Shown here: positions 1 to 49,655 of the stretch, piece by piece
Position numbering within the stretch: position 1 is the stretch's first letter
Layout of the letters: every line of letters begins with the position of its first letter
Notes under the pieces: model-generated
What the model saw: the letters and a program-made list of their open reading frames with translations, nothing else
Told to the model about the DNA's origin: nothing
Databases searched by the model: none
From: a virus
IMG/VR virus record: IMGVR_UViG_3300042503_002198
Span: 1-49,655 of that record
DNA length: 49,655 bases
Strand: one strand, 5' to 3'
Position numbers and translations under genes: made by a program

Positions 1-2
1 CA

Positions 3-455
3 GACATTCAATTTTTTAAACCTTTTTATGATGATATTTTAAAAGAAGTAGACGGTTATGATGCAGCATTTCAAAATGATTATGGTGGAGGTGTTAATAC
101 TGGTTTCTTTATAATGAAATCTACACCAAAAACCAGAGCTTTTTTAAAAACAGTTGAAGGTAATTTAGAAAAATTTCCAGAAGAACAAGTTTGTTTTAAT
201 CATTTGATTCAAAATTTTTCACAATACGAAAAAATTTCATTTAATTGTAAATTCTTACCAAGAAGATATTGGACTTATGGCGAAAAAGCCATAACACCAA
301 AGCCTAATGGCGAACCATATAGTATTTGGGATGGAAATGATGCAGATTTTGAAATACCTAAAGATATTATTATGCATCATGGAAATTGGACAAATACATT
401 TGCCAATAAAATTAAATTATTAGATTTGGTTAGGTTAAAATATGAAAAACTTTGA
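3..455 (+). CDS. glycosyltransferase, GT-A nucleotide-diphospho-sugar transferase type (5' end outside window)
   Basis: The reading frame is open from the left edge (first whole codon at base 3), so the N-terminus is missing and the ATG at 114 is internal. The visible part starts with DIQFFKPF, which looks like the end of a DxD metal/sugar-nucleotide motif followed by the usual hydrophobic strand. GGGVNTGFFIMK is then typical of the 'N-x-G-F-F' acceptor-side loop of the PF03407/GT77-like nucleotide-diphospho-sugar transferases, and EEQVCFNHLI follows as in that family. It probably transfers a sugar from a nucleotide donor. It is the first visible gene of a run of sugar-modifying genes and overlaps the next gene by 14 nt. 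Family assignment is by motif only; donor and acceptor are unknown. Confidence 0.7.
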   Translation, partial: DIQFFKPFYDDILKEVDGYDAAFQNDYGGGVNTGFFIMKSTPKTRAFLKTVEGNLEKFPEEQVCFNHLIQNFSQYEKISFNCKFLPRRYWTYGEKAITPKPNGEPYSIWDGNDADFEIPKDIIMHHGNWTNTFANKIKLLDLVRLKYEKL

Positions 456-1320
456 AAAATTTGTTATTGAAACACAACAAAATCCGTATCCGCCATACCA
501 CAAAGGAAAATATTTGGAACAATATTTTATTGATTATTATTTTAAACATAAAAATGAATTTAAAAATTCTAACCATGAGTTTATACCCGTATGTTGGACG
601 GATATCTATTTGCATAGAGCAGATTTAATAAACGATCTACAATTAGAATTAGACAAATTAGATCAATCAAGAAAATATTTTACAGTATCTCAACACGACG
701 ATGCTCCATTTCAAAAATTACCACCTAACACTAAAAACTATTCTGCTGGAGGTAATCAACCAAACATAACACCTATTCCTTTAATTTGCAGTCCAATACC
801 AAACATACCAGATTGCACAAAAAAAGACGTTTTCTGTAGCTTTGTAGGAAGTATTACTCAACCTATACAAGGATGGGGTAAAATTTCTTATGATATAAGA
901 ATGAACATGCTTGAAACACTTGTTAATGATACAAAATATACTTTAAAACCCAAGCATTGGTCACCAAAAATAAACGAAGAAAGAAAAGATTTATTTTTAG
1001 ATTTAACTTCTAGAAGTAAATTTACATTATGTCCTCGCGGCTACGGTGCTACTAGTTTTCGTTTATATGAAGCCATGCAAATGAAATCAATACCAGTTTA
1101 TATTTTTTACAAAAAACCACATTTGCCATTTTCTAACAAGATAGATTGGAATAAAATTGCTATTTTAATTGATTATGATAATATTAATCAAATAAATAAC
1201 ATATTAACCAATATTTCTGATGAGAAATATCAAGAAATGGTAAATTACACATCAGAAATTTATTCTGATTATTTTTCTTTAGAAGGAGCTAGTAAACAAA
1301 TTTTAGAAAGTTTAAAATGA
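442..1320 (+). CDS. exostosin-like glycosyltransferase (GT47 type)
   Basis: 292 aa. The C-terminal half carries the exostosin-family signature: FVGS near residue 133, then SKFTLCPRGYGATSFRLYEA around residues 193-212, followed by IPVYIFY. This is the GT-B nucleotide-sugar-binding half of exostosin proteins (PF03016). No signal peptide or membrane segment is seen, so it should act in the host cytoplasm. The start ATG overlaps the upstream gene by 14 nt and the stop overlaps the next start (ATGA), so it is translated as part of the glycosylation operon. The acceptor is unknown: host surface glycan, phage virion protein or modified DNA are all possible. Confidence 0.75.
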   Translation: MKNFEKFVIETQQNPYPPYHKGKYLEQYFIDYYFKHKNEFKNSNHEFIPVCWTDIYLHRADLINDLQLELDKLDQSRKYFTVSQHDDAPFQKLPPNTKNYSAGGNQPNITPIPLICSPIPNIPDCTKKDVFCSFVGSITQPIQGWGKISYDIRMNMLETLVNDTKYTLKPKHWSPKINEERKDLFLDLTSRSKFTLCPRGYGATSFRLYEAMQMKSIPVYIFYKKPHLPFSNKIDWNKIAILIDYDNINQINNILTNISDEKYQEMVNYTSEIYSDYFSLEGASKQILESLK

Positions 1321-2090
1321 AAAAAATATTATTTGTTATAGCAAAATATAATGATGATCGTCAAAAAATATTTGATGAGATTATTTCTCCCAGAAATAAA
1401 AAATATGCTGAAAAGCATAACTTTAAATACATTGAAATAAAAAATGAACACACAATCTCTTTGTATCGAAATAACCCTACATGGTGGAAATTTACTATTG
1501 TTAAAGATTTAATAGATAATAATAAAGTATCTGATGGTGATATTATAGCCCATATTGATGCTGATATGTATTTTGTAAAAGATGATGTTTCTATTGAAAC
1601 TCCTAAATCCTTTTCTTATGCTATTGATAGTGGAAACACCCACTGTATGGGATGGTATAGTATAAGAGTTAATGATTGGTCTAAAAAATTAATAGAAAAC
1701 ATTTTATCTCAAGAGAGATATGATAAACTTTCTAATAAAATTTCTATCCATGAAAGATTTCAAACACATTCTAGTTTTTGGCATGAATTTAGAGAACAAG
1801 CAAGTTGGTATAGTTTGGCTGGAATAAAAAGACATTCCGATAAATCATTTTGGGATTATCCAAATAATGGATATCATAGCGAATATAACGAAGATGTAAT
1901 TTATTCCATTGAAGACTTAAATAACAATGTTCACATTTTTCCTACAGGGTTTAATGTTACAGAATGGGAAGGAGAAAGTAGTTGTCAATTTGATATAAAT
2001 AAAACACCTAAAGAAAATGTTGTTATAAGACATTTTGCTGGTGGGCAAGATTGGAAAAATGTTAAAAATTGGTTGAATGAAAAAAATTAA
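1317..2090 (+). CDS. glycosyltransferase, GT34-like (GMA12/MNN10 type)
   Basis: 257 aa. A GT-A fold is suggested by the DxD-type motif in IIAHIDADMYFVKDD (about residues 77-91), preceded by the W-W-K-F segment common in GT34 galactosyl/mannosyltransferases. Later SFWHEFREQASWY and FWDYPNNGYHSEYN match the acceptor-loop region of PF05637 proteins, where an aspartate/tryptophan cluster is usual. Start and stop are joined to both neighbours (4 nt overlap upstream, 14 nt downstream). Sugar specificity cannot be read from sequence. Some other GT-A family with a DADM motif is a possible alternative. Confidence 0.6.
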   Translation: MKKILFVIAKYNDDRQKIFDEIISPRNKKYAEKHNFKYIEIKNEHTISLYRNNPTWWKFTIVKDLIDNNKVSDGDIIAHIDADMYFVKDDVSIETPKSFSYAIDSGNTHCMGWYSIRVNDWSKKLIENILSQERYDKLSNKISIHERFQTHSSFWHEFREQASWYSLAGIKRHSDKSFWDYPNNGYHSEYNEDVIYSIEDLNNNVHIFPTGFNVTEWEGESSCQFDINKTPKENVVIRHFAGGQDWKNVKNWLNEKN

Positions 2091-2982
2091 AATAAATTTT
2101 GTTGATTTTTGGGGAAATTTTTTAAAAGATGACAATTATTTTTATAATCTTTTAAAAACTAAATATGATGTTGAAATAGATGAAAAACATCCAGATGTTT
2201 TGTTTTTTTCTGTAGACTATGGAAACACTAGAGAAAGATTCAAATATAATAATTGCTTAAAAGTTTTTTATACAGGAGAAGATATAGCTCCAAATTGGGA
2301 AGAATGTGATTTGGCTTATACTTTTCGTCATTCTGAAGATCCTAGAGAATATAGACTTCCGTTATGGGCATTATATTTGAATTGGTTTAATCGACCATAT
2401 AATGATGATAGAGATCAAGCATTACTTTGGGATATTAACGCTTTTTTAAATAAACCAACACAAGTCGATAAACCCAATTTTTGTGCATTTATAAACACTC
2501 AGCCAAAAGGAAAACGTGTTGAATTTGTTCCAAAATTAATGCAGTATAAAAAAGTAGACTGTGCTGGTCCTTTATATCACAATACACCATATACAATTAC
2601 CGATAAAAATGGAAATTGGGCAAGAGGAGATCAAAAATATAAAGTGGAGTGGATGTCCTCATATAAATTCGCAATAGCTATGGAGAACTGTTCTTCGCTT
2701 GGATATTGTACAGAAAAAATAATCCATGCAATGTTTTCTAATTCTATTCCGATTTATTGGGGATCAGAAAGTGTTATAAATGATTTTAATCCAAACTCTT
2801 TTATTAACTGTCACGATTATAATTCTGATGAAGAAGTTATTGAAAAAATTAAAGAGTTGGACACTGATAATAAAAAATATGCTAAAATGCTTATGGGTGA
2901 ACCTTGGTTTAATAATAATAAAATTCCTGATTTTGTTCAACCAGACTCTGTTATTAAATTACTTTCAGACAAAATTAACTAA
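2077..2982 (+). CDS. alpha-1,3-fucosyltransferase-like (GT10)
   Basis: 301 aa. The C-terminal half has the hallmark GT10 motif: YKFAIAMENCSSLGYCTEKI (about residues 197-216) followed by IPIYWGSESV. In known GT10 enzymes the equivalent KF-x-x-x-x-EN-S-x-x-x-Y-x-TEK binds GDP-fucose. The N-terminal half has FYTGEDIAPNWEECD, also typical (the E-N/D-x-x-P acceptor-side loop). It is predicted to transfer fucose from host GDP-fucose to an oligosaccharide acceptor. It overlaps the preceding gene by 14 nt and the next by 1 nt (TAATG). No membrane anchor is visible. This is one of the clearest family assignments in the island. Confidence 0.85.
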   Translation: MKKIKINFVDFWGNFLKDDNYFYNLLKTKYDVEIDEKHPDVLFFSVDYGNTRERFKYNNCLKVFYTGEDIAPNWEECDLAYTFRHSEDPREYRLPLWALYLNWFNRPYNDDRDQALLWDINAFLNKPTQVDKPNFCAFINTQPKGKRVEFVPKLMQYKKVDCAGPLYHNTPYTITDKNGNWARGDQKYKVEWMSSYKFAIAMENCSSLGYCTEKIIHAMFSNSIPIYWGSESVINDFNPNSFINCHDYNSDEEVIEKIKELDTDNKKYAKMLMGEPWFNNNKIPDFVQPDSVIKLLSDKIN

Positions 2983-3692
2983 TGAAACCAGATAAAATTT
3001 ATATAGTTCACTATACAAAATTAAAAGAAAGATATGAAAATATTTTTCCTTTTTTAGAATCTTGTAAAGTTCCTTATGAGTTTATTACAGATTATGATAA
3101 AGAAGATTTAAATGAAAACTTGCTAAAACAATTTTATTTAGGAGATGAAGAAAAATTTTTAAATAAAATAAACTATTCTTACAATTTTTTAAATTGTAAC
3201 TACAGGATTTTAAATGAAGCAGAAATATCTTGTACAATCAAACATTTGGTAGCTATTAAAAAACTATCAGAAGAATGTTCTAATTTTGGGTTAATTTTAG
3301 AAGATGATGCAATTTTTTATGAAAATTTTAACAAAAATTATAAAAAGTGTTTTGAAGAAACTCCTAATGATTGGGATGCTATATTTTTAGGAGAAGGATG
3401 TGGAGTTAATTTCCAAACATCTAAAATATTAAACGGGGAAAAAATATCAGAAAATTGTTATAATGTTCCCCACCCCGCTACAAATTGTGCAGAAGCATAT
3501 TTAATGAAACCAAATATTGCTAAAAAGGTTTATGAAGAATCTATACCATTTCAGTTAGTATCTGATTGGGAATTGGGTTATCAATTTCATAAATTAAATT
3601 GTAAAATTTATTGGTGGTATCCTTCTTTAGTAACCCAAGGATCAAGAAATGGGAAATATCAATCTACTTTAGATTTTGGTCAAAGAAATTAA
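2982..3692 (+). CDS. glycosyltransferase family 25 protein (LPS-type)
   Basis: 236 aa. The N-terminus KIYIVHYTKLKERYENI is the GT25 opening strand. AEISCTIKHLVAIKKL (about residues 75-90) matches the 'GxxGCxxSH' region, and LILEDDAIF contains the metal-binding ExD-type motif. HPATNCAEAYLMKP corresponds to the conserved 'GTxAYxIs' segment. GT25 enzymes usually transfer galactose or glucose to LPS or proteins. It ends the first run of overlapped genes; 34 nt then separate it from the FkbM gene, which has its own promoter-like sequence. Confidence 0.75.
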   Translation: MKPDKIYIVHYTKLKERYENIFPFLESCKVPYEFITDYDKEDLNENLLKQFYLGDEEKFLNKINYSYNFLNCNYRILNEAEISCTIKHLVAIKKLSEECSNFGLILEDDAIFYENFNKNYKKCFEETPNDWDAIFLGEGCGVNFQTSKILNGEKISENCYNVPHPATNCAEAYLMKPNIAKKVYEESIPFQLVSDWELGYQFHKLNCKIYWWYPSLVTQGSRNGKYQSTLDFGQRN

Positions 3693-3695
3693 AAA

Positions 3696-3723
3696 TTGAT
3701 TTTTATATAAAAAAGTGTAAAAT
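3696..3723 (+). promoter_or_regulatory. sigma70-like promoter of the methyltransferase gene
   Basis: TTGATT (3696-3701), 16 bp spacer, TAAAAT (3718-3723), then only 6 nt to the ATG at 3730. The predicted transcript start falls on or next to the start codon. The hexamers are good but this is AT-rich DNA; the identical geometry at other gene heads raises confidence. Confidence 0.5.
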
Positions 3724-3729
3724 ATTTTG

Positions 3730-4398
3730 ATGATAGATATTTTTACAGATCAACAATATTCCAGTCGATATAATCAGTTTGGCGGTGCTCCAAGACCGCA
3801 ACCTTCAGACTTTGCACTACATTACTTTAAAGATAAAAAAAACGGTTTCTTTGTCGATGTAGGGGCTTTTGATGGGGTTACTTGGAGCAATTCATTAACA
3901 TTCGAATTAAATTTTGGTTGGGATGGAATTTGTTTAGAACCGCATCCAAGAGCATTTAAAGAGCTATCAGAACAAAGAAAATGTAAATGTTTAAATTATG
4001 CGGTATCTGATAAAAATGGTGAATTTGATTTTTTAATTGTTGAGGGAGAATCAGAAATGTTAAGTGGACTAGTTGATACATATGATCCTAGACATAAAAA
4101 TCGATTAGAAGAAGAAACAAATAAATTCAACGATAATATAGTCATTAAAAAAATTCCTTGCAAAACAATAACAAATCTTATGCAAGAAATGGGAAAAACC
4201 CATATAGACTATCTTTCTATTGATACGGAAGGTTCTGAGTTAAAGGTTATGGATGGTGTTGATTTTAATTTAATTACGGTAGATTTAATTAGCATGGAAT
4301 GTAACTTTGAAATCGAACCCATTTCAAAATATATGTCAGATAAAGGATATAAATTTATCCAAAGAGTTTGCGCTGATGTTTTTTATTCAAAAAAATGA
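3730..4398 (+). CDS. FkbM-family SAM-dependent methyltransferase
   Basis: 222 aa from the ATG at 3730; a TTG three bases upstream is possible but less likely. FFVDVGAFDGVTWSNSL is the SAM-binding glycine loop, GICLEPHPRAFKEL is the second strand with the acidic ribose ligand, and DYLSIDTEGSELKVMDG is the FkbM signature (IDxEGxE). Such enzymes O-methylate sugars or sugar-like acceptors, so it fits the surrounding glycosyltransferases. It begins a second operon segment with its own promoter-like sequence and overlaps the next gene by 4 nt (ATGA). Confidence 0.85.
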   Translation: MIDIFTDQQYSSRYNQFGGAPRPQPSDFALHYFKDKKNGFFVDVGAFDGVTWSNSLTFELNFGWDGICLEPHPRAFKELSEQRKCKCLNYAVSDKNGEFDFLIVEGESEMLSGLVDTYDPRHKNRLEEETNKFNDNIVIKKIPCKTITNLMQEMGKTHIDYLSIDTEGSELKVMDGVDFNLITVDLISMECNFEIEPISKYMSDKGYKFIQRVCADVFYSKK

Positions 4399-5252
4399 CA
4401 TATACATTGTTTGATTATGTTGATTGTGAATTTTTTTATTTAAAAAATATAATCGATAATTTAAATCTTAACGATGATTACAATGTAATTGCTGGAATTA
4501 TTCATACAAAAAAAGAAGCAAAAGATGTTTTAAATAAAATTGATCCAAACAAAAAAAATATTTTAATCCAAATATCAGAAGAAACAGAAGGTCCGTATTA
4601 TTCAGATTTATATGATATGTTTTATAAAGTTTTTAGAACTTATAATAACAACGGTAAAATTGATAATAAAAAGATATTTCCGATACCATGCGGCCACATA
4701 TCAAGATTTCTTTCAAAATCAATTCAAAATGAAGTAGAATTACCAATTTTAAAAAATATAAACGAAAGAGTATATGACATTTTTTTTACTGGACAGCACC
4801 ATCAAGGATTAGAAAACAAAGAAAGATATTATTGTAATGAAAACATTAAAAAATTAAAAACTTTTAAAACATTAACTAGTTTAACAAATGGGTTTGGCCA
4901 AGGTTATGATTTAAATCAATATTATTCTATCTTAAATAATTCAAAAATAAGTGCAGTACCTTGTGGTTATTCGGTAAGAGAATCTTTTAGATTTTTTGAG
5001 TCTTTTATGATGGGCTGTATTGTAGTAACAACGCTTCCATTTAATAGTGATGACTATACTAACATTTGGTATTATAAAAATTGTCCTGCAATTTATATCC
5101 CATCTTGGGATTGTCTAAATGAAGAACTATTGACAAATATTTTAGAAAACCAAGAAGATATTTTTAATAAAAACTTGAAATATTATAAAAATAGCTTATC
5201 ATTAGAAGCAGTTGCAAAATATATAACCAGTAAAATTTTAGAAACAGAATAA
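4395..5252 (+). CDS. exostosin-like glycosyltransferase, divergent
   Basis: 285 aa. The C-terminal half contains YDIFFTGQHHQG (about residues 127-138), then SKISAVPCGYSVRESFRFFE followed by GCIVVTTLPF. This is the same arrangement as the exostosin GT-B domain of the gene at 442, with a poorer match. The N-terminal 110 residues are not recognised. It overlaps the FkbM gene by 4 nt and ends 1 nt before the next gene. A GT-B enzyme is likely; the sugar is unknown. A non-catalytic relative cannot be excluded. Confidence 0.55.
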   Translation: MTYTLFDYVDCEFFYLKNIIDNLNLNDDYNVIAGIIHTKKEAKDVLNKIDPNKKNILIQISEETEGPYYSDLYDMFYKVFRTYNNNGKIDNKKIFPIPCGHISRFLSKSIQNEVELPILKNINERVYDIFFTGQHHQGLENKERYYCNENIKKLKTFKTLTSLTNGFGQGYDLNQYYSILNNSKISAVPCGYSVRESFRFFESFMMGCIVVTTLPFNSDDYTNIWYYKNCPAIYIPSWDCLNEELLTNILENQEDIFNKNLKYYKNSLSLEAVAKYITSKILETE

Positions 5253-5253
5253 T

Positions 5254-5859
5254 ATGAAATCATTGTCAGAAATTATGCAAGAGTTTGGTAGCGATAAAAG
5301 TACCAGACATACATATACAAATATTTATGAAAAATATTTTTTACCTTTAAAAGAAAAAAATATATTGTTATTTGAGTTAGGATTAGGAACTAATAATACT
5401 GATGTTCCAAGCAATATGGGTTTAGAGGGTAAACCAGGAGCATCCTTAAGAGGATGGAAAGAATATTTTCTAAATGGACAAATTTATGGAGCAGATATTG
5501 ATAAAAGAATTTTATTTTTTGAAGATAGAATTAAAACTTTTTATGTTGATCAAGGCGATATCAATCAAATTGAAGAACTATGGAATAATAAAGATTTAAA
5601 ATCAATTGATTTTGATATTATAATTGATGATGGTGTTCATCAACCAGACCCAACTTTTGTTTTTTTAAAATATAGCATACAAAAACTTAAATCTGGTGGT
5701 TTATATTTTATCGAAGATATAAACGTAGCACTTATTTCTTATTATAATCAAGTTTTATCTTCTTTTGGTACCAAATTAGGATTTAGCCATGAAATTTTAG
5801 ATTTATCAACACCAGAAAATTCAGTAGATAACGTTTTAGCAGTTTTAATAAAAAATTAA
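5254..5859 (+). CDS. class I SAM methyltransferase (MycE/TylF-like sugar O-methyltransferase type)
   Basis: 201 aa. FELGLGTNN (about residues 40-48) is the SAM-binding loop, GASLRGWKEYF and IYGADID match the strand 2 region, and FDIIIDDGVHQPDPT (about 124-138) is the conserved acidic metal/catalytic region of macrolide-sugar O-methyltransferases such as MycE. LKSGGLYFIEDI follows. In characterised relatives this domain methylates a sugar hydroxyl using magnesium. It closes the glycan-modification island and lies 14 nt before the gp46-like gene. Confidence 0.7.
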   Translation: MKSLSEIMQEFGSDKSTRHTYTNIYEKYFLPLKEKNILLFELGLGTNNTDVPSNMGLEGKPGASLRGWKEYFLNGQIYGADIDKRILFFEDRIKTFYVDQGDINQIEELWNNKDLKSIDFDIIIDDGVHQPDPTFVFLKYSIQKLKSGGLYFIEDINVALISYYNQVLSSFGTKLGFSHEILDLSTPENSVDNVLAVLIKN

Positions 5860-5873
5860 TACTATAAAATTTA

Positions 5874-7670
5874 ATGAAAAAAATTACTTTTGAAAAAGTA
5901 GAAATTAAAAATTTTTTATCAATTGGAAATCAAGGAATTGAATTAAATTTTAATAAAGGAATTAATTTAATTAATGGTCTTAATAAAGACAATCAAAGCA
6001 AAAACGGAGTTGGTAAGAGTACCATAGCTGATGCTGTATTTTGGGGTCTTTTTGGAACTCCTATCAGAGAAATTAAAAAAGAAAAACTCCAACACAATAA
6101 AAATGATAAAAATTGCTCTGTTTCTTTAACATTTTTGGTTAAATCGGAAACGGAAAGTAAAAAATATACAATTTTTAGAAATTTAAATCCAAGCAAAGTT
6201 GAAATTTATTGTGAAAATGAAAACATAACACAATCTACAATTCAAAAAAATGACGAATTCATAAAAGCTTTAATCGGCGGTAATGAAGAAGTTTTTAATA
6301 ATAGTGTTATAATGACGGCAAATGGAACTCTTCCATTTATGGCTCAAAAAAAAGTCGATAAAAGAAAATTTATTGAAGGTATTTTACAACTTAATGTTTT
6401 TAGCGAAATGTTGTTAAAAACTAGATCAGAATATAATGAACTCAAAAAAGAAAATGATTTAATCAGTAATCAATTTGTTAACGAACAAAAAAACTTAGAA
6501 ATTTTTGAAAATCAAAAATTAAACGGAGAAAAAGTAAAAAAAGAAAAAGTACAAACATTTAAAGATAAAATAGAAGAAAATAACAAAGCTCTAAATGATT
6601 TAAACAAAAAATTTAATAAAGATTATTCTGATGTAGACCAAAAACTTAAAGATGTTACAGACCAAATTAAACTTTTAAAGAGTGGAGCAGATAAAGAAAA
6701 ACAAAAAAAAGAAACGCTTTACAAACAAAAAACTCAAATTGAATTACAAATCAACCAAAAAAAATTAGAAAAAGAACAATTTTTAAAAAAAGGAAACGCC
6801 TGTCCAACGTGTAATAGAGAATATTGTAAAGAAGACATAGACATAAATTCTAATAAAATTAAAACAATTGATGAAGAAATTGAAACATTAAATACAAAAT
6901 TAAAAAACATTGAACCTTCTGAAAAACAATCACACAAAATGTTGATAAAAATATTTAATGGAATTGAAAAACTAGAAGATCAAAAAAATATTGTTTTAAA
7001 TAAAAAATCAGAATTCTCTTTAATTAAAGAGAAAATAAACAACGTAAAAACAAAAAACAAAGAATATGAAAAGTATATTCAAGATATTTTAAACGAAAAA
7101 AGTGATTACGACAGTAATATCGAATTGACTAAAAATAAAATCAAAGATATTTCTGAAAAATTAGAAAATGTAAAAAAGGAATTACAAATTTTAACATCTG
7201 CTAAATTCATCTTATCAGAAGAAGGAATTAAAACTTTTATTATCAAAAAAATTATTGATATATTAAATTCAAGACTCAACCATTATTTAAAACTTTTAAA
7301 TGCCCCATGTTCTTGTTATTTTGATGAAATGTTTGAAGAAAGTATCTATAATTTAGATAAAAAAGAATGTTCTTATTTTAACTTTAGCGGTGGAGAAAGA
7401 AAAAGAATAGATTTAGCAATTCTTTTTATGTTTCAAGATGTATTAAAAATCCAATCAGGTATTCATTTTAATCTTAATATATATGATGAGTTGTTTGATT
7501 CTGCTTTAGATGATGAAGGATCTGATAAAGTTTTAGAAATATTAAAAAATAAAGTAGAAAAATATGAAGAATCGATATATATTATATCTCACAAAAGTTC
7601 TACAAAATCAAATATAGATAATGTCATTCTTTTAGAAAAAGAAAACGGTGTTACTAAATTGGCAAGTTGA
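5874..7670 (+). CDS. gp46: gp46-like recombination endonuclease subunit (SbcC/Rad50-type ATPase)
   Basis: 598 aa. N-terminal P-loop NGVGKST at residues 44-50, followed by FWGLFGTPIREIKKE as in T4 gp46. A long charged coiled coil (about 180-460) is split by a zinc hook CPTC (C310, C313). The C-terminal half has the ABC signature FSGGERKRIDLA (about 504-515) and a Walker B/D-loop region ending IYDELFDSALDDEG. In T4, gp46 pairs with gp47 to resect DNA ends for recombination-dependent replication; no gp47 gene is in this window. Length is close to T4 gp46 (560 aa). A short AT-rich gap with TATAAA (5863-5868) precedes the start but no clear -35 is seen. Confidence 0.92.
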   Translation: MKKITFEKVEIKNFLSIGNQGIELNFNKGINLINGLNKDNQSKNGVGKSTIADAVFWGLFGTPIREIKKEKLQHNKNDKNCSVSLTFLVKSETESKKYTIFRNLNPSKVEIYCENENITQSTIQKNDEFIKALIGGNEEVFNNSVIMTANGTLPFMAQKKVDKRKFIEGILQLNVFSEMLLKTRSEYNELKKENDLISNQFVNEQKNLEIFENQKLNGEKVKKEKVQTFKDKIEENNKALNDLNKKFNKDYSDVDQKLKDVTDQIKLLKSGADKEKQKKETLYKQKTQIELQINQKKLEKEQFLKKGNACPTCNREYCKEDIDINSNKIKTIDEEIETLNTKLKNIEPSEKQSHKMLIKIFNGIEKLEDQKNIVLNKKSEFSLIKEKINNVKTKNKEYEKYIQDILNEKSDYDSNIELTKNKIKDISEKLENVKKELQILTSAKFILSEEGIKTFIIKKIIDILNSRLNHYLKLLNAPCSCYFDEMFEESIYNLDKKECSYFNFSGGERKRIDLAILFMFQDVLKIQSGIHFNLNIYDELFDSALDDEGSDKVLEILKNKVEKYEESIYIISHKSSTKSNIDNVILLEKENGVTKLAS

Positions 7671-7698
7671 AAATAATTTTTATTCTATAAATTAAAAT

Positions 7699-9000
7699 AT
7701 GGCTATTAAAATCAAGGAATCTGAACTACCGAAAGACAAATTAGTTTTTCAATATAAACCAGTTAACACAGGGATTCCAAATCCTCCTCCAGGATTACCA
7801 GTAGGGTTTCCAACATATAGCCATGTTTCTTTGCAACCAATAAAATTTCCAGAACCACCACCAATCGAAATGCCAGAAGCAAAACTTCCAAGAGCAATAA
7901 ACTATTATGCTGATTACGGTGGATGTGGTTTTTGGAGAATGATTTGGCCAGAATTTCTTTTGAACTCCTACCAGAGAATGTGCATTAGCGGATTAACAAG
8001 TATGGTTTTGGATTTGAGATTTTATCAGCATCTAAAAGCAATTAGAATGCAGCGTCAAGCAACACCAGTTCAAAAAGAATTTATTAAAGAATTACGTAAG
8101 GCCAGTTCACAACTTAAATTTAAACTTCTTTATGAAGTAGATGATATTGTTTTTAAAGATGATATCCCAGATTATAATCGTTGCAAAGATGCATTTGTCG
8201 ATCCACAAATTGTTCAGAGTATTTTAGAAATTATGGGGATGGTTGATGAAATAACTGTTACTTGCAAATACATGAAAGAGTATTATCAAGAAAAAACAGG
8301 AAATAAAAACATTACTGTTATTCCTAATTATGCTCCTAAGTTTTGGTTAGATCGTTTTTATAACGAAAAAAACATAGAGCGTTTATATGAAAAAAATAAA
8401 CGTAGACCAAGAATTCTTTATGCTGGTTCTGGAACACATATCGATGTTTTAAATAGAACAGGATTAAATGATGATTTTAAACACGTTACAGATGCTATAA
8501 TTAAAGCCAGAAAGAAATTTAAATTTGTATGGAAAGGATGTTTTCCATTGGCACTCAAACCTTATATCGATAACGGAGAAATGGAATATATCGATTGGTC
8601 GCCATTACCAGATTATCCAAGAGGCTTGTTTGAAACAGATTGTAATGCTGTTTTTGCGCCTCTACAAGACAATGTATTCAATAGATCAAAGAGTAATATT
8701 AAAATGGTAGAATCGGGAGGAATTGGTCTTCCTGGCGCATATCAGGACATGTGTACATACGAGGAAGCTGAGTTTAGATTTAAAACAGGGGATGACTTAA
8801 TAGATCACTTAACATATATCACCTCAGATTTTGACAGATACATGAAGCTTTCCAAAAAAGCCAGACAATTCACTGAAGGATTATGGTTGGAAGACCATTT
8901 AAATGAGTATGAAGCTTTGTATGTTACAGATTTTGGATCTAAAGAAAGAAAACAAATGGCTCCAGAAATTATTAAAAATAATCCAGATCAAGACATATAA
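7699..9000 (+). CDS. GT-B glycosyltransferase (GT4-like) inside the replication block
   Basis: 433 aa. The first 80 residues are proline-rich and low complexity (PNPPPGLPVGFP, PEPPPIEMPEAKLP). The rest looks like a GT-B enzyme: LLYEVDDIVF (about 145-154), VIPNYAP at the end of the first domain, ILYAGSGTHID (about 238-248) opening the second Rossmann domain, then ADCNA-type NAVFAPLQDNVFNRSKSNIK and a glycine-rich loop as in GT4 proteins. It sits between gp46 and DNA polymerase rather than with the other sugar genes, so it may have a separate target, for example DNA or a virion protein. No beta-glucosyltransferase similarity is claimed. Confidence 0.6.
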   Translation: MAIKIKESELPKDKLVFQYKPVNTGIPNPPPGLPVGFPTYSHVSLQPIKFPEPPPIEMPEAKLPRAINYYADYGGCGFWRMIWPEFLLNSYQRMCISGLTSMVLDLRFYQHLKAIRMQRQATPVQKEFIKELRKASSQLKFKLLYEVDDIVFKDDIPDYNRCKDAFVDPQIVQSILEIMGMVDEITVTCKYMKEYYQEKTGNKNITVIPNYAPKFWLDRFYNEKNIERLYEKNKRRPRILYAGSGTHIDVLNRTGLNDDFKHVTDAIIKARKKFKFVWKGCFPLALKPYIDNGEMEYIDWSPLPDYPRGLFETDCNAVFAPLQDNVFNRSKSNIKMVESGGIGLPGAYQDMCTYEEAEFRFKTGDDLIDHLTYITSDFDRYMKLSKKARQFTEGLWLEDHLNEYEALYVTDFGSKERKQMAPEIIKNNPDQDI

Positions 9001-9003
9001 ATC

Positions 9004-9031
9004 TTGATTTTATCCAAAAAAATAGTAGACT
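9004..9031 (+). promoter_or_regulatory. possible sigma70-like promoter of the DNA polymerase gene
   Basis: TTGATT (9004-9009), 16 bp, TAGACT (9026-9031), 6 nt to the ATG. The -10 is imperfect. The -35 overlaps the right arm of a weak AT-rich inverted repeat (8987-8993 with 9002-9008). Confidence 0.35.
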
Positions 9032-9037
9032 TGGTGA

Positions 9038-11614
9038 ATGGCTTATAGAAATATCTATTATGATATTCATAACTCAAATATCCATCTGTGGTGTTGGGAT
9101 GAATCTGGTCAAAGAACAAAAATAATTGAGCACTTTGAGCCTTTTCTTTTTATTGAATCTGACAATGGAACAGACGGAACATCTATTTTTCAAACACCTT
9201 TAAAGAAAATTAAGTTTAAAAGTCAATTTGATAGAAGTACTTTTTTGAAAGAAAGTCCACTCAAAAGAATATTTTATAATATTAATCCAGAGCAGCAATT
9301 TTTGTTGCAAAAATACCAAAAAGAAATTTATAAACCAGAATTTGGTTCACAACCATTAAAAATATTTTTCTTGGATATTGAAACATATGCCATAGACCAT
9401 TTTTCAACACCCGAAAATGCCACAGATCCAATTAATTTGATTACAATTTATGATTCTCTGTCAAAAAAATATTACACATGGGGATGTAAAGAATATTACA
9501 CACAAGAAGAAAATGTAATATATTTTAAATGTCGAAACGAAAGAGATTTGTTAAAAAGTTTTGTTGATTTTTGGAAACAGGATCCACCTGATATTGTTAC
9601 TGGTTGGAACGTTCATGGATATGATATTCCATATATCATGAATAGGCTAACCAATGTTTTTGAACCAAAATATCAGAAAAAACTTTCTCCCATCGAAAGA
9701 GTAAAGTACAGAGAAAACGTAGCCATCAATAAACTTGGTCGTTCAATCAATAGGTGGTTTATCGGTGGAATTAGCATATTAGATTATATGGAACTTTATG
9801 AGACTCTATGTGGAGGAAAAAGAGAGTCTTTGGCATTGAATTATATCGCAGAATACGAACTAGGAGAAAACAAAGTTCAAATAGGAAGCATATCATTATC
9901 AGAATTGGCTGATAGCGATTGGTATAAGTTTGTAGATTATAACATCCAAGACGTTAAACTTTTAATCAATTTAGAAAAAAAATTAAAATATATAAGACTT
10001 ATTAGAAATTTGTCTTATAGAGGATTTATTCCATTTGAAAAATCTATGGGTAAAGTTTCCATGATTACAGGAGCAGTTGCCCACCAAGCATTGGAACAAG
10101 GATTAATCATACCAACATTTAATATTAAAAACCAAAAAGAAAGTTTTGTTGGTGGTTATGTATATGAACCTATTCCAGGATTGTATGAAGATCTTATAAC
10201 TTACGATGCTAACAGTCTATATCCAAACACAATCATAACTCTGAACATTTCAACAGAAACAAAAATTGGTAAAATAATAGAAAGAAAGCCAGATGAAATT
10301 AAAGTTCAATTGACTAACAACAAAATAGTAAATTTAACTCCAGAAAAATTCAAAAAGCTAATTGAACAAGAAAAATTGAGTGTAACAAAACATGATATTT
10401 TGTATACTCAAAAGTTTAAAGGAATCGTACCTAGTTTGATTGATAAGCTTTATAAAGAAAGGGTCGAAGCAAAAAATAAAATGCTTGATGCTAAAAAGAA
10501 AATTTCTAAAACAAAAGATCTATTAGAAATTGAAAAATTAGAAGAAATTGCAAACGATAACGACACACTATCTAATGTGTATAAAACATTTTTAAATTCT
10601 ATTTATGGCATTTTTTCTCAAGAATATTCTCCTCTTTTTGATATAGACCATGCGGCTAGTATTACTACAACAGGAAGAGCAGTTGTAAAAGAAGGTGCAA
10701 ATATTGTTTATGATTATGCTGTGCAGAACGGTTTTAATGGAACAAAAAACGATATCAGAGCATACTCCGATACCGATAGCGTATATTTTAGTTTAAAATC
10801 TTTCTTTGAAACAAAAAATATTAAACTCAAAGATGAAAATACAAATAAAGTAACTAAAGAAGCTAAAACATTAATTGAAGATATTGGAAATTATTTAAAT
10901 GATAAAATTAATGAATGGGCTAGACTTGAATTAAATTCTAATGACTCTCGATATTTCTTCAAAAGAGAAAAAATTTGTGATGTGGCTCTTTTACAAAAGA
11001 AAAAATATTATATTCTTCACATCTTAGATAAAGAGGGAGTTGCAACTGATGAATTTGAATACAAAGGAATGGAAGTTGCCAAGGCTGTCTTATCAAAAGA
11101 AGTTAAAAATCTTATCAAAGATGTAATCGAATCTGCTATCATGTCCAAAGAAAGGAAAAAAGCTATTCATTTATTCCAAGAAGGATTTGAAAAATATTGT
11201 AAACTTCCTATTGAAAGTATTTCTTCTAGAAAAAAAGTGAATAACTACGAAAAATATAAAGATTTGATGTCCGACGAAGGAAATTTTGCCAAAGGAACAC
11301 CCCAACACGTTAAAAGTGCTATCAATTATAATAAAGCTTTGAAAAAACTTTCTTTAGAAGAAAAATATCGAAAAATTGAAAGTGGAAATAAAATCAAAGT
11401 TTTTTATTGTAAGAAAAACCCTTATGATTACGATACAATCGCTTTTCCTGATGTATATCCAAAAGAAATGTTTGCAACGATTCCACCAGATTATAAACTA
11501 ATGTTTGAAAAAAATGTAACTCCTGTAATTAGTCGCATCTTTCAGATAGTTGGATGGCCTACACCAGTTGTTGGTTGTGAAGAAGCAACAGATTTGATTG
11601 AACTATTTTCTTAA
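9038..11614 (+). CDS. gp43: DNA polymerase, family B (gp43)
   Basis: 858 aa (T4 gp43 is 898). The 3'-5' exonuclease motifs are intact: Exo I LDIET (D113, E115), Exo II NVHGYD (N191-D196) and Exo III YNIQD (Y301-D305). The polymerase motifs follow: A as YDANSLYP (D390), B as KTFLNSIYG (516-524) and C as YSDTDS (D578, D580). This is the replicative, proofreading polymerase of the phage. The C-terminus ends DLIELFS, which resembles a short hydrophobic/acidic sliding-clamp-binding tail. The ATG at 9038 follows a promoter-like sequence with no Shine-Dalgarno; thyX starts 3 nt after the stop. Confidence 0.97.
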   Translation: MAYRNIYYDIHNSNIHLWCWDESGQRTKIIEHFEPFLFIESDNGTDGTSIFQTPLKKIKFKSQFDRSTFLKESPLKRIFYNINPEQQFLLQKYQKEIYKPEFGSQPLKIFFLDIETYAIDHFSTPENATDPINLITIYDSLSKKYYTWGCKEYYTQEENVIYFKCRNERDLLKSFVDFWKQDPPDIVTGWNVHGYDIPYIMNRLTNVFEPKYQKKLSPIERVKYRENVAINKLGRSINRWFIGGISILDYMELYETLCGGKRESLALNYIAEYELGENKVQIGSISLSELADSDWYKFVDYNIQDVKLLINLEKKLKYIRLIRNLSYRGFIPFEKSMGKVSMITGAVAHQALEQGLIIPTFNIKNQKESFVGGYVYEPIPGLYEDLITYDANSLYPNTIITLNISTETKIGKIIERKPDEIKVQLTNNKIVNLTPEKFKKLIEQEKLSVTKHDILYTQKFKGIVPSLIDKLYKERVEAKNKMLDAKKKISKTKDLLEIEKLEEIANDNDTLSNVYKTFLNSIYGIFSQEYSPLFDIDHAASITTTGRAVVKEGANIVYDYAVQNGFNGTKNDIRAYSDTDSVYFSLKSFFETKNIKLKDENTNKVTKEAKTLIEDIGNYLNDKINEWARLELNSNDSRYFFKREKICDVALLQKKKYYILHILDKEGVATDEFEYKGMEVAKAVLSKEVKNLIKDVIESAIMSKERKKAIHLFQEGFEKYCKLPIESISSRKKVNNYEKYKDLMSDEGNFAKGTPQHVKSAINYNKALKKLSLEEKYRKIESGNKIKVFYCKKNPYDYDTIAFPDVYPKEMFATIPPDYKLMFEKNVTPVISRIFQIVGWPTPVVGCEEATDLIELFS

Positions 11615-11617
11615 ATT

Positions 11618-12271
11618 ATGCCTACAAAATTAATATCCATATCTAATCCCTTAATAACAGGAATTAACAACGCAGAAGAATTAATTTCTTATTGTGCTAG
11701 AGTTAGTAACCCATCTAACCAACTCAACTTAGAAACTGCTCCAAAACTTTTAAATTATCTTATAAAACATAAACACTGGAGTCCGTTTGAAATGGTTTCA
11801 ATGACTTTAGAAATACAAACCAGTAGAGCAATTGCTGCTCAAATTTTAAGACATCGCAGTTTTTCTTTTCAAGAATTCAGTCAAAGATATTCTACAGCAA
11901 CAGAATTTGAAACTGTTGAATTGAGAAAACAAGGAAAAACAAATCGCCAAGTTGGTGATGAACCAATTAGTGTTTCGGAACATATTGAAATGTTTGATCA
12001 TATTGACAAGTTACAACACCAAGCATTAAGTCTTTATAATGAATTGATTTCTCAAGGAGTGGCAAAAGAATGTGCAAGAATGTTTTTACCTTTAAACACA
12101 AAAACAACCATGTATATGTCAGGAACAATTCGTTCTTGGATTCATTATGTTGATTTGAGATCTAATGAAGATACACAAAAAGAACACCGAAAAATAGCTT
12201 TGGAAATCAAACAAATATTTAAAAACAATTTTCCAAATATTTCTGAAGCTTTAGGTTGGAATTCTAAATAA
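11618..12271 (+). CDS. thyX: FAD-dependent thymidylate synthase ThyX
   Basis: 217 aa, the usual ThyX size. The ThyX signature RHRxxSxxxxSxR is present exactly (R78-H-R80, S83, S88, R90), preceded by SRAIAAQILRHR. ThyX makes dTMP from dUMP using FAD, NADPH and methylenetetrahydrofolate, supplying thymidine for replication of this AT-rich genome. Homotetrameric enzymes of this family bind dUMP and FAD across subunits. It is probably co-transcribed with DNA polymerase (3 nt gap). T4 itself uses the unrelated ThyA type (td). Confidence 0.96.
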   Translation: MPTKLISISNPLITGINNAEELISYCARVSNPSNQLNLETAPKLLNYLIKHKHWSPFEMVSMTLEIQTSRAIAAQILRHRSFSFQEFSQRYSTATEFETVELRKQGKTNRQVGDEPISVSEHIEMFDHIDKLQHQALSLYNELISQGVAKECARMFLPLNTKTTMYMSGTIRSWIHYVDLRSNEDTQKEHRKIALEIKQIFKNNFPNISEALGWNSK

Positions 12272-12277
12272 AAAGAC

Positions 12278-12305
12278 TTGCAATTCTATTAAAATACTGT
12301 ATTAT
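12278..12305 (+). promoter_or_regulatory. sigma70-like promoter
   Basis: TTGCAA (12278-12283), 16 bp, TATTAT (12300-12305), 7 nt to the ATG at 12313. It lies in the 41 nt gap after thyX and would drive the small protein gene and uvsX with almost no leader. Confidence 0.55.
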
Positions 12306-12312
12306 ATAATAT

Positions 12313-12705
12313 ATGAATAATGAAAATACATCCAAATTAATTTTGTTTTTAGATCCAATCGGAAGAAATATTTTAGGAGAAGTAGTAGATAATAAACCAG
12401 AAACAAATCTTTTTGTTAAAAATCCTGTTATTCTTCATGTTGCTGATAGTGGCGGTGGAAAAATGTCAGTTCAACTTTTGCCTCTCTTCTTTAGAGAGTT
12501 TTTAGCAGACAAAACATCAGATGTAACTTTTTCTTATCAAAAAGATAAAATTACAATTACAGATATCGACGCTTTTGATTTTAGACTACAAGCTCAATAT
12601 AATCAAATTTTTAGCAAACAAAGTGTGTTCGTAACACCCGAACAACAAACTCAACAGCAACCACAACAACCTTCTAATAGCGTAATTAATTTGTTTGACG
12701 AATAA
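12313..12705 (+). CDS. small protein, possibly Sm-like, with Q-rich linker and C-terminal LF motif
   Basis: 130 aa. Residues 1-95 look like a small beta protein: LILFLDPIGRNILGEVV, a strand with FVKNPVILHV, then MSVQLLPLFFREFL. That order (strand, 'NPV' strand, 'QLxPLF' strand) recalls the Sm-like proteins described from marine cyanophages, but this is a resemblance seen by eye. Residues 100-121 are glutamine/proline rich and probably disordered, and the tail SVINLFDE resembles a clamp-binding peptide. It sits immediately upstream of uvsX (1 nt gap) and so is probably co-expressed with recombination functions. Function unknown; an RNA-binding or clamp-associated role is conjecture. Confidence 0.6.
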   Translation: MNNENTSKLILFLDPIGRNILGEVVDNKPETNLFVKNPVILHVADSGGGKMSVQLLPLFFREFLADKTSDVTFSYQKDKITITDIDAFDFRLQAQYNQIFSKQSVFVTPEQQTQQQPQQPSNSVINLFDE

Positions 12706-12706
12706 T

Positions 12707-13816
12707 ATGCCGAAGAAAAAAATCGAAACGGAAGCTTCCGAAGAGGTTGGTAATATTCAAGATGCGTTTAAAGTCTTGGATGATTTAAATCCAGATGCAG
12801 CTTTTTTGGACGAAAACAGCTTATCCAACGTAACAGAATGGATTGATACTGGTTGTATGGCATTAAATGCCATCATTTCGGGTTCATTGTACGGAGGAAT
12901 TCCAATGGGAAGAATTACAGGGTTTGCAGGACCACAAGCATGTGGAAAAACTTTGATGGTAAACAAAATCATGGCAAACGCCCAAAAGAAAGGTATGCAT
13001 GTCGTTTATTTTGATACTGAAAACGCACTAGATAAAGGAACAGCAGAAAATCTTGGTTGTGATGCTACAAAAATCAAACACTGTCCAATCGAAATTATCG
13101 AAGAATGTCGTAATCAAATGATAAAGTTTTTAAAAACTGTTATCGAAAAAGGACTTCAAGGAAAAGTCATAATTGCAATCGATTCGCTTGGAAATTTAAT
13201 TTCTGCAAGAGAAGCAAAGATCATTGAAGACGGAAAAGATTCAGCAGACATGGGTGCGAGAGCAGTTTCTTTAAAAAGCATGTTGAGAGCAATCACACAC
13301 GCTGCTGCAAAAGCAAATACGCCAATCATTTTTACAAATCATATATATGATAATCCTGGTGCATTGTATCCAACGCTTGTAAAAAGTCAATCTGGTGGTT
13401 CTGGACCTCTTTATATGTCATCTGTTTTGGTACAGATGGCAACTAAACAAGAAAGAGTTTCTCGATCAGATAATAAAAATGCCAGCGACGAAACGACACC
13501 ATTATCAAAAGATGTTAATGGGTTAACAATGAGAGCACTTACAACTAAAAATAGATTCATTCCCCCATTTTTAGAATGCGAACTTTATCTTAATTTCAAA
13601 TCAGGAATTTCAAAATATTCTGGACTTCTTGAAATGGCTGAAGGATATGGCGTTTTGACTAAACAAGGACATAGACACGTTTTAGGTGAAGAAATTTTGG
13701 GATTTTATAAAGATTGGAAAGATGACGATCAAGTCTGGTCAAAAATTCTTCCTAAACTAGAAGAAAAACTCCAATCTGAATTAAAATTCAATAAAGAACA
13801 AGATTCTTCAAAATAG
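12707..13816 (+). CDS. uvsX: UvsX, RecA-like recombinase
   Basis: 369 aa from the ATG at 12707 (T4 UvsX is 391); an upstream in-frame TTG at 12695 inside the previous gene is less likely. Walker A GPQACGKT at residues 75-82, FDTENAL at about 102-108 (the catalytic glutamate strand), and Walker B VIIAIDS around 154-160. FTNHIYDNPGALYP and SGGSGP match the DNA-binding loop region of UvsX/RecA. It forms presynaptic filaments on ssDNA for strand exchange and recombination-dependent replication together with gp32 and gp46. It is followed by a separate promoter for the helicase gene. Confidence 0.95.
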   Translation: MPKKKIETEASEEVGNIQDAFKVLDDLNPDAAFLDENSLSNVTEWIDTGCMALNAIISGSLYGGIPMGRITGFAGPQACGKTLMVNKIMANAQKKGMHVVYFDTENALDKGTAENLGCDATKIKHCPIEIIEECRNQMIKFLKTVIEKGLQGKVIIAIDSLGNLISAREAKIIEDGKDSADMGARAVSLKSMLRAITHAAAKANTPIIFTNHIYDNPGALYPTLVKSQSGGSGPLYMSSVLVQMATKQERVSRSDNKNASDETTPLSKDVNGLTMRALTTKNRFIPPFLECELYLNFKSGISKYSGLLEMAEGYGVLTKQGHRHVLGEEILGFYKDWKDDDQVWSKILPKLEEKLQSELKFNKEQDSSK

Positions 13817-13819
13817 TAG

Positions 13820-13848
13820 TTGTTTAATAAACTAAAACAGTCTATAAT
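13820..13848 (+). promoter_or_regulatory. sigma70-like promoter of the helicase gene with overlapping inverted repeat
   Basis: TTGTTT (13820-13825), 17 bp, consensus TATAAT (13843-13848), 11 nt to the ATG at 13860. An inverted repeat AGTCTA (13839-13844) / TAGACT (13852-13857) straddles the -10 and predicted start, as an operator or a short transcript hairpin would. Confidence 0.6.
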
Positions 13849-13859
13849 CAATAGACTCA

Positions 13860-15266
13860 ATGAATAAAATACCGCTGGACTTAGAACAGTTTGAAAATAT
13901 TATTATTTTCAACGCATTAATGGACCAAAACTATTTGGAAACCATTATTGATTACGTAGATCCTGTTTATTTTAATAATAAAAAAACTCAAACAGTTTTT
14001 TCTGTTTTAAAAAAGTTTTATATTGAAAACCAATGTGTTCCAAATATTACAGAACTAAAAGCACACTTGATTACGCAAGAGCAAAAGGATGCTTTAAAAG
14101 AAACTGTATTATCTTTTAATGCAATAGATAAAAAATATAACAAAGAACTTTTAATTAAAAACACCGAAAGGTTTTTAAAAGAAAAAGCCGTTCTCCAAAC
14201 AGTTGTTGAAACTTCTTTGGAGGTTAAATCGGGTGAAATTGAAACATCAAATATTCTTAAAAAGTTTGAAAAAGCGTGTAGCATTTCTTTGATAGATGAT
14301 TTAGGGTTTAATTATCTTCAACAGATTGAAGATCATTGTCAAGATTTACAAAAAGTTTTCAAAACAATTTCAACTGGTTGGAATTGGTTAGATAGTCATT
14401 TGGGTGGAGGTCTTATGACAGAAGGTAGAGCTTTGTATGTGTTTTTTGGTATTACGAATGTCGGAAAATCTATTTTTCTTGGAAATATAGCTACAAACAT
14501 TTTAAACCAAAATAAAACAGTTCTTTTAATCACTCTAGAAATGCCCGAACAGGTTTATGCAAAGAGAATTTCAGCACAGCTATCTAAAATTCCCTGTGAT
14601 GATTTAAGGCTTCAAATTAATCCTCTTAAAAACTTTCTAAACGATTATAAAGTTAAAAATAAAAACTCTAACTTAATCATTAAAGAGTTTCCTACAAAAT
14701 CTGTAACTGTTTTGAATATCAAAACATATATTAACAAGCTTATAAAAAACAATATTAAGCCAGATGTTATCATAATTGATTATATTAATTTGATTGCTCC
14801 TCCAACAAATAATCTAAGCTCTTATGAATCTATTAAACAAATCACAGAAGGTTTAAGAGCTTTGACTTATGAGTTTAATTGTCCGATTGTTTCTGCTACA
14901 CAGGCTACAAGAGCAGCAGTAACGGCTTCTAAGCCAGAATTAGACAAAACAAGCGAATCTATGGGACTTTCTCATACAGTAGATGCTCAAATATCTATCT
15001 GGACAGAAGAAGGAGATTCAGATATTGGTATTATTCACATGGGAATAGAAAAAAATAGATTTGGTCCCAGACAAGTTTATACACATTTAAATATTGATTA
15101 TCCTACATTATCTTTAACAGAACCAGAAGAATCTATCAAAGATTTTAGCGTTAAAGGAAAAATGCCAAAACTTACCGCAGACATTGAAACTGGCGGTGAT
15201 CTAAATTCAAATATTGTAGATACTTTAAATAATATAGAATTTTTAGGTCAAAAGGATGAAAATTAA
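13860..15266 (+). CDS. gp41: replicative DNA helicase, DnaB/gp41 type
   Basis: 468 aa (T4 gp41 is 475). The N-terminal 150 residues are the helical collar/linker region. The RecA-like core starts STGWNWLDSHLGGGL (about 171-185), with Walker A GITNVGKS (197-204), LITLEMPEQVYAKRI, Walker B VIIIDYINLI (303-312) and SATQATRA (motif H3/H4 region). It unwinds the lagging-strand template 5'-3' as a hexamer. No gp61 primase gene is seen in the window. The start ATG follows a good promoter with no ribosome-binding site. Confidence 0.93.
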   Translation: MNKIPLDLEQFENIIIFNALMDQNYLETIIDYVDPVYFNNKKTQTVFSVLKKFYIENQCVPNITELKAHLITQEQKDALKETVLSFNAIDKKYNKELLIKNTERFLKEKAVLQTVVETSLEVKSGEIETSNILKKFEKACSISLIDDLGFNYLQQIEDHCQDLQKVFKTISTGWNWLDSHLGGGLMTEGRALYVFFGITNVGKSIFLGNIATNILNQNKTVLLITLEMPEQVYAKRISAQLSKIPCDDLRLQINPLKNFLNDYKVKNKNSNLIIKEFPTKSVTVLNIKTYINKLIKNNIKPDVIIIDYINLIAPPTNNLSSYESIKQITEGLRALTYEFNCPIVSATQATRAAVTASKPELDKTSESMGLSHTVDAQISIWTEEGDSDIGIIHMGIEKNRFGPRQVYTHLNIDYPTLSLTEPEESIKDFSVKGKMPKLTADIETGGDLNSNIVDTLNNIEFLGQKDEN

Positions 15267-15289
15267 AACAAATGGTGTAAATAAATCAT

Positions 15290-16177
15290 ATGCAAAATAA
15301 AGTATATCAAGTCTTTACCAATAAAGATTTAGATGGTGCTATTAGTTTATTAACATTTTTGTGGTCACATCCAAACGACACTATTACATATCAAGAAGTT
15401 TCTAATTTAGATCTTAAACCGATCAAAGATTATGTTAATAAAACAATTAATCCCCCAAAAATTGTTTTATTAAATCTTTATTTAAGAAACGAATTTTTAC
15501 CAGACCTTGATCAAGATTCTTTAGTTATTATAGATCACCACATCGATTCAAAAAAATATGTAGACAAATTTACCAAATCAAAAATTCTATATTCGAATTA
15601 TGATTCTGGTTCAATGTTTATTAGAAAACTTTTTCAAAATGATTGCAGTTTAACAGACGATCAAAAAAAATTAATTTTACTTGTTAATGATTTTGAATCT
15701 AGAAAATATCAATTTACAGATTCATATGATTTAAATATTATATTTTGGACAGAATTTAAAAATGACTTTTCAAGATTTATTAATACATATAAAAATGGAT
15801 TTAAACCATTTGCAAAACATCAAATTGAAATTATTCAAAATGCTAAAAAAGATGCAGAGCAAAAAATGTTAGAAACAAAATGTTATTTTGGTCAAATTCT
15901 AATTGAAGGTCAACCCAAGAAAGTATTGGCAGCAATGACAAATAAATTTAATAGTATTGTTATTGATAAGTTGATAAAAAAACACAATCCCGATTTATTA
16001 TTTTACATTAACACTCAAACAGAACATGTCAGTATCAGACAAGCAAAAAGTTCTGATATGATAGATCTTTTAAGGTTTTCAGAAAAATATTGTGATGGTA
16101 ATGGTCATTCATATGCTGCTGGAGGAAAAATAACTCCTCTTTTTATGGAGTTGACAAAAAATTTAAATCCACTATGA
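15290..16177 (+). CDS. DHH-family phosphoesterase
   Basis: 295 aa. Motif I is NKDLDGAIS (D13, D15) and the DHH motif is IIDHHID (D82-H83-H84), both expected manganese ligands. GNGHSYAAGGKI near the C-terminus (about 267-278) is the DHHA1-type substrate loop. These show a RecJ/NrnA-superfamily enzyme; size and lack of OB extensions fit an oligonucleotide or short 5'-end nuclease better than full-length RecJ. It stands between gp41 and the gp59-like gene, where T4 has rnh, so primer removal is an attractive but unproven role. TAAATA (15278-15283) lies 6 nt before the ATG. The stop overlaps the next gene by 4 nt. Confidence 0.82.
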   Translation: MQNKVYQVFTNKDLDGAISLLTFLWSHPNDTITYQEVSNLDLKPIKDYVNKTINPPKIVLLNLYLRNEFLPDLDQDSLVIIDHHIDSKKYVDKFTKSKILYSNYDSGSMFIRKLFQNDCSLTDDQKKLILLVNDFESRKYQFTDSYDLNIIFWTEFKNDFSRFINTYKNGFKPFAKHQIEIIQNAKKDAEQKMLETKCYFGQILIEGQPKKVLAAMTNKFNSIVIDKLIKKHNPDLLFYINTQTEHVSIRQAKSSDMIDLLRFSEKYCDGNGHSYAAGGKITPLFMELTKNLNPL

Positions 16178-16473
16178 TTATAACCTCAACTCAACAACTA
16201 GATGAACTTTCAAACCCTTCAGATATGCTTAATATCGAAGAATTTGAACAAATAACAATGAAACTTGGTGCTTTTGTTTGTATCTGTAAAGGCAAAAAAA
16301 TGAACCACTTAAACTTTTTAAAATTTTTAATTGATGATAAAAAAACACAAAAAATATATTTTGCTTTACTTGGAGAACAAAATTTGCAATCAATAATAAG
16401 AGCATATTTGGGATCTACTCCAAATGCTTATAAAAAAATGTTTCGATCAAAACTAAATAAAAAATCTAAATGA
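16174..16473 (+). CDS. small unknown protein in the gp33/gp59 position
   Basis: 99 aa, joined by 4 nt ATGA overlaps to both neighbours. The predicted protein is mixed: an acidic N-terminal third, an alpha/beta middle (FVCICKGKKMNHLNFLKFLI) and a basic lysine-rich C-terminus. In T4 the late transcription coactivator gene 33 occupies the place before 59 and 32, but I see no gp33 signature (no C-terminal LDFLL-type clamp tail), so position alone does not justify that name. Unrecognised. Confidence 0.6.
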   Translation: MIITSTQQLDELSNPSDMLNIEEFEQITMKLGAFVCICKGKKMNHLNFLKFLIDDKKTQKIYFALLGEQNLQSIIRAYLGSTPNAYKKMFRSKLNKKSK

Positions 16474-17117
16474 TAACTGACTTTGAAAAAAGAATTTATA
16501 ATTGTTATTTAAAAAATTTTAGATCAAATCTTCCATACAAACCCAGAAAAAACTTTGATGATTTGGATAAAAATACAATTGCTTATTTAAACAAAATATC
16601 TTTATTCTTAAGAAGATATAATCATATTTCATTGGATGATTATTTTAACGCATTCAAAGATTTACATCCAGAGGAAAAATATCCTTCACTTTCTTTTTTT
16701 ACTACTCGTTTGGCATTAAAACACTATTCAGTTTATAAGAAAAAACAAGAAGAACAAAACCCAGAAAAACAGTTTGAAAAAATAAAAGAAGGGTTCAAAT
16801 TTATAGCCATGTTTTGTTTAGAAAACAAAATTCTTTTGGAGGGATATATCACACATAAAACAGGTTATATGCTTTCTTGGCTTAATCATTACAGAGAACA
16901 TAGAATCAATCCATACTGTTTAATGGAAATTGGAAATTTTTTAAAAGTATTGGATTCTCTACCAAAAGATGAAATTGCTTTATTTGCTCAAAACTTAGAT
17001 CAAAATTTAATCGCTTTCAAAACTAGATATAATCAATCACCAAAAACAAAAGACTACGTTAAAAAAATAACAGCAACAATAAGAGATTTTGTAAAAAAAG
17101 AATTGACTAAAAGCTAA
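16470..17117 (+). CDS. gp59-like helicase-loading protein (tentative)
   Basis: 215 aa, against 217 for T4 gp59. All-helical, basic prediction. The C-terminal half has a FLKVLDSLPKDE segment followed by LIAFKTRY and a terminal helix with VKKITATIRDFVKK; this order resembles the gp59 C-terminal domain (FLNIID..., LKAYRKI..., final helix). Position immediately before gp32 and after gp41 matches T4 synteny. gp59 loads gp41 onto gp32-coated forks. Sequence identity is low, so this call is context plus shape. The end of the gene contains the -35 of the gp32 promoter. Confidence 0.5.
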   Translation: MITDFEKRIYNCYLKNFRSNLPYKPRKNFDDLDKNTIAYLNKISLFLRRYNHISLDDYFNAFKDLHPEEKYPSLSFFTTRLALKHYSVYKKKQEEQNPEKQFEKIKEGFKFIAMFCLENKILLEGYITHKTGYMLSWLNHYREHRINPYCLMEIGNFLKVLDSLPKDEIALFAQNLDQNLIAFKTRYNQSPKTKDYVKKITATIRDFVKKELTKS

Positions 17118-17130
17118 AACGTGATAAACT
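17103..17130 (+). promoter_or_regulatory. sigma70-like promoter of gp32
   Basis: TTGACT (17103-17108, inside the end of the preceding gene), 16 bp, TAAACT (17125-17130), 9 nt to the ATG at 17140. Near-consensus -35. It would give gp32 an independent, strong, nearly leaderless transcript. Confidence 0.6.
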
Positions 17131-17139
17131 TTAAATAAT

Positions 17140-18009
17140 ATGAGTAATAAATACAACCAAAACCTGTTCGATTCGCTTAAAGAAGCATTGGCGAGTAAAA
17201 CCAACAACGACTCAAGCTTCAAAGATTTTATGAAATTTGAGCCAGATAAAAGTTATTTGGTCCGACTCCTTCCAAACTTGGAAGACGGTTCCAAAACACG
17301 TTTCCATTATTATCAACATATCTTTGATAGTGTTGCTACTGGTAAAAAAGTTTCTGTTCTTTGTCCAAACACTTATGGTGAAAAATGCCCTATTGATGAG
17401 TATCGCGCAAAAATGTGGGCAACCAAAAACCAAACAATGATTGATTCGGTTAAACCACTAAAGAAAGCTGAAAAGTGGCTTTATAATATTTATGTTATTA
17501 AAGATCCAACAAATCCTTCAAATGAAGGACAAGTTAAAATTATGAATGCTGGCGCACAGCTTCAAAAAGTCATTCAAGCAGCTATCGATGGCGATGATGC
17601 TGAAGAGTTTGGTTTCAGAATTTTTGATCTTTCTGAAAATGGTTGCAATCTTCGTGTTAAAGTTGAAAAGAACGATGGAGGATATCCTTCTTATACTTCT
17701 TCGAAGTTTGTTTCACCTTCAAAAATTGAAGGCTTAGATGATGTTGATAGTGTTTATAGTTCTATCAAAAGCTTGGACACCATCTTCCAAAGAAAGAGTT
17801 ACGATGAAATCAAGGAAATCTTGAATTATCATTTCTTTGGAAAAGACGCAGAGGAAAAAGCTCCCAAAGAAGTCTCTAACGAAGACTTTGAAGTAGAAAC
17901 AAACGTTTCTTCTGCTCCACAAAACACATCAAGTGATGATCAATCAAATGATGAAGAGGTTTTGTCTGAACAAGAAAAGAAAATGCAAGAAATTCTTAAA
18001 AACTTGTAA
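17140..18009 (+). CDS. gp32: single-stranded DNA-binding protein gp32
   Basis: 289 aa (T4 gp32 is 301). The core starts KFEPDKSYLVRLLP, followed by a histidine/cysteine zinc region: H56, H60, C75 and C83 (VLCPNTYGEKCPIDEY). T4 gp32 uses one His and three Cys with a final CxxC; here the last position of CxxC is Asp86, so the zinc site is altered. FYPS-type OB residues and GYPSYTSSKF follow. The C-terminal 45 residues are acidic (SSDDQSNDEEVLSEQEK), the usual protein-interaction tail. It coats ssDNA during replication and recombination. Next gene starts 3 nt after the stop. Confidence 0.9.
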   Translation: MSNKYNQNLFDSLKEALASKTNNDSSFKDFMKFEPDKSYLVRLLPNLEDGSKTRFHYYQHIFDSVATGKKVSVLCPNTYGEKCPIDEYRAKMWATKNQTMIDSVKPLKKAEKWLYNIYVIKDPTNPSNEGQVKIMNAGAQLQKVIQAAIDGDDAEEFGFRIFDLSENGCNLRVKVEKNDGGYPSYTSSKFVSPSKIEGLDDVDSVYSSIKSLDTIFQRKSYDEIKEILNYHFFGKDAEEKAPKEVSNEDFEVETNVSSAPQNTSSDDQSNDEEVLSEQEKKMQEILKNL

Positions 18010-18012
18010 TCA

Positions 18013-18480
18013 ATGAACGAACAACATCAGGCACTGGAAGCCGCTAAACTTGCAGCTTTGGTTGGAGGTCAACTTAAACAAGTTGATAGTTTGACAACCG
18101 AAAGACAATCAATGCCAGCCAACAAAATCAATATGCAAAATTTTGTTGCCAAAGTTAGAAACCCTCATGCGAGAGTTTCTGGCTTTATTCCAGAAACCCC
18201 ACATGGATTTGCTCCACCAGTGCCTGAAGATGTTGTTCAACAAATGGTTCCAGATATCAGCGTTAATAGCTCATTACCACCAACACGCAACGAACCAATA
18301 GAAATTCCACAACAAATACATTATCAGCCAAACTTAAGAGTTGAAAATTCTACAAACCCTGTTATACTGAAAAATCAATCATTCAACCAAGATTCTAAAA
18401 CTTTGAAAAAAATCAATTCAAGTTTAAAGTCAATAAAAGTGGTTTTGGATGAAATTCTTTTGATTTTAAAACAGAAATAA
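18013..18480 (+). CDS. unknown proline-rich protein between gp32 and clamp
   Basis: 155 aa. An N-terminal helix (QALEAAKLAALVGGQL) is followed by a proline-rich, probably disordered centre (PETPHGFAPPVPEDVV, PTRNEPIEIPQQ) and a C-terminal amphipathic helix with LKKINSSLKSIKVVLDEILL that could form a coiled coil. No catalytic motif is seen. Gaps of 3 nt to gp32 and 1 nt to the clamp gene place it in the same transcript, suggesting a replication or transcription accessory role. Unrecognised. Confidence 0.6.
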   Translation: MNEQHQALEAAKLAALVGGQLKQVDSLTTERQSMPANKINMQNFVAKVRNPHARVSGFIPETPHGFAPPVPEDVVQQMVPDISVNSSLPPTRNEPIEIPQQIHYQPNLRVENSTNPVILKNQSFNQDSKTLKKINSSLKSIKVVLDEILLILKQK

Positions 18481-18481
18481 C

Positions 18482-19237
18482 ATGTCTCAAACACATATTC
18501 CAATTCCAAAGTCATCTTTGGAAAAATTATTGCGTCCAGTTAATAGACTCACAGAATCCTGTGTGTTGAAAGCTAATCAAAATTTTATTTATACTGTTTG
18601 TTCTTCTATTGATAATAGTGTTATTTTATACGCTAAAACAGAAATTCCAATTGATATAAAAGAAACCAAACTTAACTTAATCAATATCAAAAAACTCCTT
18701 ACAGGGTTAGAATGTTTGGGAGAATCAGAAAACTTCAAACTTGTACACGAAAATAATTGCATTTTGTGTCAGAGTAATAATGAAGAGACAGGAGAAAAAA
18801 CACATTTTAAATATCATTTAGTCGATGATAATATCATTAAAGAATCCACTGTTAATGTTGAAAAAATTGCCAGTTTATCGTTTGATACAGTATTTGAAAT
18901 ACCTTTGGCTAAAATAAGACAAATCATGTCAGCCTATTCGTTTGTAAACGACATTAATAAAATATACTTCTACACCAAAGAAGGTCATGTGTATGCTGAT
19001 ATTGATGATAAAACTCAACAAAATATTGACAATGTATCATTGATGATTGCTTCAGATTATTCTGGAGAACAGATTACACAACCTTTATCAATTAAAATTG
19101 AAGTTTTTAAAAATCTAGCTTTGTGTAAGAACGATATTAAAGTTAAAATAAACAATCAGTTTAAAGTGTTTATTTTTCAAAGTAAAGAAGACGAGAATAC
19201 AGAGTTAAAATATATTATTTCTGCCCTTGTTAAATAG
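18482..19237 (+). CDS. gp45: sliding clamp, gp45-like
   Basis: 251 aa (T4 gp45 is 228). Two similar halves of clamp fold are apparent: IPKSSLEKLLRPVNRLTESC at the N-terminus, then LINIKKLLTGLECL, and in the second half FEIPLAKIRQIMSAYSFV and PLSIKIEVFKNLAL, ending LKYIISALV as the last strand. No catalytic motif is expected. It would form a trimeric ring that tethers gp43 and, in T4, also activates late transcription. Clamp loader genes (44/62) are not in the window. Assignment rests on fold-like pattern plus its place in the replication block. Confidence 0.75.
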   Translation: MSQTHIPIPKSSLEKLLRPVNRLTESCVLKANQNFIYTVCSSIDNSVILYAKTEIPIDIKETKLNLINIKKLLTGLECLGESENFKLVHENNCILCQSNNEETGEKTHFKYHLVDDNIIKESTVNVEKIASLSFDTVFEIPLAKIRQIMSAYSFVNDINKIYFYTKEGHVYADIDDKTQQNIDNVSLMIASDYSGEQITQPLSIKIEVFKNLALCKNDIKVKINNQFKVFIFQSKEDENTELKYIISALVK

Positions 19238-19263
19238 CAAGACAGAGTAAATTATTTTATACT

Positions 19264-19584
19264 ATGTCTAAAAATAAAGTTACAACAGTAGGGTATTTTA
19301 TCAAAAGATTAAGAGACTCTGGGTACGTCACCAATAAACTATTTACAGATTATTCTAAAGCAGATGCTCGATCTTGGACTGTTATTGTAGATCCAAAACA
19401 ATCATCTGTTTTTATTACTTGTTATAATAATCATAGTTATTTGGGTGAAGAATATTTTGAAATGCATGATGGTGGACAATTTGTTCCAGAAAATTTTAAA
19501 CTCAAAACAAGTTCTATTGAAACTATTATTGAATATTTGGTTAAGTTTAATATTAATAATAAATCAAAAACATATATTAAGTAA
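19264..19584 (+). CDS. small conserved-looking unknown protein
   Basis: 106 aa. TVGYFIKRLRDSGYVTNKLFTDYS then SWTVIVDPKQSSVFITCY and GGQFVPENFKLKTSSIETII indicate a compact alpha/beta protein. I believe similar proteins occur in other T4-like marine phages, but cannot name the family. It lies 26 nt after the clamp gene; the gap has AT-rich TATTTT/TATACT stretches but no convincing -35. Function unknown. Confidence 0.6.
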   Translation: MSKNKVTTVGYFIKRLRDSGYVTNKLFTDYSKADARSWTVIVDPKQSSVFITCYNNHSYLGEEYFEMHDGGQFVPENFKLKTSSIETIIEYLVKFNINNKSKTYIK

Positions 19585-19593
19585 TATTATAAT

Positions 19594-19983
19594 ATGGCTG
19601 TACCAAAAAAAAGAAATAGTTCAAAGAATACAGATATTCCATCTTTGTCATCGTCACAGATTAAAGCAACAATGACAAAAAAAGAATATGAAGATTTAAA
19701 TAAAAAAGTTTTTGATGCTATCAACGAATTAGAATTACAAAAAAGTTTGGATAAATGGTTAAAAGAAAATAGACAACACCAACAAATAGCTATGAGAGAT
19801 TTGGGTCTTTTAAAATCAATCATAACTGAGTATTTAGATTCTTTTATTTTATTTGGATATAATTTAGATGGCGAGAGAGTTATTTTACAAAACTTCAGTA
19901 AAGCTAGAGATAGAGATGCTCTTATGGAATTTTTAAAGATAGTATTTATTAAACAACAACAAGAAAACTTTTTAGATGAGTAA
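19594..19983 (+). CDS. small helical unknown protein downstream of the clamp
   Basis: 129 aa. Basic, serine/lysine-rich N-terminus (about 1-28, probably disordered), then helices KKEYEDLNKKVFDAINELEL and RDLGLLKSIITEYLDSFILF, and a second domain around RDRDALMEFLKIVF. The C-terminus ENFLDE is short, acidic and hydrophobic like clamp-binding tails. Position next to the clamp and this tail make a late-transcription coactivator (gp33-like) role conceivable, but there is no direct sequence match. The stop overlaps the next gene by 8 nt. Confidence 0.55.
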   Translation: MAVPKKRNSSKNTDIPSLSSSQIKATMTKKEYEDLNKKVFDAINELELQKSLDKWLKENRQHQQIAMRDLGLLKSIITEYLDSFILFGYNLDGERVILQNFSKARDRDALMEFLKIVFIKQQQENFLDE

Positions 19984-21067
19984 TATTAATACAGACCCTT
20001 ATTGTAATAGTCCATTACTAGATCCAAGTTTATTTCCTGTTGGATCAGCAACTTTTTTAGATCCAAATTATAACATTCTTCCTTATTTGTGTCAGTTGTT
20101 ACAAGTTGCAAACGACGAAACAATCAATCCAGTTTTAGCTACACCACCAGAGTTTGATATTACACCATTTACAGATTTTAGCGGTTTAGCTACAGTTGGA
20201 GATCCTAGAGTTTCTTTGGGTTTATCAATATCTGCAACTCTTATTAATTTCTTACCAAGAATGATTACCCAGACTGAGGTTTTACAGTCAGGAGGATCAC
20301 AAATTATAGACAATTATATTTGCGATCAAGATGGTCAACCAATCAAAGAATCAAAAGTATTACCAGCTTTACTCTCATTAAATTTAAGTGCAAACCAGCC
20401 ATTTAGGTATGGAGCTTTAGAAATACCTCCAATTAATGTTTCCTTAGAAGAATTACTAAGACCAATAGTTCCAGAAGAAATTAGAAATTTCGTTACAACT
20501 TTTGTTAAAAATTCTAGAGAAAATTATTCTGATTATTTTTTAAGTTTTTTAAACACTTGGTTTTTATTTGATGAAAGATGGAAACCATCATTACATATGT
20601 ATGGAAATGGTGGATTCTTTTTTGTAAAACTTGAATTCTATGAAAGTTTAACAAATCGAGAATATCAAAAATCATTATATTTAAAATATCACGAAGACCA
20701 AGCTCAAAGTTTAGGTTGTAAATTAAATTTAAATGAAATAATCTATCACACCGAAAATATTTTTGGTAACAATTCTTTATCAAAAGCACTAGCTGCACCT
20801 ATATTTAATTACCAAGAAATTTTATCTAAGTCCTTAGATGAACAAACACAATTTTATAATACTTTAATAAACACTTTTGTAACTTTAAAATCTAATGAAT
20901 CAAGTTTACAGAACTTATTTAATCCAAATTTCTCGTTAAGGGATGCCGAAACAACTTATAAATCATTAACAAGTTTATATGGAACTCCTACCTTTACCTC
21001 CGCTGAAAGGTTATCATCGGTTCCAATCGATCAAACACAATGTTCGATTAACAGTCAAATCCTTTAA
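19976..21067 (+). CDS. unknown 363-aa protein, possibly virion-associated
   Basis: 363 aa, not recognised. Hydrophobic and asparagine/serine rich, with several cysteines (C9, C38, and a C-terminal TQCSINSQIL) and no transmembrane stretch or enzyme motif. Central FLNTWFLFDERWKPSLHMY and GNGGFFFVKLEFYESL look like a folded alpha/beta domain. It overlaps the small gene upstream by 8 nt, and its 3' end overlaps the convergent spike-like gene by 20 nt. Composition (few lysines, many N/S/T/P) is like the tail proteins, so a structural role is possible. Confidence 0.55.
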   Translation: MSNINTDPYCNSPLLDPSLFPVGSATFLDPNYNILPYLCQLLQVANDETINPVLATPPEFDITPFTDFSGLATVGDPRVSLGLSISATLINFLPRMITQTEVLQSGGSQIIDNYICDQDGQPIKESKVLPALLSLNLSANQPFRYGALEIPPINVSLEELLRPIVPEEIRNFVTTFVKNSRENYSDYFLSFLNTWFLFDERWKPSLHMYGNGGFFFVKLEFYESLTNREYQKSLYLKYHEDQAQSLGCKLNLNEIIYHTENIFGNNSLSKALAAPIFNYQEILSKSLDEQTQFYNTLINTFVTLKSNESSLQNLFNPNFSLRDAETTYKSLTSLYGTPTFTSAERLSSVPIDQTQCSINSQIL

Positions 21068-23129
21068 AGTCTGGTGGTGGATTTAAAGAACCATCAGGAT
21101 TAAAACTATAGTTATTTTGTGTGGGTCTTGCATTAACGTAGTTACCAGTAACATCAGTAGCAGTAGGAATTCCATAACCAGTGTTTCTTTGTTCTATATA
21201 GCTAGAAACTCTAGAGTTTACAAAGGCACCACCACCACCTCCACAAGAGCCTATACCACCCATAGATTTATGTCCTGGGCGTTGTCCCATGCCCTTTGCT
21301 TTCGCTGGTGTCGGAACATGACTTGGTTGTGGTGTTGCCGCTCTTGAAGCCGCTGGACTATCATAACCATCGAAAGCTGGAACGGTTGTATCGTGAACAT
21401 GACTTTGACCTGGACTGTTGTGGATATGCTGATAGTTGTATATTGGCTGTATTTGACCAGGTATAACATAACCATGCACAGGACCAGCAGCACAGTATCC
21501 GACAATCTGTAACGGAGGACCAACTGGAACAATTGGAGTTGGTCCTGTCCACCAATGAGTCATTGCAATACCAGTTGGTTGTGCAAAATTATCTAATGGT
21601 ATATTGAGCATTATGGTGGCATAAGTTTCTTCGGCTATAGTTGTTATATAATCTACACTTAAATTCAGACCCATTAAAAAACCAGCCACATCTCTAGTTG
21701 CAACTTTAAATGATTTATCGTATGCATTTAATGCGGTAGCTTTTGTCGGAGCACCATCATTCCAAGTTGCGTTTGAATGCGCCCAATGTGCTCCTCCTGC
21801 TGGTGAAGTAGATATTCTTTCTGACGGAACATGTAAATGAGTACAATGCAAAGTACCATCCATCATAATTGATCCCTTTAATCCAAAATCACCCGTAACA
21901 TTTAATAAACCAGCAACCATTGTATTATCGGATTCAATTCTTAATCCAGTATCTCCAGATCTATCTTTGGCATCAATTAAAATATTTTTTCCTTTGATTG
22001 TTGTTTTGTTGGCAGAAGTTAATGTCAATTCTCCTTCAGTTGAAGCTATGGTTGCTACAGCCGCATTAATAACACCTTTACCGCTAGTGTTCCATTCAAA
22101 TCCTGGAGATCCCGCATTAAAAGTAGCTTTATTTGCAACGTCAAAAACTAAACTTCCTGGATTAATTAAAGGATCAGAATGAAGAACTGTTTCTGCTGTT
22201 CCTGCGCTACTTACGGACATAAGTTCACCGTTTTTGGCAGGTTTTTTTAATTTAAATGCGGTAGCACCATGACCAACTGGAGCGGTTGTGGGAGAATCGT
22301 TTTTTTCTGTTCCAATTTTAAACACAACATCTCCTGCACTTTCTAAAACAAAAGATCCACCTTCACCAGCTTCTTTCTGTGCTTTTTGAATTGCTTCTTT
22401 GTTTTGCTCATAAACTTGAGCAGCTTTTTCATTTCCAGCTTGTATTTTAGTGATTGGGGATTTTATTTTTCCGTTTTTACAGCCTGGACTATCACACCCT
22501 TTTCCACCATTCATTGATAAATTTGATGATGTACTAATAAAAGGTGCTACTAATAAATTTAAATAATATTGTAAAGTGTCCAAAGGCAATGCCATTCTTG
22601 GAAACCATCTTCTAAAATAACTAAGCCAACCATCAGTTATACTGCTTACTTTATCTGATAATAATATTTGAGCACAAACTTCACAGGGTATTTCTTCGCC
22701 TTCAGTTTGTTTAATCGTATCCATTTTTGCTTGATCGATTTGTTTTGTTAATTGTTGTAACTTTTTTGCAGCTTCTTTTTGTTTTGGTGTTTGCTGACCA
22801 ATTTGAATAGAAGCATCTCCTCTTATGTATTCATGTTTTGAATTACCATATAAAAATTGTGCATCGTTTCTCGTTTGAACAAAAACATTTCCACCAGCAA
22901 GCAAACTTAAATCGGATGCAGCTTTTATGGTTATAGACCCACCAATAAATTGAATTAAACTTCTAAATTTATCTTGTAATAATATAAAAGATCTATCATC
23001 AGATATTAAAGATCCTGTATCATCAACTTTCATGTTTGTTTTCATCAAAAGCATACCTGCTTCTGACGATAAACCATCATCTCTAACGGAAACTTGATCT
23101 GTAATGCTTGGTTGTGTACTCTGTGACAT
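21048..23129 (-). CDS. baseplate spike-like protein with beta-helix-type repeats and HxH motifs
   Basis: 693 aa. The N-terminal 110 residues (IGGSITIKAASDLSLLAGGN, VQTRNDAQFLYGNS) and the middle (IASTEGELTLTSANKTTIKG, NILIDAKD) have the short alternating strands typical of gp5C/VgrG-like needles. A Cys cluster, CEVC and CDSPGC, lies at about 146-225. The C-terminal third has HIH and HVH (H568, H570, H577, H579), recalling the HxH iron-binding tips of phage membrane-piercing spikes, and a glycine run (SCGGGGG). It is the gene after the gp5-like hub and has its own late promoter (6 nt from ATG). Spike/needle is inferred, not proven. Confidence 0.6.
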   Translation of the reverse strand: MSQSTQPSITDQVSVRDDGLSSEAGMLLMKTNMKVDDTGSLISDDRSFILLQDKFRSLIQFIGGSITIKAASDLSLLAGGNVFVQTRNDAQFLYGNSKHEYIRGDASIQIGQQTPKQKEAAKKLQQLTKQIDQAKMDTIKQTEGEEIPCEVCAQILLSDKVSSITDGWLSYFRRWFPRMALPLDTLQYYLNLLVAPFISTSSNLSMNGGKGCDSPGCKNGKIKSPITKIQAGNEKAAQVYEQNKEAIQKAQKEAGEGGSFVLESAGDVVFKIGTEKNDSPTTAPVGHGATAFKLKKPAKNGELMSVSSAGTAETVLHSDPLINPGSLVFDVANKATFNAGSPGFEWNTSGKGVINAAVATIASTEGELTLTSANKTTIKGKNILIDAKDRSGDTGLRIESDNTMVAGLLNVTGDFGLKGSIMMDGTLHCTHLHVPSERISTSPAGGAHWAHSNATWNDGAPTKATALNAYDKSFKVATRDVAGFLMGLNLSVDYITTIAEETYATIMLNIPLDNFAQPTGIAMTHWWTGPTPIVPVGPPLQIVGYCAAGPVHGYVIPGQIQPIYNYQHIHNSPGQSHVHDTTVPAFDGYDSPAASRAATPQPSHVPTPAKAKGMGQRPGHKSMGGIGSCGGGGGAFVNSRVSSYIEQRNTGYGIPTATDVTGNYVNARPTQNNYSFNPDGSLNPPPDFKGFDC

Positions 23130-23135
23130 TTTTAA

Positions 23136-23141
23136 TACTTA
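23136..23141 (-). promoter_or_regulatory. late-promoter-like TAAGTA
   Basis: On the minus strand AATAAGTATT, 6 nt before the ATG at 23129, within the 25 nt gap after the hub gene. Matches the T4 late TATAAATA type with G at the fifth position. Confidence 0.6.
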
Positions 23142-23154
23142 TTAAAATTACAAT

Positions 23155-24738
23155 TTAAGCAATATTGTTTGGTTCGTATATTGTTGCAAAATAAACAGGT
23201 TTTTGAACATCTCCACCCATAAAAAATACCCAAACTTTTGAACCAACATGAGGAACCGAATTAAATCCCATAGTTCCTCCTGTTCTTGGACCAGCAAGAG
23301 AACCATATGCATCTGGGATTCTTGTTCTAATTACATTTTGTCCATTTGTAATTAATGATGCATCACCAGAAACTTCAGCCAATTTACCTAATTGGTCTAA
23401 TTGAGTTGTTTTATTATAAAAAACTTCACCGTCAATCTCTACTTTTGTTGAATCTATAGCCTCATATATTCCATTTGGATCTATACCAGGATCACCATAC
23501 TGTCCAGCATGAGCAGATCCGTTTGATACATTTGATCCTTGTAATGCTTGTTGAATCAAGCTATTATATTTTGAAATCTCTGCTTGAGTGAGACTACTTC
23601 TTGCTGCATCATATGAACCATTACTATAAACTCCAAAATAAGCTCTAGTGTTTACTGTATCTGTTAAAGTATCATTTTGTACATAACTTCTATTAAATAA
23701 AGTTTCAACAAAAGCTAACTGTGCAGCATCGTTTTGATTACCAACTTCAGATTTTATCAAACCATAAATTGTGTTTAGAGTTTCTGGGTTTGCTAAATCC
23801 TCCCCATACATTGATCTAATTTCAGATAAAATATCTGAAGCTGATCCAATTTTTTCTGTATCTCCTGTAACCCTTCCTTGTGGATCTGCTAATGCATCAA
23901 TTTCAACATCTCTTGTGTCTGCATATGCTTCAGTTGGAACAGTAGAAGGAGTTATAGATGGATCAACACCTATACCAGATCTAGCTTGAACGACCCAAGG
24001 AGTTGCACTAGAACTCGTAAAACTCCTTCCCCAATTTCTATTAGGATCTCCAACGTCCAAGTGAAAATTTGTTGTTCCTCCCATATATCCTGGTCCATAA
24101 CCAATACCACCAATACCTGCTTGTGTTAATTTATATAATGCATAAGCAATTCTTCCTTTATCTTCTTCGCTTGTTGTTGGATCAAGTTTTCTATATGGAT
24201 AAACAGATTCTGTGAAATAACCATCAGTTGCTTTTCCAAACAAATGTTGACTGTTTTCAGCTTGTCCAGCAGTAGAACCTGTTCCGCTATAACTGACCCA
24301 GTTTAGTCCTGTGCCTGATAAACCTCTAGCAATAACTCCTTGCAAGTCTGATCCCAAATCTCCTGATCTATCTCCGTTATGTTGTTGGCTTATTCTTCCT
24401 CCCCCTGCCCCTTCTTCAGGATAAATATAATTGAATCCTTGGTCGGTTGGTATTGGAGTTGGTGTTCCAGTACTAGCATTGGATGGTGCTCCAGTACTAC
24501 CACCCCAAAAAGGAACAGCAGCTTCTGCCCAAGGTAAATGTTTTTGTAGTCTGTCTTTTATTTCTGCTGAAAAACTTTTAGATTCAAAAGTTTTAAAACT
24601 TTTATTTTTTGCAGTTTCATTCCAATCTTTATATAAAGTAGGAGTTATATTAGGAACAAAAACTTGAACTCTTCCTCTTTTTTCTGGATCTGTTGTATTA
24701 ACAACAAGTCCTAAATAATTTCCAAAACATTTATTCAT
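23155..24738 (-). CDS. gp5: gp5-type baseplate hub with M15/DUF882-like peptidase and SleB-like hydrolase insertions
   Basis: 527 aa. Residues 5-30 (GNYLGLVVNTTDPEKRGRVQ) form the start of a gp5-type OB domain; its closing half is at the C-terminus (GTMGFNSVPHVGSKVWVFF, 488-506, then KPVYFATIY). Between them are two enzyme-like modules. Residues 160-240 contain SQHLFGKATD (S163, H165, G168, D172) and GIGYGP plus FHLDVGDP (H226, D228), the zinc motif of M15/DUF882 D,D- or L,D-peptidases. Residues 320-400 contain IKSEVG (E331) and AAQLAFVETLFNR, like SleB-type wall hydrolases. T4 gp5 has a lysozyme instead. It should open the peptidoglycan during tail penetration. Starts 6 nt after the upstream gene. 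Confidence 0.8.
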   Translation of the reverse strand: MNKCFGNYLGLVVNTTDPEKRGRVQVFVPNITPTLYKDWNETAKNKSFKTFESKSFSAEIKDRLQKHLPWAEAAVPFWGGSTGAPSNASTGTPTPIPTDQGFNYIYPEEGAGGGRISQQHNGDRSGDLGSDLQGVIARGLSGTGLNWVSYSGTGSTAGQAENSQHLFGKATDGYFTESVYPYRKLDPTTSEEDKGRIAYALYKLTQAGIGGIGYGPGYMGGTTNFHLDVGDPNRNWGRSFTSSSATPWVVQARSGIGVDPSITPSTVPTEAYADTRDVEIDALADPQGRVTGDTEKIGSASDILSEIRSMYGEDLANPETLNTIYGLIKSEVGNQNDAAQLAFVETLFNRSYVQNDTLTDTVNTRAYFGVYSNGSYDAARSSLTQAEISKYNSLIQQALQGSNVSNGSAHAGQYGDPGIDPNGIYEAIDSTKVEIDGEVFYNKTTQLDQLGKLAEVSGDASLITNGQNVIRTRIPDAYGSLAGPRTGGTMGFNSVPHVGSKVWVFFMGGDVQKPVYFATIYEPNNIA

Positions 24739-24744
24739 TTATTT

Positions 24745-26256
24745 TTAATCTTCATTAAAAACATTTTTTAATGAATCTCCAACTTTTCCTAAAAATTCGC
24801 TGGCTTCTTTTGAAAGATCGCTAAATCCTTGTCCAACATCTTGAAGATTGTCACCCACAGCACGAAAATTATTTTCTACGTTTAGTGAAATATTTCCTGG
24901 ATCCACAGGGGTTCCATATACATCTTCTCTTCCGCCGTTATAAAGATTTGGTCCAAGACTTGCAGCAGTTGGTGGGAAAAATGTTGCACCTTGTCCATAT
25001 CGACTCACAATTGCTGCTGATTTTGTTAAAATATTACCAAGAGGAGTTATTGCTCCATATTGTGGTCCATATTTATCAACCAACGCACCAATCAAATTGC
25101 CTCTTAAAGCAGTAGCAACCCAAGCATATCCATAATTTGAAAGTTGATCGGCCATATATCCACCAGGATCAGTTCCAATTTGATTTACAACATTTATAAT
25201 GTTTTGAACTTCTGGTGGCATATACGAAAAAACGGTTGTAAACGGGTTACTAACCAAATTAGAAGCAATATTAACAAAGTTTTGTATTGTATTTAGATAA
25301 TCTAAAAAAGGACCAGACATATTGAACAAAGATGTAAAAAAATTAATGTCATCCAAAACAACTTGAATAGTATCTAAAATTAAACATATTAAACGAATAG
25401 GAATAATTTCCTCAATTGCTTTCATTAACAATCTTTGCATTTCTGCTATGATTCCATTAATCCAAGCATATATTTTTTGTATATAAAATATAATTCCATT
25501 GTAAATGTCGTTTATAATTTTACTAAAAGATGCGATTACTCCTTGCAAACCAGCAACAATTCTACCCAAAGAACCAAAAGATCCTTTTGGCATAGACAAA
25601 TAGGCTCTAGTTCTAATGGTGTTGCAAAATTTTTCTAAATTTTCAACAGCTTCTGGGTGGATTTTGTTTAATAAATATTCTACTAAACTTGGTGTTGTTT
25701 TTTCTGGTCCAGTTATAGGATTATTAGACATATTACTAGCATTCATTTCTGTTGAACCTAGTTTTCCAATACCATCAAAACATCCTTTTTGCCATGCAGG
25801 AGTTTTTTTTAAAATTTTTGAAATTTCTGGTTGTCGAGCTAATGCTAAAAAGTCACTAATAAAAGCATCATCAATTATATATTTTTGTTGGCCTTGTATT
25901 GACGATTGTAAAACTTTATTATCAAAACCATAAACCAATAAAGCTAAAAGAAGATAATATTTATTTTTATTTAAATTTGTAAATTGATGTTTAATTTTGG
26001 CTAATTCTCCACCAAAAATATATGGATAAAGTGTAAGGTTTGTCTTTTTTTCTAGTTCTCTGATTTCTTCTCCTGTTACTGTTGTTTTAGAAACTGGTGT
26101 TGCAAATTTAGCTTCATTGTTTTGTATAGAAGTTGCTGCTGTTTGTGAAGCAGCTTGACCAGCAGATGTAGAATCTGCTATTAATTTTGATAATGAAGTA
26201 ACGTTTGGATCAAATGTATATGTTTTATTGCCAACCTTTACTGTTGTAGTAGCCAT
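24745..26256 (-). CDS. large tail/baseplate-associated protein, unrecognised
   Basis: 503 aa. N-terminal VGNKTYTFDPNVTSLSKLI, then helix-rich sequence with long hydrophobic helices (about 225-345, for example IINDIYNGIIFYIQKIYAWI and IPIRLICLILDTIQVVLDDI) and a glycine/proline/asparagine-rich C-terminal third ending FLGKVGDSLKNVFNED. No enzyme motif. It heads the operon that continues into the gp5-type hub (6 nt gap), so it is most likely a hub-associated or virion protein. Membrane insertion by the hydrophobic helices during infection is possible but speculative. Confidence 0.65.
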   Translation of the reverse strand: MATTTVKVGNKTYTFDPNVTSLSKLIADSTSAGQAASQTAATSIQNNEAKFATPVSKTTVTGEEIRELEKKTNLTLYPYIFGGELAKIKHQFTNLNKNKYYLLLALLVYGFDNKVLQSSIQGQQKYIIDDAFISDFLALARQPEISKILKKTPAWQKGCFDGIGKLGSTEMNASNMSNNPITGPEKTTPSLVEYLLNKIHPEAVENLEKFCNTIRTRAYLSMPKGSFGSLGRIVAGLQGVIASFSKIINDIYNGIIFYIQKIYAWINGIIAEMQRLLMKAIEEIIPIRLICLILDTIQVVLDDINFFTSLFNMSGPFLDYLNTIQNFVNIASNLVSNPFTTVFSYMPPEVQNIINVVNQIGTDPGGYMADQLSNYGYAWVATALRGNLIGALVDKYGPQYGAITPLGNILTKSAAIVSRYGQGATFFPPTAASLGPNLYNGGREDVYGTPVDPGNISLNVENNFRAVGDNLQDVGQGFSDLSKEASEFLGKVGDSLKNVFNED

Positions 26257-26267
26257 ATGTCTTTAAA

Positions 26268-26273
26268 AACTTA
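26268..26273 (-). promoter_or_regulatory. late-promoter-like TAAGTT (weaker)
   Basis: Minus strand CTAAGTTTTT, 11 nt before the ATG at 26256. One mismatch to TAARTA. It faces away from the sigma70-like promoter at 26294-26321, giving a late/early divergent pair. Confidence 0.4.
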
Positions 26274-26293
26274 GTCGTAAGTGATAAAAAATC

Positions 26294-26321
26294 TTGTCAT
26301 TTATCAAAAATGTTGTATTAT
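26294..26321 (+). promoter_or_regulatory. sigma70-like promoter of the dNMP kinase gene
   Basis: TTGTCA (26294-26299), 16 bp, TATTAT (26316-26321), 10 nt to the ATG at 26332. Its position decides the kinase start: the upstream in-frame GTG at 26281 would lie before the promoter. Confidence 0.65.
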
Positions 26322-26331
26322 ATTTAATCTT

Positions 26332-26919
26332 ATGTTTTATCCAATAATTGGCATTTCTGGGGCTGCAAGGTGCGGAAAAGATACTTTATGCAGGGGGCTT
26401 ATTCGAGAATTTGAAAAACTTGGAATTAAAGCCAAACGCAAATCCATTGCTGGCGATACTGTTAAAAATGATTTAAAAAATCTTTTATTTGAAAAGATTC
26501 AATTCGATACATTCACAGAAATTAATGAAGAAAAAGAATCTGTACGTCCTCTTCTTGTTGAATATGGAAAAATAATGAGACAAAAAACAAATGGAAGATA
26601 TTTTATTGAAAAATTTCAATTAGAAGAAAATTATGTTAATATCATCCCAGATATTCGTTATGCAGAATATCAGAAAGATGAACTATATTGGCTAAAAAAT
26701 GAAATGAAAGGACTTTCAGTTTTTATTGAAAGAGAAGAAATTTACGATGCCAATGAAACAGAAAAAATCAATAACAAGTTTATAAAAGAAGTTGCTGATT
26801 TTAATTTAAAATGGGGAAGATTAAACGAACAATCCGAATACGAGAAAAAAATTATAGATTTTTATGCAAAAGATATTATCAATAAATTTTATTTACCACT
26901 TACCAATCGGACAATGTGA
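26332..26919 (+). CDS. gp1: deoxynucleoside monophosphate kinase, gp1-like
   Basis: 195 aa from the ATG at 26332 (T4 gp1 is 241). The protein starts MFYPIIGISGAARCGKDT, with the P-loop GAARCGKDT at residues 10-18, as in phage dNMP kinases. VNIIPDIRYAEYQ (about 103-115) matches the strand with the catalytic Asp-Arg pair (DVRF in relatives). It phosphorylates dNMPs to dNDPs. A GTG 51 nt upstream extends the frame but lies ahead of the promoter, so the shorter form is preferred. The gene stands alone on the + strand between late minus-strand operons, and its 3' end overlaps the convergent zinc protein gene by 27 nt. Confidence 0.82.
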   Translation: MFYPIIGISGAARCGKDTLCRGLIREFEKLGIKAKRKSIAGDTVKNDLKNLLFEKIQFDTFTEINEEKESVRPLLVEYGKIMRQKTNGRYFIEKFQLEENYVNIIPDIRYAEYQKDELYWLKNEMKGLSVFIEREEIYDANETEKINNKFIKEVADFNLKWGRLNEQSEYEKKIIDFYAKDIINKFYLPLTNRTM

Positions 26920-27198
26920 TGCTTTTAAATAAACTTTTACTGCCATATAACAACCACACTTTAAACATCTTTCACTTTGTTTGTTAAAAAACTCACAACC
27001 ATTACAAATAGCTTTTCTTTTTCCTGCTTCATCTTGTTCTACATTTATTGGGTTTCCAGCTATTACACTTTTAAAATTATTAACAACATCTTTTCCTAAA
27101 TTTTTTGCCATTTGAGGTACAGATGGATAAGAAACTGGTTTAGTAGATGATGATAATTTTTGAACCCTGATTTGCTGTTTTAAATAATCTTTATTCAT
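26893..27198 (-). CDS. small four-cysteine-cluster (zinc-binding) protein
   Basis: 101 aa from the ATG at 27198, which follows the upstream stop by one base; longer in-frame starts lie inside that gene. The C-terminal 45 residues hold CNGCEFF, CLKCGCYM and a final CPIGKW: five or six Cys arranged as CxxC...CxxCxC...C, a zinc-ribbon-like module common in small phage proteins. The N-terminal half is basic and probably disordered. Last gene of the terminase-to-gp27 operon. Function unknown; a nucleic-acid or assembly role is possible. Confidence 0.65.
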   Translation of the reverse strand: MNKDYLKQQIRVQKLSSSTKPVSYPSVPQMAKNLGKDVVNNFKSVIAGNPINVEQDEAGKRKAICNGCEFFNKQSERCLKCGCYMAVKVYLKASHCPIGKW

Positions 27199-27199
27199 A

Positions 27200-28894
27200 T
27201 TAATAATTAGGATCTTCGACATTCCAAATTTTACTAAAAGTGTCCATTTTAGTTGCAACAACTTCTGTTATGTAAGAAGATTGAGTAAACAAATGTGAAA
27301 CTTTCGTTGTAAACCATTGTCCTAAAAATCTATCATCAAATGGGTTTGTATCTCCTGATGCAATTCTATCTATAAAAATAAATTTTCCAGGTGCTCTTAT
27401 AGTCAATCCCATAGCTTGAAATGCAATCGCTTGACCTAAAAACAATGCATCCAAAACCATTTGATTTCTTGGTGCTACTGGAGATATATATTTTGTTGGA
27501 GAATACTCATTTTTAGTCATTATTCCTTCTATTTTTGTTTTGTTTAAATTTAAAAGAACATGTGGATTTAGTCCAGATTTATGTGAATAAAGTCCAGCTT
27601 TTGCATAGTTGCTTAATTGTTCTTCAACTTTTTTTGCTGTATTTTCTTCCGCCCATATATTCCATTGATTATTTTGAAAATCATAATAATGCAAAGGAGA
27701 ATTTAAAATTCTAGAATCGTCGGTAGAAACCATCGGAACAAATTTATATCTTTGTATGCGAGACGCTACGGAAGATGTAAAATTTTTTGATGTGCTTGTA
27801 TCTGTTGTTGCTCTTGCTATTGGAGGTGTTGTATTATCAGGACTTGAACTATCTTCAATGAAAAGTCTTTCAATTTGATTGTTTGAAGAATTCTCAAAAA
27901 GCGTAGTTAAATTATATAATTTCCAAGATTTATCTGATAAAGATCTTCCAAGATCTAAAATAACAGGACCTTTATCTTTGCCCATACAATGAGAAAGAAC
28001 ATGATATAAATCATCCAAAGCTGTAGCATTAGCAGGAGAATGATACAAAAGTTTGTTATCATTTATATCAGTAGCAGTATCCCAATTATTAGCATCTAAA
28101 TTAAAAAATGGAACATTTGCAGCGTTTATTGTTCCATTTGCATCAAATCCGACTTTAGTAAATTCTTGTGTTTTTTGATTATACCCTGCAAGATATAACA
28201 AATACGTCAAAATAACATTTGGAAAAGTTGCAGATTGATCATCTGTTAATGTGTTTGCAGGAATATTTTGTGTTATTGATACATATTCTCTAGTAGACCA
28301 TTCAATATTTTTTTCGGATAAAATTTGATACCTTTCATCAACCAAAATATATTTTCTTTTTTTTCTTTGGGTGTTTGGAACGTTTAAATCTTGTATATCA
28401 GTCACCACAAAATCATAAGACATACTCCAAAGGTTTTCATCATACGTATCCAAATCTTCATTGTTTATTGGAACAATTTGAATGCTTATTCTGTTTCTAC
28501 CATCTGTTCTATCAATATAAGGTGCTTTTATTTTAGGAATTGTTTTATCTCCAACAGTCAAATCATTTGGAGATCCTCTAGATAAAAGTTCAAAATCTGT
28601 ATTAAATGTAATTTCTGCTGTTGTAAAACAACTTTGAATGCTTTCATTAATTACAAGAGAATCTACAAAAAAGAAAGGTACGTTTAATGGATCTTCTCCA
28701 GCTAATTGATTATACATCAAAATTTCAATATAAAATTGTTGATCTCTTATTTGATGTATACTTCCTATTTTTCTAGAAGCAGCCTTTACATTTGGAGGCT
28801 GATAATTAGGAAGTGTTATTGTTCCACTAGGGTTTCCAAGTAGATTTGGATTTTCTACATCTGATAATCTTGGTGGTGCAAAACTAAGACTCAT
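27200..28894 (-). CDS. baseplate hub protein, gp27/gpD-like (tentative)
   Basis: 564 aa from the ATG at 28894, 2 nt after the upstream stop (an ATG at 28909 overlaps that gene). The C-terminal 150 residues read like the late domain of gp27/gpD/VgrG-type hub proteins: GLTIRAPGKFIFIDRI, DDRFLGQWFTTKVSHLF and SSYITEVVATKMDTF, the usual 'G-x-W-x-V-x-x-V-x-H-x-F...Y' order. The N-terminal half (FFFVDSLVINESIQSCFTTA) resembles the first hub barrel. It would join the tail tube to the gp5-type spike. T4 gp27 is shorter (391 aa). Confidence 0.6.
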   Translation of the reverse strand: MSLSFAPPRLSDVENPNLLGNPSGTITLPNYQPPNVKAASRKIGSIHQIRDQQFYIEILMYNQLAGEDPLNVPFFFVDSLVINESIQSCFTTAEITFNTDFELLSRGSPNDLTVGDKTIPKIKAPYIDRTDGRNRISIQIVPINNEDLDTYDENLWSMSYDFVVTDIQDLNVPNTQRKKRKYILVDERYQILSEKNIEWSTREYVSITQNIPANTLTDDQSATFPNVILTYLLYLAGYNQKTQEFTKVGFDANGTINAANVPFFNLDANNWDTATDINDNKLLYHSPANATALDDLYHVLSHCMGKDKGPVILDLGRSLSDKSWKLYNLTTLFENSSNNQIERLFIEDSSSPDNTTPPIARATTDTSTSKNFTSSVASRIQRYKFVPMVSTDDSRILNSPLHYYDFQNNQWNIWAEENTAKKVEEQLSNYAKAGLYSHKSGLNPHVLLNLNKTKIEGIMTKNEYSPTKYISPVAPRNQMVLDALFLGQAIAFQAMGLTIRAPGKFIFIDRIASGDTNPFDDRFLGQWFTTKVSHLFTQSSYITEVVATKMDTFSKIWNVEDPNY

Positions 28895-28896
28895 AA

Positions 28897-29514
28897 TTAT
28901 GTAGAACAAGACGATGAATCATCGACGTTTTTAACCAAGTTTACTCTAAGTTGATTAAATGAAAATGTCACAGAACAATTAATTTCAGACGGGTCTTGAT
29001 TAGAAAAATTTAATTCGCCAAGATTGGTTGGAAAAGCATTGTTATATTCAAAAGATATAATTTTATTGTTATATTCATCTAATCCATAAATCGTAAAAAT
29101 AGAAACGTACTCTCTTACAGGATTTTTTATGTAAGGATCTTTTATATTTGTATTTAACAAATCAGTTCCTTTGGTTATTTCTGATAATGATTTTTGTGCA
29201 TCATTAAACAAATTCATCCAATTCCACAAAACCCAATAATTTTTATAACCGTTATCAACTAAAAATTTTATTGTTAAAGGGTTGTATTCTGGTCTGGACA
29301 TTGATGATATTTTATGCACTTGCCCACCAAACGGAACTGACAAAGAAGGAACAGATATTTGTGGAACAGGTGATCCAAAAATAGATAATTGCAATGGTTC
29401 AATACTGAAAAATTTATCGGACGTTTCATCGTATTTCTTTTTCATGGCTGTTGGTAAATCCAAAACCAAAATAAATTTATCATTTCTAGATCTGTTTAAT
29501 GAAGGTTGAATCAT
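28897..29514 (-). CDS. tail-tube-fold protein
   Basis: 205 aa. LDLPTAMKKKYDE near the start, then VPFGGQVHKISSMSRPEYNP and the tube-type strand-helix TIKFLVDNGYKNYWVLWNWM; the C-terminal third has AFPTNLGELNFSNQDPSEIN and SVTFSFNQLRV. The same order of elements is seen in gp19-type tube proteins and in tube-initiator/terminator proteins. It starts 1 nt after terminase and runs into the gp27-like gene. A tail completion or tube cap role is likely, but which T4 gene it matches is unclear. Confidence 0.55.
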   Translation of the reverse strand: MIQPSLNRSRNDKFILVLDLPTAMKKKYDETSDKFFSIEPLQLSIFGSPVPQISVPSLSVPFGGQVHKISSMSRPEYNPLTIKFLVDNGYKNYWVLWNWMNLFNDAQKSLSEITKGTDLLNTNIKDPYIKNPVREYVSIFTIYGLDEYNNKIISFEYNNAFPTNLGELNFSNQDPSEINCSVTFSFNQLRVNLVKNVDDSSSCST

Positions 29515-29515
29515 A

Positions 29516-31378
29516 TTAAAAAAGTACTACAGGTTTGAAGTCATCTGTCTTATATAACTTATCCAGAGATTCGGAATCTTCTTTTTTCTTTTCTGGTGTA
29601 TTTCCCCAATTTAAAAGCCAACCTTGTAGATTAGCTGCTTCTTGATCTAACCCCATTACTTGGTTTTCTTCTATTTTTCCGACAAAAGAAAAAGAAGCAT
29701 TGGGATTTACGGATTTTTTGAATGTTGATGCTTGACCATGAAACAAAGGACTTTTCTTGATTAATTCACTATTATCAACAATTGGTTGAATTTTTAAAGG
29801 TCTTCCCTGATCGTCGGTATCTATTATTTGATAATATTTTGTTGCTATAGATGGATCTAAAATAAATAAACCCCAAATTAATGCCAATACTCTATCATCT
29901 AAATCATCATCTTTTCTTTTACTAAAAGTATAATTTGGAAGTCTAACAAACGTTTCCAATTCTAATAATGTATCCAAATCAAATAATTTTACAGCTTTTA
30001 AACTATTTGCCCAATATCTAAAATTTGTTATTCCTTTATATCTAGTATTAGTGTGATTATGTATACCGAATCTGTTTTCGTTGTTATAATGCTGACTAAA
30101 ACCTTCAAACTTATAAGAAACTACAGATTCATAATTGTGAGTGTGACACAAAACATCTAATACTTGCTGTCCGTTATTGTTATTTTCAACTAATATTGGT
30201 GGACGGCCCCAATCATCTAAAACTCCCATTAAACGAGTTCCAAAATGATAAGGACTCATTTGGTTGTTTGCATAAATTGCAACTTGTCTAATATTTGTTA
30301 GATCTGAAACATCCAAAATTTGAGCAACTGTATTTGTTCTTCCGATTCCTTCGCCAACGTCAACTCCAATAGCATAAAAACTTTTAGGATTTGGCTCCTC
30401 AAAAATTTTATATGCACCATTATCCATTACTAATATTGGATCTTTACATTGGTTTTTTAATTCAGCTAAAAGTTCTGGATCTATTGCAGTTTTTCCTGGT
30501 TCATGGAATACGTTTCCAAATTCTTGATCGAAATCTTCTTTGGAACCCATTGCAGCAATTGTTTGGACTTTCCATTCTTCGTCTCGACCAGGAACATCAA
30601 ACCAATTTACTACCTCACAATGCCATTCTGCATTTTCTTTTTGTGAATCTTGATAAAGATCATAAAATTTATTATCAGTTCCATTAGGGGTACTAATAAC
30701 AACAATTTGTGATTTCTTAGAAGATGAAATAATTGGAATAGCAGACTTCCAAAGTTCTTTCATTAATTCATTTGGACAGTGTGCCATTTCATCAATAATC
30801 AAAAGATTACTAGTAGATCCGCGAGGACCAGCACTTGATGTTGTACTGATTGTAATTGCCGAATCATTAGCTAATAAAAAACCATCTTTTCTCCAAGACT
30901 TAACGCTAGGCTTCATCCAAATAGGAAGCTGTTCAAACGCCATTTTAATACGAGCAAATATTTCTTTTGCCGTTGATTCTTTATTTGCTACTATAGTAAT
31001 TCTCTTATCGCTTTGAAAGCACACGATCCAAAGAGCATATATTGTAATCGTGGTTGTTTTACCTGATTGACGCGAAGACAATACAACATTAAAACGATTA
31101 TTTTTAAATGCTTTTAAAAGACGCTTTTGATATTTGTATAGCTCAATTTTCTTTTTTCCTTCATCTAATGTGGTAATATAAAAATAATTTTCTGCAAAAT
31201 GTAATATACTTTTATTACATAACTTTAACTCATCGATCATCTGATCGGTCCATTTAAATTGAGAATTTCCTCTTAAAAGATTTTCATTCCCTTTATAAAA
31301 AGAAGCATCAACTAAAACATCATCTGTATTAAGTTGATCAAGGTTTGATTCTGTTTCTATTTTTTTCTTTCTTCCCAT
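29516..31378 (-). CDS. gp17: terminase large subunit gp17
   Basis: 620 aa (T4 gp17 is 610). ATPase domain: YKYQKRLLKAFKNNRFNVVL (adenine/Q motif), Walker A SRQSGKTT (102-109), Walker B LLIIDE (192-197, catalytic E197) and coupling motif ISTPNGT (228-234). Nuclease domain: YAIGVDVGEG (D340) and a later acidic DDLDDRVLALIWG, typical of the RNase H-like terminase nuclease. It pumps and cuts DNA during headful packaging. The start is set by the late promoter palindrome just upstream. It heads the operon terminase, tube-fold protein, gp27-like, zinc protein. No small terminase gene (gp16) was recognised nearby. Confidence 0.95.
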   Translation of the reverse strand: MGRKKKIETESNLDQLNTDDVLVDASFYKGNENLLRGNSQFKWTDQMIDELKLCNKSILHFAENYFYITTLDEGKKKIELYKYQKRLLKAFKNNRFNVVLSSRQSGKTTTITIYALWIVCFQSDKRITIVANKESTAKEIFARIKMAFEQLPIWMKPSVKSWRKDGFLLANDSAITISTTSSAGPRGSTSNLLIIDEMAHCPNELMKELWKSAIPIISSSKKSQIVVISTPNGTDNKFYDLYQDSQKENAEWHCEVVNWFDVPGRDEEWKVQTIAAMGSKEDFDQEFGNVFHEPGKTAIDPELLAELKNQCKDPILVMDNGAYKIFEEPNPKSFYAIGVDVGEGIGRTNTVAQILDVSDLTNIRQVAIYANNQMSPYHFGTRLMGVLDDWGRPPILVENNNNGQQVLDVLCHTHNYESVVSYKFEGFSQHYNNENRFGIHNHTNTRYKGITNFRYWANSLKAVKLFDLDTLLELETFVRLPNYTFSKRKDDDLDDRVLALIWGLFILDPSIATKYYQIIDTDDQGRPLKIQPIVDNSELIKKSPLFHGQASTFKKSVNPNASFSFVGKIEENQVMGLDQEAANLQGWLLNWGNTPEKKKEDSESLDKLYKTDDFKPVVLF

Positions 31379-31380
31379 TT

Positions 31381-31396
31381 TAATAAATATTTATTA
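31381..31396. promoter_or_regulatory. perfectly palindromic bidirectional late promoter
   Basis: TAATAAATATTTATTA is identical on both strands. It presents TAAATATT to terminase (minus; 9 nt between TAAATA and ATG) and to the small gene at 31402 (plus; 12 nt). It fills the whole 23 nt gap apart from flanking A/T bases. Confidence 0.6.
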
Positions 31397-31401
31397 GAAA
31401 A

Positions 31402-31791
31402 ATGAATAATTCAGTCCCCCAAAACGAATATAATTTTTCTTTATGGAAATGCGACAAAGTTAACAAATATAAAAGTAAATGGCCGATATATGAATTAGAC
31501 AACTTACACAGTAAAGGGTTATGGTTAAAATTTAAAAATGTTTTAAAAAAACTAGAAGAAAATAAAAAATTACAAATTTTAAACGTAGAAGACATTGAAA
31601 ATTTTTATAATGATTATCCAGATATTGATTTTGAAATTAAAGTTTTTTCAAATGTTATGAAAAAAAATTATATTTTTAAACTTAAAAACAAAACATATTC
31701 ATATACAATTGGTTATAAAAGTAAAAGAAAAATATATGCTCGATTTTATTTTGATATTAATAATTTTTTTATCGATATAGCTGATTATTAA
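31402..31791 (+). CDS. small unknown protein divergent from terminase
   Basis: 129 aa. Lysine, tyrosine and asparagine rich; NVLKKLEENKKLQILNVEDI followed by alternating strand-like sequence IFKLKNKTYSYTIGY and FYFDINNFFIDIADY. No known motif. It shares a palindromic late promoter with terminase, so it is probably late, and its 3' end overlaps the convergent gp53-like gene by 23 nt. It is the only coding possibility in this region and fills it completely, which supports it being real. Confidence 0.55.
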   Translation: MNNSVPQNEYNFSLWKCDKVNKYKSKWPIYELDNLHSKGLWLKFKNVLKKLEENKKLQILNVEDIENFYNDYPDIDFEIKVFSNVMKKNYIFKLKNKTYSYTIGYKSKRKIYARFYFDINNFFIDIADY

Positions 31792-32134
31792 TTTCACTTA
31801 TTACAGCCCAAACTAATTCTTTTTTTAAAACTTTTATTTTTTTTCCAACTTCTGGTAATTGTGTAGGATTTTTAATTTGATTGTATTCACAAATAAGCCA
31901 CCACAAATCAATTGTATTATAAAATTTATAAGATATATAAACCCAAGTATCACCAGATTCAACCAGATATTCGTCTTCAGCAGAACTATCGTTTGCTGGG
32001 AAAATGTTAATAGATCTCAACAAATTATAATATTTGTTTTTGTATTCATCTTCATGAATATTAAAAAAATTTTCATATCTATAAAAAGATAATTTTGGTA
32101 AATCTTCAAAATCTGATTGTTTTTTTGTTATCAT
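31769..32134 (-). CDS. gp53: gp53-like baseplate wedge protein (LysM domain)
   Basis: 121 aa. Residues 1-50 have LPKLSFYRYENFFNIHE; residues 57-107 form a LysM-like module: YLVESGDTWVYISYKFYNTI then LWWLICEYNQIKNPTQLP and VGKKIKVLK. T4 gp53 (196 aa) also carries a LysM-like domain and is the last wedge protein to join, linking neighbouring wedges in the baseplate. The start overlaps the upstream stop by one base (TAATG), so it is translated with the gp48-like gene. It is shorter than T4 gp53, lacking part of the N-terminal region. Confidence 0.75.
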   Translation of the reverse strand: MITKKQSDFEDLPKLSFYRYENFFNIHEDEYKNKYYNLLRSINIFPANDSSAEDEYLVESGDTWVYISYKFYNTIDLWWLICEYNQIKNPTQLPEVGKKIKVLKKELVWAVISEINNQLYR

Positions 32135-33192
32135 TATTCAGTTTGTCCTTGTTGTTGGTTTTGTGGTGTATCGGTAGTTGTAGTTGCATTATAAATGCTG
32201 TTAATTTGATTTACACCAGCTTGAACGATTTGTTCTCCTTGTCTTATTATTTCTTCTGGTATTCCTGTAACTTCAATTTTTGTTCCTCCCATTGTACCAG
32301 CAAATATATTTGAACTTTGAGAAACCAGATCAGTAAATGTTATTGATACTTTATAAGCTTCTGGTATCAAAATTTCTTTTGATCCATAACCAAAAAAATC
32401 GCTCATTCTTCTTGTTGTTCCTATACTGTCTATTTTTAACTCACTGATATAAGCAGCAGCCATATAAACTCCACCCAAAGCTAAAGTATCAACAGTATAA
32501 ATTTTTGGAGGTATATAAGTCAACATAGATGTTCTCGTTTTTAAATTTTGAAATGTTATAAGTTGTACAAAAGAATAATGATCAAAGGCTGACTTCAAAT
32601 CAAAAGTGTTATATAACGGAAAAGTTACTTTTAAGCTTGCTGTATCTGTTTTTCCATATTGGTATGTTTCTTCATATCCAAAACCTGGTGTGATTGCACC
32701 TGTTATAAAACCCAAACCAGCACCAACAATATCACCAAAACCACCAGCGGTTCCTGCTTTATCTTCAAGATATTTAGCAACACCGTTTGCAGTAACCCAT
32801 TGATTTCTTACAGTTCGAATATTATCACCATTAGACAAAAGCAATGGGAAATTATATTGAAATCCTGTTTTTTCGGCAGCATATAAATTTAAATAAGAGT
32901 CTATATCCTTATTATTTACAAGATTTTGAAATTGTGTTAAAAATTGTAACAAATTAGCAGTCCAAACTCCATACCTTAAAACTCTTTCTGTAACCCAAAC
33001 AACAGGAACTTCATCTGTAGATCCTCCATTTTTCCATCGCATTTTATTCACCACATCAACAATGCCTGGTGGTTTTGGTTTTAATACAGGGTATGAATTT
33101 CCAACACCGCTAAATCCTAAAACTTGCAATTGTTGTGTCTCTGCTGTAAAAAAACTATTTTGAGCAAATGCTGAATTAATACCATTAGACAT
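32134..33192 (-). CDS. baseplate tail-tube cap, gp48/gp54-like
   Basis: 352 aa (T4 gp48 is 364, gp54 is 320). LKPKPPGIVDVVNKMRW, VTERVLRYGVWTANLLQFLT, then a glycine-rich stretch and a tube-like C-terminal domain: ASLKVTFPLYNTFD, YIPPKIYTVDT, YISELKIDSIGTTRR and IPEAYKVSITFTDLVSQSSN. This strand order and the 'IPxAYxVxITxxxL' end are typical of the tube-initiating proteins on top of the baseplate. Placed between tape measure and gp53 with its own late promoter; which of gp48 or gp54 it represents is uncertain. Confidence 0.6.
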   Translation of the reverse strand: MSNGINSAFAQNSFFTAETQQLQVLGFSGVGNSYPVLKPKPPGIVDVVNKMRWKNGGSTDEVPVVWVTERVLRYGVWTANLLQFLTQFQNLVNNKDIDSYLNLYAAEKTGFQYNFPLLLSNGDNIRTVRNQWVTANGVAKYLEDKAGTAGGFGDIVGAGLGFITGAITPGFGYEETYQYGKTDTASLKVTFPLYNTFDLKSAFDHYSFVQLITFQNLKTRTSMLTYIPPKIYTVDTLALGGVYMAAAYISELKIDSIGTTRRMSDFFGYGSKEILIPEAYKVSITFTDLVSQSSNIFAGTMGGTKIEVTGIPEEIIRQGEQIVQAGVNQINSIYNATTTTDTPQNQQQGQTE

Positions 33193-33200
33193 ATATAAAA

Positions 33201-33206
33201 TACTTA
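33201..33206 (-). promoter_or_regulatory. late-promoter-like TAAGTA containing a stop codon
   Basis: Minus strand CCTAAGTATT, 8 nt before the ATG at 33192. The TAA is the stop codon of the tape-measure gene, so the promoter is embedded in the end of the upstream gene. Confidence 0.6.
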
Positions 33207-35579
33207 GGTAGTTGCTCTAAGATTCTGCGAATAAACAACCCATTTAAGTCTATCATTAAATATAGCATCTCTTTCGCCTTCCATTAGATATTCTTTTCCT
33301 GTATACCCACCACCATCAGAATTGTTTATATTAAACATGTTAGGTGTTAATTTGGTATTTTGTGTAGAAACCATAGAATCATTTAATTCTTTGATATTTT
33401 TATTAATATCAAATGCTACCATTTTAATTTCTTGTAAAGCTTTATCAAAAATACCATTTGGTTTCATAGCTAAAACATCATCGCTTGGTGCCGTTTGAAA
33501 TTTGGCATTAGAATTTTGATCAAAAATCAAAGTAGATTTACCTGAAGCTGGTTTGTAAAAATCTTCTACTTTTGTAGTTTGATCTTCACCAAAAGATTTT
33601 TCTCTATTTATTTTCATTTTTTCAGCAACTTGATTAAAACTATCCGCCACGGCTTTAACATACTCTTCATCTGTAAAAGAAGAGTTAGCTTCTTGATATT
33701 TTTTTATTTTTTCATTTAAAACTTGAAATTCGTCAGCAAGATTATTTGCCATTTTTTCATATGTTTCAAATTTTCCAGTTACAACTTTACCCCAAAAACC
33801 ATCTTGTTCATCTCTTTTACTAATAGCTTCTTGATAATCTTTATAAGCAGCATCTCTGTTTTTTAATACAATATCTATATTTTCTTGATTAACGTCTGTT
33901 TCTTTTATTTGATTCATTCTGGATTTATGTGCTTGTGGGTTTGAAACATCAGATATTTCATCTTCACCAGATCCCTCAAAAGAAACTCCCATAAAATCTG
34001 CTATAGATTTTTGCCAAGAAGTAGGAAGCCAACTAAACCAACTTAAAACAGTTTGTCCAACACGCTTTTTGAATGATTGTAAAAAATTGGGCAAATTCAT
34101 TTGATTTCCTTGCTCGGAAGGAGAATCTGTAACATCAAAAAATGCCAATAATATTGAAGGTAAAGGTCCAAGTAATGGAAACTTTGTCATTTGTTCTAGA
34201 GCTTTTCTAGTACCACCAGTATCACCACCAGCAAGACTGTATAAAAGATTCCAAAGACCTGTTACACCTTCTATCATACCACCAATTACTGGTATTTTAA
34301 TCAACGTTTTATATATGCTTGTTGAAATATCACCCAAAAATCCTAGTTTTGCTTTACTTTCTGCTGCACGATCTCCTGTTCCTCCATATTTCAAATCAAG
34401 AAATGCGTTTAAACCTGCTGCGCCCAATGATATTGCTAAACCTAATGGTGCAAGAGGAGTAAAGTATAAAAGATCGGCTAAACCACCAACAAGATCAATT
34501 ACAGCACCAACATTATCACCCTTTTGAAATCTATCATATGCAAACCCCAAACTTATTAAACCACCAATGACAGGAATGCTTTTTAAAGCAACGATACTTA
34601 AACCTTTAAATAAATTTCCAGCCAATCTAGCAAGAAAACTTCCGCTAAATAGACTTGCACCACCTGATGCAATTTTACCAACAGCACCGCCACCAGTTTC
34701 GCCAAAAATAGCTTTTAAAACTGAACCAATAGAGTTATCCAAAACATCGGCTATAGATGTAAAAACTTTTCCTTGTATTTTTAAAAGTAAACCACCTGCA
34801 CCCGTAGCACCCAATGTAAAAAATTTTCCAATAGCTTCAATAAATCCTTCAAACTTATCAAAAAAGTCTAAGTTAATATCAAAGGTTTCTTCCATCCAAG
34901 GCTTAATATGTGACTCCCAAAATGTTGAAAGTAACAAAGCACCAACACCACCAATAGCTAAAACTTTTGCCAAAGTTCCTAAAATTCCAGTTCCTTCTGA
35001 TAAAGCAATTAATTCTTCTTGGTTTGCTAAATATTTTTCACTAAATTCATTTTGTTTTTTTCTCCATTCTTCGTTAGATTTATAATCATATCCAGAAATT
35101 TCTTTAAAAATATATTTAAAAAAATCTTTTGTACTATCATCAAAATTAACTGTAGTAATTTTTGATCCAAAAGTTTTTTGCTCTTCGATAGTTGCAGGTT
35201 CTATTTCTTTTACTTTATCTGGAAGTGCTTCACTTACAGTAGTATCTTTAAGCTTTTCTTTAGGACTTTCATCATCCATTTCAGGAAAGTCCATAGCCAA
35301 GAATTTTTTTAACTTCTTGCGATATTTTTTAAAATCTTCAGCTAAATCATCAGAATCTTTTGATATACCAAAAGGATCGATAATTTTTCTAACATCTTCT
35401 GGTTTAAAATTTTTAAGCTGACGAGATAAAGGTTGTATGAATTTATTTTTAAAATCATTGCGAAACTCTTTTACATAGTCAGAATCTTCAGTAAAAAATA
35501 TACTGGAAACAAAATCTTTAGCATTCAAAGTCCCTTCAATTTGGACTTGTTTTAAGAGATTTTCTAGCTCTGGTGGCAT
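33204..35579 (-). CDS. tail tape-measure-like protein
   Basis: 791 aa, the largest protein in the tail cluster apart from none larger on this strand. Charged helical N-terminus (1-190), then alternating hydrophobic, glycine/alanine-rich segments (about 200-480: LGTLAKVLAIGGVGALLLS, IPVIGGLISLGFAYDRF, LAPLGLAISLGAAGLNAF) and a charged helical C-terminus (540-680). This is the usual shape of tape-measure proteins, which fix tail length and can enter the host membrane. It sits downstream of tube, sheath and chaperone-like genes, as tape measures do. T4 gp29 is 590 aa. Own late promoter and an inverted repeat precede it. Confidence 0.65.
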   Translation of the reverse strand: MPPELENLLKQVQIEGTLNAKDFVSSIFFTEDSDYVKEFRNDFKNKFIQPLSRQLKNFKPEDVRKIIDPFGISKDSDDLAEDFKKYRKKLKKFLAMDFPEMDDESPKEKLKDTTVSEALPDKVKEIEPATIEEQKTFGSKITTVNFDDSTKDFFKYIFKEISGYDYKSNEEWRKKQNEFSEKYLANQEELIALSEGTGILGTLAKVLAIGGVGALLLSTFWESHIKPWMEETFDINLDFFDKFEGFIEAIGKFFTLGATGAGGLLLKIQGKVFTSIADVLDNSIGSVLKAIFGETGGGAVGKIASGGASLFSGSFLARLAGNLFKGLSIVALKSIPVIGGLISLGFAYDRFQKGDNVGAVIDLVGGLADLLYFTPLAPLGLAISLGAAGLNAFLDLKYGGTGDRAAESKAKLGFLGDISTSIYKTLIKIPVIGGMIEGVTGLWNLLYSLAGGDTGGTRKALEQMTKFPLLGPLPSILLAFFDVTDSPSEQGNQMNLPNFLQSFKKRVGQTVLSWFSWLPTSWQKSIADFMGVSFEGSGEDEISDVSNPQAHKSRMNQIKETDVNQENIDIVLKNRDAAYKDYQEAISKRDEQDGFWGKVVTGKFETYEKMANNLADEFQVLNEKIKKYQEANSSFTDEEYVKAVADSFNQVAEKMKINREKSFGEDQTTKVEDFYKPASGKSTLIFDQNSNAKFQTAPSDDVLAMKPNGIFDKALQEIKMVAFDINKNIKELNDSMVSTQNTKLTPNMFNINNSDGGGYTGKEYLMEGERDAIFNDRLKWVVYSQNLRATT

Positions 35580-35602
35580 ATATAGTACTTATTGTACTAT
35601 AT
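35580..35602 (-). promoter_or_regulatory. late-promoter-like TAAGTA inside a perfect inverted repeat
   Basis: ATATAGTAC (35580-35588), 5 nt TTATT, GTACTATAT (35594-35602): a perfect 9 bp inverted repeat. The minus-strand TAAGTA (35591-35586) lies across its left arm and loop, 6 nt before the tape-measure ATG. Could be an operator, a transcript hairpin or a coincidence of AT-rich sequence. Confidence 0.5.
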
Positions 35603-35610
35603 TATTTTAA

Positions 35611-36450
35611 TTAACTCAAAAACAGCAGACTATCTATAGAAATTACCTTACTATACTCTTTATCGTTTAAAGTTTTTGTGACAGTTAAAATATCATCTAA
35701 CTCTTTTTTCCATGTAGAAATTTGTTCTAATACTTTTTGAACTAAACCGCTAGGCAGTTTTTCAACAATGGCATTTTTTTGATTGATGGTAATATCGTCT
35801 AAAGATATTTCTTGATCATTAATCCAAAGCTTTTTGATGTATTTTGAAGTTTCTCCAATAAAAGCATCCGAAATGATTGTTTGAATTTCTTCGTTGGTTT
35901 TAATCTGATCTGCTTTTTTATATTGTTTATTTAAATTTTCGTTATATTCCAATTCTGTTTTAAGGTTTGGTTGACCAATTTCAGCTTGAATTTTTACATT
36001 ATTATTTTCAATTTTTACGTTTTTTGATGTACTTGTTTTGTAACTTTTAAATTTTTCAACGATTGGCTGAATCTCAATTTTTTCAATTATATTATTTTTT
36101 TCGTCAAATATAACTTTGATTTCATTTGAAATTTGATTCTTGAGACTAAGCGCAATAGATGCTTTATCAGCAGCTAAAATTTCATTTAAAACGTTTTTAT
36201 CATCATCTAATAAATTAGAATGAATAATTTTTGTAAAAATTTTTAAGAACGAACTGTTATAAACAGAATTGTCCATTGCAGCATTTAGTAAATCTTTTTG
36301 TTGTTTAGCATCAATTTCTTTGAATTTAAATGCTTTGTTTTTTGATGGTATCCACACTTCAACTTGAAATGTTTCAGATGCTTCATTTAATGCCTTTAAT
36401 GCATTTTCAAAATCTAATATACTAGTTTCTTCTATTGGGTTTTCAGTCAT
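35611..36450 (-). CDS. T4_baseplate (gp26-like) family protein, second paralogue
   Basis: 279 aa. Opens with a variable region, then KAFKFKEIDAKQQKDLLNAA (about 39-58) and IFTKIIHSNLLDDD with IALSLKNQISNEIK, the same order as in the upstream gene: 'P/E-x-x-x-K-x-Q-x-x-L...C/N...LR'. This is the pattern of PF12322 (T4 baseplate protein, gp26/gp51-type). Long charged central part. The C-terminus has LPSGLVQKVLEQISTWKKEL. Starts 7 nt after its paralogue. Position between tube and tape measure suggests a tail-assembly chaperone/hub-assembly role. Confidence 0.5.
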   Translation of the reverse strand: MTENPIEETSILDFENALKALNEASETFQVEVWIPSKNKAFKFKEIDAKQQKDLLNAAMDNSVYNSSFLKIFTKIIHSNLLDDDKNVLNEILAADKASIALSLKNQISNEIKVIFDEKNNIIEKIEIQPIVEKFKSYKTSTSKNVKIENNNVKIQAEIGQPNLKTELEYNENLNKQYKKADQIKTNEEIQTIISDAFIGETSKYIKKLWINDQEISLDDITINQKNAIVEKLPSGLVQKVLEQISTWKKELDDILTVTKTLNDKEYSKVISIDSLLFLS

Positions 36451-36457
36451 ATAATAA

Positions 36458-37441
36458 TTATGGTGGCGGCATATCTCCGAATTCTGCGGCCAAACTCTTT
36501 ACATCATTACTAATATTAGTATTATTGGGTAAAAAGTCAACATTACCAGAAGACTTTTCTTGGTTCTTTTTTTGCTGTTCTATAATAGTAAAATATAATT
36601 TTCTTTCTGATGGAGATATGTTTAAGACATATTCTGGGTTTAAATTACATGTAGCTAATAGATAAATCTCTTGGTATAAAGACTTTATATCATATGAAAA
36701 AAATAATTTTAAATGATCAATAAAACTTAAATTATAAAAATTAAATTTTTGTTTTTTAAAATCACCAACATCAAAGATTTCTGCTTCAAATAAAATTTTT
36801 AATCCTTCAATAATTTTTTCTTGTATTTGATTTTTTATTTTTAAATTTAAATTGTCCACTAAATTTGTTTTTTGTTTTATATCAAAATCTTTTAAAATAA
36901 TTTTTTTGTTTTTAACTTCTATGAATTCAACATATTCTTGAATTGATTCGTTAAAAATTTCATATTGAGATTTATTTTCAATAATCATTTTAGAAAAAAA
37001 TTCTAAAGATGACAATAAAGGCCAGTTTAATTTTATTTTAATATTTTTATAAAAAATTAAATTGTTTTCTTCTTTTTCTAAAAATTCACTAGCTTGATAT
37101 AGCTTTAATAGATAATTTTTTAATTCAATTTGAACTTTAGTTTTAGATTTTTGGTTATTATTTAATATTAATTCAATTTTTGAACCAATACTAACCATTC
37201 TCAATTTAACTAAAAATAAAATATATTCAATGACATTAATTTGATTTAAAACTGTTTTATCTTCCAAACAATTTTCAATAATTTTTTTTACAAATAAAAA
37301 ATAATCATATAATGATTCTTTGTCATTAGAGTGAGTAAAATTTGCTTTAGATAAAAATAATTGCTCTTTTGTATTGAGTTCTCTAAAAATTATTTTGTTT
37401 TTAGTAAAAGGTAAATCAACACTATAGTTATAAAAAGTCAC
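36458..37441 (-). CDS. T4_baseplate (gp26-like) family protein, first paralogue
   Basis: 327 aa from a GTG at 37441; no in-frame ATG exists near the N-terminus, and the gap to the upstream stop is 8 nt. KIIFRELNTKEQLFLSKANF (about 16-35) and IEYILFLVKLRMVSIGSKIE (about 68-87) are the two hallmarks of PF12322 proteins (gp26-like), the second being the 'LRxxSxG' helix. C-terminus is acidic/proline rich (AAEFGDMPPP). In T4, gp26 and gp51 take part in hub assembly. It is followed 7 nt later by a shorter paralogue. Confidence 0.55.
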   Translation of the reverse strand: MTFYNYSVDLPFTKNKIIFRELNTKEQLFLSKANFTHSNDKESLYDYFLFVKKIIENCLEDKTVLNQINVIEYILFLVKLRMVSIGSKIELILNNNQKSKTKVQIELKNYLLKLYQASEFLEKEENNLIFYKNIKIKLNWPLLSSLEFFSKMIIENKSQYEIFNESIQEYVEFIEVKNKKIILKDFDIKQKTNLVDNLNLKIKNQIQEKIIEGLKILFEAEIFDVGDFKKQKFNFYNLSFIDHLKLFFSYDIKSLYQEIYLLATCNLNPEYVLNISPSERKLYFTIIEQQKKNQEKSSGNVDFLPNNTNISNDVKSLAAEFGDMPPP

Positions 37442-37449
37442 AAATTAAT

Positions 37450-38166
37450 TTATGGTAAATTAATAGAAATTCCAGTATTCCCATCAGATACAGCATATCT
37501 ATCATAAACAAATTTTACTTCGCTATATTTTAAACCTTCTTCAGCATAAGAATATGTTTCTCCTTGAATTGATACAGGAGCTAAATTATAAAAACGATAG
37601 ATTTTTCGAATTCCCATAGGTGAATAAGAACCAGTTTTTGCTAACATAACAACATCAGCATAGTTACATTTGACTCTTTTTGGAGAAAGTGGATCTCTAG
37701 CAACTAAACCATAATAACCCACCATTATTAACCAAGGTCTAATAATTAAATCCAAAAATGAAGCGTTTGTTTCTAAAAATGTAACGCTTAAATTTTGATA
37801 TTTTTCACGATTCGATGCAGTTGCAGGAGGCAAATATCCACCATAAGCTAGTCCTTCGTTTGAAGCGTTTATTGTTTCGCCTGGTAGTTGAACTTGTCTA
37901 GTAAAAACACAACCAGTTAAATTACTTGTTTGCCACTGCAAACTACCATCTAACAAATATTTGGTTGCGTTTTGATTATACTCCCAATGAGCTTGAGATT
38001 CTTGGTTTCTTAAAACGTTTTGAAAGTCATTAGTTAATGAACCTATTGATGAAAAATCAAAATATAAAAACCATTGACTAGCTAAAGCAATTCCTGTAGG
38101 CCAACTGCCTAATAAATCTAAATAATATGAATAAGGACTTTGTCCTGTTTCATTAAATAATGGCAT
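37450..38166 (-). CDS. tail-tube-fold protein, tube initiator/completion candidate
   Basis: 238 aa. WFLYFDFSSIGSLTNDF, then CVFTRQVQLPGETINA and the tube signature NLSVTFLETNASFLDLIIRP with WLIMVGYYGLVAR; later VKCNYADVVMLAK and RFYNLAPVSIQGETYSYAEE, ending VKFVYDRYAV. This is the gp19/tube-initiator strand pattern with an enlarged insertion relative to the tube protein next door. It is probably gp54-like or another tube-end protein. A late-like motif precedes it at only 5 nt. Confidence 0.55.
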   Translation of the reverse strand: MPLFNETGQSPYSYYLDLLGSWPTGIALASQWFLYFDFSSIGSLTNDFQNVLRNQESQAHWEYNQNATKYLLDGSLQWQTSNLTGCVFTRQVQLPGETINASNEGLAYGGYLPPATASNREKYQNLSVTFLETNASFLDLIIRPWLIMVGYYGLVARDPLSPKRVKCNYADVVMLAKTGSYSPMGIRKIYRFYNLAPVSIQGETYSYAEEGLKYSEVKFVYDRYAVSDGNTGISINLP

Positions 38167-38171
38167 AAGAA

Positions 38172-38177
38172 TATTTA
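38172..38177 (-). promoter_or_regulatory. late-promoter-like TAAATA
   Basis: Minus strand CATAAATATTC, 5 nt before the ATG at 38166: among the shortest spacings in the set, predicting transcription start at the start codon itself. Confidence 0.55.
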
Positions 38178-38193
38178 TGCCTAGATTAGATTA

Positions 38194-38736
38194 TTATCTA
38201 GCCAATCTCCAATATTGATAAGCAAGAGTTGCTTGTTGTTCTAAGATTTCACCAGAACTTGTAAGATTTACAGCCAAATCTCCAATAGATTGACAGTAAC
38301 AACCAAACAAAGTATAGGTTCTTAATGGGTTACCTTCTTTATCAATCAAAACTAAAGTTGTTTGATTTGAAGCGTCTTTACTTGGAATATTATAAGCACC
38401 AGTACTTGTTGAATCATCAAATACTTGAGTTGTCCAATCTTCAAACTTTCTGCGAACAGAAAGACTTGATGGAACTCTAAATGTTACTTGCCAAGCACCA
38501 CTGTTTGGATAGTTTGCTGTACCTGGAACGTTAAACACAAGTCCCATAAATGGAACTGTAACGTTTGTAATTGCACGTCCTGGTAATGTTGTACTAGTAA
38601 TATATACTAATTCGTTGGTTGTGAATCTTACTCCTCCGAGAGAAATTACACGAAATAAATTTTGACGAGCAAAATCATTTGCGATTGCTGTATCGTAGAA
38701 GTTTTCGATGCCTTGTGTGTCTAATAATCCTGCCAT
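38194..38736 (-). CDS. gp19: tail tube protein gp19
   Basis: 180 aa (T4 gp19 is 163). ANDFARQNLFRVISLGG matches the gp19 N-terminal 'DFARPNLFxVxI'. YITSTTLPGRAITNVTVPFM then NVPGTANYPNSGAWQVTF and VRRKFEDWTTQVF follow the known strand-helix order, and FGCYCQSIGDLAVNLTSSGE with ATLAYQYWRL gives the final strands. It polymerises as hexameric rings to form the DNA conduit inside the sheath. Own late promoter; lies next to the sheath gene as in T4 (18-19). Confidence 0.85.
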   Translation of the reverse strand: MAGLLDTQGIENFYDTAIANDFARQNLFRVISLGGVRFTTNELVYITSTTLPGRAITNVTVPFMGLVFNVPGTANYPNSGAWQVTFRVPSSLSVRRKFEDWTTQVFDDSTSTGAYNIPSKDASNQTTLVLIDKEGNPLRTYTLFGCYCQSIGDLAVNLTSSGEILEQQATLAYQYWRLAR

Positions 38737-38747
38737 AATGTTATTAA

Positions 38748-38753
38748 TATTTA
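38748..38753 (-). promoter_or_regulatory. late-promoter-like TAAATA of the tube gene
   Basis: Minus strand GATAAATATTA, 11 nt before the ATG at 38736, in the 36 nt gap after the sheath gene. Confidence 0.65.
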
Positions 38754-38772
38754 TCTTTAAGATCTATCATTA

Positions 38773-40962
38773 TTATCCAATAAGTTCAGAAAATTCTATT
38801 CCTGTTCTTGTTGCTATGAAGTCTGCCAAGATATATTCAGCAGTTCTTACTGGTTTGATATAAATTGAAATTCTGAGTTCATTATTATCAATTACATCTG
38901 GTGTATTGTTTCTTTCATCACAAACCAGTTGATAGTCATATAAACCATCATTAAGTTTAGCTTGATCAAACAGTGGTAATAAAGCACCCTTGAGTCTGTT
39001 TCTTGTTGCAAAAGAGTTTTGTTCAAACACGAAGTATTTTAACAATTCTTGTGTTTGTTTTTCAAGAACCAAGAACAATCTACGAACGTTAATTCGATCA
39101 AATGCTGATGGTTGACGATATAAGGTTTTTTGTCCAAAAATTACATAACCGTCATTCTTAAAGAATGCAACAGGGTTGATGTTAATTTTGTATAATAAAT
39201 CTCTTTGTTTTTGTGTTGGATTTACGGCCAAGTCACTAACCCCTAAGAGTGTTCCCCTACTAAAACCAGCAGGAGCAATCCAAGGATATGATTCTTGAGA
39301 TACCGATGCCATAATTGCTGCGGCATAACCAGACATTGGAACCCAAACATTTTTATCAATAAATGGATCGTTTGTGCTTACCCAGTTTCCGTATGTTGTA
39401 ACATAACTACTTTGAATAAATCCAAAAAGATTTTTCAAAGGCCAGTAAACATCATTTGAAAAGACATAATCTGTTTTATCAGATATTCTAGCGTTTTCAC
39501 CTTGAATAAATATATTTCTTAATGGGTCTGCAATAAACAAATGATTCTTTTTAGTTTGATCTGCAAACACTACAAATTGATTTACAATATCAGTATATGC
39601 TTGATATACTTGACCAGTAGGAAGAGAATTATCTTTAGAAGATAATCCAGCCAAATCTATATTATAATTTTCATCAAATATACCTTGATCGGTAAGCATT
39701 TCTTCGTTTCTTCCTTTGGTTGCGGCCCAAATTGTTCCTAAACCTGCTTCTGCAACAATATCAACATTGATAGTATCGTCATTTTCAAGTTTTCTAAGAA
39801 TTCTTTGAAGTTTTTGTGGAACATTTCCAACATCTTTAGATTTAAAATCTGTATCTGATGCATATACACCAGTTGAATAAAGATTTTTTGCTGCATTAGT
39901 CACACGAACTTTTTTGGCTGGTTGTCCAGTATTTGTTGTCCAAGCTCCTCTAGTAGAAACATAAGGATTAGTAAATGTTTTTATTAAGTTAGATTGTTTG
40001 TTGACAACAGTATCAATAAAGAAACTACTTGCTGGTCCACCGTTTGGATTGTTTTGTGTTCTTCTTTCATATAAAGAACCTGTAAATCCTTCTGATACTC
40101 CATAATCTAAAGTAACAGTATCTTGATTATATTGAGAAGTTTTAATTCTGAATACCATCAATACTAAACTGTCATCGAAAGCGTTACCATCAAAGTTATA
40201 ATCTTTAGGATAATTTTCAATTACTTTGGATATACTTGTTCCTCCAAATGATGAAAATGATTGATTTAAAGTAAATTTCAATCTACTTGATGGAATTGTT
40301 GTAAATGTTTGTTGTACACCATTAATTGCATTAACAGATTTTATAGAAGTTACGGCATTGAAATCTGTTGAAGGATTGATTTCTGAGTTATCTGTTAAAC
40401 TAACATAGTATCCTTCAAAAAGATTATTAACAGTAGTTTTAGCAGAGTTTAAAACAACCAAACCAGCCTTACCGATGTCTGCAAAACTTGTAATAGTTTG
40501 GTCGTTGGAATATGTAGAACTCCAAGTAATATTATTTTCTGTTAAAGTTTTATATTCTGCATCTGAAAGAAGCATGGAAACAGGCTCTCTCAAGTTAAAT
40601 TCTGTAGCACCTTCATATGTAGGAGCATTTGCAGAAAGTTGATAAACCAAAGCACTATATGTGTTTGCATAACCTTCTCCAGAACCAGAACCATAAGGAA
40701 CTCTGGATACTAATACATTAGCTGGAGAAGATAAAAGTAATTGTTTTGCTGAGTGATAAAGGTATCTCTCAGCAGCATTTTTTGGTGTTCCATAAACTTG
40801 CTCAAATTCAGATAAACTTGTGATATTAACAATGTCTTCTGTTGGTCCTTGATCAGCAAATCCTGTGATTAAAACATCAGTTGATCCAGATGGTCTAGAA
40901 ATAATACTGATGTCTTCTTCGTTAATTTGTACGCCTGGTGATGCTAATGTGATTTCTGCCAT
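38773..40962 (-). CDS. gp18: tail sheath protein gp18
   Basis: 729 aa (T4 gp18 is 659). N-terminus ASPGVQINEEDIS is the standard sheath opening 'SPGVxxxExD', followed by VLITGFADQGPTEDIVNITS with EFEQVYG and LLLSSPANVLVSRV. The C-terminal domain has WIAPAGFSRGTLLGVSDLAV, NINPVAFFKNDGYVIFGQKT and INVRRLFLVLEKQTQELLKY, which are the conserved sheath core used for interstrand contacts. The middle (150-400) is the variable surface region. It forms the contractile sheath around the tube. Late promoter 13 nt upstream. Confidence 0.95.
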   Translation of the reverse strand: MAEITLASPGVQINEEDISIISRPSGSTDVLITGFADQGPTEDIVNITSLSEFEQVYGTPKNAAERYLYHSAKQLLLSSPANVLVSRVPYGSGSGEGYANTYSALVYQLSANAPTYEGATEFNLREPVSMLLSDAEYKTLTENNITWSSTYSNDQTITSFADIGKAGLVVLNSAKTTVNNLFEGYYVSLTDNSEINPSTDFNAVTSIKSVNAINGVQQTFTTIPSSRLKFTLNQSFSSFGGTSISKVIENYPKDYNFDGNAFDDSLVLMVFRIKTSQYNQDTVTLDYGVSEGFTGSLYERRTQNNPNGGPASSFFIDTVVNKQSNLIKTFTNPYVSTRGAWTTNTGQPAKKVRVTNAAKNLYSTGVYASDTDFKSKDVGNVPQKLQRILRKLENDDTINVDIVAEAGLGTIWAATKGRNEEMLTDQGIFDENYNIDLAGLSSKDNSLPTGQVYQAYTDIVNQFVVFADQTKKNHLFIADPLRNIFIQGENARISDKTDYVFSNDVYWPLKNLFGFIQSSYVTTYGNWVSTNDPFIDKNVWVPMSGYAAAIMASVSQESYPWIAPAGFSRGTLLGVSDLAVNPTQKQRDLLYKININPVAFFKNDGYVIFGQKTLYRQPSAFDRINVRRLFLVLEKQTQELLKYFVFEQNSFATRNRLKGALLPLFDQAKLNDGLYDYQLVCDERNNTPDVIDNNELRISIYIKPVRTAEYILADFIATRTGIEFSELIG

Positions 40963-40975
40963 AATTTTATACTAC

Positions 40976-40981
40976 TATTTA
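40976..40981 (-). promoter_or_regulatory. late-promoter-like TAAATA of the sheath gene
   Basis: Minus strand GATAAATAGTA, 13 nt before the ATG at 40962. Same GATAAATA core as the tube promoter. Confidence 0.65.
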
Positions 40982-41040
40982 TCTTTATTTTTCCCATTTT
41001 TTCAAAATTGTTTTTGATTTGTTTTAGATTTACTTTAGAC

Positions 41041-41046
41041 TAAGTA
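41041..41046 (+). promoter_or_regulatory. late-promoter-like TAAGTA
   Basis: ACTAAGTATATAC: 5 nt between TAAGTA and the ATG at 41052. Divergent from the sheath promoter across an otherwise featureless 89 nt AT-rich gap. Confidence 0.6.
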
Positions 41047-41051
41047 TATAC

Positions 41052-41330
41052 ATGAATAGCTTTGATTTAAAGGTTTCTACACTTTTAGAAGAAGCCGCAC
41101 GTTGTACAAAAGTTACAGGAAAAACATCATCCACATCAAAAGGTAAAAAATGGATGAAATGTGTTAAAAACCCAAAAGGTGGATATAAAAGAATTCACTG
41201 GGGACAAAAAGGTGTACGTGTAACAGGAAAATCTGGAAACACAAAACGAAAAAAATCTTTTCGCGCTAGACATAAATGTTCTAGTGCAAAACCAGGCACA
41301 CCACGCTACCAAGCTTGCAAAGATTGGTAA
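41052..41330 (+). CDS. small basic Cys/His protein, probable virion/DNA-binding protein
   Basis: 92 aa, very basic. N-terminal helix MNSFDLKVSTLLEEAARC resembles a T4-type capsid-targeting/prohead-protease signal (LEE followed by A). The rest has four Cys and aromatic/basic clusters: KKWMKCVKNPKGGYKRIHWG, GVRVTGKSGNTKRKKSFRAR and a C-terminal KPGTPRYQACKDW. I recall similar RIHWGQ...RARH...KPGT proteins in other T4-like marine phages, without a known function. Late-promoter-driven; the net charge suggests an internal head protein or DNA-associated protein. Confidence 0.65.
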   Translation: MNSFDLKVSTLLEEAARCTKVTGKTSSTSKGKKWMKCVKNPKGGYKRIHWGQKGVRVTGKSGNTKRKKSFRARHKCSSAKPGTPRYQACKDW

Positions 41331-41338
41331 TTAAAAAT

Positions 41339-41743
41339 ATGAATACAAAATTCGACAAAGTTCTTCATTCTTTTATTGAAGAAAACATAACAATAGATCA
41401 AAAACGAATAGCAGACGATATCAAACGAGTTGCAGCATCATTACCAGCAGCAACAAAAGCTGCATTTGGAGCAACCTCTGATGCTATGGCTTCTGCAACA
41501 GAAACAGATCCAATTGAAGCCGATTTTTTAAAACTTTCGAAATATAAAGATATATCTGATGAAGAAAAAACAAAAATTTTAATGAGTTTAATTGCAAAAA
41601 AAGCACTACCTGATGTTACTGGTAAAATGGAAAAAAATAATCAACAACAAAATTCAGAAGAAGAATCGGAAGAAAATCAAACACAATCTACTGAAAAACC
41701 AAAGCAATCATCTTTCACCTATAGTGCTCCATCATTTCAATAA
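41339..41743 (+). CDS. small unknown late protein with CTS-like N-terminus
   Basis: 134 aa from the ATG at 41339 (8 nt after the upstream stop); a CTA/ATG-extended start at 41315 would overlap the upstream gene. MNTKFDKVLHSFIEENI is like the N-termini of four other small proteins here. Alanine-rich helices follow (VAASLPAATKAAFGATSDAM), and the C-terminal 40 residues are acidic and Q/S/E rich (NSEEESEENQTQS), probably disordered. Not recognised; possibly an internal head or prohead-core protein. Confidence 0.55.
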   Translation: MNTKFDKVLHSFIEENITIDQKRIADDIKRVAASLPAATKAAFGATSDAMASATETDPIEADFLKLSKYKDISDEEKTKILMSLIAKKALPDVTGKMEKNNQQQNSEEESEENQTQSTEKPKQSSFTYSAPSFQ

Positions 41744-41751
41744 AATTTAAA

Positions 41752-42555
41752 ATGTCTAAAAAGAAAAGCCGTACCCGTACCAAAGACGAAAAAGTTTCCG
41801 TTGATAAAAAAATGGAAAGAACTAAAGATACATCTCCCTATGTTTTTCAAAGAGATAAAGTAGCCTTTGATTTTACAATTAAAGAATTACCTTGGACAGA
41901 AAAACAAAAACAATTAATTGAAATTCTTTTGGATAAAGATACTAGATGTGTATTTGTCGAAGGACCAGCAGGTGTTTCCAAAACAATCACTGCTGTTTAT
42001 GCTGCGTTAAATTTATTAAAAAATAAAAAAGTATCTGATATAGTCTTTGTAAGAAGTGCAGTTGAAAGTGCAGACAGTAAAATTGGTTATTTACCAGGAA
42101 CGATTGACGAAAAATTTGAGGCATACATGGTTCCTTTTATGGAAAAGTTAGAAGAGCTTCTCGATAAAGCATCAATTAATAGATTAAGAAACGATGAAAG
42201 ATTTAATGCAACTCCAGTGAATTATATTCGTGGTTTACATTGGGCAACAAAATGTGTAATTGTCGATGAATGCCAAAACATCAGTTTTAGAGAACTGATT
42301 ACAACAATTACAAGAATGGGTGAATTTTCAAAAATTATTTTTTGTGGAGATCCTATGCAATCAGATTTACCGGAAAATAAAGCTGGTGGTTTTTCTAGAA
42401 TATGTGATATATTTGCAGATGAAGAATCTAAAAAATTTGGAATTCATCATTTCGAATTTACAAAAGAAGATATTGTAAGATCTGAATTTGTAAAGTTTGT
42501 TGTAGAAAAATTAGAAAACGAAAAAAATACTTGGAAACCTTCCAATAATAAGTAA
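41752..42555 (+). CDS. phoH: PhoH-like ATPase
   Basis: 267 aa. The basic N-terminus (KKKSRTRTKDEK) is followed by the PhoH ATPase core: LPWTEKQKQLIEILL, Walker A GPAGVSKT (71-78), IVFVRSAVESADSKIGYLPG, Walker B VIVDECQN (169-176) and FCGDPMQSDLP. PhoH proteins are superfamily-1-like ATPases common in marine phages; their exact phage role is unsettled. The Walker A has Ser where most PhoH have Gly (GPAGTGKT). Lies 8 nt after the preceding small gene, and its stop codon forms part of the next late-like motif. Confidence 0.92.
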   Translation: MSKKKSRTRTKDEKVSVDKKMERTKDTSPYVFQRDKVAFDFTIKELPWTEKQKQLIEILLDKDTRCVFVEGPAGVSKTITAVYAALNLLKNKKVSDIVFVRSAVESADSKIGYLPGTIDEKFEAYMVPFMEKLEELLDKASINRLRNDERFNATPVNYIRGLHWATKCVIVDECQNISFRELITTITRMGEFSKIIFCGDPMQSDLPENKAGGFSRICDIFADEESKKFGIHHFEFTKEDIVRSEFVKFVVEKLENEKNTWKPSNNK

Positions 42556-42558
42556 ATA
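42553..42558 (+). promoter_or_regulatory. late-promoter-like TAAATA overlapping the phoH stop
   Basis: AGTAAATATAA: the TAA is the phoH stop; 5 nt then lead to the ATG at 42564. A full TATAAATA (42557-42564) also touches the ATG. Confidence 0.45.
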
Positions 42559-42563
42559 TAAAT

Positions 42564-42746
42564 ATGAATAATAAACCACAATATTTAGCCGTGGAAAATA
42601 GACCAATCGCTTGCAGTTTTTGCGGAGCACATATTAACGGAAGAATTACAGATAAACAAGATTCTTCTAGTAAAGAAACTATAAAAGAATGTAGGTGGGT
42701 ATGTGGTAGATGCGGAAATTTAGTTAAAATTGGTGTAGTTAAGTAA
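42564..42746 (+). CDS. small zinc-ribbon protein
   Basis: 60 aa. Two CxxC pairs: CSFCGAHINGRITD near residues 18-31 and CRWVCGRCGNLVKIG near 43-57 (the second as CxxxCxxC). This is a treble-clef/zinc-ribbon-type mini-domain, usually for protein or nucleic-acid contact. It starts 8 nt after phoH and overlaps the next start by 1 nt (TAATG). Function unknown. Confidence 0.65.
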   Translation: MNNKPQYLAVENRPIACSFCGAHINGRITDKQDSSSKETIKECRWVCGRCGNLVKIGVVK

Positions 42747-43243
42747 TGAATCTTGAAGGATTAATAGAAGAAGTATACGATCAAGGTCCACAAAGATATG
42801 GTGGATTTAATTCTGCACCAAGAAAAGATTTTGCCCCACTCCCATCAAAAGATGGTTATAACTATCCATATCAACAAAACCCACCATTAAGCAATTTAAC
42901 AACACCACCGCCAGAAGGACCAGTTGCTTATCCTTGGCCATTACAAACAATTGTAGATGATCTTAGTGATAGTTTTGTTTGTTTATTAAATGCAGCAAGT
43001 AAAATAGCCGATTGTGCCAAGAACAACCCATCAATAGATAATAAACAACAAAATGAACTTTTTGAGTTTTATAAATCTTCAAAGCAAGCTTTAGAAATTA
43101 TTAAAAACATTGGAACTGGTATAGGAAATGTTGTTAATATGTCAGAAGGACAACCTTCACAAAATCCTGTTGCTCAACAAATTGTACAAAAAAACGAAAC
43201 ATTACCACAAGCAGGGGATATAGTTAAAATCAAAATTCCATAA
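42746..43243 (+). CDS. unknown late protein with CTS-like N-terminus
   Basis: 165 aa. N-terminus MNLEGLIEEVYDQGPQRYGG again carries the I-E-E helix seen in neighbouring small proteins. Residues 18-65 are proline, tyrosine and glycine rich and look disordered (YNYPYQQNPPLSNLTTPPPE). A helical central domain (VDDLSDSFVCLLNAASKIAD, ELFEFYKSSKQALEIIKNI) and a short terminal strand (GDIVKIKIP) follow. Not recognised. Start overlaps the preceding stop by 1 nt. Confidence 0.55.
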   Translation: MNLEGLIEEVYDQGPQRYGGFNSAPRKDFAPLPSKDGYNYPYQQNPPLSNLTTPPPEGPVAYPWPLQTIVDDLSDSFVCLLNAASKIADCAKNNPSIDNKQQNELFEFYKSSKQALEIIKNIGTGIGNVVNMSEGQPSQNPVAQQIVQKNETLPQAGDIVKIKIP

Positions 43244-43249
43244 TTTTAG

Positions 43250-43278
43250 TTGACATTTTTATTATTTTTTGGTAATGT
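43250..43278 (+). promoter_or_regulatory. strong sigma70-like promoter
   Basis: Consensus TTGACA (43250-43255), 17 bp, TAATGT (43273-43278), 6 nt to the ATG at 43285. Fills the 41 nt gap; best -35 in the window. Confidence 0.7.
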
Positions 43279-43284
43279 TTAAAA

Positions 43285-43713
43285 ATGAAAATTTTAAAAA
43301 TACCAAACAATTTAATTAAATCTACTGGTATTGTTGTTTTTATTTCTTTGTTGGGAGGTTTATCTTTTTATTTGATTGGATATAGCTTTTGGTCTGCTTT
43401 TATTTTATTTTTTGTGTTTCAGTATATTATTTTTTCTTTTGTTGGAAATTTAATTAACAGTTATTTTTTACAAAAAACAAAACAAAAAGAACTAGAATCT
43501 TTAGAACCATTATCCACTCTTTTAGAGTGTGCATATTGTAATAAACCAAACATCATGACCTTTTTCCCAAACGATAATGAAATGTTAGAAATGGAATGTG
43601 CATCTTGTAAAAAGAAAAATTCAATAAGAATTCAATTTGTTGTTGCTAGATTAACAGAACCATTGAATATTCCTAACGTTACTGGCATTCCTTTAATAGA
43701 AAACAAAGAATAA
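43285..43713 (+). CDS. membrane protein with zinc-ribbon C-terminal domain
   Basis: 142 aa. Two hydrophobic segments, about 15-33 (TGIVVFISLLGGLSFYLIG) and 35-55 (FWSAFILFFVFQYIIFSFV), form a helical hairpin in the inner membrane. The soluble part carries CAYCNKPNI and CASCKKKNS (CxxC ... CxxC), a zinc-ribbon-like module. Independent sigma70-like promoter, so probably early or middle. Function unknown; an inner-membrane anchor or superinfection/lysis-related role cannot be told from sequence. Confidence 0.65.
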   Translation: MKILKIPNNLIKSTGIVVFISLLGGLSFYLIGYSFWSAFILFFVFQYIIFSFVGNLINSYFLQKTKQKELESLEPLSTLLECAYCNKPNIMTFFPNDNEMLEMECASCKKKNSIRIQFVVARLTEPLNIPNVTGIPLIENKE

Positions 43714-43720
43714 AAAAAAT

Positions 43721-44014
43721 ATGTTAAATAAAAATAAAAATTGGAATCAAATCCACAAAGAAGCTTTATTATGGTCTAAATGGATGTCTTTATATGAAGC
43801 AGTTAATATGATTGCAGATAAAGCTGAAGAAAAAAATATTCCTTTTCAAAAAGTAGAAATCAAACCATTGGCTGTTTATAAATATATGGAATCAACAGAA
43901 AATATCTTTTTAAGAAAAATCTTAAAACAAGAATATAACATAGATGTTTGTTTTAATGAAATTCCAGAATTAAATCCTACACCAGAAAATTTTAAACCAG
44001 AAAAGGTTTTTTAG
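43721..44014 (+). CDS. small unknown protein
   Basis: 97 aa. Helical, tryptophan/lysine-rich N-terminus (NWNQIHKEALLWSKWMSLYE) and proline-rich end (IPELNPTPENFKPEKVF). No motif recognised. It is 7 nt after the membrane protein gene and is probably co-transcribed. Its stop codon overlaps the stop of the convergent gp14-like gene (4 nt). Confidence 0.5.
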   Translation: MLNKNKNWNQIHKEALLWSKWMSLYEAVNMIADKAEEKNIPFQKVEIKPLAVYKYMESTENIFLRKILKQEYNIDVCFNEIPELNPTPENFKPEKVF

Positions 44015-44640
44015 TATTCTCCATATACAGAAGTGTTACTACAAGGATTATCTTCTAAATAATCAAAATTAAGTTTTGATGCCTCTTCAGTTGTATCGTT
44101 ATCATCAATTGGAGTATTTCCTTGACCAGCACCAGGACTTCCAGTTTCATACGAGTAATCGTAACGTCTAGCTTTGAAAAACCACACATAATGCCCTGCA
44201 ATTGGGTTATATTGAAATTCATCAATTACTTCTGTTATTTCATACACAGTTGCTCCTCTTCGTGGATAATTTAATCTATCAGAACCAAATTCAGATAACA
44301 TCATCAAATCTCCAGGTTTTGGTTCAGAAGAAAGACCATAATATGCTGTAAAAGTTTTTGGATGAATAACTCCTGTCATATCACTATCAGCAATTATTCC
44401 AAATTTTGATAAAAGGTAAGAATCATTATTTAAATTTAACAGAACAACCATGTCATTTGGCGCACCAAATCCTGCTCCTATGTTTTCTCCATAAAACTGA
44501 TACGCACTGGACAAAGTTGTTTGGTTAGTATAATAAGAAACTTCTTGTCCATATATATTAATTTGTTCATACCACCAATTAGAAAAATTTTTTCTTTCTT
44601 GGTGGTTTATTTTTTTATTTAAAAATCTTAACTTTTCCAT
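44011..44640 (-). CDS. gp14: neck protein, gp14-like
   Basis: 209 aa (T4 gp14 is 256). The N-terminus IYGQEVSYYTNQ and YGENIGAGF, then LLSKFGIIADSDMTGVIHPK and PKPGDLMMLSEFG, VYEITEVIDEFQYNPIAGHY and a final FFKARRYDYSYE follow the order of gp14: 'Y...G-E-V-x-Y...FGE...F G...EP-K-x-GDL...FEI-x-x-V...Q'. gp14 joins gp13 on the neck where head and tail meet. Starts one base after the upstream gene. Assignment is by pattern and length, not by alignment. Confidence 0.55.
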   Translation of the reverse strand: MEKLRFLNKKINHQERKNFSNWWYEQINIYGQEVSYYTNQTTLSSAYQFYGENIGAGFGAPNDMVVLLNLNNDSYLLSKFGIIADSDMTGVIHPKTFTAYYGLSSEPKPGDLMMLSEFGSDRLNYPRRGATVYEITEVIDEFQYNPIAGHYVWFFKARRYDYSYETGSPGAGQGNTPIDDNDTTEEASKLNFDYLEDNPCSNTSVYGEY

Positions 44641-44641
44641 T

Positions 44642-45004
44642 TTATTCGGTTGGTATTAAAATATAAACATTTGGAGAAACTAACTGTAAAGATACTGGAA
44701 GCTGTTTAATGCTTTTGATCGGTTCTTCAGGAGTAGGATTTATACCATTATACGCTTTCATAATATCACTCGCTTCCGTAGGAGTTAGTGGTACTTTCTT
44801 TTTTTGGTTTAAACATTGTGTAACTTTAGGATGAAGATGTTTTTTTTCGGTGTGAGTTTTTGCGACCAAATAAGGATTTTTACGATCTAATCCTGACCCA
44901 ACAATTCTACTCACCGTTTGATGATGAGCAGTTCCCGAATTGGGACTTAAAAGGTTTTTTTCTTTTTGACTTAATCCTAAATATTTTTTAAAGCTGAGAT
45001 CCAT
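44642..45004 (-). CDS. small unknown late protein upstream of gp14
   Basis: 120 aa. N-terminus MDLSFKKYLGLSQKEKNLLS with a lysine-rich amphipathic helix, then histidine/lysine-rich AKTHTEKKHLHPKVTQCLNQ and LTPTEASDIMKAYN, ending with a hydrophobic strand (LPVSLQLVSPNVYILIP). No motif recognised. Head of a two-gene late operon with gp14; its late motif lies 7 nt upstream and is separated from the upstream gene by a strong terminator. Confidence 0.55.
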   Translation of the reverse strand: MDLSFKKYLGLSQKEKNLLSPNSGTAHHQTVSRIVGSGLDRKNPYLVAKTHTEKKHLHPKVTQCLNQKKKVPLTPTEASDIMKAYNGINPTPEEPIKSIKQLPVSLQLVSPNVYILIPTE

Positions 45005-45011
45005 TTCTATA

Positions 45012-45017
45012 TACTTA
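45012..45017 (-). promoter_or_regulatory. late-promoter-like TAAGTA
   Basis: Minus strand TGTAAGTATAT, 7 nt before the ATG at 45004, directly downstream (in minus orientation) of the terminator. Confidence 0.55.
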
Positions 45018-45022
45018 CAAAC

Positions 45023-45051
45023 AAAAAACCCCGCGAAAGCGGGGTTTTTTT
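45023..45051. terminator. bidirectional rho-independent terminator
   Basis: A6, stem CCCCGC (45029-45034), loop GAAA, stem GCGGGG (45039-45044), T7 (45045-45051). All six pairs are G-C, flanked by A and T runs, so it works on both strands. On the minus strand it ends the acidic-protein transcript. It is the only GC-rich hairpin of this kind that I see in the window. Confidence 0.92.
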
Positions 45052-45069
45052 AATTTATTTCTTATTTAA

Positions 45070-45915
45070 TTATTTGTTATCGAACAGTGTTTTTCCAACA
45101 TGAACTGCACCAACGTCTTGTTTCTTACTTTGAAGTTTTTTGATTGCTGGTTCTGTGGAATGTTGTTTTAATTCACCATCAGCATCCTTTGCTCCTTTTG
45201 AGGTTTCTGCGTTCTTACTTGTAACTGGAACAGCACCCTTTACAACTTTATTTGATGGGTTATTCATTCCTTTGTTGAGTTTTTCACAATCAACCAAAGC
45301 ATGTCCTACGATTTCAGCTTCTACGGCTTCTTCTTTGACTTCGTCTTCTTCTCCCATTTCTTCCATTTCATTACCTTCTTCTTCTCCCATTTCTTCCATT
45401 TCATCGCTTTCTTCAGCTTCTTCTGTTGAAAGAACTCCACCTAAAAGATCATAAAGTTTTTGTGCTGTTTCACGATCCATTGAAATTGAGATTTCTTCTG
45501 AAGATTCTTCTTCTGTTTCATCATCAAATTCTTCTAAACCATTATCGGTTGAATCAGCATCAAATGTTGAATCAGGTTGAAGTGAATTATCTTCTGTTGA
45601 AAAATTAAATGCTTCTTCTTCTTGAAGAATTTTATTGTAAAGAACATCAAATGGATTACTATATGATGATTTTTCTAATTTTTTAGTTTGACCATCAGAA
45701 TTTTTTACACTGTGTTCTTTGTCTTCTTTGGCTTTTTCCATTTCACCATCTGCGTTTTCTGTTGCAGAATTTGGTTCAATGTCTTTTGCATTTTTTTCTG
45801 ATTCAGCATCACCAAAGGTTTTGCCTACTTGTTTTTTTGTTTCAGGTGCAATACCAGAAGATGTTTCTTCTTCGATTACTTTTAAATATGCATTTGCTAA
45901 TGGATCGTTCATCAT
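45070..45915 (-). CDS. highly acidic repeat-containing protein, probable head/core protein
   Basis: 281 aa, with two adjacent ATGs (45915 and 45912). N-terminus NDPLANAYLKVIEEE carries the I-E-E helix shared with other small proteins here. Extremely rich in E/D/S: a tandem unit with EMEEMGEE appears twice (about residues 171-190), matching a 33 bp DNA repeat. SISMDRETAQKLYDLLGGVL is the only segment that looks folded. No match to gp22 can be shown, but the composition and late promoter fit an internal scaffold/core-like head protein. Ends at the strong terminator, so it is probably abundant. Confidence 0.65.
   Translation of the reverse strand: MMNDPLANAYLKVIEEETSSGIAPETKKQVGKTFGDAESEKNAKDIEPNSATENADGEMEKAKEDKEHSVKNSDGQTKKLEKSSYSNPFDVLYNKILQEEEAFNFSTEDNSLQPDSTFDADSTDNGLEEFDDETEEESSEEISISMDRETAQKLYDLLGGVLSTEEAEESDEMEEMGEEEGNEMEEMGEEDEVKEEAVEAEIVGHALVDCEKLNKGMNNPSNKVVKGAVPVTSKNAETSKGAKDADGELKQHSTEPAIKKLQSKKQDVGAVHVGKTLFDNK
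45344..45404. repeat. two-copy 28 bp direct repeat in the acidic gene
   Basis: Identical 28 bp copies at 45344-45371 and 45377-45404, period 33 bp (11 codons), coding for the EMEEMGEE unit on the minus strand. It may expand or contract by slippage. Confidence 0.85.
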
Positions 45916-45928
45916 AATGTTATAATAT

Positions 45929-45934
45929 TATTTA
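45929..45934 (-). promoter_or_regulatory. late-promoter-like TAAATA of the acidic protein gene
   Basis: Minus strand GGGTAAATAATATT, 13 nt before the ATG at 45915. Confidence 0.55.
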
Positions 45935-45964
45935 CCCTTGTTTATTTCCATTTCTATAAAAAAA

Positions 45965-46447
45965 TTATTTCTTTTTATAACCACTTTTTTTCTTAACTGA
46001 TTTTACGCAACTTTCAAAACCTTCTGGGTTTTCTTTTTTTCCACCAGTTGACTTATTACAAACAGCCCAAGGATTTACTTTTTTTGATTCCATTTTGATC
46101 GATTCTGGTTCTTCCATATTATCGATATCATTAATATCAAACTCTTCAGATTGACCGCCTGATTCATATTCTTCTACTTGAGAAACATCTTGAATATTAT
46201 CTGTCACTACTGCAATTTTTTCTAATTGCCAAGGTTCTAAACGTGCTCCAGATTCTAAAGAATCTAAAAGGGATTTTGCATGTTTGCAAATAGCATAAAG
46301 ATTTGATTTAGCCATAGCTTCTTCTTCTCTTTCTGCTAAATGGTCACAGGAAAATGGTTGATCTTGTGGCATATCCATTTCAGCACTATCTTTCGATAAA
46401 ACGCTTGAATATGCATTTTCTAATAAAATTTGGTCTTTGCTTCTCAT
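45965..46447 (-). CDS. unknown late protein with CTS-like N-terminus
   Basis: 160 aa. N-terminus MRSKDQILLENAYSSVL (LLE then N-A-Y) parallels MNDPLANAYLKVIEE of the next gene. A helical middle (AMAKSNLYAICKHAKSLLDS, LEPWQLEKIAVVTDNI), an acidic stretch (EEFDINDIDNMEEPES), then a basic Cys-containing end (NPWAVCNKSTGGKKENPEGF, SVKKKSGYKKK). Not recognised. Own late promoter embedded in the nuclease gene; a probable virion or prohead component. Confidence 0.55.
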   Translation of the reverse strand: MRSKDQILLENAYSSVLSKDSAEMDMPQDQPFSCDHLAEREEEAMAKSNLYAICKHAKSLLDSLESGARLEPWQLEKIAVVTDNIQDVSQVEEYESGGQSEEFDINDIDNMEEPESIKMESKKVNPWAVCNKSTGGKKENPEGFESCVKSVKKKSGYKKK

Positions 46448-46452
46448 TAAAA

Positions 46453-47298
46453 CTATTTATAGTCTTCGATCAACATTTCGGATTCTTTTTGAAGACGTAA
46501 TGTTTCCATAAGCTCATAATTTTGTTTATTTGCAACCCAAACAATGTAAGATTTAGGAACTTTAAACGGAGAATTTTTTTCAATAATATATTGATAAAGA
46601 TTCAACTGAAGACTGTATTTGATATATTCACAATGAGACAAGTAATTTATGGGTTTTAAAAAAGTTTGATCTCTAGGATTTTTCTTTTTAATTTCTTTGT
46701 TTGTTTTATAATCAAAAATAACAAGTTCTTTTGTTTTTTTATTATATGAAAGATTGTCGATAGTTCCACAAATACCAGATTCTTCATCACCAACCACAAA
46801 TTCAGATTTTATCAAAATATGATCTTTTTTCCACCAATCATAAAAATTTAAAAAATTTTTAATTAGATGAGCAAGTTCTTTATAGTATTCGTTTATAGAT
46901 GTTTCTTTATTAAAGAACTTTGTATTAGAATCATAAAAACTTTTTAATGCTTCTACATTTATTGTTAATTGTTTTCTATTAAAATAATTTTCAACAAATA
47001 AATGAAACTCTGATCCTTTGTGACAAGAATAATTTTTTGCGAATTCCCATTCGGATAAAACTTGCTCTACTGATTTTTGATCTCTTTCAGCAACATATTC
47101 TGCAATTTTTTGAGATTCGAAAGGTTTCTCGAATGCTTTTAATAAACCAGAAACAGATTCTTTAGCAGGTTTATCTTTGATTGTGTATGTATGATTTTTA
47201 TCAAAAAATTTTATGTGAGAGAAAGAATCCTCCAATAAAATTAAATCATCAAACTCCAAATCCAATTTGTTTGGATTTTTCTTTTTTAGTGTCTCCAT
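46453..47298 (-). CDS. PD-(D/E)XK exonuclease (RecB/Cas4-like)
   Basis: 281 aa. Catalytic order intact: LIKSEFVVGDEESGICGTID (E of motif I and the D in GTID, about 162-181), IFDYKTNKE (D-x-K, about 194-202) and YSLQLNLYQYIIEK (Q/Y motif, about 227-240). This is the lambda-exo/RecB nuclease fold; it also has GSEFHLFVENYF with a helical start like Cas4/MGME1 proteins. It probably trims DNA ends in recombination or degrades host DNA. The start overlaps the AAA+ gene by 50 nt, so the two are co-translated and likely co-functional. C-terminal codons carry a late promoter for the next gene. Confidence 0.8.
   Translation of the reverse strand: METLKKKNPNKLDLEFDDLILLEDSFSHIKFFDKNHTYTIKDKPAKESVSGLLKAFEKPFESQKIAEYVAERDQKSVEQVLSEWEFAKNYSCHKGSEFHLFVENYFNRKQLTINVEALKSFYDSNTKFFNKETSINEYYKELAHLIKNFLNFYDWWKKDHILIKSEFVVGDEESGICGTIDNLSYNKKTKELVIFDYKTNKEIKKKNPRDQTFLKPINYLSHCEYIKYSLQLNLYQYIIEKNSPFKVPKSYIVWVANKQNYELMETLRLQKESEMLIEDYK
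46454..46461 (-). promoter_or_regulatory. exact T4-type late promoter TATAAATA
   Basis: Minus strand ACTATAAATAGTT, 6 nt between TAAATA and the ATG at 46447. The TAG stop of the nuclease gene (46455-46453) is its last bases. Confidence 0.7.
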
Positions 47299-48445
47299 AA
47301 AATTCTGTTTCTTTTTCTAGATTATAAATTTCACTTAAAGTCATCGGTTTATTGATTTTTTCATCAATAATCTTTTTTGAATATTTTAATTTTTTCCCTA
47401 ATTTTTTTGCATCTTCTTCGCTTAAAGCAGTAAACTCATAATCCATTTGAAGACGGCCTTTTCTTTTTAAAGCATCATCAACATCTTGTTTTGGACAATT
47501 ATAAGTTACAATAACTGATGTTTTAAGAATATCACTTAAAATACCATCAGATAGATTTAAAAGAGAAGATACGGCTGAAGAATCCATACCATCACCAAGT
47601 CTTTTAAGAATGGCTTTTTCAGCATCTTCCAAGATAATAACGGAATTAGGTTTTTGGATAAGAGTATGCAAACAATTAGGATCGGATGTAAAATATTCGA
47701 TCATTGTTGTTGGTATATAAATAAAATCTCTTTTTACTTGTCCTGCCAAGTATTTGATATACGTTGTTTTACCTGTACCTGGCAAACCATGAAACATGAA
47801 CAATCCGTTTGGTTTTTCTTCTAAACGTTCTTTAATTTTTTTATCTACTTCAATAAAGTTTTTTCCATAATTTGATTCTAAATCAAGATTATCTGGCAAA
47901 TTGATAGCAATTGGTTCAAAATTATAATCACCGTATTGGTTTTTTATAAACAAATGAACCTTTACTTCTTGTGTGTCACTAAGAGCGAATTGAGTAAAAT
48001 CCTTTAAAGGATATTCTTTTAAATTGGCAGGACCGATAATATTCAAAGTAAAGGTTTTAGAGTCTTTCTTTTTATCTTTAATTTGAATTCTAGATAAAAA
48101 CTCTAGATCATCATCAAAAAATTCACTGTTAACATTTTTAATATTAAGTTTTACAAAAATATCCTTGTATTTAAAAAGAAAAAATCCACCATGAGTTTTT
48201 TCGATTTCGCCAACCAAAATATTTTCCAGCTTTCCAGTATTATAAAAATTGATAAGTTGACCATGCTCAAACAAATAATCCAAAATACCAGAACTAAAAA
48301 CAGTTTCTAAATTATAAAAACAAGGCGCATACCCATAATGGTTTGTAATAAAATTTTTTAAAGGAAATTCATTACCCATATCTGGTTTGTAAAACTCGCC
48401 ATTTTTAGGTATTTGAAAAACATTTTTACTTTTTAACGAAATCAT
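47249..48445 (-). CDS. AAA+ ATPase (BCS1/CDC48-like)
   Basis: 398 aa. The N-terminal 200 residues are an unrecognised alpha/beta domain. The AAA+ core has Walker A GLPGTGKT (220-227), Walker B VIILEDAE (269-276), a sensor segment SVIVTYNCPKQ (310-320) and an arginine-finger region LKRKGRLQ (326-333). The lid includes LSEEDAKKLGKKLKY. It should form a ring ATPase acting on a protein or nucleoprotein substrate. No membrane segment, unlike BCS1. Overlaps the nuclease gene by 50 nt, suggesting one functional pair. Driven by a sigma70-like promoter divergent from the next gene. Confidence 0.75.
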   Translation of the reverse strand: MISLKSKNVFQIPKNGEFYKPDMGNEFPLKNFITNHYGYAPCFYNLETVFSSGILDYLFEHGQLINFYNTGKLENILVGEIEKTHGGFFLFKYKDIFVKLNIKNVNSEFFDDDLEFLSRIQIKDKKKDSKTFTLNIIGPANLKEYPLKDFTQFALSDTQEVKVHLFIKNQYGDYNFEPIAINLPDNLDLESNYGKNFIEVDKKIKERLEEKPNGLFMFHGLPGTGKTTYIKYLAGQVKRDFIYIPTTMIEYFTSDPNCLHTLIQKPNSVIILEDAEKAILKRLGDGMDSSAVSSLLNLSDGILSDILKTSVIVTYNCPKQDVDDALKRKGRLQMDYEFTALSEEDAKKLGKKLKYSKKIIDEKINKPMTLSEIYNLEKETEFYGDTKKEKSKQIGFGV

Positions 48446-48451
48446 AAAAGT

Positions 48452-48479
48452 AGTTTAGCATCTATAAACAGAAAAGCAA
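48452..48479 (-). promoter_or_regulatory. sigma70-like promoter of the AAA+/nuclease operon
   Basis: Minus strand TTGCTT (48479-48474), 16 bp, TAAACT (48457-48452), 6 nt to the ATG at 48445. Back-to-back with the plus-strand promoter at 48488-48516; the two -35 boxes are 8 bp apart. Confidence 0.55.
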
Positions 48480-48487
48480 TAAATAAA

Positions 48488-48516
48488 TTGACTTTTCATC
48501 AAAAAAGGAGATAATT
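48488..48516 (+). promoter_or_regulatory. sigma70-like promoter of the membrane protein/HExxH genes
   Basis: TTGACT (48488-48493), 17 bp, ATAATT (48511-48516), 6 nt to the ATG at 48523. An AGGAG (48507-48510 region) inside it lies too close to the -10 to be transcribed. Confidence 0.55.
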
Positions 48517-48522
48517 CAAAAT

Positions 48523-48771
48523 ATGAAATATGTTTTTGCATTACTTTTAGTTTTAATATATTTGATTTTTGGTCCAATGTTGTTTATATGGAGTTTAAAT
48601 ACGTTGTTCAATATGAACATTTTATACACATTTGATACTTGGATCGCAAGTTATATATTTTTGGTAATACTGAACATAGCTGTTAATCCCCATACAAAAA
48701 TCGTCCAAATCCGCGATGATAAGTATAAAGATGAAAAAGCTGACCAAAAGACAACTGAATCAAATACATAA
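48523..48771 (+). CDS. small membrane protein
   Basis: 82 aa. Two hydrophobic segments (about 3-25 YVFALLLVLIYLIFGPMLF and 36-54 TFDTWIASYIFLVILNIAV) and a short charged tail (RDDKYKDEKADQKTTESN). Likely inner-membrane with a cytoplasmic C-terminus. Function unknown. Its last 41 bases overlap the start of the next gene in another frame. First gene downstream of its promoter. Confidence 0.6.
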   Translation: MKYVFALLLVLIYLIFGPMLFIWSLNTLFNMNILYTFDTWIASYIFLVILNIAVNPHTKIVQIRDDKYKDEKADQKTTESNT

Positions 48772-49120
48772 CAGATGTTTAAATTTGATTAGAAGAAAAC
48801 CACCAACTTTTTTTATTTTTAGAAAGTTGAGTGGTTATTATGGTGTATGTGATTATGAAAACGATGTTGTTGAATTAGATCCTCGTAGAGATGTAGTCAG
48901 AACAGCATATCATGAATGTGTACATTATTTGTATCCTAACTGGTCGGAAACACAAGTTTTATATGCAGAATCGCGTTTAATAAATGTGTTATCAGTTTTG
49001 GATGTTGCTCTTTTTTTAAAATATCTTTCTGACAAATTATATAAGAGCGAACTTAAAAAAGTTTGTTTAGAAAAAAGAAAAAAGAAAAAGAAAAAAATTT
49101 ACAAAAACAGTAAAAGATGA
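48731..49120 (+). CDS. HExxH putative metalloprotease-like protein
   Basis: 129 aa from the ATG at 48731 (an ATG at 48716 is also possible). Basic N-terminus KKLTKRQLNQIHNRCLNLIR; the centre has ELDPRRDVVRTAYHECVHYL with HECVH (HExxH zinc motif, residues about 65-69 of this start), then YPNWSETQVLYAESRLINVL with glutamates that could be the third ligand. The C-terminus is a lysine tail (RKKKKKKIYK). Resembles small SprT/ImmA-type zincins; activity is not established. Overlaps the membrane protein gene by 41 nt. Confidence 0.6.
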   Translation: MKKLTKRQLNQIHNRCLNLIRRKPPTFFIFRKLSGYYGVCDYENDVVELDPRRDVVRTAYHECVHYLYPNWSETQVLYAESRLINVLSVLDVALFLKYLSDKLYKSELKKVCLEKRKKKKKKIYKNSKR

Positions 49121-49156
49121 TATATTGATTATTGTAAAAATTATCTAATTAAAAAT

Positions 49157-49655
49157 ATGGAAAAAATTATTTCGGATTCGTTTGTTAAAAAATATTCTAA
49201 CAAAAAAACTAATTGGGGTTTCAATGGACTTGGTTATATTGTTTATAAAAGAACATATGCTCGTTTAAAAGACGATGGACAAAAAGAAGAGTGGCATGAA
49301 ACAATTCAACGTTGCATTAACGGAGCACAAAAACTAGGTGCAGATTATACACAAGAAGAAGCCGAAAGACTGTTCGATCATATTTTCAACTTGCGTTGCA
49401 ATTATGCAGGAAGAATGCTTTGGCAATTAGGAACAAACACAGTTGAGCGTTTTGGAGCAAATTCTTTATTGAATTGTTGGAATGTGTCTATGAACGAACC
49501 AAAAGCATTTTTGTTTTTATTTGAAAACTTAATGCTTGGTGGTGGTGTCGGATTTTCTATTCGTAGAGAAGATATTCACGAACTTCCTAAAATTAAAAAA
49601 GGTGTAACGATTACACATGAATGTACAAAAGATGCAAAGTTTATTATTCCAGATA
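49157..49655 (+). CDS. nrdJ: class II (adenosylcobalamin-dependent) ribonucleotide reductase, N-terminal part
   Basis: Partial: 166 codons, running off the right edge. YKRTYARLKDDGQKEEWHET (30-49) opens the reductase; RCNYAGRMLWQLGT (80-93) matches the 'PxGRxLWxxGT' segment of monomeric class II RTPR; NCWNVS carries C107, the expected redox cysteine; and LMLGGGVGFS (125-134) is the class II glycine loop. It reduces ribonucleotides to deoxyribonucleotides without oxygen, using B12. With thyX and the dNMP kinase it feeds replication. The downstream active-site cysteines lie outside the window, so class I is not fully excluded. An imperfect TTGATT-15-TAATTA lies upstream. Confidence 0.85.
   Translation, partial: MEKIISDSFVKKYSNKKTNWGFNGLGYIVYKRTYARLKDDGQKEEWHETIQRCINGAQKLGADYTQEEAERLFDHIFNLRCNYAGRMLWQLGTNTVERFGANSLLNCWNVSMNEPKAFLFLFENLMLGGGVGFSIRREDIHELPKIKKGVTITHECTKDAKFIIPD

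Follow-up and report, generated by a model that had tools for sequence, protein, structure and literature searches.

A putative TAARTA late promoter box predicted to set transcript starts on or near the start codon in uncultured T4-like phages

Late transcription of bacteriophage T4 is a textbook system, in which the mRNAs carry leaders and Shine-Dalgarno sequences. The T4 late box, TATAAATA, lies at positions -13 to -6 relative to the transcript start, and the bases ahead of its core are variable in other T4-like phages (PMC1524935). Variants at the first position of the octamer are known. The middle and late transcripts of Thermus phage phiYS40 are mostly leaderless, and a raised IF2/IF3 ratio has been proposed for this phage (review PMC3594737). 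In leaderless bacterial genes, the start is preceded at about 10-12 bp by a TA-like signal (Zheng et al. 2011, PMC3160421).

In the present study we analysed a fragment of a virus genome, i.e. positions 1-49,655 of IMG/VR record IMGVR_UViG_3300042503_002198 (hereafter the window, 49,655 nucleotides), together with seven long uncultured T4-like relatives (163-226 kb); T4 was run with identical code. A second viral scan, performed with a terminase alignment, returned mostly loci already found. Gene starts were assigned by a mechanical rule, the first ATG being taken in each case, and d denotes the number of nucleotides between the end of a TAARTA box and the start codon. With a probability that we estimate at about 85%, TAARTA serves a T4-type system as its late promoter box, set for transcript starts on or near the ATG. 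The boxes of the window are as follows:

15278..15283, + strand: TAAATA box, d=6, gene 15290-16177, which lies in the replication half and is DHH phosphoesterase-like; at 5-6 nt in 4/4 relatives
19578..19583, + strand: TAAGTA putative late promoter box, d=10, gene 19594-19983; in only 3/19 orthologues
23136..23141, - strand: TAAGTA box, d=6, gene 21048-23129; in 4/10 orthologues
26268..26273, - strand: TAAGTT, d=11, gene 24745-26256; doubtful site
31388..31393, - strand: TAAATA box, d=9, gp17 (large terminase, 29516-31378); TAARTA at 3-15 nt in 39/43 orthologues
31384..31389, + strand: TAAATA box, d=12, gene 31402-31791; in 6/7 orthologues
33201..33206, - strand: TAAGTA box, d=8, gene 32134-33192; start not alignable among relatives
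35586..35591, - strand: TAAGTA box, d=6, gene 33204-35579; in 8/10 orthologues
38172..38177, - strand: TAAATA box, d=5, gene 37450-38166; in 5/8 orthologues
38748..38753, - strand: TAAATA box, d=11, tail tube gp19 (38194-38736); in 21/25 orthologues
40976..40981, - strand: TAAATA box, d=13, tail sheath gp18 (38773-40962); in 21/22 orthologues
41041..41046, + strand: TAAGTA box, d=5, gene 41052-41330; in 13/14 orthologues
42549..42558, + strand: two overlapping boxes TAAGTAAATA, d=9 and d=5 (the latter at 42553), gene 42564-42746; in 5/5 orthologues
45012..45017, - strand: TAAGTA box, d=7, gene 44642-45004; wedged between a terminator and the ATG
45929..45934, - strand: TAAATA box, d=13, gene 45070-45915; in 4/4 orthologues
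46454..46459, - strand: TAAATA box, d=6, gene 45965-46447; at 6 nt in 2/3 orthologues

The 13 sites listed in the initial annotation, with their spacings, were all correct on rechecking of the coordinates, but the boxes at 19578 and 15278 had been omitted. The two boxes within 31384-31393 are the two halves (+ and - strand) of a palindromic two-way promoter, TAATAAATATTTATTA.

The comparison with shuffled controls, which the initial annotation had set as a test, revealed a clear enrichment: 16 genes of the window carry TAARTA at d=5-13, against 2.1 expected and a maximum of 6 in 200 dinucleotide shuffles, while only 2 genes carry it in the control region (d=35-43). On both strands of the window, 8 of the 11 TAAGTA hexamers (73%) are followed after 5-13 nt by an ATG that opens an ORF of 60 codons or more, which places TAAGTA first among its 60 letter permutations (runner-up, 14%). 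TAAATA ranks first among 15 permutations (11/95 in pre-ATG position). For TAAGTT, also proposed as a box on the basis of the site at 26268, there is no support as a class, since it is unenriched before starts (1 of the 48 copies in the window is so placed). The boxes had been assigned to operon heads of structural genes, and this was borne out by the distribution within the window (10/17 structural genes vs 2/18 replication or early genes; Fisher P = 0.0045).

The G+C content is 30-32% and the coding density 92-97%, so that the motif might be thought to arise merely from the close packing of A+T-rich genes, i.e. from a preceding TAA stop followed by A/T-rich sequence. The TAA of the box is indeed the stop codon of the preceding called gene at a minority of sites, but these amount to only 2/17, 6/70, 9/81, 7/65 and 4/55 (about 7-12%), and neither dinucleotide shuffles nor permuted hexamers reproduce the signal. 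We regard this explanation as refuted, with a negligible residual probability.

Each of the seven relatives has 45-69 genes with TAARTA at this spacing (6-10 expected). The pooled distances to the ATG have a steep onset: 4 nt occurs in 8 genes, but 5 nt in 72, 6 nt in 106 and 7 nt in 66, with a decay thereafter; the 5-7 nt peak is present in 7 genomes. Given that the T4 box occupies -13 to -6, d=5 would put +1 on the ATG, which is the observed onset of the distribution. The pooled modal box start lies 11-13 nt before the ATG, in agreement with the position of the TA-like signal (about 10-12 bp; PMC3160421). At sites with d=12-15 the sixth base past the box is A in 66%. No conserved bases were observed upstream of the box, i.e. 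there is no -35 element, and the bases just before the core vary.

In T4 no excess was detected at 5-13 nt. In this phage, TATAAATA sites are located 13-34 nt ahead of the ATG, nearly all with a Shine-Dalgarno sequence, in line with the earlier statement that canonical T4 late mRNAs have leaders. This canonical layout (box about 20-30 nt before the ATG, Shine-Dalgarno between) was not found in the window. Mechanical calling of the first ATG might have misplaced the starts, in which case the late promoter would be real and the true starts further downstream would give leaders of normal length. This is highly improbable: the N-termini of gp17, gp18, gp19 and other proteins are conserved from codon 2, divergent orthologues included (MAGLL..QGIENFYD in gp19), the 5-7 nt peak recurs in 7 genomes, and the clade genomes have little Shine-Dalgarno signal.

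The Shine-Dalgarno sequence is missing genome-wide, genes inside operons included. Sequences resembling it occur near chance level in G000-G004 (2-26 genes vs 2-15 expected; up to about twofold in G004), compared with 135 genes vs 37 expected in T4. Moreover, the same genomes contain a second promoter class, TTGACA-N17-TANNNT, which also ends 6-7 nt before the ATG (pooled, 2 genes at 5 nt, 31 at 6 nt and 18 at 7 nt). One example lies in the window:

43250..43278, + strand: sigma70-type promoter TTGACA-N17-TAATGT ending 6 nt before the ATG, gene 43285-43713; representative of the non-late class, whose geometry is likewise leaderless

The sigma70 -10 hexamer lies at -12 to -7 from the transcript start, which would account for the onset of this class one nucleotide later than that of TAARTA. 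The two classes avoid each other, with only 3 genes carrying both (18.7 expected). Since the TTGACA class shares the placement and the Shine-Dalgarno sequence is absent genome-wide, the layout is not specific to late genes. Its description as a trait of the late regulon thus holds for the late boxes but is too narrow. Operon-internal genes also lack a Shine-Dalgarno sequence, so that the host must have some way of initiating translation besides leaderless starts.

The same lack of Shine-Dalgarno sequences, together with the existence of host groups that do without them (PMC6847099, PMC3155529) and the location of the motif where ribosome contacts would be, could suggest that TAARTA instead signals translation initiation, as an A-rich, Kozak-like context of the kind found in Bacteroidota lacking Shine-Dalgarno sequences, and that the true transcripts start further upstream. 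However, co-transcribed genes inside operons, which also need translation, do not have the motif (1/55 for the second tail-tube gene, 3/46 for the 31769 gene, 1/37 for the 23155 gene), another gene class has TTGACA-N17-TANNNT in its place, and TAnnTTTG, the promoter of Bacteroidota, shows no enrichment. TAARTA, in addition, matches the gp55 box, and its onset at 5 nt fits the geometry of T4 promoters. A terminator located immediately ahead of the box of the 44642 gene also argues against a distant start:

45023..45050, - strand: Rho-independent terminator CCCCGCTTTCGCGGGG-TTTTTT, the T-run ending 18 nt before the ATG of gene 44642-45004

This limits the length of the leader, the 5' end being boxed in. 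The order terminator-box-ATG is kept, with differing stems, in G001, G003, G005, G006 and G007, and in this gene and those relatives the box lies between the ATG and a terminator that ends 15-23 nt ahead of it. We therefore consider a translation signal very improbable and favour the late promoter box.

A gp55-type sigma (phrog_234) is encoded by 7/7 long relatives (profile search, E 4e-29 to 7e-27). The gene for such a sigma, which the initial annotation had proposed to look for, is thus present in the clade, but no match was detected within the window, which is a fragment. The relevant marker is:

5874..7670, + strand: gp46 (SbcC-like), marker for the expected position of gp55

In G001, where the gene order is T4-like (uvsY-uvsW-55-47), gp55 (152110-152848) and gp47 are situated past the left neighbours of gp46, and the gp55 gene is therefore expected just beyond the left end of the window. 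Profiles of gp33 and gp45 gave no match in the genomes searched, and the lid domain of the clamp loader gp44 was found in 7 relatives (above the cut-off in 6). One gp45 candidate (L090:9352-10023 of G001) was dropped, as its sequence reads as a gp21-type prohead protease.

Based on these data, we propose that TAARTA is a variant of TATAAATA that would be read by host RNA polymerase carrying the gp55-type sigma. If the T4 spacing between box and start holds in the clade, as we infer, transcription would begin at the A of the start codon or no more than about 8 nt from it. Sites with d=5-7 (about 60%) would give leaderless late mRNAs (leaders of 0-2 nt), and those with d=8-13 short leaders (about 3-8 nt) that lack a Shine-Dalgarno sequence. 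Translation may proceed via 5'-AUG recognition or another Shine-Dalgarno-independent route supplied by the host. The leaderless late regulon suggested initially is thus retained as regards predicted 5' ends 0-8 nt before the ATG and the lack of Shine-Dalgarno sequences, but only about 60% of it would be strictly leaderless. As the promoter signals almost abut the gene starts, most messages of the clade probably have their 5' end at the start codon or a few nucleotides from it, without a ribosome landing site; leaderless or near-leaderless 5' ends are a strong prediction from the sequence.

The sigma70-type class has the same placement, and the start-adjacent layout is therefore a property of the whole expression strategy of the phage and probably also of its host. 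It seems that the sigma/box system known from T4 has been rebuilt for leaderless initiation across genomes of 160-226 kb, and that phage promoters of this clade adapt to the host's mode of translation start. We lean slightly towards a broader view, in which the whole clade has moved both sigma70-type and gp55-type promoters onto start codons, making nearly every operon leaderless, in full adaptation to a 5'-AUG-initiating host, with the pelagimyophages as an intermediate.

Little use of Shine-Dalgarno sequences and TTGACA/TANNNT promoters provide a clue to this host. A Bacteroidota host was rejected, as TAnnTTTG promoters are not enriched. A search for WhiB, which would point to an actinobacterial host, gave no match above the cut-off, and neither the tmRNA nor the terminase had a match in GTDB contigs; in phage and plasmid collections the tmRNA gave short 3'-end matches only.

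The clade resembles T4 (Straboviridae) in the A/T box heading late operons, the lack of a -35 element and the gp55 homologue in the relatives. It differs in that TAAGTA is a common variant, the box lies 5-13 nt rather than 13-34 nt from the ATG, Shine-Dalgarno sequences are lacking, and gp33 and gp45 are not recognised by profile. A leaderless late regulon had been considered unusual; phiYS40 is a precedent (PMC3594737). Within the papers searched, a T4-type gp55 regulon with this layout appears to be new. With phiYS40 the clade shares late mRNAs lacking leaders, here predicted from sequence alone. However, phiYS40 is not T4-type, whereas the late class of the clade uses a gp55-type box and the sigma70-type class has the same layout. 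With its box immediately ahead of the start codon, like a -10 element, the clade shows in silico the signature of the leaderless genes of PMC3160421; their box is the host sigma70 -10, in contrast to the phage late box of the majority class described here.

No 5-7 nt peak was observed in the 50 kb examined of the comparators RM378 and Atu_ph04. The pelagimyophages HTVC008M and Mosig (SAR11 phages, Kyanoviridae) resemble the clade in a minority of their late genes, which have TAAATA at exactly d=5 (11 genes vs 0.5 expected and 5 vs 0.4, respectively). In HTVC008M these genes include that of the DNA end protector (18392-18916, - strand). In contrast to the clade, most other late boxes of the two phages lie at least 16 nt upstream, and HTVC008M uses Shine-Dalgarno sequences widely (83 genes vs 29 expected). 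With the box-spacing rule, late genes can be located in T4-like phages that have not been cultured; in pelagimyophages, a published attempt at late-promoter prediction failed (PMC7029224). Since HTVC008M and Mosig are cultured and carry the exact 5-nt subset, the idea is already open to laboratory testing.

The window, a 49,655-base IMG/VR virus record of 30% G+C, encodes T4-type proteins in its left part (gp46, gp43, UvsX, gp41, gp32) and in its right part (large terminase gp17, tail sheath gp18, tail-tube and baseplate proteins). No close cultured phage was found, the best named terminase matches being 38% identical, and the nearest relatives are uncultured contigs. Seven of these (G001-G007, 163-226 kb) were analysed over their full length, with mechanically called gene starts. 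Tests based on tmRNA, terminase and WhiB indicated no host. One-piece tmRNA genes were detected in G001 (65196-65653, i.e. L084:5196-5653, minus strand) and G004 (683-1144); ARAGORN gives the tag as ADEEMLLAA, although an open frame continues upstream for about 35 codons, so that the tag may be unusually long. G001 also encodes adenylosuccinate synthetase, IMP dehydrogenase and a B12-type ribonucleotide reductase (L084:824-1765 and others). Left of gp46 the window carries glucosyltransferase- and methyltransferase-like genes (2982-5859); the corresponding place in G001, the gp47-gp46 interval, holds glycosyltransferase genes.

The initial annotation had reported TAAATA or TAAGTA (TAARTA) 5-13 nt before late genes and predicted leaderless late mRNAs. 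All its coordinates and spacings proved correct, but two sites (19578 and 15278) had been missed, and TAAGTT at 26268 does not represent a class: among the window's 48 TAAGTT a single one stands like this before a start, compared with 8/11 TAAGTA and 11/95 TAAATA. The enrichment itself is strong, with 16 genes of the window carrying TAARTA at 5-13 nt against 2.1 expected (maximum 6 in 200 dinucleotide shuffles), and 64, 69, 59, 46, 60, 45 and 51 genes in G001-G007 against 6.4-9.6. The identical code applied to T4 found 5 genes, with 5.4 expected. At 31384-31393 the palindrome TAATAAATATTTATTA forms two overlapping boxes of opposite direction (for gp17 and the gene at 31402+); the relatives retain both directions as TATAAGTATTTATTA.

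Judged by the genes to which it is attached, TAARTA behaves as a promoter and is not an effect of composition. It precedes distinct orthologues of gp17 (39/43), gp18 (21/22), the tail tube gp19 (21/25) and the 41052 gene (13/14), and is scarce before operon-internal neighbours (second tail-tube gene, 1/55; 31769 gene, 3/46; 23155 gene, 1/37). These starts are sound: the N-termini of gp17, gp18 and gp19 are conserved from codon 2. In the window, boxes occur at 10 of 17 structural genes versus 2 of 18 replication/early genes (P = 0.0045). The gp55-type sigma factor was found in all seven long relatives, in G001 in the order uvsY-uvsW-gp55-gp47; because the genes left of gp46 match the gp47-gp46 interval of G001, synteny predicts a gp55 for the window a few kb past its left end. 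Profile matches to gp33 and gp45 were not found, although the relatives do encode the clamp loader gp44. The window encodes two differing tail-tube-like proteins of phrog_45 (28897-29514 and 38194-38736), only the second with a late box.

The distance from box to ATG (d), pooled over the seven relatives, rises from 8 genes at d=4 to 72, 106, 66 and 38 at d=5-8 and then declines. In T4, TATAAATA spans -13 to -6 (PMC1524935), so that with d=5 the first transcribed base would be the A of the ATG. If T4 spacing holds, the sharp onset at d=5 is where it would be expected if transcription may not begin within the gene. A second, independent promoter class, TTGACA-N17-TANNNT (2, 31 and 18 genes at d=5, 6 and 7), sets in one nucleotide later, as expected because the sigma70 -10 hexamer ends at -7. 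Reversed control sequences gave no comparable peak. The two kinds of promoter are rarely combined, 3 genes having both where 18.7 would be expected. At d=12-15 the sixth base past the box is A in 66% of sites, which suggests that these transcripts begin a few nucleotides ahead of the ATG. The slightly raised counts at d=6, 12 and 15 stem in part from gene calling, since an in-frame TAA there blocks upstream extension of the call; neither the onset at 5 nor the height of the counts at 5 and 7 can arise in this way. In G002 (875-2093 and 225232-225451), five short genes, a repeated family at the contig ends, are each preceded by a near-identical promoter, TTGACACCTCCTCCTAAAGCATATAGAATAAGATT-ATG.

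Shine-Dalgarno sequences are lacking: SD-like words at -20..-5 occur in 2, 21, 22, 13 and 26 genes of the window and G001-G004 (2-15 expected from shuffles), against 135 in T4 (37 expected). Operon-internal genes of the clade likewise lack them. The position of one 5' end is constrained at the minus-strand gene 44642-45004:

Upstream of 44642-45004, same strand as the gene: perfect terminator, T-run ending 18 nt before the ATG, TAAGTA in the gap

Barring read-through of the terminator, the transcript of this gene can begin no more than about 20 nt ahead of the ATG. The same layout recurs in G001, G003, G005, G006 and G007 with differing stem sequences (T-run ends 15-23 nt before the ATG).

In the mechanism we propose, host RNA polymerase with phage gp55 would open DNA at TAARTA and start transcription 5-7 nt further on, on or beside the start codon, and the late mRNA would be read by ribosomes accepting a 5'-terminal AUG. 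Since operon-internal genes also lack a Shine-Dalgarno, the host would have to supply a further SD-independent route for them. Box placement and missing Shine-Dalgarno sequences fit the predicted leaderless regulon, but the layout is not confined to late genes; as the sigma70-type class shares it, it probably reflects host translation habits rather than a late-specific device.

The likeness to T4 late promoters lies in the box, the gene class, gp55 in the relatives and the absence of a -35 element. T4 late mRNAs do have leaders, as had been stated, the TATAAATA boxes standing 13-34 nt upstream and nearly all being followed by a Shine-Dalgarno; the window departs from this form. Boxes of Melnitz and P-SSM2 mostly lie 22-34 nt upstream. 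Leaderless late mRNAs are known from the Thermus phage phiYS40 (PMC3594737), and in-silico work accepts a -10 signal some 10-12 bp upstream of the start as a mark of leaderless genes (PMC3160421). A T4-type late regulon of leaderless mRNAs was not described in the open-access literature searched, and late-promoter prediction in pelagimyophages was reported as unsuccessful (PMC7029224). The cultured SAR11 myophages HTVC008M (L139, L172, L173) and Mosig (L176, L177) carry a d=5 subset beside ordinary leadered genes: TAAATA stands exactly 5 nt before the ATG in 11 genes of HTVC008M (0.5 expected) and 5 of Mosig (0.4 expected). These genes are a minority, other late boxes lie farther off, and HTVC008M uses Shine-Dalgarno sequences widely. 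By their sequences the two phages are intermediate cases, and, being cultured, they make the leaderless prediction testable.

Follow-up and report, generated by a model that had tools for sequence, protein, structure and literature searches.

A probable exchangeable dock for wall-cutting domains in the split OB domain of a gp5-type phage baseplate hub

The open reading frame at 23155..24738 of the window, which is the whole analysed stretch of 49,655 bases, an IMG/VR record with a large terminase of the T4 type, raises the question of how a baseplate hub can hold its OB domain in two pieces, and what the long segment between the pieces does. A preliminary description had proposed a gp5-type hub in which two different peptidoglycan-hydrolase-like domains lie between the halves of the OB domain. 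The features of the locus are as follows.

21048..23129, minus strand: probable separate spike of 693 aa, adjoining the hub; its homologue in the related locus L001 (27% identity) lies directly after the hub genes there
23155..24738, minus strand: baseplate hub open reading frame, 527 aa with an ATG start; split OB domain with two enzyme-like domains in the loop
23176..23298, minus strand: OB C-terminal half, residues 481-521, PF04717 positions 35-75
23374..23856, minus strand: SleB-like (lytic transglycosylase-like) domain, residues 295-455
23746..23748, minus strand: predicted catalytic glutamate E331
23989..24402, minus strand: M15/LAS-like metallopeptidase-like domain, residues 113-250
24061..24246, minus strand: span of the predicted zinc ligands H226 (24061-24063), D172 (24223-24225) and H165 (24244-24246)
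24469..24738, minus strand: OB N-terminal half with the conserved LPWAE segment, residues 1-90, of which residues 8-42 are PF04717 positions 1-35
24745..26256, minus strand: 503-aa gene directly upstream of the hub, a conserved neighbour in L001 (31% identity)

Six bases separate the 503-aa gene from the hub, 25 bases separate the hub from the 693-aa gene, and homologues of both neighbours occur in L001 with their order kept. The 503-aa gene gives weak tape-measure profile matches, and a beta-helix role may be inferred for the 693-aa spike candidate from its repetitive sequence alone. Within the tail cluster, a deoxynucleoside monophosphate kinase-like gene (phrog_139, E 1e-13) lies on the opposite strand at 26281-26919 (+), and kinase-like genes of similar look are present at the equivalent place in L001 and L003.

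When the whole protein was compared with PF04717, the profile of the OB domain of VgrG and gp5 hubs, a match in two stretches was obtained with an E-value of 1.9e-12 and 47.8 bits against a cut-off of 23.8, which agrees with the proposed gp5-type identity. The N-terminal half (residues 8-42, profile positions 1-35, E 1.6e-5) and the C-terminal half (residues 481-521, positions 35-75, E 6e-8) each exceed the curated cut-off by themselves. The two halves together tile the 75-position profile, about 440 residues separate them, and only six residues follow the C-terminal half. The split drawn earlier at residues 5-30 and 488-520 is thus confirmed at the level of sequence. Judged by this profile, the hub is a gp5/VgrG-type OB protein whose domain is split by a long insert, and the halves would close into one barrel in space. 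In the AF2 model of the full-length hub, which was obtained with a ten-sequence alignment, the pLDDT was 43.6 overall and 25-40 over the OB halves. Because the prediction failed on the halves, the closure of the OB domain rests on the profile and not on the model. The whole hub had no match among PDB sequences, and tblastn with the whole window hub and the hubs of two relatives gave no match in 50,697 phage records.

The best predicted part of the full model is the M15-like domain, where the ten-residue means of the pLDDT are 41-77. Foldseek with the full model gave no significant match, and the LAS signal came only from a second structural comparison of residues 115-234, in which the best 25 matches all belong to the LAS family with Z of 4.4-5.4. 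The top matches are Hedgehog-N (5.4), the M15 endolysin LysECD7 (5.0), the Zn DD-peptidase 1lbu (4.8) and MepA (4.6). A zinc peptidase of the M15/DUF882 kind had been predicted here, with a zincin fold at residues 160-240; the ligand pattern H-x6-D...H is present as H165, D172 and H226, and LAS folds rank first over this region, at modest Z. The profile Peptidase_M15_2/DUF882 (PF05951) scores below its cut-off (E 0.038, 14.2 bits against 27), and for this reason the domain is called M15-like and is placed outside the Pfam M15 families. All three ligands are present in L004 and L082, the closest viral relatives, whose identity is 44-49% in the alignment, or about 43% by tblastn. The H and D of the motif are also kept in rhizobial phage virion proteins, and H226 is kept in five of the six aligned sequences, the third ligand being absent from L093 at the aligned position. 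The M15-like domain also lies in L093:1460-4672, L094:3044-5512 and L095:3275-5311, which are Rhizobium and Agrobacterium phage genes for tail or virion proteins. Since a Z of about 5 is weak alone, the LAS/M15 assignment is carried by the agreement of the fold, the ligand pattern and the neighbours.

The model of residues 295-455 has a pLDDT of 71.6 with a core near 90. In the structural comparison, it matches the SleB catalytic domains 4fet (Z 9.9 over 114 residues) and 4f55 (Z 9.5 over 118 residues), where the next match has a Z of only 2.2. The best matches in BFVD, which holds predicted viral structures, are mostly named SleB or cell wall hydrolase; Foldseek gave nothing at E <0.001, though SleB ranked first. 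The preliminary description had named a SleB-like hydrolase with E331 and expected a lysozyme-like fold at residues 320-400; the SleB-fold match was obtained with residues 295-455, and E331 is in the expected place. Comparison of the SleB segment ESRGEPYLGQVAVAAVILNR with the window segment EVGNQNDAAQLAFVETLFNR shows identical E, Q, A, N and R at equal spacing. The pattern, E331-x8-Q-x-A-x6-N-R, thus shares five positions with SleB, and it arose in three of 20,000 shuffles of the domain. One glutamate of SleB is reported to be essential for its lytic transglycosylase activity (PMC12331253), and on our own reading the first E of the SleB segment would be this glutamate.

E331, N349, R350 and further positions are common to seven sequences from different phage proteins, and E, N and R do not vary among them. 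None of these seven members is matched by the Pfam SleB-type model (Hydrolase_2) at E up to 10, and the domain is therefore called SleB-like. Neither enzyme-like domain of the window hub has a Pfam family over its cut-off. The SleB-like domain also occurs in a tape-measure-like protein, in a large protein beside an M23-like segment and in a baseplate-type protein, the roles being read from sequence and neighbours and not from profiles. In L085:1666-5277 and L086:2584-4643, it is joined to a peptide-type domain (M23-like, CHAP-like by sequence); these proteins combine both domain kinds outside hubs, so that the pairing may not be special to hubs. A search among genome contigs confirmed no cellular relatives of the domain. 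With the window domain as query against phages, the one match, in a Streptococcus prophage (E 0.1, beside repressor genes), was set aside.

With a profile of the OB frame, 80 viral loci were recovered, and 37 related hubs formed the comparison set. By models of the two OB halves, the hubs fall into three layouts. In the first, the loop is short and the C-terminal part long; in the second, the loop has 280-560 residues and the protein a C-terminal extension; in the third, to which the window hub belongs, the loop has about 220-410 residues and hardly anything follows the OB domain. Across the 37 hubs, sequence comparison indicates that the OB halves are conserved and the insert is exchanged. 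Between the window hub and L005, the OB ends are 63% and 55% identical and the inserts are unrelated. Between L009 and L012, each with one hub per record, the OB halves are 99% and 100% identical and the DNA flanks 83% and 93%, and the stretches of 566 and 557 bases between these flanks have no similarity. The L009 variant is also found in L010 and the L012 variant in L046, so that each occurs in two metagenomes. The insert at L009:4259-5017 has a weak GH75-like match, and that of the near-identical hub L012 carries a SleB-like domain. L001 and L002 show the same pattern of a replaced insert. Among eight hub pairs whose N-halves are identical at 80% or more, six have inserts that match over no stretch of 80 residues, and the same holds for 69 of the 91 pairs with N-halves 60-70% identical. 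A chimeric assembly could account for any single pair, and the pattern recurs across pairs.

The Pfam names found in the inserts are M23, CHAP, Amidase_5, NlpC, Tlde1, GH24-type Phage_lysozyme, Phage_lysozyme2, SLT, GH75-like and GDSL, some of them under the cut-off, and PHROGs gave endolysin and tape-measure families. One insert cluster with Cys/His residues matches PDB 4hz9 and, weakly, endolysins; the NNPGN cluster matches the endolysin 7q47. The LYS1 and LYS3 clusters have lysozyme-like E motifs and M15b has an M15-like H/D/H motif; PDB profile searches with these three clusters gave nothing, so that their class rests on the motifs. The glycan class of LYS1, LYS3 and NNPGN is accordingly an assignment at the level of motifs or endolysins.

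With these provisional labels, all 18 two-domain inserts (18/18) combine one peptide-type and one glycan-type domain, in either order and in about a dozen combinations, a count taken from a non-independent sample with class labels assigned after the sequences had been viewed. The set consists of the window hub, L004, L005, L018, L021, L022, L024, L026, L027, L038, L040, L045, L048, L049, L054, L061, L065 and L083. One-domain inserts have 221-338 residues and two-domain inserts 380-559. In three lineages (L001, L002 and L006), single domains occur in two tandem hub genes, and the paralogues of L001 and L002 apparently hold one domain of each kind. These tandem paralogues, at L001:4001-6443, L002:4001-6354 and L006:3115-5401, have OB N-halves 81-88% identical and inserts that differ, and might assemble into mixed hubs within a single tail tip. 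In L006, the second of the tandem hubs has in its OB loop, at L006:4577-5278, a GDSL/SGNH hydrolase domain (Pfam E 1e-7), which is of a deacylase type and not a peptidoglycan cutter. The pairing is not universal, because several relatives carry one enzyme-like domain and L006 pairs GDSL with an unclassified insert.

The explanation that we consider probable, with good confidence, is a contractile-tail OB hub whose loop is an exchangeable dock, which in the window carries the M15-like and SleB-like wall-cutting domains. A wider statement, which we regard as about evenly balanced, is that the OB loop is a dedicated acceptor of enzyme cassettes in this T4-like lineage under a rule of one peptide cutter and one glycan cutter, which share a single loop in tandem or are divided between two tandem hub genes and are exchanged by recombination in the conserved frame.

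Other explanations of the insert were considered against the same data. If only one domain were enzymatic, the other, most likely the M15-like one, would be a degenerate binding or spacer domain. This would be as in Hedgehog, which keeps the LAS fold and is not known to act as a peptidase. The Hedgehog domains among the best LAS matches, the M15 profile score under the cut-off and the missing third ligand of the rhizobial relative L093 fit this reading. We judge it unlikely, as the nearest two viral relatives retain H165, D172 and H226 at only about 43% identity and H226 persists in all but one of the aligned sequences.

It is also conceivable that the inserts cut capsule, exopolysaccharide or acylated surface sugars instead of peptidoglycan, so that the loop would be a dock for degradation of the receptor layer, as the GDSL hydrolase in one hub and the GH75-like domain in another would suggest. 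The recognised inserts are, however, mostly endolysin-type peptidoglycan enzymes, and both window domains resemble peptidoglycan enzymes, which makes this reading improbable. An intein-like element that interrupts the OB domain and is then excised would also appear as a large insert splitting a conserved domain at one fixed place. Against this, the inserts are unrelated hydrolase-like domains and the Pfam scans of the inserts found no intein or homing-endonuclease family, so that this reading is scarcely credible.

For the exchangeable dock with wall-cutting domains, the split OB profile, the two domain types given by fold and motif, the conserved frame and the replaced inserts are direct support, and the following process may be proposed on this basis. 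The hub would sit at the tip of the contractile tail above the spike, where its OB loop would carry an M15-like metallopeptidase for peptide bonds and a SleB-like lytic transglycosylase for glycan strands, both activities being predicted. The domains of each loop would reach outward, with a trimer placed presumably around the spike. Once the contracting sheath has pushed the tip across the envelope, the hub copies that surround the spike would break bonds of both types on the spot and so make a passage for the tube. The earlier suggestion that peptide and glycan bonds are both attacked is supported in so far as the domain types are M15-like and SleB-like, the cutting itself being predicted. 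The conserved OB halves and linkers would keep the hub assembling while the enzymes change, and recombination between related phages, probably homologous recombination in the flanks, would swap the enzymes. Such swaps would usually keep one peptide-type and one glycan-type activity, and the pairing may carry a benefit.

The idea that the two enzymes reflect a host with a tough or modified wall is not supported: uncultured phages show the two-enzyme layout with many other pairs of enzymes, and it is therefore not a special adaptation of this phage. By terminase, the nearest isolates are two T4-like phages, Atu_ph04 of Agrobacterium and phiM9 of Sinorhizobium. At an identity of only about 38%, they are a hint of a Gram-negative host, and the M15-like domain in Rhizobium and Agrobacterium phages is a possible hint of alphaproteobacterial hosts. 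Neither psbA nor an Rz-type spanin was found in 13 records, and these absences are no host evidence.

Within a domain central to the tail tip, the OB loop offers a natural place for insertions and tolerates inserts of about 220-560 residues with many unrelated folds. Swaps between close phages show which enzymes interchange, so that the need for two bond specificities in tail entry becomes testable. The inserts are also a source of unstudied wall-cutting domains; annotation by profiles only misses both window enzyme domains, as neither reaches the Pfam cut-off.

T4 gp5 is an OB hub with a GH24-type lysozyme and a C-terminal beta-helix, in which the OB domain is contiguous and is followed by one lysozyme, and the protein is cleaved before the beta-helix into gp5* and gp5C (PMC3004832). 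Both T4 gp5 and the window hub are tail-tip OB hubs carrying a wall-cutting domain. In the window, however, the OB domain is split by a 427-residue loop with two enzyme-like domains, neither of them a T4-type lysozyme, and Pfam matches no lysozyme family in the hub. The difference from the single lysozyme of T4 gp5 that had been noted earlier is thus supported. The T4 beta-helix is made in the same chain and then cleaved, whereas the window hub and the probable spike are separate genes, so that the T4 layout of contiguous OB domain, lysozyme and fused beta-helix is not found here. The gp5-like OB proteins of Atu_ph04 and phiM9 also have an enzyme-like segment in the same polypeptide as the OB hub; they have a compact OB domain followed by one CHAP-like segment, named from sequence and not from a profile, and the OB loop has 23 residues in Atu_ph04 as against 427 in the window hub.

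Two-domain virion-associated lysins of Gram-positive phages, for example the tail-knob gp13 of phi29, likewise have two bond specificities in one virion protein, but they are not OB hubs. Two catalytic domains in one virion protein have already been described for Gram-positive phages, whereas a single catalytic domain is typical of the virion lysins of phages with Gram-negative hosts, and peptidases are almost confined to phages of Gram-positive hosts (PMC6116005). If the proposed reading is true and the hosts are Gram-negative, the window hub and its relatives would contradict the view of a single catalytic domain and rare peptidases in the tail lysins of Gram-negative phages. In the passages considered from a large study of domain shuffling, receptor-binding proteins, endolysins, neck passage structures and replication proteins are highlighted; baseplate proteins appear there in general terms only, without the word "hub" (PMC10684548). 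Common to that shuffling and to the window lineage is that catalytic domains continue to be exchanged while the frame stays conserved; in the window lineage the site of exchange is the loop inside the hub OB domain. Among the titles and abstracts listed by a literature search, with most subscription journals outside its coverage, no OB domains with inserts in hubs appeared. The preliminary description had seen a new multi-enzyme tail lysin, of which the placement within an exchangeable OB loop stands as new and the presence of two enzymes in one virion protein does not. Tail-associated lysins are a known kind, and the exchangeable dock in the OB loop, as read from the related hubs, is the new part.
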